Origin: Paracamarosporium sp. OC-R06-R3
Taxonomy: Eukaryota > Ascomycota > Dothideomycetes > Pleosporales > Didymosphaeriaceae
Direction of reading: 5' to 3'
Assembly (NCBI GenBank): GCA_019828545.1
Contig: JACVRA010000114.1
Span: 1-28,545, forward strand
Length of the DNA: 28,545 nt
The notes beneath the pieces were generated by a model. The model was not told the DNA's origin. It saw only the letters and a list, made by a program, of their open reading frames with translations, and did not search any database. Shown in pieces: positions 1-28,545 of this stretch. Each line of letters begins with the position of its first letter. Position 1 is the stretch's first letter. A program made the position numbers and the translations under genes.

Positions 1-2035
1 CTACCTATATAGCCAGCTTTTAGCTTTTAGTAGATTTAATAGCTTTTCGATATCCTTTTATACTAGGCCTATAGGCTAGTTAATTAATCTTTAGTTTACC
101 TCTTATTACGCACTTTTATATACCTCTATCTAGAGCACACCTAGCACGAACCTTTTAATTACCTACGCCGATATATTTTCTAATATATAAAATATTATTA
201 TATAGAGTAGTTTTATAGATATCTTATATCTATAAGATATTATTATATAACTTTAGTTAATTTATTTTACTTTATAGGATTTCTTTATTACCTTAATTAG
301 TATTAGGCCTTTTAAGCCTTAATACCTTATACTTATTATCTTATAGCTACTTCTACCTTATACTTATAATAATAAAATTATAAGTATAAGATTTTTATAA
401 TAAAATAAATAGAAATAAGTTTATTATTATTTAAAAAAAAATTAGTAGTACTTAATAAAGTTAAGTAAGTAAATAATATAATAGTCTTATAAATTACTTT
501 AGTAATAAAGATATATTAAGTATATAATAGTTTATAAATAATTAATATTACTTAATTTAATTAAAAGTCTATTATCTATTACTTAATTAAATATTAATTA
601 AAATACTAGTTTATAAACTTATTAGTATAAGACTTTAAGTCTAGCTTATCTACTAATATATATAAATTATATAGACTTAATTATATATTAATATAGTAAT
701 AGTAAACTAGTCTTTTATAATATTACTCTATTTAAAAAATTAAACTTAAGGTAGTAACCTTATATAAATTTATATATTATAGTAATTATAATACTTTAAG
801 TAGCTTTTTACTCTTTAATTATAATTTCTATACTTATATACTATCTTTAATATATTTCTTATAAAGAATAATTTATAGATAGGTATACTATAAAGACTCT
901 TATTTTTAATAGAAAATAAAATTATATATAAGATTAATAATAAAGCTATAATATACGTATAATTTTTAAATAAAAGTAGATTAAATTATAGAGAAAGGGT
1001 TATAAAATATAGCCTTAAAGTACTTCTATATTAATATAATATATAAATAAAAATTAAACTATTTTATAATAAAATTCTTACTTAAGTTTTAATAAAGAGT
1101 ATTTTTTTATTAATAATAAGAGACGTTAATTTACTTTAACGTAAGGTTATTATATAACTACCTTATTAAGCTTTATATATTAAATAAAAAGTAATTAATA
1201 ATTAATATTATATTACTTTATAAGTTATATAAAAAGAGAAAAATTAATAAAGTATACTAAATTAATAGTAAAAATAACCTAATAAATATATATATAAAAA
1301 AGACTTTAAATAGTATTTTAAAATAGCTTATCTTTATAAATTAACTTTATATTTAAGTAAAAGTATTTATAAATAGACTTAATTTTATATAAAATAGAAT
1401 AAATATTATTTAAAATAAAATAAAAAAGTTACTATATAAAATAGAAAAAGAATTAAAGTAATTTTATAAAAAAAAAACTATTAATATTTATATATAATAT
1501 AAATAACTACTAAATATTTTAAATTAAATAATAGTAGTTATAAAATATAGTATAAAATAAAAGTATAAAATATAATTATTATATATAAGAATTAAATTAA
1601 TATTATCCCTTTTCCTTTATATAATAAAAAGATAAATAAGACTTAAATAAAATATAAACTTTTTTTTTACTTATATAATTATATAAGCTCTATTCTATTA
1701 TATTATAATATATAGGACTAATAGAGTCTATTTAATACTTAATTTATATTACCAAGATTTTAATTATTTAAGCCTTTAATAATTATATATATATTAGCTT
1801 AACATTAGATCTACTCTAGAGCTTAATAGGATTAATAAAATTAAACCTAAGCCTTATTATATTAATATAATTAGTAAGTCTTAAGTTTTATTATAATAAA
1901 TATAAAATATACTATACTAAAATAAATAATTACTATTTAAAAAGAGGAGGTTTACTTTCTAAAAACTCTCTTTAATAAATAAACCAATGTTATAGTTAAT
2001 TTAATTTTACCTAAATACGCCATAATTCTTTAGAA
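1..2035. repeat. AT-rich, RIP-like gene-free block
   Basis: The stretch is almost only A and T, with very rare C or G, long runs of TA, and stop codons in every frame. No coding frame, tRNA or ordered repeat unit can be made out. In filamentous ascomycetes such blocks are usually old transposons converted by repeat-induced point mutation (C to T on both strands), and they often flank secondary-metabolite clusters. The change to normal base composition is sharp, at about 2035, just before the basic reading frame. The original element cannot be named from this sequence. Confidence 0.8.
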
Positions 2036-2435
2036 TAGACATTGCGCTAAACGACTGGTACACACATCCATTATAATAGGCCAAAACTCTCTTACCAGGA
2101 CTTCTATTGCCAAACAAAAACGACTGGAAAAGAAGGCAGAAATAGAGGCCGACAAGGCTAATCTACTCAACAATCAGAAGTCCTTCAAAGCCATGTTTCA
2201 CGAGATGATGAAAAAGAAGCAACAATGTAAGAAAGACAAAAGAATTAATGCGAAAAAAGGCAAAGGGAGGGCGGGACCTCCCAAGACCCTGAAAAACCTG
2301 AAGAACTACGCCGCAGTCGTGCAGAAAACCGCCTTGAAAGTTTACCTGCAGGCCAAGGCGCCATCTATTTCAACCTTGTTACTTACTTTAGTTTACCTTC
2401 TTATATCTTCGCTGATATTCAATGGATTTCAATAA
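2036..2435 (+). pseudogene. short basic reading frame in a normal-GC island, possible transposase tail remnant
   Basis: A frame open from about 2036 to the stop at 2433-2435 encodes a lysine-rich, heptad-like stretch (for example AKQKRLEKKAEIEADKANLL, then KKKQQCKKDKRINAKKGKGR), followed by a hydrophobic end. The first ATG in frame is at 2193, giving 80 residues, but the charged region starts well upstream of it, so the ATG-to-stop protein is probably not the original gene. Charged coiled tails like this occur at the C-terminus of fungal pogo/Tc1-type transposases, and the frame sits beside the AT-rich block, which makes a transposon remnant the likeliest reading. No catalytic DDE residues are visible. 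The identity is weakly supported. Confidence 0.3.
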
Positions 2436-2935
2436 CTTTTAGATTTTGATTTAGGCCTAGTTAAGGGCTTTTTAATGAGCTAAAAATGGCCTAAAACGGA
2501 CTAGTTTCAGCCAAGTTATTAAAGAAAATGTATAAGGATAATTATTAACTCAGGCGTAATCAGCTTGCTTATGTAACCAGCTCGCTTATAAGATAGCCCT
2601 ATACTACCTCGCTCCACTTTACCTAAAAAGGAAATAGTAATTTTAATAATATATTTAGTAATACGCTATACTATATGGAGTAGTAGTATAGGGAAAGCTC
2701 CACTAGTATTTACTAGTTAGGCTAGGCGCCTTGGCATTTTCTAACATCCTACTGATACGATATTTACGCAAGTAAGCACCACGCACTGCCATGTCACTTA
2801 ATCTTTTCTCCTTCTTGCTTCCACCTGTATCGCCGACTACGTACACATAGCATCTAGTCTTGCCTCACCACTTAGTCTGCGAGGCCATCTGCTCGCGGTC
2901 CAGCCTGCGGCAAACACTCGTGGCCCAGCTTTCCA
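2436..2935. other. intergenic region upstream of the regulator, with repeat remnants
   Basis: No gene is seen. The left two thirds are AT-rich and include an 11-bp perfect inverted repeat, CCCTATACTAC at 2597-2607 against GTAGTATAGGG at 2683-2693, which looks like the ends of a small degraded element of about 100 bp. The last 200 bp have normal composition and should hold the promoter of the Zn2Cys6 gene; I see no clear TATA box. Confidence 0.45.
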
Positions 2936-5314
2936 ATGTTGCGTCGCAACGGCACCCGCAGCTCGTGCGAGCCCTGTCGAAAGGCAAAGGTGAAATGCGA
3001 CCATCACTCCCCATTCTGCCAAAGATGCGAAGCGCGCGGCATCAGCGCCTCATGCGTCTACCACCCGGCTCCCTTGACGCGCTCGCCTCCACCCGAAGTC
3101 CGGCGGACTCACAAGCTGTCCACGCAGCAATATCAAACTTGCTTTGGAGTCCTGGATCTGTCCGGTGATAGGCTGAGCGAGCCGGCACTTCCCAGCACTC
3201 AAGCCTCATTTACCGCACCCCTGGCCCCACCAGCCAAGATGCAGATCTACACCAATGCTGCTTCCAACGCCATACACTCGCGCCCTCCCTCATCCTTCGG
3301 TGGTAGTGACGTAGAGCTCAACGCGCAGAGTGCTCCAAAGGCTGCCGGCTCTGGCTACTATGGCTCAACCAGCTACTACTCTGTCTTTGACCGAGTCGAC
3401 CACGTGCCGACCGCTACCACAGATTCTCAGCCTTCTGGGCCTGCTGGCGACACGCTCTCTGCAGGTATACGCGACGACGGCCCCGGCGTGAGCCGGTCAC
3501 TTCAAATTGGATCCTGGATACTCCAAAACCTCCAACACGTCTCCATCATCCAGTCCCTCGTCGACATGTACATTCGAACAAGCCAAGTATCCCCTACGGC
3601 GACTTTAATCCCTCTGAAAGCTGTGGAGACCCTGCAGCACCTGGCCAGTGGAGACGTGCATGCTCTGGCGCAAAAGATCACCAGAAATACGCAAAAGCCG
3701 CTACAGGTACCTCCTGAAATGCACGCAAGCACCTTCAGCACACTCTTCACCGGCGACAACCTGCGCTGGGAGTTTCTTGGTCTCGTCTTTGCCTGGGCCG
3801 GCTTGTCTCTGTCCATGTCTCTGCTGAATGAAAAAGGCTCTGCGACGACGCCAGACGGAATCAGCAAAACCTCCTTTGCCCAGCTCTTAACCGCTTGCAG
3901 TGACGCGTGCATAACCCTCTGCCGCCAAAATGCCCACACCAACGACATGCTCTCCTGGTGTCTCTATGAGAACCTCATTCTACTAACCTTTCAGCACGGC
4001 GAAGCAAGTGAGCATTAGCCCTAACACCCTATTTGTATCAATTTAGCTTCTAACAGAGAGGCAGGCCACGCATCTTGGCAGCGACTTGGAGACCTCTCCA
4101 CCGACATTCTGGCCCTCGGCCTGCACAAGGAACCCGCGGCGACGAGCACCTCGCCTATTTTCCTCGTCCAGGCTCGAAAGAAGCTATTTTCCGCCGCCTT
4201 TCGTGTCGACAAGAGCATCTCCACCTTCTTTGGCCGGCCACCCCGGATACCGGGTCACTACTGCGACGTCAGTCTTCCTCTAGACGTCGACGACAACCTC
4301 TTCCATCAAGAAAACTTTTGTGTAGACCACCTTCGCTCCGTACTCAACATGGCCGGTTGGAACATCGACTGCAAGATCCGCCCAGCTTCTTGGATTCGTA
4401 TGCGTCATATCGTTGGCAAAGTCACAGAGGAGATTTTGGAGCTGTCTCTGGGCGGCGCACAAGACAATTTGGTTTACAAAGTACAGTGAGTTCCTTCCAA
4501 CCCGACCCTGCCACTTGTAGGCGTTTGCTGAATCGTGTCAGGGACATATTGACTCGCTGCAATGAGACGTGGAACCGGATCCCGAGCCATCTGCAGTACA
4601 AACACAGCTGCTGGAACGATGGTACCCCACCAGGAACATGTTTGATGCTGCTGCTTGTCTACCTGGAACATCTGCAGAACGAATTCCAGCTGCAGAGATT
4701 GCTCTGCCGCCAACAAAGATGCGCCTCGGACGCGCTGATCAACATTAGCATGCGCATGCTCACAGCTGCAATGATTCTCCCCAGCATTCAAGTCGACAGC
4801 GTCAACATACATCGCGATCGTGCATGGATTGTAAGCAGTCTTCCTTGTACCTTCTTGCCAATGTCACTGATACGTATAGCTCTTGTACTATGCGCTCCCG
4901 AGCGCCGGCGTCCTTGCCATCGACCTTCTGATGCGCATGCAGCAGGGTTCTAACCCTCCACGCTCAATATCGAAGTCTGAAGTCATCAGACACACGAGCG
5001 TGCTCGCCGCATCGCTGCAATGGGCGTCGGAGTCGTCTGGCGGCAACCACAACCTGTGCGCCGGGGCGGCAAAGACGTTGTCGCGCATTTTGGACGAGAT
5101 TCTCAACAGCTCCGGCCAGAGGAGCGAGATGAGCACGAGCGGCGACGTGAGCGGCACCATGAGCGGCACCGTAAGCGGCAACATGTCACCCATGGCAATG
5201 GACATGGACTACAGCATGCTGGCAGAGCACGGCGTCGACTCGGAAACCTTCTTGAACTGGTTCGATAACTTGGAGTGGGAGACGATGCACCAGCCCGTGC
5301 CGCTTCAGGTGTAG
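2936..5314 (+). CDS. Zn2Cys6 fungal transcription factor (probable cluster regulator)
   Basis: Four exons (2936-4007, 4065-4485, 4542-4830, 4880-5314) give about 738 residues. The N-terminus carries a Zn(II)2Cys6 binuclear cluster, residues about 10 to 41, starting CEPCRKAKVKC and continuing with FCQRC. The middle is the fungal-specific transcription factor domain (MHR), recognised by blocks such as WQRLGDLSTDI, ARKKLF and FFGRPPRIPGHYC, and later PSAGVLA. The C-terminus is acidic, rich in Met, Asp, Trp and Glu, and fits an activation region. For the first intron I chose the acceptor at 4064, and for the second the one at 4541, because they keep the family sequence and give introns of 57 and 56 bp. 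As the only regulator in the window it is the natural candidate to control the neighbouring genes; that role is inferred. Confidence 0.88.
5147..5182 (+). repeat. three 12-bp tandem units inside the regulator gene
   Basis: GTGAGCGGCACC, ATGAGCGGCACC and GTAAGCGGCAAC follow each other in frame and encode a four-residue period (V/M-S-G-T/N) in the C-terminal part of the transcription factor. Such units can change in copy number between strains. They lie in a likely disordered linker before the acidic tail. Confidence 0.75.
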
Positions 5315-5490
5315 ATTGCGCTGATCTACAGTGGTACGCATCCCATGACCATCTCCTTTATGACCATATCTCAAAAGTACATCACAACTATGTTGTGACT
5401 ATATCAAAAATCGTATAATGACTATATTACAAGTATAACGTAACTATCACATGTCTAGTATATCATGAGTGTAGTACGAAGTGTTCCTAC
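5315..5490. other. 3' flank of the regulator gene
   Basis: No gene is seen. The stretch from 5370 to 5470 repeats loosely the pattern 'atgactatatca', which may be low-complexity 3' sequence. Confidence 0.35.
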
Positions 5491-5643
5491 GGGCCCCGCA
5501 ATGGCATTTTCTTTGCAGGGAAGCCAGCTATAGTATACAAAAAGTCACGTTGCCTACGGAACACAGAGTCTTGCCACATCTGGCTTGACTTTTTGTGGAC
5601 TATAACTACTTACCCCGCAAAAGAGATGCCATTCCGGGGCCCC
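5491..5643. mobile_element. MITE-like imperfect inverted repeat
   Basis: The left arm (5491-5546, starting GGGCCCCGCAATGGCAT) matches the reverse complement of the right arm (5587-5643, ending ATGCCATTCCGGGGCCCC) over about 56 bp with scattered mismatches. Shared blocks include GGGCCCC, AATGGCAT, TATAGT and ACAAAAAGTC. The loop is about 40 bp and has no reading frame. Size (about 153 bp), long terminal inverted repeats and lack of coding fit a miniature inverted-repeat element. I could not identify a convincing target-site duplication, so a simple long hairpin or a shared transcription terminator between the two convergent genes remains possible. Confidence 0.55.
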
Positions 5644-5773
5644 AAGGGATAGGTACGTCACGACCACATGGCACTATTTCTTGGACAACAAAAGTCGCTA
5701 ACAAATACTGTTATGAAATACCAATTTTTATTGTTTGTCAAACTCGCTATTCTAGCTACAACATTGCCATCGG

Positions 5774-6883
5774 CTACTGCTGCGGAATCGTGGCAACCTT
5801 GTCGTGGTACATCTGCTCCGATTCGCGCCACAGCCTGTGCTGGCGCCAGTCGTCGAGCTTGGTAATGGCCGGGTAGAGAGCCTTGCCTGCCGTCTGGCTC
5901 GAGTCACGGGGTAGCAGACTGGGCAGGTAGGGGACTGCAATGACGCTGAGCGGCGGGCCGCAAGGGACAGGGACCTGCAGGGTGGGCTGCTTGTCGGAGG
6001 TGAAGTCCTGGTAGATCTGGACGGTGTTGTTGGGGCTCTTCGAGTCTGTGCTGATGTCGCAGACGACCGACAGGCGGCGGTCGGGCGCCTCCAGGCTTGC
6101 CATGGTGAGGAAGGGCGGGATGGGCGCGAAGATGCTGATGCAGTTGACGAAGATGTCGTGCTGAAGCACCTCTGGGTACTCGCTGGTGCGGTTGGTCTCC
6201 TTGCGGCCCCATTTGGTCATGTTGGCAGCAGGGATGCCGAGGTCGGTGAAGAACGAGGCGGAGCCGACGCCAGAGGTGCCGTGGGCGCCGATGAGGATGA
6301 TGGTGGGCAGGCGGCCGGCAACGGCCTGGCCTGCGGCGAGGTCTCGCTTCGTCTCCTCGAGCAGCGCTGCACGGCTCTGGTACGCGGAGATGCCCGGCAG
6401 CGGGCCAGCGTTGGGGTGCACGAGCTGGTGCGCCCAGGTCTTGATGGATAGCGCGGCCGCCATGGCGCCGGCTTCGGTGCCAAAGGTCAGAAGCTTCTCG
6501 CCCTTGTCGTTGACGAGGAACTCAAGCTCCAGCAGGAGTCCGCCGCCGCGTCTGAAGCGGTCGAGGACCTTGTCCCAGCCAGCCTGATTTCGGTATGCGT
6601 GTGCAGCATGCACGTGGACATGCTTGAGGGGAAAGTCGTCCATGGGGATGCCCTTCATGCCGAGGATGAGGTGATCTTGCGGGGCTGATACCCACGAGCC
6701 TGTCGGTACCAAGGTTGCTCCTGCAGCCTCGTACTCGTCATCTGAGAAGAAACGGATGCTGCTTCGTTCTATGTGCACATTGTAGCCGTCAGACATGAGC
6801 TGTTTTGCAGATTCAGGGGTGATGATGGCGCGGGTTCCAAAGGGGGCCGCTTCGGCTCTGAGATGAAGAGTCTTGCGTGACAT
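5774..6883 (-). CDS. saccharopine-dehydrogenase (Lys1-like) reductase with altered substrate pocket
   Basis: A single exon of 369 residues, about the length of yeast Lys1 (373). The family start LHLRAE at residues 6-11, R18, GMKGIP with K77, the HAAHAYRNQAGW block with the catalytic His at 95, LEFL with E121, the GAHGTSGVGSA nucleotide-binding turn and the LPSLLPRD block are all present. Lys1 catalyses reversible NAD-dependent cleavage of saccharopine to lysine and 2-oxoglutarate. Compared with yeast Lys1 from memory, the catalytic Lys77 and His96 are kept, but Glu78 is Gly, Lys99 is Arg, Arg131 is Lys and Asp319 is Pro. It also lacks a C-terminal peroxisomal tripeptide (ends IPQQ). These changes suggest a paralogue joining or cleaving a different amino acid/2-oxo acid pair, not the housekeeping enzyme. 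It lies tail-to-tail with the regulator gene and in the same direction as the NRPS. Confidence 0.85.
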   Translation of the reverse strand: MSRKTLHLRAEAAPFGTRAIITPESAKQLMSDGYNVHIERSSIRFFSDDEYEAAGATLVPTGSWVSAPQDHLILGMKGIPMDDFPLKHVHVHAAHAYRNQAGWDKVLDRFRRGGGLLLELEFLVNDKGEKLLTFGTEAGAMAAALSIKTWAHQLVHPNAGPLPGISAYQSRAALLEETKRDLAAGQAVAGRLPTIILIGAHGTSGVGSASFFTDLGIPAANMTKWGRKETNRTSEYPEVLQHDIFVNCISIFAPIPPFLTMASLEAPDRRLSVVCDISTDSKSPNNTVQIYQDFTSDKQPTLQVPVPCGPPLSVIAVPYLPSLLPRDSSQTAGKALYPAITKLDDWRQHRLWRESEQMYHDKVATIPQQ

Positions 6884-7593
6884 GGTGAGGACTGTTGTTG
6901 ATGCAAGTGCGAGGATGAGATTTTCTGCCCGGGAAAGACAGAGAGAGCCAGGTTCATTGGGGTTAAATACCGTGGGATCGGTCTACATACTATGTGCAAC
7001 ACAATGGAGTTGCATGCGCCGCTAACAGCCCGAACGAACTACTCACGGCCTAAGCCGCCTCATACTTCGGGGCTCCGCTGCAACGTAGATCTTGGAAGCT
7101 AAGCCCCGGTTTTACATTTTTGGGTTTTCGGAATAAGGCTTGGCTCGGACACTATGGCGAGCTCCGGCCCACAGCGGGCCTGCCCGAGTCTACACGGGCC
7201 GACGGGAGACTAGCCCAAAACAGATATTAGTCCTTTGTGTCCTTGTTGCAGCTTAGCTACAAGAGGCAAATGCTTGTTCGTCCCGTGCTTGATTCAGCTC
7301 CGTGCCAAACTATTATACATGATGACCGCGACGCTCCCGCCGCTGCTGCACGCAATCGATCAATTAGTCCGTGTATTACTCGGCATGGTCTAATCGCGCC
7401 ACAAATGCTTAGTTGTCGAAAGTATCGTCTCCGATAGCCCTGCTCTGCTAAGCTCCGCTCTGCTCAGCAGGTTCTAGGTCAGGCTTCTGCGATGCAACCC
7501 TTACTGCCGTGGCAAAAATACGTCTTGACACATCATCATTGGCCACGCTTATAGTTACACGAAAATGTATTCACGGAAGAATTTCTCTCAAGA
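6884..7593. other. intergenic region between the NRPS 3' end and the Lys1-like gene
   Basis: This 710-bp stretch holds the promoter of the minus-strand Lys1-like gene and the NRPS 3' flank. No credible gene is seen; the frame at 7237-7437 has no family features. A short hairpin is formed by CGGGGCT near 7068 and AGCCCCG near 7101. The GC-rich stretch 7150-7215, with repeated 'cgggcc' and 'gggcc' words, has no recognisable identity. Confidence 0.4.
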
Positions 7594-10500
7594 TTATCCA
7601 CTAATGATACCTTCTAGGATACGCCTCGTCGCTGTAGAAAGACTTTTGCTGAGCTGACCCGCAGCCTCGTCGCTAACCTTGTCGGTCCAGCAAGTAAGGC
7701 TTGCAACTACCCCGCTGCGTTCGTAGTGATCAACCTCGAGAACTATGGGATACTAGAAATTGACAGTTAGTTATTTTGCTTCCAAATGATGAGTATGTGG
7801 CTATCCTTACCTCAAGGGGGTCGTCACTGGGACGCTCTGCAAACGATAAAGGGGATGAGCTCGCCGCCTCCTTTGAATGCCTGCGAAAATTGACGATAGA
7901 GTCAAACCAAGCAGACGAGCTAGACATGCTCTCCGAAGTTTTGTTGCTCAATGCTGTCATTAGATGGTGCTGGTGTGGTAGACTCTGCAGCAGGTCGTCT
8001 TGCACTGCCTCTAGCAGCTTCGCCGTGCTGTGGGCAGCAGGAGAGAGCCGGCAGGCAGCAATGTTTAGAACAGGCCCAACAATTTGCTCGATGTTGTCAA
8101 TGGGTGCGTCGCGGCCCGCCAATATGTATCCAAATAGAACGTCGTCCTTGCCCGTGGCCTCGCTAAGCACAAACGCCCATGCAGCCCGGAATATGGTGGC
8201 CAGAGTGACACCAGACTTTTGCGTAATGTGAAGAAGCTCTTCAGAGAACTCGGCCATGTCAACAGGGGTTGAAAAGATCTCCTTCTTAGCGACTTCCCGA
8301 CTATTGCCAGTTGACAGTCGACATGGTTGCACATCGGCCAGATAGGTGTTCCAGTATTGTACACTCTCCGCAAAAGAGAGGTGCTGCAGTCCCTCAACAA
8401 AGTCGGCAAAAGGACGCACCGGCTTCTTCGTGGCAAACCCACCGTAGTTCTGCGAGAAGGCGTCAAAAATCATTGGCATCGAGCCGTGGTCTATTAGCGC
8501 ATGACTGATCTCGAGGCAGCAAGTAGCTGACGTTGCTGTGCGTTGGAAGATGGTCAGTCTGTGCTGTGGCTCCCACTCTTGCCATGTAGCGCGTGGAAGG
8601 TCCAGGGGATTCTCTGCCCAGGCGCTCGATCCAACTTCTACAGCTCTCTCATACCGATCCAAGACCACATTGAGGAAAGAATTGGAGTTTTTCATGTCAG
8701 CGATCATAATTGTTCGCAAGATCGGATTAGCAGACACTACTGTTTGCCATGCTGTGGCCAGTTTTTCCATGACCAGATCTCCAGGTCCGTTCACTTGAGT
8801 TTCGAAGACGAGTCTGGGTCTCCAATAGCAGTCATGATGTTGCTGCCCAAGAAGAATTGCGTTCTGAGTTGGGCTTGCTGGAAAGACGCTCACTACTTTC
8901 GCGGAGCTCTCTCCCGTGAAGCTGATTCCCTTGGACCTGAGCACAATCTCCATTCGCGCCAGATCATCGTAGTCCACACTCATAAGAGGAAAGTCGGAGA
9001 TGGTCTGACGAATAGGACTCTTGCTCATGGCAGTTGCTAAGAACTGCAGGTCGTGCTTGCAGTTTGAAATCCACGTGCTCACCATGTCCGAGTTTCTCAT
9101 GGATCTCGGGAAGAGCCACTCAAACTCCAGTTGGCCGTCCTTGACATATGAAGCAACGTCAAAAATAGCAAAGCGCGGCATGTTTGCGCTCATGTCATAC
9201 TGGTCGCCGAAGCCGTCTGTTACGACTGATAGGAGAGATTTGTCATTGTTTGATTGCTGCTGGACGCCGGTGAAGTTGAAGGTGAGCTCCGGTACATCAA
9301 TCGCCACATCTTTGGACGAAAGTTGTGCTGCGAAGAAGTCGATGAAGTCTTTCTCTGCGCTAATCTTCGAGTCCTTGATCCTGCGCACAAAATCGACTGG
9401 ATCATGGTCTGTAAGAACGTCGACCTGGACAGGGACAATTTTGGTGAACCATCCGACCGTGCTCGAAGGGTCCAGACCAGCTGCACGAGCTTCTCTACCG
9501 TGACCTTCGACACACACTGCAGGGGTTTGACGATCCGTGAATGTTTTCTTGAATGACAATGCCAATGCAGCGATGAAAAGATCTGCTGGTTTAGTTCTCA
9601 TGCTATCGTGACTTGACCCCAGGCAGAGACTGGTCAAGTCACGATCAAGCACAAACCCGGCTCTACTAGAGTCTTCATAGGTGAGATTGTCACGGTCAAT
9701 GTCCCAATAGGCGTAATTTGTAGGCGGAAAGTGGCGATCGGACACTGCGTGTGAAACTTTGTCCTCGCACCAAGTCTGAAAGGACAGTGGCGGGAGCGAA
9801 GATAGAGCCCCACCGCTTAGCGCCGCCTCCAAGTCTTCAAGAATCAGACGCCATGACACAATGTCGACAACTAGGTGATGGGCAACCATGAACAGAGTCT
9901 GAGTGCCGTCGAGACCTGAAACAAGATCTGCTCGCATGATTGGACCTTTAGCAATGTTAAGGCTTCTCTGGCTTGTCTGGACTAGGTCAAGCAAATTTCC
10001 AGGATGACTCAAAGTGGACTCTAAGGCCTGGAACGCATTCTCGGTGCTCCGGCTAATCCTTTGAGTTGCAAGTTTAGGACTTGATAAGTCGAACTTGGCG
10101 CGAAGCATGGAGTGGCGAGTAACAACTGCTTCCAGAGATTGTCGTAGTTGACTAATGCTGATTATTTTTGCCAATTTCACTTGGATACTCTGGTTGAAAT
10201 GGTGTTTGTGCTGCGGCGGGGCAAGCGTAGCATAAAGCTGTTGAATTGGAGAAAGAGCGAATGCGCGCTCTGTGGTCTCTTCCTTCAAGGTCTCGCTTGA
10301 GATTTCAATCTGTCGGGCGCTGAGTGCAAGCGCCTCAATATTGTGACCTTGCAAAACGTCCTTCACCGTGAATTCGAAACCCAAGTTGCGACTGCGAGCT
10401 AGTGCTTGCATTGCTGTAATAGAGTCTCCGCCGAGGGAGTGGAAGGAGCGGTTGATACCCACCTTTGTAGGTGAGAGACCGAGCACACTAGCCCACACTT

Positions 10501-13500
10501 CCTGCAACAGAACCTCCATTCGCGTTGTTGCTGGCTTTGGAGGATCATTGATTTCGTCACCGGTGGAGAAGAGCGCTGCTTCATCTTCAGTCAAGCCCGC
10601 AATCCAAGCTGCAATGACCTTGCGGTCAAGTTTGCCGGAGGTGGTGACTGGCATGTGTTTCAGGAGAGTGAGGCAGTCCGGAACCATGTAACGAGGCAAT
10701 GCTCTTGCTAGACTTTCCTTGGTATTTCTGGCGAGGTCGCAGATAGTCTCACTATCCTCAACTTCAGGATGGAAACTTGCCGAAGGTACTAATGAGTCTG
10801 GGCCGACCACCGCCACCAAGCGGTTTGCCAATGGTCCCTGTTTTAGCACAAAGCAGAGACCGTGCCGTCCACTTGCCGATGTCTCCAGATGATGTTCAAC
10901 TTCGCCCAGCTCCAATCGCTGGCCGCGGAGTTTCACCTGGTTGTCTTTCCGGCCGATGTAGATGAGGCAGCCTACATCATCGTACCTCACAAGATCTCCA
11001 GTCTTATACATGCGACCGCACCCTTGGGTTGAGGTTCGTGCCCATTTCGGATTGGAGATGAAGACTGCTGAAGTTTTCTCGGGCTCGTTGAGATATCCCC
11101 TACCGACGATCTCGCCCTGGATGACCAGTTCTCCAACTGCACCAATTGGCACCAACCGGTCGTGATCCTTGGGGTCCACAATCCACGTGAGACAACCAAG
11201 ACCGCGTCCGATAGAGCCTTGGTTGGACCCATCTCGAGCAACGGATGCGGCAGTACAAGCAATGGTGGTCTCGCTAGGCCCATAGCCGTTGATCAAATGA
11301 AGGGAGCCCGCCCAAAGCTTTGCCATCTCTGGTGCAATAGCTTCTCCTCCTACCACAATCGTTTGCAAGGTAGGCACATCAGAGGGTTGAAATAATCGAA
11401 GAGTAGAAGGTGTGAAGAACGACCAGGTTACCTTTTTCTCGTTGATAAACTCCATCAGGCGCTCCATGCGAGTAGCTTGGTTCGGAACCACGAGACAACC
11501 ACCGTGGACAAATGATGCCACCACATCTCCGACAGCGGCATCAAAAGCAATGGACGCAAATTGAAGTACTCTAGATCCTGTATGGAGACCATAGAATCTG
11601 CCGTGATACTCAACGCTGGTTATCAAAGAGCGATGCTCGATCATGACGCCCTTCGGTTTACCTGTAGAGCCCGAGGTCATGATCAGATAGGCCAGGTCTC
11701 GAGGTCCCACCTTAGGAAGCTTCCATGACGCCTCAACTGAGGGTAGAGCTCTGATGAGAGGGAGGCTCATGGTAACTGCACTCGCCTTTACCGTGGTATG
11801 AAACATTTCCGTGTTTGATGCCAAGACTAGGGGTCGTTTCAATTGACTGAGTATGCTTTGGATGCGTTCTGGAGGCGCATCAATATCAAGCGGAAGAAAT
11901 GCACGCCCGGACTTCATAATTGCGACAATGGAAATGATGAGTGGCAATCCTTTGATCAGATGCAGGCAAATGACAGTACCAGGGTTGAGCTCCACGAGAA
12001 ACTTAGCCAGTCGGCTTGAAAGCCCATCAAGCTCAGCGTAGGTAAGAGATCCATCCCAAGAGCAAACGGCAGGGTTATTGGGCTGTTGAATGGACCAGAA
12101 CGCGACGCGATCGTGAGCGAGGCCAGATACAGGCGCTGGCTCTGAGCTGTTCCAGAGGTCCAGGCTGCTCTTGTCCTTGCTGCTGACCGTGTCGATGGCG
12201 CTTAATAGATGGGCTTCATTCGCGACTGCCAATTGAAGCACCAAATGTTTCCACAGGTGAAGTATGCGTTCCATTTTTGTCGCTGAAATTGCGTTTTCAT
12301 CGAATCTTGCTTCCATGATTAAGTTGTCACCTGCCCAAACACATTCTAGAGCTAGGCAATGAGAATCTCTGTTCTCGACCTCGATAAGATCTCCAAACAG
12401 AGAATCTTGTTCTCGCGCTTCGGCTTCAGGCTTCAGTTGAATGACGAGCATTGTCTGAAACTGACAAGCAGTCTTTGCGCCTTCACACGTCTTGCTAATG
12501 TTATTGAGTCCAAAGTGCTCATGAGGTGTAGAATCAGAGGCTCCCTTTTGAACATGCTGCAAGAACGAAGCAATGGTTGAAGACAGATTGACAGGTATGC
12601 GGACTGGAACGGTGGCCAAGGTAGGTCCCACCATTTCGTCCACATAAGGGACCGAAGCGTTTCTGCCACTCATGACTGCACCGAAGACCACATCTTCAGA
12701 TCCGGTGTACTGACTGACAGCCAAAGCCCACGCTGCTCTGATCAATGTCGGTATTGTAATGCGGGTAGCTGGACGGGCAGGGATTACCAGCTCAACATCC
12801 AGTTTATCGGAATGAGTCGGTTTATAACCAGCTGTTGGCAGTCTCGGGAATTGAGGAGCGCAGCAATCCTTCAGTGCTTGTGACCAAAATGCATGGGATC
12901 TGACATCTTTTGAGGCCACCCGCGAAAAGTCGATAAAATTTTCAAAAGACATCTCAGTATTTCTTCCCAAGTCCATGCCTTTGTAGAGCTTTGCGACACT
13001 GTCCAAGCATATTTGCAAAGACCACGCATCGTACAGGGCGTGATGTAAAGTCCAAACAAACAATTGCTGGCCATTCTCGTACACCAAGGCAAGCCTTGAA
13101 AGGGGTTTGCCGATTGTCATGTGGTGCTGTGAGTCTTCCAACAGAAGTTGACGAAGATCTCGAGTTGTTCGCCATACCAGGTGCTCATCAACAACCGCCT
13201 GAAGTGTCTCTCGGAATCCCGATTGCACGAAGCGAGTGCGCAATATCGGGAACGACTTGTATACAGTGATCCAGCTGGATTTGAAGAGTTCAATGTCAAC
13301 ATCGACGGGTAGCTCGAAAACATACTGGGCCATGTATGAGCCAGGTCTCGTTACCATCGCCGCTGCCAGACTCTCTTGGAAAGAAGTGCAGTAATGAAGC
13401 TGTTGGATCGCTCTATGGTTGACGTTGCACTGCTTGGCTGTCGAATCTATGAGCTCGACAGAGGATAGCTCCGAAACGCGTTGGGCTGAACTGGCAATAT

Positions 13501-15467
13501 CTTTGGTTTCCACAAATGTAGCTGCATCTGCCAGCTCGGCAAGACTGGATGCTTGGAGAACATCTTTTGTGGTCAAGCAGACTCCATCTTTACGGAGGCC
13601 CGCCACCAACTTTATGGCGAGAAGAGAGTTTCCTCCTAGCTGAAAAAAGTTGGACTCGACTCCCAAAAATTGTGAATCGATAGATAGAAGCTTCGACCAT
13701 TGAAGCTGCAGAGTCTTTTGCATAGGTGTGATGCAAACGACATTGGAGGATGCTGTGAGAGGTGTTGAGCTCTCTAAAAGTCGCTTTTCCAGCTCTGCTT
13801 CCGCCAGCCCGTGCAAGGCAGATCTGTCGACTTTTCCTGAACTGTTCATGGGAAGCTCCTCAAGGGGAATGAAAGCGTTTGGAACCATATATGAGGGTAG
13901 TTTTGAGAATAGAGAGCTTTGAATGTCTTTGTAGAAGCCGGAGAGAATGTCTTGGGTGGATTTCGAGGTACCGTGGCACTTCTGAAGGACGCCATAATCT
14001 AATACCAGAAATGCTGCTAGTATCTTGGCTTCTTGTTGTTCGTTCCTCGCGATTTGATCGACGACGACCGCACTTGCTGATTTACCACAATATCTTTTGA
14101 TTCGTGACTCGATTTCACCGAGTTCAACTCTTTGGCCACGGATCTTAATTTGCCTGTCCTTCCTACCTAGGCAAGATATAGACCCGTCTTCGTTGAAACG
14201 TGCCAGATCACCAGTTTTGTAGAATCTGCGGGCCAAGCCAGTCTGTGAAGCCCATGCAGCATCTTCGAAGAAAGCTCCGGCAGTTTTCTCCTTGTCGCCG
14301 AGATAGCCACGTGCAAGAATGTCGCCTTCAATGACAAGCTCACCAAGCTCACCGGCTCCAACCAGTTGGTGGTGATTAGATTGGTCGACGACCCAAGGTC
14401 GGCAGCCCGTGGCATAGCCAATGTTAGATCGTGATGAATCCGGTTGGACTTCAGCAATCAAACAGAAAATGGTAGCTTCGGTAGGACCGTAACTGTTGAA
14501 TAGTTGAACCTTGTCAGCCCATTGATCCACGCAGTCCTGCGTTAGAGCCTCTCCACCGACCGACACGGTTTTCAAGGTCGGTACTTGATCAGGTGAGATC
14601 AAGGATATGACAGAAGGAGTGAAAAAGGCCCAATTAGCCTATTAGAAAAGAAGTTAGAAAGCCGTCATTGACATTGTTAGGTCAGGATATACTAACCCTG
14701 AGGTGATTTATCGAATCTACCAGTTCAGTGTGGTTGCTAGGTATGCAGATGCAGCCGCCGAAAATCAGTGTCGCAAAAATCTCAGTCATCGATGGATCAA
14801 AAGTATATGAGGTAGCCTGAAGTACCCTTGAGGAGGTACACATGCCCATTCGTCTTCCATGAGCCAACAGACTCGTGGACAAAGCTCGATGCTCAATCAT
14901 AACACCCTTGGGTTTTCCAGTGGAGCCACTTGTAAAATATACATAGGCTAGTTGGGAAGTAGAGATGCTTCTTAAACTAAGACTTGATTTCTTTGGAAGA
15001 CTCCTGATAAAGTCTGACCCCAGCCGTAGTGTCGTGGCAGAGGTGTGCATTGTTTCGCAGCCAGATTCGATGATCAACTGTGCGTCAGTCTGTTCGATGA
15101 TTTCTTCAACGCGACTTTGCGGGTAAGAAGGATCCACGGGTACAAATGCTGCTCCTGCCTTAAGAATGGCCAAGAAGGAGACGATAGCCCAGACAGACTT
15201 GTGTTGGCGACATGGGATGAGACTCTCGCGTTCTATCCCCAGACTTTGCAAGTGGTAAGCCAGTCTGGTAGAGTAGTCGTCCAATTGACTATACGAGAGC
15301 ATGTCTTGGGTAGAGCATGCCGCTGGAGCGCTAGGTCTGCTCTGTGCCTCTTGAAAGAACAGATCTAGGATGGTCACACCAGATGACGAGTGAGGTACAT
15401 CGTAGGGCTTTGGTGTGAAGGCCCAAGCACTGTCCAAAGACAGTGCTGCAGTAGGAATGGGAGCCAT
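7594..15467 (-). CDS. two-module non-ribosomal peptide synthetase, A-T-C-A-T-E-C
   Basis: Three exons on the minus strand (15467-14697, 14638-7811, 7752-7594) encode about 2585 residues. The apparent stop at 7730 lies in unspliced sequence: a 58-bp intron (7753-7810, GTAAGG...CTAAC...TTCTAG) leads into a last exon completing the final C domain. Domains in order: A1 (TSGSTGKPKG near 178), T1 (GGNS, Ser595), C1 (HHALYDAWS, His789/790), A2 (TSGSTGKPKG near 1242), T2 (GGDS, Ser1663), epimerase (HHLVVDIVSWR, His1844, and EGHGRE), terminal C (SHALIDHGS from 2302). The terminal domain has Ser in place of the first His, as is common in fungal terminal C domains that release or cyclise peptides; there is no thioesterase or reductase. 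Pocket residues read by eye: A1 D P T F S G S I F K, A2 D A G F V G G I A K; both keep the amino-acid-binding Asp, but I cannot assign substrates. Expected output is a dipeptide with a D second residue, perhaps a diketopiperazine or an oligomer. Confidence 0.93.
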
Positions 15468-16417
15468 TGCAAAAGTTCAATGGTTGTACAGTACAATTGC
15501 TGTCTAAGATAATGGAGAGATGAGAAAAGTCATTGAGAAACTTTGAGCATTTGGGCAGCGCTGGAAGAGAGAGAGCCACTGATATTCGAATAAGCAGCCC
15601 GAAGCCTGTGATGCGGCTGTTCAGCCCCATTTCTAAATGGAATGCCGGTGTAATCATCGTGAAGTCCTTGTCCTTGCCAGGCGTATGAGCAAGTGGCGGC
15701 TCGGAGCTGTCTCTAGTTGCGTGTAAAGCTCGCTACACGGTCTCACCTACATTAGCGCAGATTAGTGTTCATCACGTGAAAATCCTAATATTGACATGTG
15801 CTCCCGAAAGTAACGGGCCTGAATCTGGAAGCTTGGCAGTCCGAGTCCAGATCTTACCCCTGGCATCCCGCAAGCCGCATATCGTGCTCTTGTAGAACTG
15901 CAATCCTTGGCAAAGCTTGTAGATGGCTTCACTTGTGGACTCTCGCTACGTGATAATACTCATAGGACAAAAATGTCAGCTCAGATAATGAGCTACGCTA
16001 TTTTACGAGATAGAAATGATATTCCCGATCATCGAGTCATGCAACACCACTGCGTGGCAATGTGCAATTCACAGAGTCGCAATTTCATATACCAGACTGT
16101 TCGCAATTGCTCACCGCCATGCTCACGACTCAATCCCTACCGCCCTAAGCCTCTGAAGGTAGCATGGTCTTCCGGAGCCAAATACATCATGGCTGACGGT
16201 CTGTAAAGAATGCTCACTCCGAAAACTGATGCAAAGTCCGGCGCGGAGTTCAATCTGGTAGTCGTCATTCGAAAGGGACTAGTATGGCTTCAGACGTCCA
16301 TATATTCATCAGGTTATTTCTATTTTACTCACAAAGGCCTAGACATCTCACAGAAGCAAATCCAGGGAGCTTTCCGCAAAGAATTGCTTTTCGTCTTTTT
16401 TTAATCCTTTTCACATC
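15468..16417. promoter_or_regulatory. divergent promoter region of NRPS and desaturase-like gene
   Basis: These 950 bp separate the head-to-head starts of the NRPS (-) and the desaturase-like gene (+), so they carry both promoters. A palindromic TCACGTGA box is at 15772-15779, and GCTCACTCCGAAAA at 16212-16225 closely matches a motif upstream of the transporter. Pyrimidine-rich DNA (around 16390-16412) precedes the desaturase start. Short frames here show no family features. Confidence 0.6.
15772..15779. promoter_or_regulatory. TCACGTGA E-box in the NRPS promoter
   Basis: A perfect 8-bp palindrome containing CACGTG, the core bound by bHLH factors such as Cbf1-type proteins. It lies about 305 bp upstream of the NRPS start. 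The same 8-mer occurs in the promoter shared by the oxidase and the B3/4 gene. Function is not shown. Confidence 0.4.
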
Positions 16418-17443
16418 ATGTCTTCTGGAGCGACATTAACGGCCACCAGGCCACGGATATCAGTAGCTGCTGCTCCACTAGTTGTCAAATCTACTGCTCT
16501 GGAGGACGCATTGGCCATTGCAAAAGACCACCGGACTCGGGACACGGTCGTGTCTCTTCTTACCATCACCGCCAATTATACCACTATCGGCTTGGCTATT
16601 GCGACGAGTGAGATCATGGCTCCTCATTTCACGGAAAACGTACTTGCCTTGGTCTTGGTGCGCGCTGTTGCCGTCCTTGCCATCTCTTCCCGTCTTCGTG
16701 GTTTCGAGAACCTTGTTCATGAAGCTTCCCACAACAACCTCTTCGCCAGCCCACAAACACACGCAATGCTCGAAGCACTCTATGCCTTCCCGGTATTTCG
16801 CATTGTGTGTGACTACCGAGCATCACATCTGGTTCATCACAAGCACCTTGGTGACACAGAAAAAGACCCAGATATCATCAGACTTCACGAGCTAGGGCTG
16901 CACAACATCAGAGATGCACCAATTTATTATCTTGCAGGCGTACCAGCAAGCGGATATCTCGTCTACGAATACTTGACCACCACATTTGCCGATTTCTGGA
17001 CCAGCAAGAGTGTGCGCGTCAGCAAGTCACTCTACTGGGCGACGGTACTCGGCCTCGTCACGTGGACCAACTCCTGGTCGTTCTTTGCCCTCTACTATGT
17101 GGTGCCGCTCTTTTGCGTGCTCTCCACAACACGATACTGGGCCGAGGCGAGCGAGCACATTGGCATGGACTTGAACTCGTCCTTTGCCACGTCACGCAAC
17201 AACCTGGGCTTCCTGCACCGCTGGTTCCAGCACCCGCACAATGATGGCTACCACGCCGTGCACCACTTGCATGCGCAAGTCCCTTTCCACAAGCTCCCTA
17301 TGGTGCACGAGTTGCTCATGGCTCAGAACCCCGAGTACAAGAACACGACTGTGGAGTCACAGGGCATGTGGGAGACGTTCTGCCAGATGGTGACCAACAA
17401 GACCATTGTCAAGGGACGGCCAACTACGGGCGACTGGAGCTGA
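16418..17443 (+). CDS. membrane fatty-acid-desaturase-like di-iron oxidase
   Basis: A single exon of 341 residues. It has the three histidine boxes of integral-membrane desaturases and hydroxylases: HEASH (101-105), HLVHH (137-141) and YHAVHH (His279, 282, 283), with hydrophobic segments near 44-92 and 205-236. The eight family histidines bind a di-iron centre that activates oxygen. The protein is shorter than typical fungal lipid desaturases and lacks a cytochrome b5 domain, so electrons must come from elsewhere. Small members of this superfamily act on amino acids or amines as well as lipids, for example the dihydrorhizobitoxine desaturase RtxC. Head-to-head with the NRPS, it most likely installs a double bond or hydroxyl in a precursor or in the peptide; a lipid substrate is not excluded. 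Confidence 0.87.
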   Translation: MSSGATLTATRPRISVAAAPLVVKSTALEDALAIAKDHRTRDTVVSLLTITANYTTIGLAIATSEIMAPHFTENVLALVLVRAVAVLAISSRLRGFENLVHEASHNNLFASPQTHAMLEALYAFPVFRIVCDYRASHLVHHKHLGDTEKDPDIIRLHELGLHNIRDAPIYYLAGVPASGYLVYEYLTTTFADFWTSKSVRVSKSLYWATVLGLVTWTNSWSFFALYYVVPLFCVLSTTRYWAEASEHIGMDLNSSFATSRNNLGFLHRWFQHPHNDGYHAVHHLHAQVPFHKLPMVHELLMAQNPEYKNTTVESQGMWETFCQMVTNKTIVKGRPTTGDWS

Positions 17444-18028
17444 GCGCTTCTCCTTCTTCTCAATCCAAGAATTGGATCGTGAGGGGAGGCTGGCTGGCGC
17501 AATGAATAATAGCATAGCATGGGCGAGCTCCCATCATTCTGTGGGCTCATGAGTGAGAGTGATGAGATTGGAACGGCGAGATGTGCAGGTTCACAACCAA
17601 AAAAGATAGCGTACGAGATGAAACATCTCACCATATACAAAGAATGTCAATACAATCTCTATAGATAACTAGAAAAAACATTATCTCTACAGCTCGAGAT
17701 CAACTTCACTGCACTCTGTTTACTTTGAAGACACAGTATCGGCTTATCACGCTGAGAAGAGTCACGAAATGCCTGTGCAGTCTATTGAGAGAGAACGACT
17801 TGCGTGAGCGCTGATGAACATCTTGGCAACAACCCCAATGGCATTGCAGCAGGACTTATAAGGTAGAACTCGTCTACTGGTTAAGGCGAGGATCTTTGAT
17901 CGTCCGCAAAGTCGTACCCAGCAAGGATAATTTGCATAGCAATAGTTTCGACTATTCATCGTCGTATAGTCCTTCTCAAAACGCCTCTTCTCTGTAATAA
18001 TCTTCGAAATACCACTCAGTAAATAAGT
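17444..18028. other. convergent intergenic region between desaturase-like gene and oxidase
   Basis: The two flanking genes end toward each other across about 585 bp. No gene with family features is seen. The region carries the 3' untranslated parts and terminators of both, which cannot be placed exactly. Confidence 0.45.
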
Positions 18029-19441
18029 CTACGGGTTTGCCAGCGGCCGGGACGCAGCCATGGCGTGTACCATCTTTGCAACGTCGTATGCGCATGCATA
18101 GCTCGTCTGGTACCCGAAACCACCATGACCATAATTGTGGACTATATTGATGTTTCCAATACGCTCCTGCTCCACCCTTGGGCCGGCTGTCCGGCATGGT
18201 CTGAAGCCCACCCTGTGGGAAAGAATGTCCAAGGTGCCTTGCTCTTGAAGCTTTTGCGCAAGCTGAGGACAGTAGGAGATGCATCGACGCAAAATACGCT
18301 CTGCGAGGCCCGAATCTGCCTCGGGCTCGGCCAGTGCTCTATGATATGATCCGCCAAGGACAGTCCCCCCTCCTGCAAAGCACGTTAGAACTGGTTCACG
18401 CAAGTCTCAGGCCGCAACGAAACCTACCCCCTGCGCGTTTCATGACGTAGGTCAGCTCTTCGACGCCTTCATCCGAGCCAGATACTCCAATCATACATCC
18501 AGGATCAGAATTGACAAGAATCGTCTGACCGCGCACAGGCACGACTGTCGAGTCTCGTACGCCGTGGAGCTGTGCGGCTCCCAAGCCCGTACAATTGATC
18601 ACAACATCGGCTGTCAGTCCAGTATGGTGCAGTTTTGCGGCATCAAGAATGTGATGAAGAGATGCGCGTTTGACCTGGACGCCATGTTTCAAGCACTGGC
18701 CGAGCAGCCAGGGTAGGTAGAGGACTGGGTTGATACAGACACTTGTGAAGTGTGTCGTGAACATGACTTCTGGCGAGTCGGCGACGGTTGTGTAATCAAT
18801 TCTAAACTGAGCCCACGGTAAGCTGAGATGGAAAACAAAATGTGGTAACATTACTTGCATTTGGCAGGAGATCCTTGAACCATGGTTCTGGCGAGTGCAG
18901 TTCGCATTGGACTGAGGCTGTGGCGTCAACACAGTCCTTGCGCCTTGTGTAAAGTATCGTGTCTAGACGAATGTCACTATGCTGTGAGACGACCTCTATC
19001 AAACTGGATGGCGTTTACCCTGAAAGTGTATGCCGGTCTCCGGACAGTCTGTAGCCAAGGCAGCAAGTGCAGGCCATGTATCGCGCTCCCACCGATGCTC
19101 TTTAGTACCGATAGCAGAGAAGCTAGACATTGGATGTTAGTTCTCACAACTACTCATTCTTGCAAGCTATCGACTTACGGTAGAAAATTAGCACCTGCCC
19201 ATGGAGAGGCATAATGGGGACTGGAATCGCCCGGTAGATGTTTTGCAACGAGCGTCACGCGAAGGGACTGGTCGCGGGACAGAACGAGCGCAGTAGTGAG
19301 ACCAATAACGCCGCCTCTTTATGCGTAATATGTCAATAAAGACTCGGATTGTGATCAGATCAGTTTTGCCTACCCTACTACCACAACATCCCGTGGAGAT
19401 GCACTCCGGGAAGCGAGCGAGCCTTCCTTCACTTGCAACAT
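18029..19441 (-). CDS. D-amino-acid oxidase (FAD)
   Basis: Six exons on the minus strand (19441-19374, 19316-19179, 19122-19019, 18962-18859, 18806-18428, 18372-18029) give 378 residues, the usual length. The FAD-binding turn [14 protein letters not shown] lies near residues 19-32 across the first splice. Further family blocks are FTSVCIN, the VPVRGQ turn, [13 protein letters not shown] across the last intron, VGFRPCR, and the signature [15 protein letters not shown] starting near residue 343. The enzyme oxidises D-amino acids to 2-oxo acids with release of ammonia and hydrogen peroxide. Many eukaryotic members end in a peroxisomal SKL-type tripeptide; this one ends ANP, so it may be cytosolic. 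The fourth intron (18807-18858) appears to use a GC donor, GCAAGT. It is divergently transcribed from the B3/4 gene. With an epimerase in the NRPS, a D-residue-processing role is plausible but unproven. Confidence 0.9.
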
Positions 19442-19619
19442 GTCTTCGATGTCAATGATGAGGGCATAAGATGCACATCTAGTTTCAGCGCGTGCTGCGG
19501 TATTATGCAAATGCGCAGGCAGTTGAGAGCGCTGACCAGATGGCGTCCGGGGTCGGCAGCGGAGCTCGGAATAGAAGTAACCCCTTTGGAGAACAGCGTT
19601 AGCGCGGCGCCGGACAGCA

Positions 19620-19627
19620 TCACGTGA
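19620..19627. promoter_or_regulatory. TCACGTGA E-box
   Basis: The same 8-bp palindrome as in the NRPS promoter, here between the oxidase and the B3/4 gene. A CACGTG core is also found upstream of the transporter at 25790-25795. Confidence 0.4.
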
Positions 19628-19646
19628 CTGTTGGTTTTCAATTGGG

Positions 19647-19653
19647 TATAAAA
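19647..19653 (+). promoter_or_regulatory. TATA box for the B3/4 gene
   Basis: TATAAAA lies 40 bp before the chosen ATG at 19693. This close spacing implies a short leader or a transcription start near the ATG, and supports 19693 over the ATG at 19672, which would be only about 20 bp from the box. Confidence 0.5.
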
Positions 19654-19692
19654 TCCATTCGCTGTGGACTCATGCTGCTGCAGGTCACCAAC

Positions 19693-20524
19693 ATGGACAG
19701 TTTCGCAATATCGAGCCAGGTGGCGCAGTTGCTGCCGCGCATGCAGGTGGTGGTCGTGGTTGCGCGCAATGTTCAGTTGAGCGCCACGACGCAAGAGCGT
19801 GTCCGTGCATTTGGAGAGGTGAGCAAAGAGTGTCGGCATTGTATGTGAGAGAGCGAAGACTTATCAGAGCGCACAGTCAACCGCCGAAAGTACGCATGCA
19901 AAGCTTAGCAGTTTTCCCAATGCACAGTCGCATCCATTGATCGCGCGCTATCGGGACACGCTGAAGAAGGCCGTCTCGCTCTCGGCCAAAAAGTTTCCTC
20001 AGTCCAACGAGTCGCTCTATAAGCGTCTGATCAAAGACGGCAGCGCTCCTAGGCCCATCAACCCGCTAGTTGACTTCTACAATGCAGTGTCCATCAAGCA
20101 TGGCGTGACAGCGGGAGCCTTTGACCTTGCCGACCTTGCTGCTCTGCCCTCTTCGGGTTCAGCACCTGCCTCGCTCGAACTTCGACTCTCGGGCTCGTCA
20201 GACACCTTCCTAGCTCTGGATGCGGCTCCAGACAGTGACCCTGTGCTGATACCACCGGGAGAGATTTCATATGCTCGTGGCAACATCATCCTAACCCGGC
20301 ACCTCGCATGGAGGCAGTCCTCGCAGGGGCTTGTGCAAGAGGGCACTCGCGATGTGGTGTTCGTGAGCGAAATCTTCAATGAGGAGGACTCGCCTGAAGC
20401 GAGCGAGCTGGCGAAAGCAGTCGAGACCGACTTGGTTAACGGCCTTCGTGACTTCTTTGACGTCGCGGAGCCTTTGAAGAGCATTCTGGGACAGGGCTTA
20501 GATAGCTTGAGTACTCCGTTATAG
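19693..20524 (+). CDS. freestanding B3/4 domain protein (tRNA-editing type)
   Basis: Two exons (19693-19818, 19928-20524) give 240 residues. The intron (109 bp) ends at ...GCACAG, which keeps the frame and joins AFGE to SHPLIARYRD. Recognised blocks of the B3/4 family are KKFPQSNESLYKRL, the INPLVDFYNAVSIKHG segment, GAFDL, PPGEISYARG, ILTRHLAWRQS and VFVSEIFNEE. This domain is the editing site of the phenylalanyl-tRNA synthetase beta chain, which hydrolyses wrongly charged tRNA. Freestanding relatives act in trans; the bacterial CtdA removes canavanine from tRNA(Arg). No catalytic synthetase domain is present. In this cluster a self-protection role against a made amino-acid analogue is attractive (inference). 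Such proteins also occur as ordinary single genes in fungi, so cluster membership must be tested. Confidence 0.85.
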
Positions 20525-21023
20525 ATATCTATGCTTCAAAAAGTAATGTACATGCTATAGGGGAAGATAATTCAGACACAATAGCTTTGCTCATCGCCAC
20601 ATGCTTGCGGCGCGGCGTTGCTGTTTCTTATACGTGCTCCGTGAATGCTGGAAGACCCCCCGCCAGTGTTTCCAGATTCAAGTTGCGTTGCCTATTCTTC
20701 TATGACGGTTGTCTGCAGATGCTCAACAACATAGTTCGCAAATTCACCTTAATCATGGCAATACCGAGTTTATGTATGACATTGAGGCTGGCATGGCGAA
20801 TAACATTGCCGTGTGCTGCGCCGCACCTCCCAATCCGTCCATTTCGAGTTCCGAAGCTCCGTATAGCACCCCCACTACAAGAGCGCTATCGGCGCGTATG
20901 ATTTAAGTTCCAACAGGCGACTCTGGAATATAACTCTAGTCATCTGTCTCAACTGGCATGCGTGGCCTTTTGCGGTGAACCACGACGACTTGAAGCTGAC
21001 AGCGTAAGCTTGTTCGTATCATC
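20525..21023. other. intergenic region between B3/4 gene and S9 peptidase
   Basis: About 500 bp holding the peptidase promoter. One reading frame, 20704-20906, has a protein-like composition (for example TEFMYDIEAGMANNIAVCCA), ends at a TAA, and is preceded by a possible splice acceptor (TTGTCTGCAG at 20709-20718), but it has no recognised family and no convincing start. It may be a gene remnant or chance. Confidence 0.35.
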
Positions 21024-23149
21024 ATGCGCCAACCACGTTCATTTGGCGCATGGGAAAGTGGCATTAGCCCCGAGATCCTTTCCGGCGAAGTAGTGTCATT
21101 GAGCGCTCCCCGTGTCGACGTATGATGTCCTTCGTCGCTAGTACTAAGAGTCATGGGCTAACGCACAACCAGACCGCCCGGAATCACATATACTACCTGG
21201 AAACCGATTGCGATGGCCATGGTCGCATTATGCGCACAGAAGTCTTCCCTCACCGGAAGATCCTTCCGGACAAGTACAACGTCGGTAGCAGTGTCAATGG
21301 ATATGGGGGGGGAGCTTTCATTGTTGACTGCGATGGCCGTGTCGTTTTCGTTGATGGAGTCACAAATGCTGTTAACAGAACAGGCACCGAGGCCGACGAC
21401 GTGGAAACGCTGATACATTCACTCAATGCCAAGTTTGCAGACCTGTGTCCGCATCCGAGCTCTGCGTCCTTCGTCCTCGCCCTTCGCGAAGAAGAGAGTC
21501 ATGGTAAAATGCACCCGGATACCAGCATCGTGCTCATTGATACTGTGTCAAAAACTTACAAGGTAGTGCAGTCTGGCGCCGACTTCTACTCTCATGCGCG
21601 CTTCAGTCCGGACGGTCAACACGTTTGCTGGCTCGAGTGGAACTTTCCACACATGCAATGGACTGGCGCTATCTTGAAGGTTGCAGAATTCCGCAACTCA
21701 GACTTTGTCAATGCACGCCAAGTTGTGAGCGACGTTGGAGTTGGTCAGCCACGATGGGGAACAAGCGGCACTTTGTACTTTGCCAGCGAGAGATCTGGAT
21801 ACCAGCAGCTCTATGCAGTATCGCTAGAAAGCAACACGTCTCGCTGGCTACGCTTCAAAGAGTTAGAGCAGTGCGAATTTGCCGGTGCAGAATTCTGGCT
21901 TTCGAGGTGAGTCACAAGAACTAGCCGTGCTATGATCAATGCTGATATGAGCACCTACAGTCTCACTTACTTTGAGCTCAGTGAGGGCAAGATGGTCGCC
22001 ACTTACACCAGAGATGCTACCAGTTTCGTCGCTGTGCTTGACTTGGCGACGGGCAAACACATTGATCTAGATCTTGAGATCAACGACATTGCCTACGATG
22101 CCATGCAACGCATCAATGATTACGAATTTGTCGTCATTGGCGCTTCGGCGAGCTGCTCACCAGCACTCTACCGCATCTCGCTCGATCCTGAAACTTTACA
22201 TGTCAAAAATGCCACGGTACTAGCCCGGAGCTTGGACATGTACCGCATACCGCAAGGAAGCCTGTCGACGCCGAAACCTTTCAACTTTCCCCGTTCGTCC
22301 CCAGACGCAGACACAAACCCGGCTTTGAAACATGGCCATGCCTTTCTAATGCTACCAACGAGCCCGTGGTACTGCTCGATACCGGGGAAACTACCTCCGT
22401 GCATCGTATCCGCGCACGGCGGCCCGACGAAACATCACCGACCGAGCGTCAATCTCGAGAGCCAGTTCATGACGTCGCGCGGCTTCGCCGTGGTGCTGCT
22501 CAACCATGTCGGCTCGACGGGCTACGGCGGCGCCTACCGGGACGCCATGAACGGGACCTGGGGCGTCTCGGACGTGCAAGACGCGGTCGACTGCGTCAAC
22601 GCGCTGGTGCGGCAGGGCGTCGTCGACGGCGCGCGCATAGGCATCACGGGCGGCAGCGCCGGCGGCTACCTGACGCTGCAGGCCATGTGCACGGCGCCCG
22701 AGACGTGGGCGGCAGGCATAAGCATCTGCGGCATCTCCGACATGCGCGCGTTTGCGCGCGACACGCACAAGTTTGAGAGCTGCTACGACCAGGTCCTCGT
22801 CCGCGACATTGCGAGCCAAAGGCATGCCGGCGTCAACGAGGACGCGCTGTATGCGGCGCGCAGTCCCGTCACGCACGCGGCCCGGCTTCGCGCGCCGCTG
22901 CTGCTACTACAGGGGGCCGTCGACCCGGTCGTGCTGCCGAACCAGGCGACCATGTTTGAGGAGGCGGCAAAGCGCCACTTGCCCAAGGAAAAGATGAATG
23001 GCTTCATGGCGGATGAGGCGGTCAAGCTTGTCATGTACGAGAACGAAGGCCACGGCTTCCACCTAGCAAGCTCCAAGAAGCACAGTTTGGAAGAGCAAGA
23101 GGCTTGGTGGCTCAGGTCATTGTGCGGGAAGAGACATTCGTTGCCGTAG
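21024..23149 (+). CDS. S9 family serine peptidase (prolyl-oligopeptidase/acylaminoacyl-peptidase type)
   Basis: Three exons (21024-21119, 21173-21906, 21961-23149) give 672 residues. The first exon supplies the family N-terminus FGAWESGISPEILSGEVVSL, joined through a 53-bp intron to a frame continuing with IYYLE. The N-terminal part is a beta-propeller with repeats such as ARFSPDGQHVCWLEW and PRWGTSGTLYFASE. The C-terminal alpha/beta-hydrolase domain has GGSAGGY (Ser509), VDPVV (Asp598) and EGHGF (His641), a complete triad. There is no signal peptide, so it should act in the cytosol. This group removes residues or acyl-residues from short peptides, and sometimes acts as an esterase or amidase on small molecules. 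Next to the ATP-grasp ligase and peptide carrier it may mature or degrade the product. The middle of the third exon (about 22500-22950) is very GC-rich compared with the rest. Confidence 0.92.
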
Positions 23150-23660
23150 ACAGGACGGTATTTCAACTACTCTGCTGCCATGCTCGTGACTCGGATACTC
23201 GCTTCTGGCATCTGCAGCAGACTTTTGATATTACCAGACACATGTAGATGCGGCTTTGGCTACGCGGACTCGTTTGAAATTTCATATGCAAACTCCATAC
23301 GGACTGGTTAAAACTTATCCTTCACTCTGTCGCCCAGGTTGTGGGATCAGAGTGAGGTAGAGTGCGGATTGGTTCGACAGCGAGTCCTCGCTCGTCCGTC
23401 GGGGTAGTGACGCATTGAGAATTAGCTGTCAAAGTCGCTCTTCTCCACCTTCCTAATTGGCATTCCGCACTCCGACATGCTCGTCCCAATGGGGCTGCCG
23501 CGCATTGCGCGTTAAGTACAGTACGTACATGCTTCAGCTGTCCATCTGCGACATTTACAATTCGGTCTTGCACCACCTCTTGACCCTTATCGCCGACAAC
23601 ATGTTCCAGGAAAGTGCATCTGTGTCTACGCCTCTCCGGCCAGCACAAGACACCACCAAA
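23150..23660. promoter_or_regulatory. promoter region of the ATP-grasp gene
   Basis: No independent gene is seen. A CACTCCGA word at 23468-23475 matches the motif found upstream of the desaturase-like gene and of the transporter. An ATG at 23601 is in frame with the chosen ATG at 23661 without a stop between, so a 20-residue longer N-terminus is possible. Confidence 0.45.
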
Positions 23661-25679
23661 ATGTCACCAACTTCCCAGAACATCCTGCTGGCCAGTCGCG
23701 AGGGTAAGGCGAGCAGCATCTTTAACGCCGGTAGCTGCTGACCGGCACAGGCAACGTCGTGTGCGAGTGGGCATTGGAGACGGCGCATTCACCTCAGCCC
23801 GCCTACTATTACGTGCTCCGGGTGCACATGAGCCTCCCCCCCAAGACCGACGACTCCTTTCACGGCCAGACTATCCAAATTGCTGAACTTCCGCCTGGCT
23901 TGAACTCTCAGTGTTCTTCTGCGCTCGACTTTCTCGATTGGGCTGCACGCCTCGTTTGCGTGGGCAGCGGCGGCAGGCATGCGGCCACTGTACAAATAAT
24001 CTTACCCGCCCAAGACGGATGCATTGTGCGTGCAGACATACTCCGCCAGCGCCTGGCTACCAGCAAGTCCATTGAACGAGTCGAGGAGTTTGTCTCCCTC
24101 GACCAGCATATGACTGCCTTTCAAGAGAGCCAAGGTGCAAGCACAGACCTGCTCAGTATCCTCAGCCACGCCGCTGGTGCCATTCTAGAACAGCAGCATA
24201 TCCAAAGCTTGCCAAGCGTGAACCAAGAGCTGCAGGCCAGGCTTTCTTTCCCATGGATCTGTCAGCTACCTCGCATCTCGCCCAGCACTTCCGTTGTAAT
24301 GCTAACAACTACCAGGCCCTGCTCCATGGACTCCGAAACGGCTGGTCCTCGTCGGCTGCAGGCCTGAAGTCATCATGGAGAGGTGGCTAACAGCAGCCTT
24401 CAACCTCGGCATCCACATCACCATCGTTGGACAGCATGGCCGATGGCTGCAGCACCAGGGCTTTTGCCAGTCTGTGGAAAAGTATATCGATATCGACATG
24501 GAGCTGGACGGCGGCTTGGCTGATCGCATTGCCGACGCCCTCATCAAAGATGGCACCGCCTACGACGGCATCACCACCTTCACCGACACCTATTTCGTCG
24601 ACGTTGCAAGGGCTGCAATTCGTCTCAAACTGCCCACAGCGCCCTTGTCCGCCGTGGAAACCGCCGTCGACAAGTACAAGACTCGGTCTCTGTTCCCCGG
24701 AGACTGCAACTCTTTCCAAGTCGACAGCTCCGCAGAACTTCGCCAATCCATGTCAGACGGTCTGGTCATAGCATACCCGCTCATTGTCAAGCCCAGCCAG
24801 GGCTGGGCCTCGGAGGGTGTCTCCAAGGTCACCAACGAGGCAGAGCTGTTTGCTGCCGTCGCTGCTCTCGAGCCTGCAAAACACGGCACTCACATTGTCA
24901 TTGAGACATATCTCGACGGCCCCGAGGTCGATGCCAATTTTGTGTTGCAAGACGGAAAGATTCTCTTCTACGAGCTGATCGACGACTTTCCCTGCACATC
25001 GGAACGAGACGATCTCCCCGGCCAAGAGAATTTCTTGGAGACTGAGATGCTCTATCCTTCAAACCTCCCACCCAACGAGTCAGACATCATCAGAGAGGAG
25101 CTGAGGAGTATGCTTGTCAAGCTGGGATTCCACACCGGCGTCTTCCATCTGGAGGCCCGAATCACCAACTCTTCAATGGCTTATACCTCGGCCAATGGCG
25201 TGGACCTGCGGCCTCATGGCAAGCAGTTGACCAAGGCTCCAACCGCCACACTGCTCGAAATCAACCAGCGCGCGCCTGGCATCATGGCTCAGTGTATCAC
25301 GGCATTCAAGAGCGGGGTGGACTGGACTGCTTTGCAACTGCTCGCAGCTCTGAAAGATACCGTGCGCTTTACTGCGCTGGCGCACGAGTACGCGCCCGAG
25401 GCTCAACCCATTACCGCAATCGTCTTCATCAACACCGAGTTTCCAGGAACTTACAACGGCGAGTGCTTTGCTGTTGATCTGAAGAGGCGGCGCCCTGATC
25501 TCGGCGCCATGGTCTACCAAGGTGGCTCCTACTACCACTATACCAATCCCATTGCAACAGCACCCAATCTCGTTGGTCATTTGCTTGTGTCATCTGACAA
25601 GGGCCGCAAACATATTCTTGCTGCGGCAAAGGAGATGCGGAGAGAAATTAGACTTCCCATTACACCATTTCGGGCGTAG
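23661..25679 (+). CDS. ATP-grasp ligase (carbamoyl-phosphate-synthase-like fold)
   Basis: Three exons (23661-23703, 23751-24260, 24316-25679) give 638 residues. The start has a good context (CCAAAATGTC). The second intron (GTCAGC...GCTAAC...CCAG) restores the block TPKRLVLVGCRPEVIMERW, the pre-ATP-grasp beta strand. ATP-grasp features follow: YPLIVKPSQGWASEGVSKV, the nucleotide-binding Lys and glycine-rich loop; IVIETYLDGPEVDANFV; and LLEINQRAPGIMAQ, the Mg-binding Glu/Asn block. About 190 N-terminal residues form an extra domain seen in large fungal members. The family makes amide or peptide bonds from a carboxylate, ATP and an amine via an acyl phosphate, as BacD-type L-amino-acid ligases do. 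Here it could add an amino acid to the NRPS product or make a dipeptide independently; the substrates cannot be read. Confidence 0.88.
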
Positions 25680-26136
25680 CTAGTACTCCAGTGCATAGTA
25701 GATGAATTGAAACCAGAGAAAGTTTGCTCGGCGGACTTGCAACCGATGATGTACATTCCCTTAAAGCTGACATGATCAAAGCCCTATAGCACGTGTCATA
25801 ATGGCTAATAATAAGCAGTGGCTAATGCATTTTAGGTAGTGCAGCTGCCGACGGGGTAACGACTTACAGGGGCGCATCATCGGAGTAAGTTGACCGAATT
25901 GAGCGCTTACTCCGAAAAAGCGGGTTAGATCTTACTCCATTCGGCATACCGTATCCGACGCTCGAACTGAATGACCACAACCATTGGGTAGATGGATGGA
26001 CGGTATCGGTCTCGAATGCTTAGTTCGGAGCCATATGCTCTGTCATCTCCTATAGATGACTCGACCTGTCACTTCTTCCACGTTCCTGGGATGATAGCTC
26101 CCTGCATGTACCTTTGAGCCGCATCCACCATCGATC
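25680..26136. promoter_or_regulatory. promoter region of the peptide transporter
   Basis: No gene is seen in these 457 bp. The region contains a CACGTG box at 25790-25795, a perfect 10-bp inverted repeat at 25880-25915, and a third CTTACTCC copy at 25931-25938. Confidence 0.5.
25880..25915. promoter_or_regulatory. inverted repeat TCGGAGTAAG / CTTACTCCGA, candidate regulator site
   Basis: Perfect 10-bp arms at 25880-25889 and 25906-25915 with a 16-bp spacer. The arms contain outward CGG/CCG triplets, the half-sites that Zn2Cys6 dimers often bind. The right arm continues as CTTACTCCGAAAAA, nearly the same as the word at 16212-16225 upstream of the desaturase-like gene. Binding by the regulator at 2936 is a guess. 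Confidence 0.45.
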
Positions 26137-28182
26137 ATGGACACGCCCGAGGAGAAGAGTTTGTGAGTCTCACGTTTTTGGCGCAAAAGATGAGACACTG
26201 ACATTACAGACCCTCCAAGAATGAAAATTCTGCGTCGATTCCCACAGCCTGCTCTGAGCATCTTAATGCTGAGACCAATCATTTCGAGGAACCGACCGAA
26301 GAAGATCTGAGGACATGTCGACGAGAGGCAGATAAGCTGCCAAAAATGGCTATCCTTGTGGCCGTCGTCTCTCTATGCGAGCGCTATGCCTACTATGGCT
26401 TCTTGGGCATTCTCCGTGAGCATCACGACTCGTTCAAGAATGCAACTGGCCACTGACCCAAGGGCAGAGAACTACATTCAAAATCGCAGGGACGACCCGT
26501 TGCGCCCTGGCGCCCTGGGACTCGGCCAGGACATTGCCTCCTTGATGGTCAACTGTTTCACTCTCGTTAGCCAAGTCACGCCTCTCGCGACGGCAGCCAT
26601 TGCAGATTCATATCTTGGTCACTACAAGACCCTTCGCGCCTGTTTCTGGTTAGTCTCAACTCTCGCGCAGCCTCTGCGCAATACACCAACTTACTTGTTT
26701 GCAGCATGTACGCCGTCGGACTTACCATTCTTCTAATAACGTCTCTCCCGCCCTTGCTAAGGCAAGGCTCCGGACTTCCCGGTCTGATTGTCGCCCTAAT
26801 TATCATCAGTCTTGGTGTCGGAGGTGTCAAGTCCACGTTGCCGCCATTCCTAGGTCAGTTGAATCGCTATACCCGCTTGTCGCACAATCTCGTTGCAGCT
26901 GCTAAACCATAGCGACATTTAGCGGAGCAATGCCATGCGTCCAAGACTAGAATCAGGATCTCCAAGACAGGAGAGCGAGTCATTGTTGACGGTGAGGCGA
27001 CCGTGGAGTATGCTTTCAACGTCTACTATTGGTAAGAATTCACAATTTTGTTGAACCACGGTCGGGTCTGACACAAAAAGGTGTGTGAATATCGGTGGTC
27101 AAGCCATTGTTGCATCAACCTTGCTCGAAAAGGAGATCGGTTTCTGGGTCGCGTTTCTGATATGCACGTGCGCCATCTTCCTTGGCCTCACTCTGCTCTA
27201 CCTGGGCCGAAAGCATTATGGTGAGACCTCTTAAACCAGTCCGTCAAGCGTCGCGAGACGGAGTCTTAACACACTTCAACAGTCAATCTTCCTCCAGACG
27301 GCAGCGTTCTCCCATCGGCGTGGAACGTCATCTACATTGCCGTCAGAAACGGGTTCCGACTAGACGCCGCCAGACCTGAAAAGGTGGCCGAGGATACTGG
27401 CAAGACAGTAAAGTGGCGTGATAGCTTCATCGAGGAGATGAAAAAGGCGTTAGTCGCCGCGCGCATTGGGTGAGTGGTCGTCCTTGGTCACCCCTCCAGA
27501 GACGCAACCATATCTGACTCTCAATAGCGTCCCATTCGTCGTCTACTGGCTCTGCCAGAACCAACTCACCAGCAATACAATCTCCCAAGCAGCCAACATG
27601 GAGACAAGCGGTGTCCCCAACGACTTGATGCCCGACCTCAACGCCATTACCGTCCTACTATGCCTCCCACTGGCAACGCACGGCCTGTACCCGCTGCTGC
27701 GCAAGCTGGGCATCAGCTTCCCGCCGGTGACGCGCATCGCGCTCGGCTTCCTGCTCGAGGCCATGGCCATGGGCTTCGCGGCGGGCGTGCAGGGCTACAT
27801 CTACGCGTCAGGCCCATGCTACGACCATCCGCGCGCGTGCCCAGCGTCGCCAGACGGCAGCCTGCCCAACCGCGTCAGTGTCGCCATGCAGATCCCCATA
27901 TACGTCTTCGAGGGCCTCGGTGAGATCTTCTCAAACCCAGCCATGTACGAGTATGCCTTCACTGAGGCGCCTCACAGCATGAAGGCTGTGCTGCAGGCTT
28001 TCTTCGCCCTCACCGCCGCAGCTGGCTCTGCGCTCGGCCTCGCTTTAACCCCGACGTACAAGGACCCTTACTTGCTGGCCATGTACGCGTCGCTGGCCGG
28101 CGCCATGTTTGTCGGCGCCGTTGGGGTGTATGCGCTTCTACGGCCGAGGCGGAGACGCGCCGATAACGACGCTGGCTCGTGA
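26137..28182 (+). CDS. POT/PTR family proton-coupled peptide transporter
   Basis: Eight exons (26137-26162, 26210-26415, 26468-26648, 26705-26853, 26923-27031, 27081-27220, 27283-27469, 27528-28182) give 550 residues; every junction keeps phase. Family blocks: ERYAYYGF, the segment GILQNYIQN rebuilt across intron 2, GALGLGQ, the ATAAIADSYLGHYKTL loop, GVGGVKSTLPPFLAEQ across intron 4, SKTGERVIVDGEATVEYAF, the YYWCVNIGG signature across intron 5, VYWLCQNQ, and FEGLGEIFSNPAMYEYAF. About twelve membrane segments are expected. Relatives such as yeast Ptr2 import di- and tripeptides with protons. Placed at the cluster end, it may move a peptide product or re-import it. It is slightly short of the usual 580-620 residues but appears intact. 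Confidence 0.92.
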
Positions 28183-28545
28183 GTATGAACGAGGCCTGGG
28201 AAGGCTTCACAGCTCCCGGCAACTGAATCTCCGACCATCAGCGGCGAAGATGCGCTTACTGCGATAATGTCAGGCTAAGCGTGAAATATGCAGCAACATG
28301 GAATGCAACCTCATCAGGCGTCGGCATCGTAGAAGCACAGACCTTACTGTTGCGGTCTATACTGCGGTGTCTCCTTTGCCCCATCAGTTATTCATCTTCT
28401 CGCGGTACAATATAGCGGTCTCCTCTATATACTTCTCCCTTCTATTATTTGTAGCAGCGTAGAGCATTCTTGTATGTACAAATAGTTCATTTGTAACAAA
28501 ATAGATAACGTAGTGTAACGTAACTACGTAGCGAGTCGCCACTCC
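28183..28545. other. 3' flank of the transporter gene, no gene seen
   Basis: The stretch has no coding frame with family features and becomes A+T richer to the right, from about 28400. It contains the transporter 3' region and may be the right edge of the cluster. Confidence 0.45.

What the first reader, a model, noticed from the sequence alone, without database searches (positions are those of the whole stretch)
2936..28182. Apparently undescribed NRPS cluster pairing a D-residue-making synthetase with an ATP-grasp ligase, a D-amino-acid oxidase, a Lys1-like reductase and a B3/4 protein
Nine adjacent genes carry a regulator, four or five amino-acid/peptide-modifying enzymes, a peptidase, a peptide carrier and a possible resistance protein. 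All act on amino acids or small peptides, and several starts are paired head-to-head. I know no described fungal pathway with this set. A short peptide containing an unusual amino acid is the most economical product.
Basis: partly seen in the sequence, partly recalled or inferred. Interest (0 to 1): 0.8.

Follow-up and report, generated by a model that had tools for sequence, protein, structure and literature searches.

The report
Fungal peptide-synthetase cluster with tRNA proofreader
Nine intact neighbouring fungal genes look like a pathway for a short peptide with an unusual, perhaps arginine-like, amino acid; one gene resembles a bacterial enzyme that strips wrong amino acids off transfer RNA and may protect the producer from its own product.

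The parts
1..2000 (.). AT-rich, RIP-mutated border (GC 17.6% and 12.6%)
   Evidence: composition; RIP composite index 1.41 and 1.28 in these two kb, 0.28 in 2001-3000, negative in 25 of 25 kb bins from 3001 to 28000, 0.20 in the last partial bin
2936..5314 (+). Zn2Cys6 transcription factor, 751 aa, exons 2936-4007, 4047-4485, 4521-4830, 4880-5314
   Evidence: Zn_clus PF00172 E 1.8e-8; model
5774..6883 (-). Lys1-like saccharopine-dehydrogenase-family reductase, 369 aa, one exon, several active-site positions changed
   Evidence: phmmer to yeast Lys1 3UGK E 1.9e-95; residue table
7730..15467 (-). NRPS, 2559 aa, exons 15467-14697 and 14638-7730, architecture A-T-C-A-T-E-C
   Evidence: Pfam, motifs
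12161..13363 (-). NRPS condensation domain 1
   Evidence: PF00668, 154 bits
9035..10264 (-). NRPS epimerisation-type condensation domain (HHLVVDIVS, EGHGR)
   Evidence: PF00668, 109.3 bits; motifs
7862..8785 (-). NRPS terminal condensation domain (SHALIDHGS)
   Evidence: PF00668, 115.5 bits; motif
16418..17443 (+). desaturase-fold protein, 341 aa, three His boxes; best curated family GntB L-arginine gamma-hydroxylase, below cut-off; no other match to it in the genome at E 0.001
   Evidence: PF00487 E 6.5e-30; NF041365 107.3 bits, cut-off 380; His boxes
18029..19441 (-). D-amino-acid oxidase, 378 aa, six exons
   Evidence: PF01266 E 5.2e-40; 7CT4 D-amino acid oxidase E 5.8e-119; motifs
19442..19692 (.). 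251-base stretch between the divergent starts of the oxidase and B3/4 genes
   Evidence: gene models
19693..20524 (+). free-standing B3/4 protein, 257 aa, CtdA-like (tRNA deacylase fold)
   Evidence: PF03483 E 1.2e-16; PDB by sequence; predicted model pLDDT 96.1; fold comparison
21122..23149 (+). S9 (prolyl-oligopeptidase family) serine peptidase, 657 aa, exons 21122-21906 and 21961-23149
   Evidence: PF00326 E 6.8e-42; GGSAGG, DPVV, GHGF
23601..25679 (+). ATP-grasp enzyme, L-amino-acid-ligase-like / carnosine-synthase-like, 658 aa, three exons
26137..28182 (+). POT/PTR2 peptide carrier, 550 aa, eight exons
   Evidence: PF00854 E 3.8e-66

Best explanation
A biosynthetic gene cluster of an ascomycete (nearest named relatives are dothideomycetes, class recalled) for a short peptide that carries one D-residue and one non-proteinogenic, probably arginine-like, residue. 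Proposed order: the desaturase-fold enzyme hydroxylates (or desaturates) a free amino acid, most likely arginine; the NRPS activates two residues, epimerises the second, and its terminal C domain releases or couples the dipeptide; the ATP-grasp enzyme adds a further amino acid or amine; the altered Lys1-type reductase makes a secondary-amine (saccharopine-like) linkage or building block; the POT carrier moves the peptide. The B3/4 protein, divergently paired with the D-amino-acid oxidase, removes the unusual amino acid from mischarged tRNA, and the oxidase removes freed D-residue: both are self-protection. Shown here: gene identities, intact motifs including the E domain, CtdA-type fold, changed Lys1 site. 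Inferred: that the genes act together, every substrate, the direction of the Lys1-type reaction, and the self-protection.
Against: None of 8 inspected NRPS relatives (of 120 listed, of 7,875 found) shares a contig length with any of the 89 ATP-grasp or 119 B3/4 relatives listed. Cladosporium sp. NU13 has the ATP-grasp at 87%, but no row named Cladosporium is in the B3/4 or NRPS list; Dothidotthia symphoricarpi has the B3/4 at 98%, but no row so named is in the ATP-grasp or NRPS list, and no NRPS above 48% identity was listed. GntB score is 107 of a 380-bit cut-off. B3/4 identity to CtdA is 20-22%, so the edited amino acid cannot be read off. Of 41 bacterial loci with a B3/4 relative, 40 held no match to the eight other proteins searched and one held an S9 peptidase (the regulator query was misspliced there). 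Promoter motif: GCTCCG z 5.7 equals the 95% point of shuffled maxima, CGGAG z 3.9 is below its 4.3, 7- and 8-mers are no better than shuffles, and the regulator's own upstream region has no CTCCG. GC3 differs between neighbours (Lys1-like 0.80, NRPS 0.515).
Confidence: 0.4

Rival explanations
1. Mosaic neighbourhood: an NRPS with a few partners (regulator, Lys1-like, desaturase-like) beside unrelated amino-acid and peptide utilisation genes (oxidase, B3/4, S9 peptidase, ATP-grasp, POT) that sit here by chance or by gene movement near a RIP-mutated region.
For: ATP-grasp and B3/4 have close relatives (87%, 98%) in different named fungi for which relatives of the other genes were not listed; no shared contig length between the ATP-grasp list and the other two; uneven GC3 and RIP border.
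Against: Density of peptide-related genes with two divergent start pairs; the genome has another Lys1 and two more B3/4 matches, so these copies are extra; ATP-grasp/POT adjacency recurs on C204. Absence from the lists is weak evidence: clustered at 90%, limited by shared words, most rows unnamed, NRPS list cut at 120.
Confidence: 0.3
2. Defence and salvage unit: S9 peptidase, D-amino-acid oxidase, B3/4 protein and POT carrier take up and detoxify peptides with D-residues or antimetabolites made by others, and the NRPS is a neighbour.
For: [quoted passage not shown] POT carriers are classically importers (recalled); oxidase and B3/4 are divergently paired.
Against: Does not explain NRPS, desaturase-fold enzyme, ATP-grasp ligase and altered Lys1 in the same 25 kb.
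Confidence: 0.15
3. The NRPS makes a cyclic dipeptide of the benzodiazepinedione or diketopiperazine kind, released by its terminal C domain (A-T-C-A-T-E-C is the order of AnaPS, recalled), tailored by a few neighbours; no arginine-like residue is involved.
For: Domain order.
Against: A1 pocket begins with Asp (DPTFSGSIF), unlike anthranilate pockets of such enzymes (recalled); leaves B3/4 and ATP-grasp unexplained.
Confidence: 0.1

Closest known systems
CtdA, canavanyl-tRNA(Arg) deacylase (PDB 9F7E, 9MKL)
   Different: 20-22% identity; fungal, beside an NRPS rather than a canavanine-degradation operon
GntB, L-arginine gamma-hydroxylase (NF041365)
   Same: residues 41-317 match profile positions 19-294 of 308, 107.3 bits; three His boxes
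   Different: far below the 380-bit cut-off; substrate untested
Yeast Lys1 saccharopine dehydrogenase (3UGK)
   Same: 150 of 361 aligned residues identical; K77, H96, R18, E122 kept
   Different: E16G, E78G, K99R, R131K, D319P, H320Y (K99R and R131K keep the charge); 84 positions differ where yeast and the genome's other copy agree
L-amino acid ligase BL00235 (3VOT); carnosine-synthase-like fungal ATP-grasps
   Different: about 200 extra N-terminal residues, barely tested; substrates unknown. Cp1B of the E-64 pathway, which its authors call the biochemically validated example in fungal natural products, has no detectable sequence identity to other characterised ATP-grasps (PMC12568646, passages)
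Bimodular NRPS relatives in Nemania diffusa, Xylariaceae sp. FL0594, Truncatella angustata, Glarea lozoyensis, Metarhizium album and three unnamed sequences
   Same: 42-48% identity over 87-99% of the query; the T, C, E and terminal C motifs searched were all found in 6 of 8; A1 pocket nearly constant in 6 of 8

Membership tests
Fungal NRPS biosynthetic gene cluster | intact NRPS plus adjacent tailoring, transport and regulator genes | tested here: met
Fungal NRPS biosynthetic gene cluster | genes co-inherited across species | tested here: inconclusive
   only protein lists and contig lengths available; no co-location of NRPS, ATP-grasp and this B3/4 type seen
Fungal NRPS biosynthetic gene cluster | co-expression and a product that depends on the NRPS | not testable with these tools
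   no RNA or metabolite data
CtdA-type tRNA deacylase | free-standing B3/4 protein without other synthetase domains | tested here: met
   257-aa intact gene; the frame scanned gave one Pfam family
CtdA-type tRNA deacylase | closer to CtdA than to PheRS B3/4 in fold | tested here: met
CtdA-type tRNA deacylase | deacylates canavanyl-tRNA(Arg) | not testable with these tools
   biochemical
GntB arginine gamma-hydroxylase | score above the curated cut-off of NF041365 | tested here: not met
   107.3 of 380 bits
GntB arginine gamma-hydroxylase | three His boxes of the membrane desaturase fold (recalled) | tested here: met
   HEASH, HLVHH, HAVHH
Lysine-forming saccharopine dehydrogenase (Lys1) | catalytic Lys77 and His96 (roles recalled) | tested here: met
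Lysine-forming saccharopine dehydrogenase (Lys1) | Glu16, Lys99 and Asp319 of the active site (roles recalled) | tested here: not met
   Gly, Arg and Pro in the window copy
D-amino-acid oxidase | FAD motif and oxidase active-site motifs (motifs recalled) | tested here: met
   [39 protein letters not shown]; 7CT4 alignment
L-amino-acid ligase (ATP-grasp) | ATP-grasp fold with conserved site residues, nearest to L-amino acid ligases | tested here: met
L-amino-acid ligase (ATP-grasp) | ATP-dependent coupling of amino acids | not testable with these tools
   biochemical
AnaPS-type NRPS | A-T-C-A-T-E-C order (recalled) | tested here: met
AnaPS-type NRPS | first A domain selects anthranilate, pocket without Asp at position 235 (recalled) | tested here: not met
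   A1 pocket DPTFSGSIF

The most novel reading that the evidence does not exclude
A fungal pathway that makes a peptide around an arginine antimetabolite and protects its own translation with a dedicated CtdA-type tRNA-proofreading enzyme encoded in the cluster: tRNA deacylation in trans as self-resistance of a eukaryotic biosynthetic gene cluster, with a Lys1 duplicate turned into a tailoring enzyme.
Probability: 0.25. Interest if true: 0.75.

Novelty: new variant of a known kind. Interest (0 to 1): 0.5.

Why it matters
If right, a B3/4 gene beside an NRPS would become a searchable mark of fungal clusters whose products contain mischargeable amino acids, and the free-standing B3/4 proteins of fungi (18 of the 119 rows are named as fungi; I found no paper on their function) would gain a testable role. 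It would also bring the carnosine-synthase-like ATP-grasps, whose fungal members have no tested function that I found, into fungal peptide pathways.

Tried and rejected
Ordinary Lys1 duplicate: rejected as the simple reading, since five positions at which yeast and the genome's other copy agree on a charged residue are changed (two of the five changes keep the charge). Pipecolate route through a saccharopine oxidase: dropped, because the flavoenzyme carries the motifs of D-amino-acid oxidases. Vinylglycine route through an RtxC-like desaturase (recalled): not pursued once GntB was the best curated match; only a paper listing was seen. Relatives of the desaturase-fold protein in genome contigs and viral contigs, and of the ATP-grasp P0001 in viral contigs: none confirmed. 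Bacterial B3/4 neighbourhoods: 41 loci, one S9 peptidase, nothing else of the set. Shared promoter motif: 7- and 8-mers no better than shuffles, GCTCCG borderline; one search left out the regulator's upstream region, which has no CTCCG. Paired duplication of ATP-grasp and POT: not supported, the C204 carrier is third closest of the eight loci compared, of at least ten. Shared contig lengths between the B3/4 and NRPS lists: two, 5,413,791 (an Apiospora record, too long to mean anything) and 23,786 (P0161 and P0274; about 0.05 expected by chance); the latter is suggestive only and that NRPS is of another size.

Substrate prediction of the A domains: pockets read by motif with GrsA numbering recalled; no assignment attempted. 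Host identity could not be read. ATP-grasp families outside the fold lists, and the N-terminal part of the ATP-grasp, were not tested.
Full report
What is there. The window is the entire contig C12 (28,545 bases) of a 43.1-Mb genome in 337 contigs. GC is 17.6% and 12.6% in the first two kb, 41.7% in the third and 47-62% from there on; the first two kb have strong RIP indices (composite 1.41 and 1.28). Gene models were built by hand from open frames and splice-site candidates, without RNA evidence. Nine intact genes fill the rest: regulator 2936-5314 (+), Lys1-like 6883-5774 (-), NRPS 15467-7730 (-), desaturase-fold protein 16418-17443 (+), D-amino-acid oxidase 19441-18029 (-), B3/4 protein 19693-20524 (+), S9 peptidase 21122-23149 (+), ATP-grasp 23601-25679 (+), POT carrier 26137-28182 (+). 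Pfam supports each. Five in-frame acceptors exist for the B3/4 intron; the one used gives a protein that aligns over all 257 residues with the 257-residue Dothidotthia protein P0090 (98%).

The NRPS. Motifs give A-T-C-A-T-E-C with the key residues in place. A search of 5.8 billion proteins (7,984 candidates scored, 7,875 significant, 120 listed) shows many larger synthetases at up to 36% and eight relatives of 2,226-2,965 residues at 42-48% identity: P0214, P0262, P0266, P0279, P0280, P0289, P0290, P0319. Nothing above 48% was listed. Read by motif, the A1 pocket is DPTFSGSIF in the window and the same, or with S/A and I/V changes only, in six of eight; P0319 is partly readable and has a further change, and P0280 lacks the region. 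The A2 pocket DAGFVGGIA is shared by two of eight (P0214, P0319); five have DAMF-type pockets and one DMYFIGVIT. So the enzyme belongs to a dispersed set with a nearly constant first pocket and a changing second one. The E-domain motifs are intact, so a D-residue is expected.

The desaturase-fold protein. It has three His boxes, no PDB relative by sequence at E 0.1 and no second match in the genome at E 0.001. Three NCBIfam models match at E 0.01; the best is GntB, L-arginine gamma-hydroxylase, 107.3 bits, the others 17.2 bits; the GntB cut-off is 380. That GntB is a transmembrane enzyme making the linear intermediate that is then cyclised comes from one passage of PMC10367076. I conclude 'amino-acid-hydroxylase-like', not GntB.

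The Lys1-like protein. Its match to yeast Lys1 3UGK is E 1.9e-95. The genome has another Lys1 on C38. Aligned, the window copy keeps K77, H96, R18 and E122 but has E16G, E78G, K99R, R131K, D319P and H320Y, whereas the C38 copy agrees with yeast at all ten of these positions. K99R and R131K keep the charge. In all, 84 positions differ where yeast and C38 agree. The roles of these residues are recalled; a paper search for them found nothing. A changed substrate is the simplest reading, not a proof.

Do the genes belong together? For: density, two divergent start pairs, extra copies of Lys1 and B3/4, the recurrent ATP-grasp/POT order, and CTCCG half-sites in six of seven upstream regions, statistically borderline. 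Against: the ATP-grasp has an 87% relative in Cladosporium sp. NU13 and the B3/4 protein a 98% relative in Dothidotthia symphoricarpi, but no rows so named occur in the other two lists. No contig length is shared between the ATP-grasp list and the B3/4 or NRPS list; two are shared between B3/4 and NRPS lists, one of them meaningless for its size, neither involving the eight close NRPS relatives. These tests are indirect: no other fungal genome could be searched, most rows are unnamed, lists are clustered at 90% and the NRPS list is cut at 120.

Most likely mechanism. A short peptide with one D-residue and a modified, probably arginine-like residue is assembled by the NRPS and extended by the ATP-grasp ligase; the B3/4 protein proofreads tRNA charged with that residue and the oxidase removes free D-residue. 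Shown: identities, intact motifs, CtdA-type fold, altered Lys1 site. Inferred: substrates, order, joint action, protection. I give this 0.4 and a mosaic neighbourhood 0.3.

Novelty. Ten answered paper searches of an open-access library listed no fungal cluster with this set. Four of them found no paper at all (16, 24, 75, 76); seven aimed at single components; the lists of 33, 60 and 92 were cut, and apart from the passages and sections named above I saw listings only. A Fusarium study names a carnosine synthase gene together with NRPS and other genes in a figure legend (one passage of PMC7376913), so such ATP-grasps near NRPS genes are not new in themselves. The tRNA-proofreading idea is the novel part.

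Noticed in passing
window 1-2000: AT-rich stretch with a strong RIP signature at the contig's left end; the gene set abuts a mutated repeat-like region.
   Followed up: partly
L026 (G000 C204:42001-52000): A second carnosine-synthase-like ATP-grasp gene followed on the same strand by a POT carrier, the order seen in the window.
   Followed up: partly
L023 and L024 (G000 C118:1-20000): Two divergent ATP-grasp genes near an ABC transporter, a class-IV aminotransferase, a GFO/IDH/MocA oxidoreductase and a methyltransferase-like protein: another possible ATP-grasp pathway.
   Followed up: no
P0290 (Glarea lozoyensis): A relative of the NRPS is annotated with a pyrroline-5-carboxylate-reductase domain (PF14748, PF03807) at its C-terminus, perhaps a merged neighbouring gene.
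   Followed up: no
P0161 and P0274: A B3/4 relative and a larger NRPS share the contig length 23,786, so they may lie on one contig: a possible second B3/4-NRPS neighbourhood.
   Followed up: partly
L020 (G000 C241) and L022 (G000 C262): Two further B3/4-domain matches in the same genome whose gene identity was not established.
   Followed up: partly
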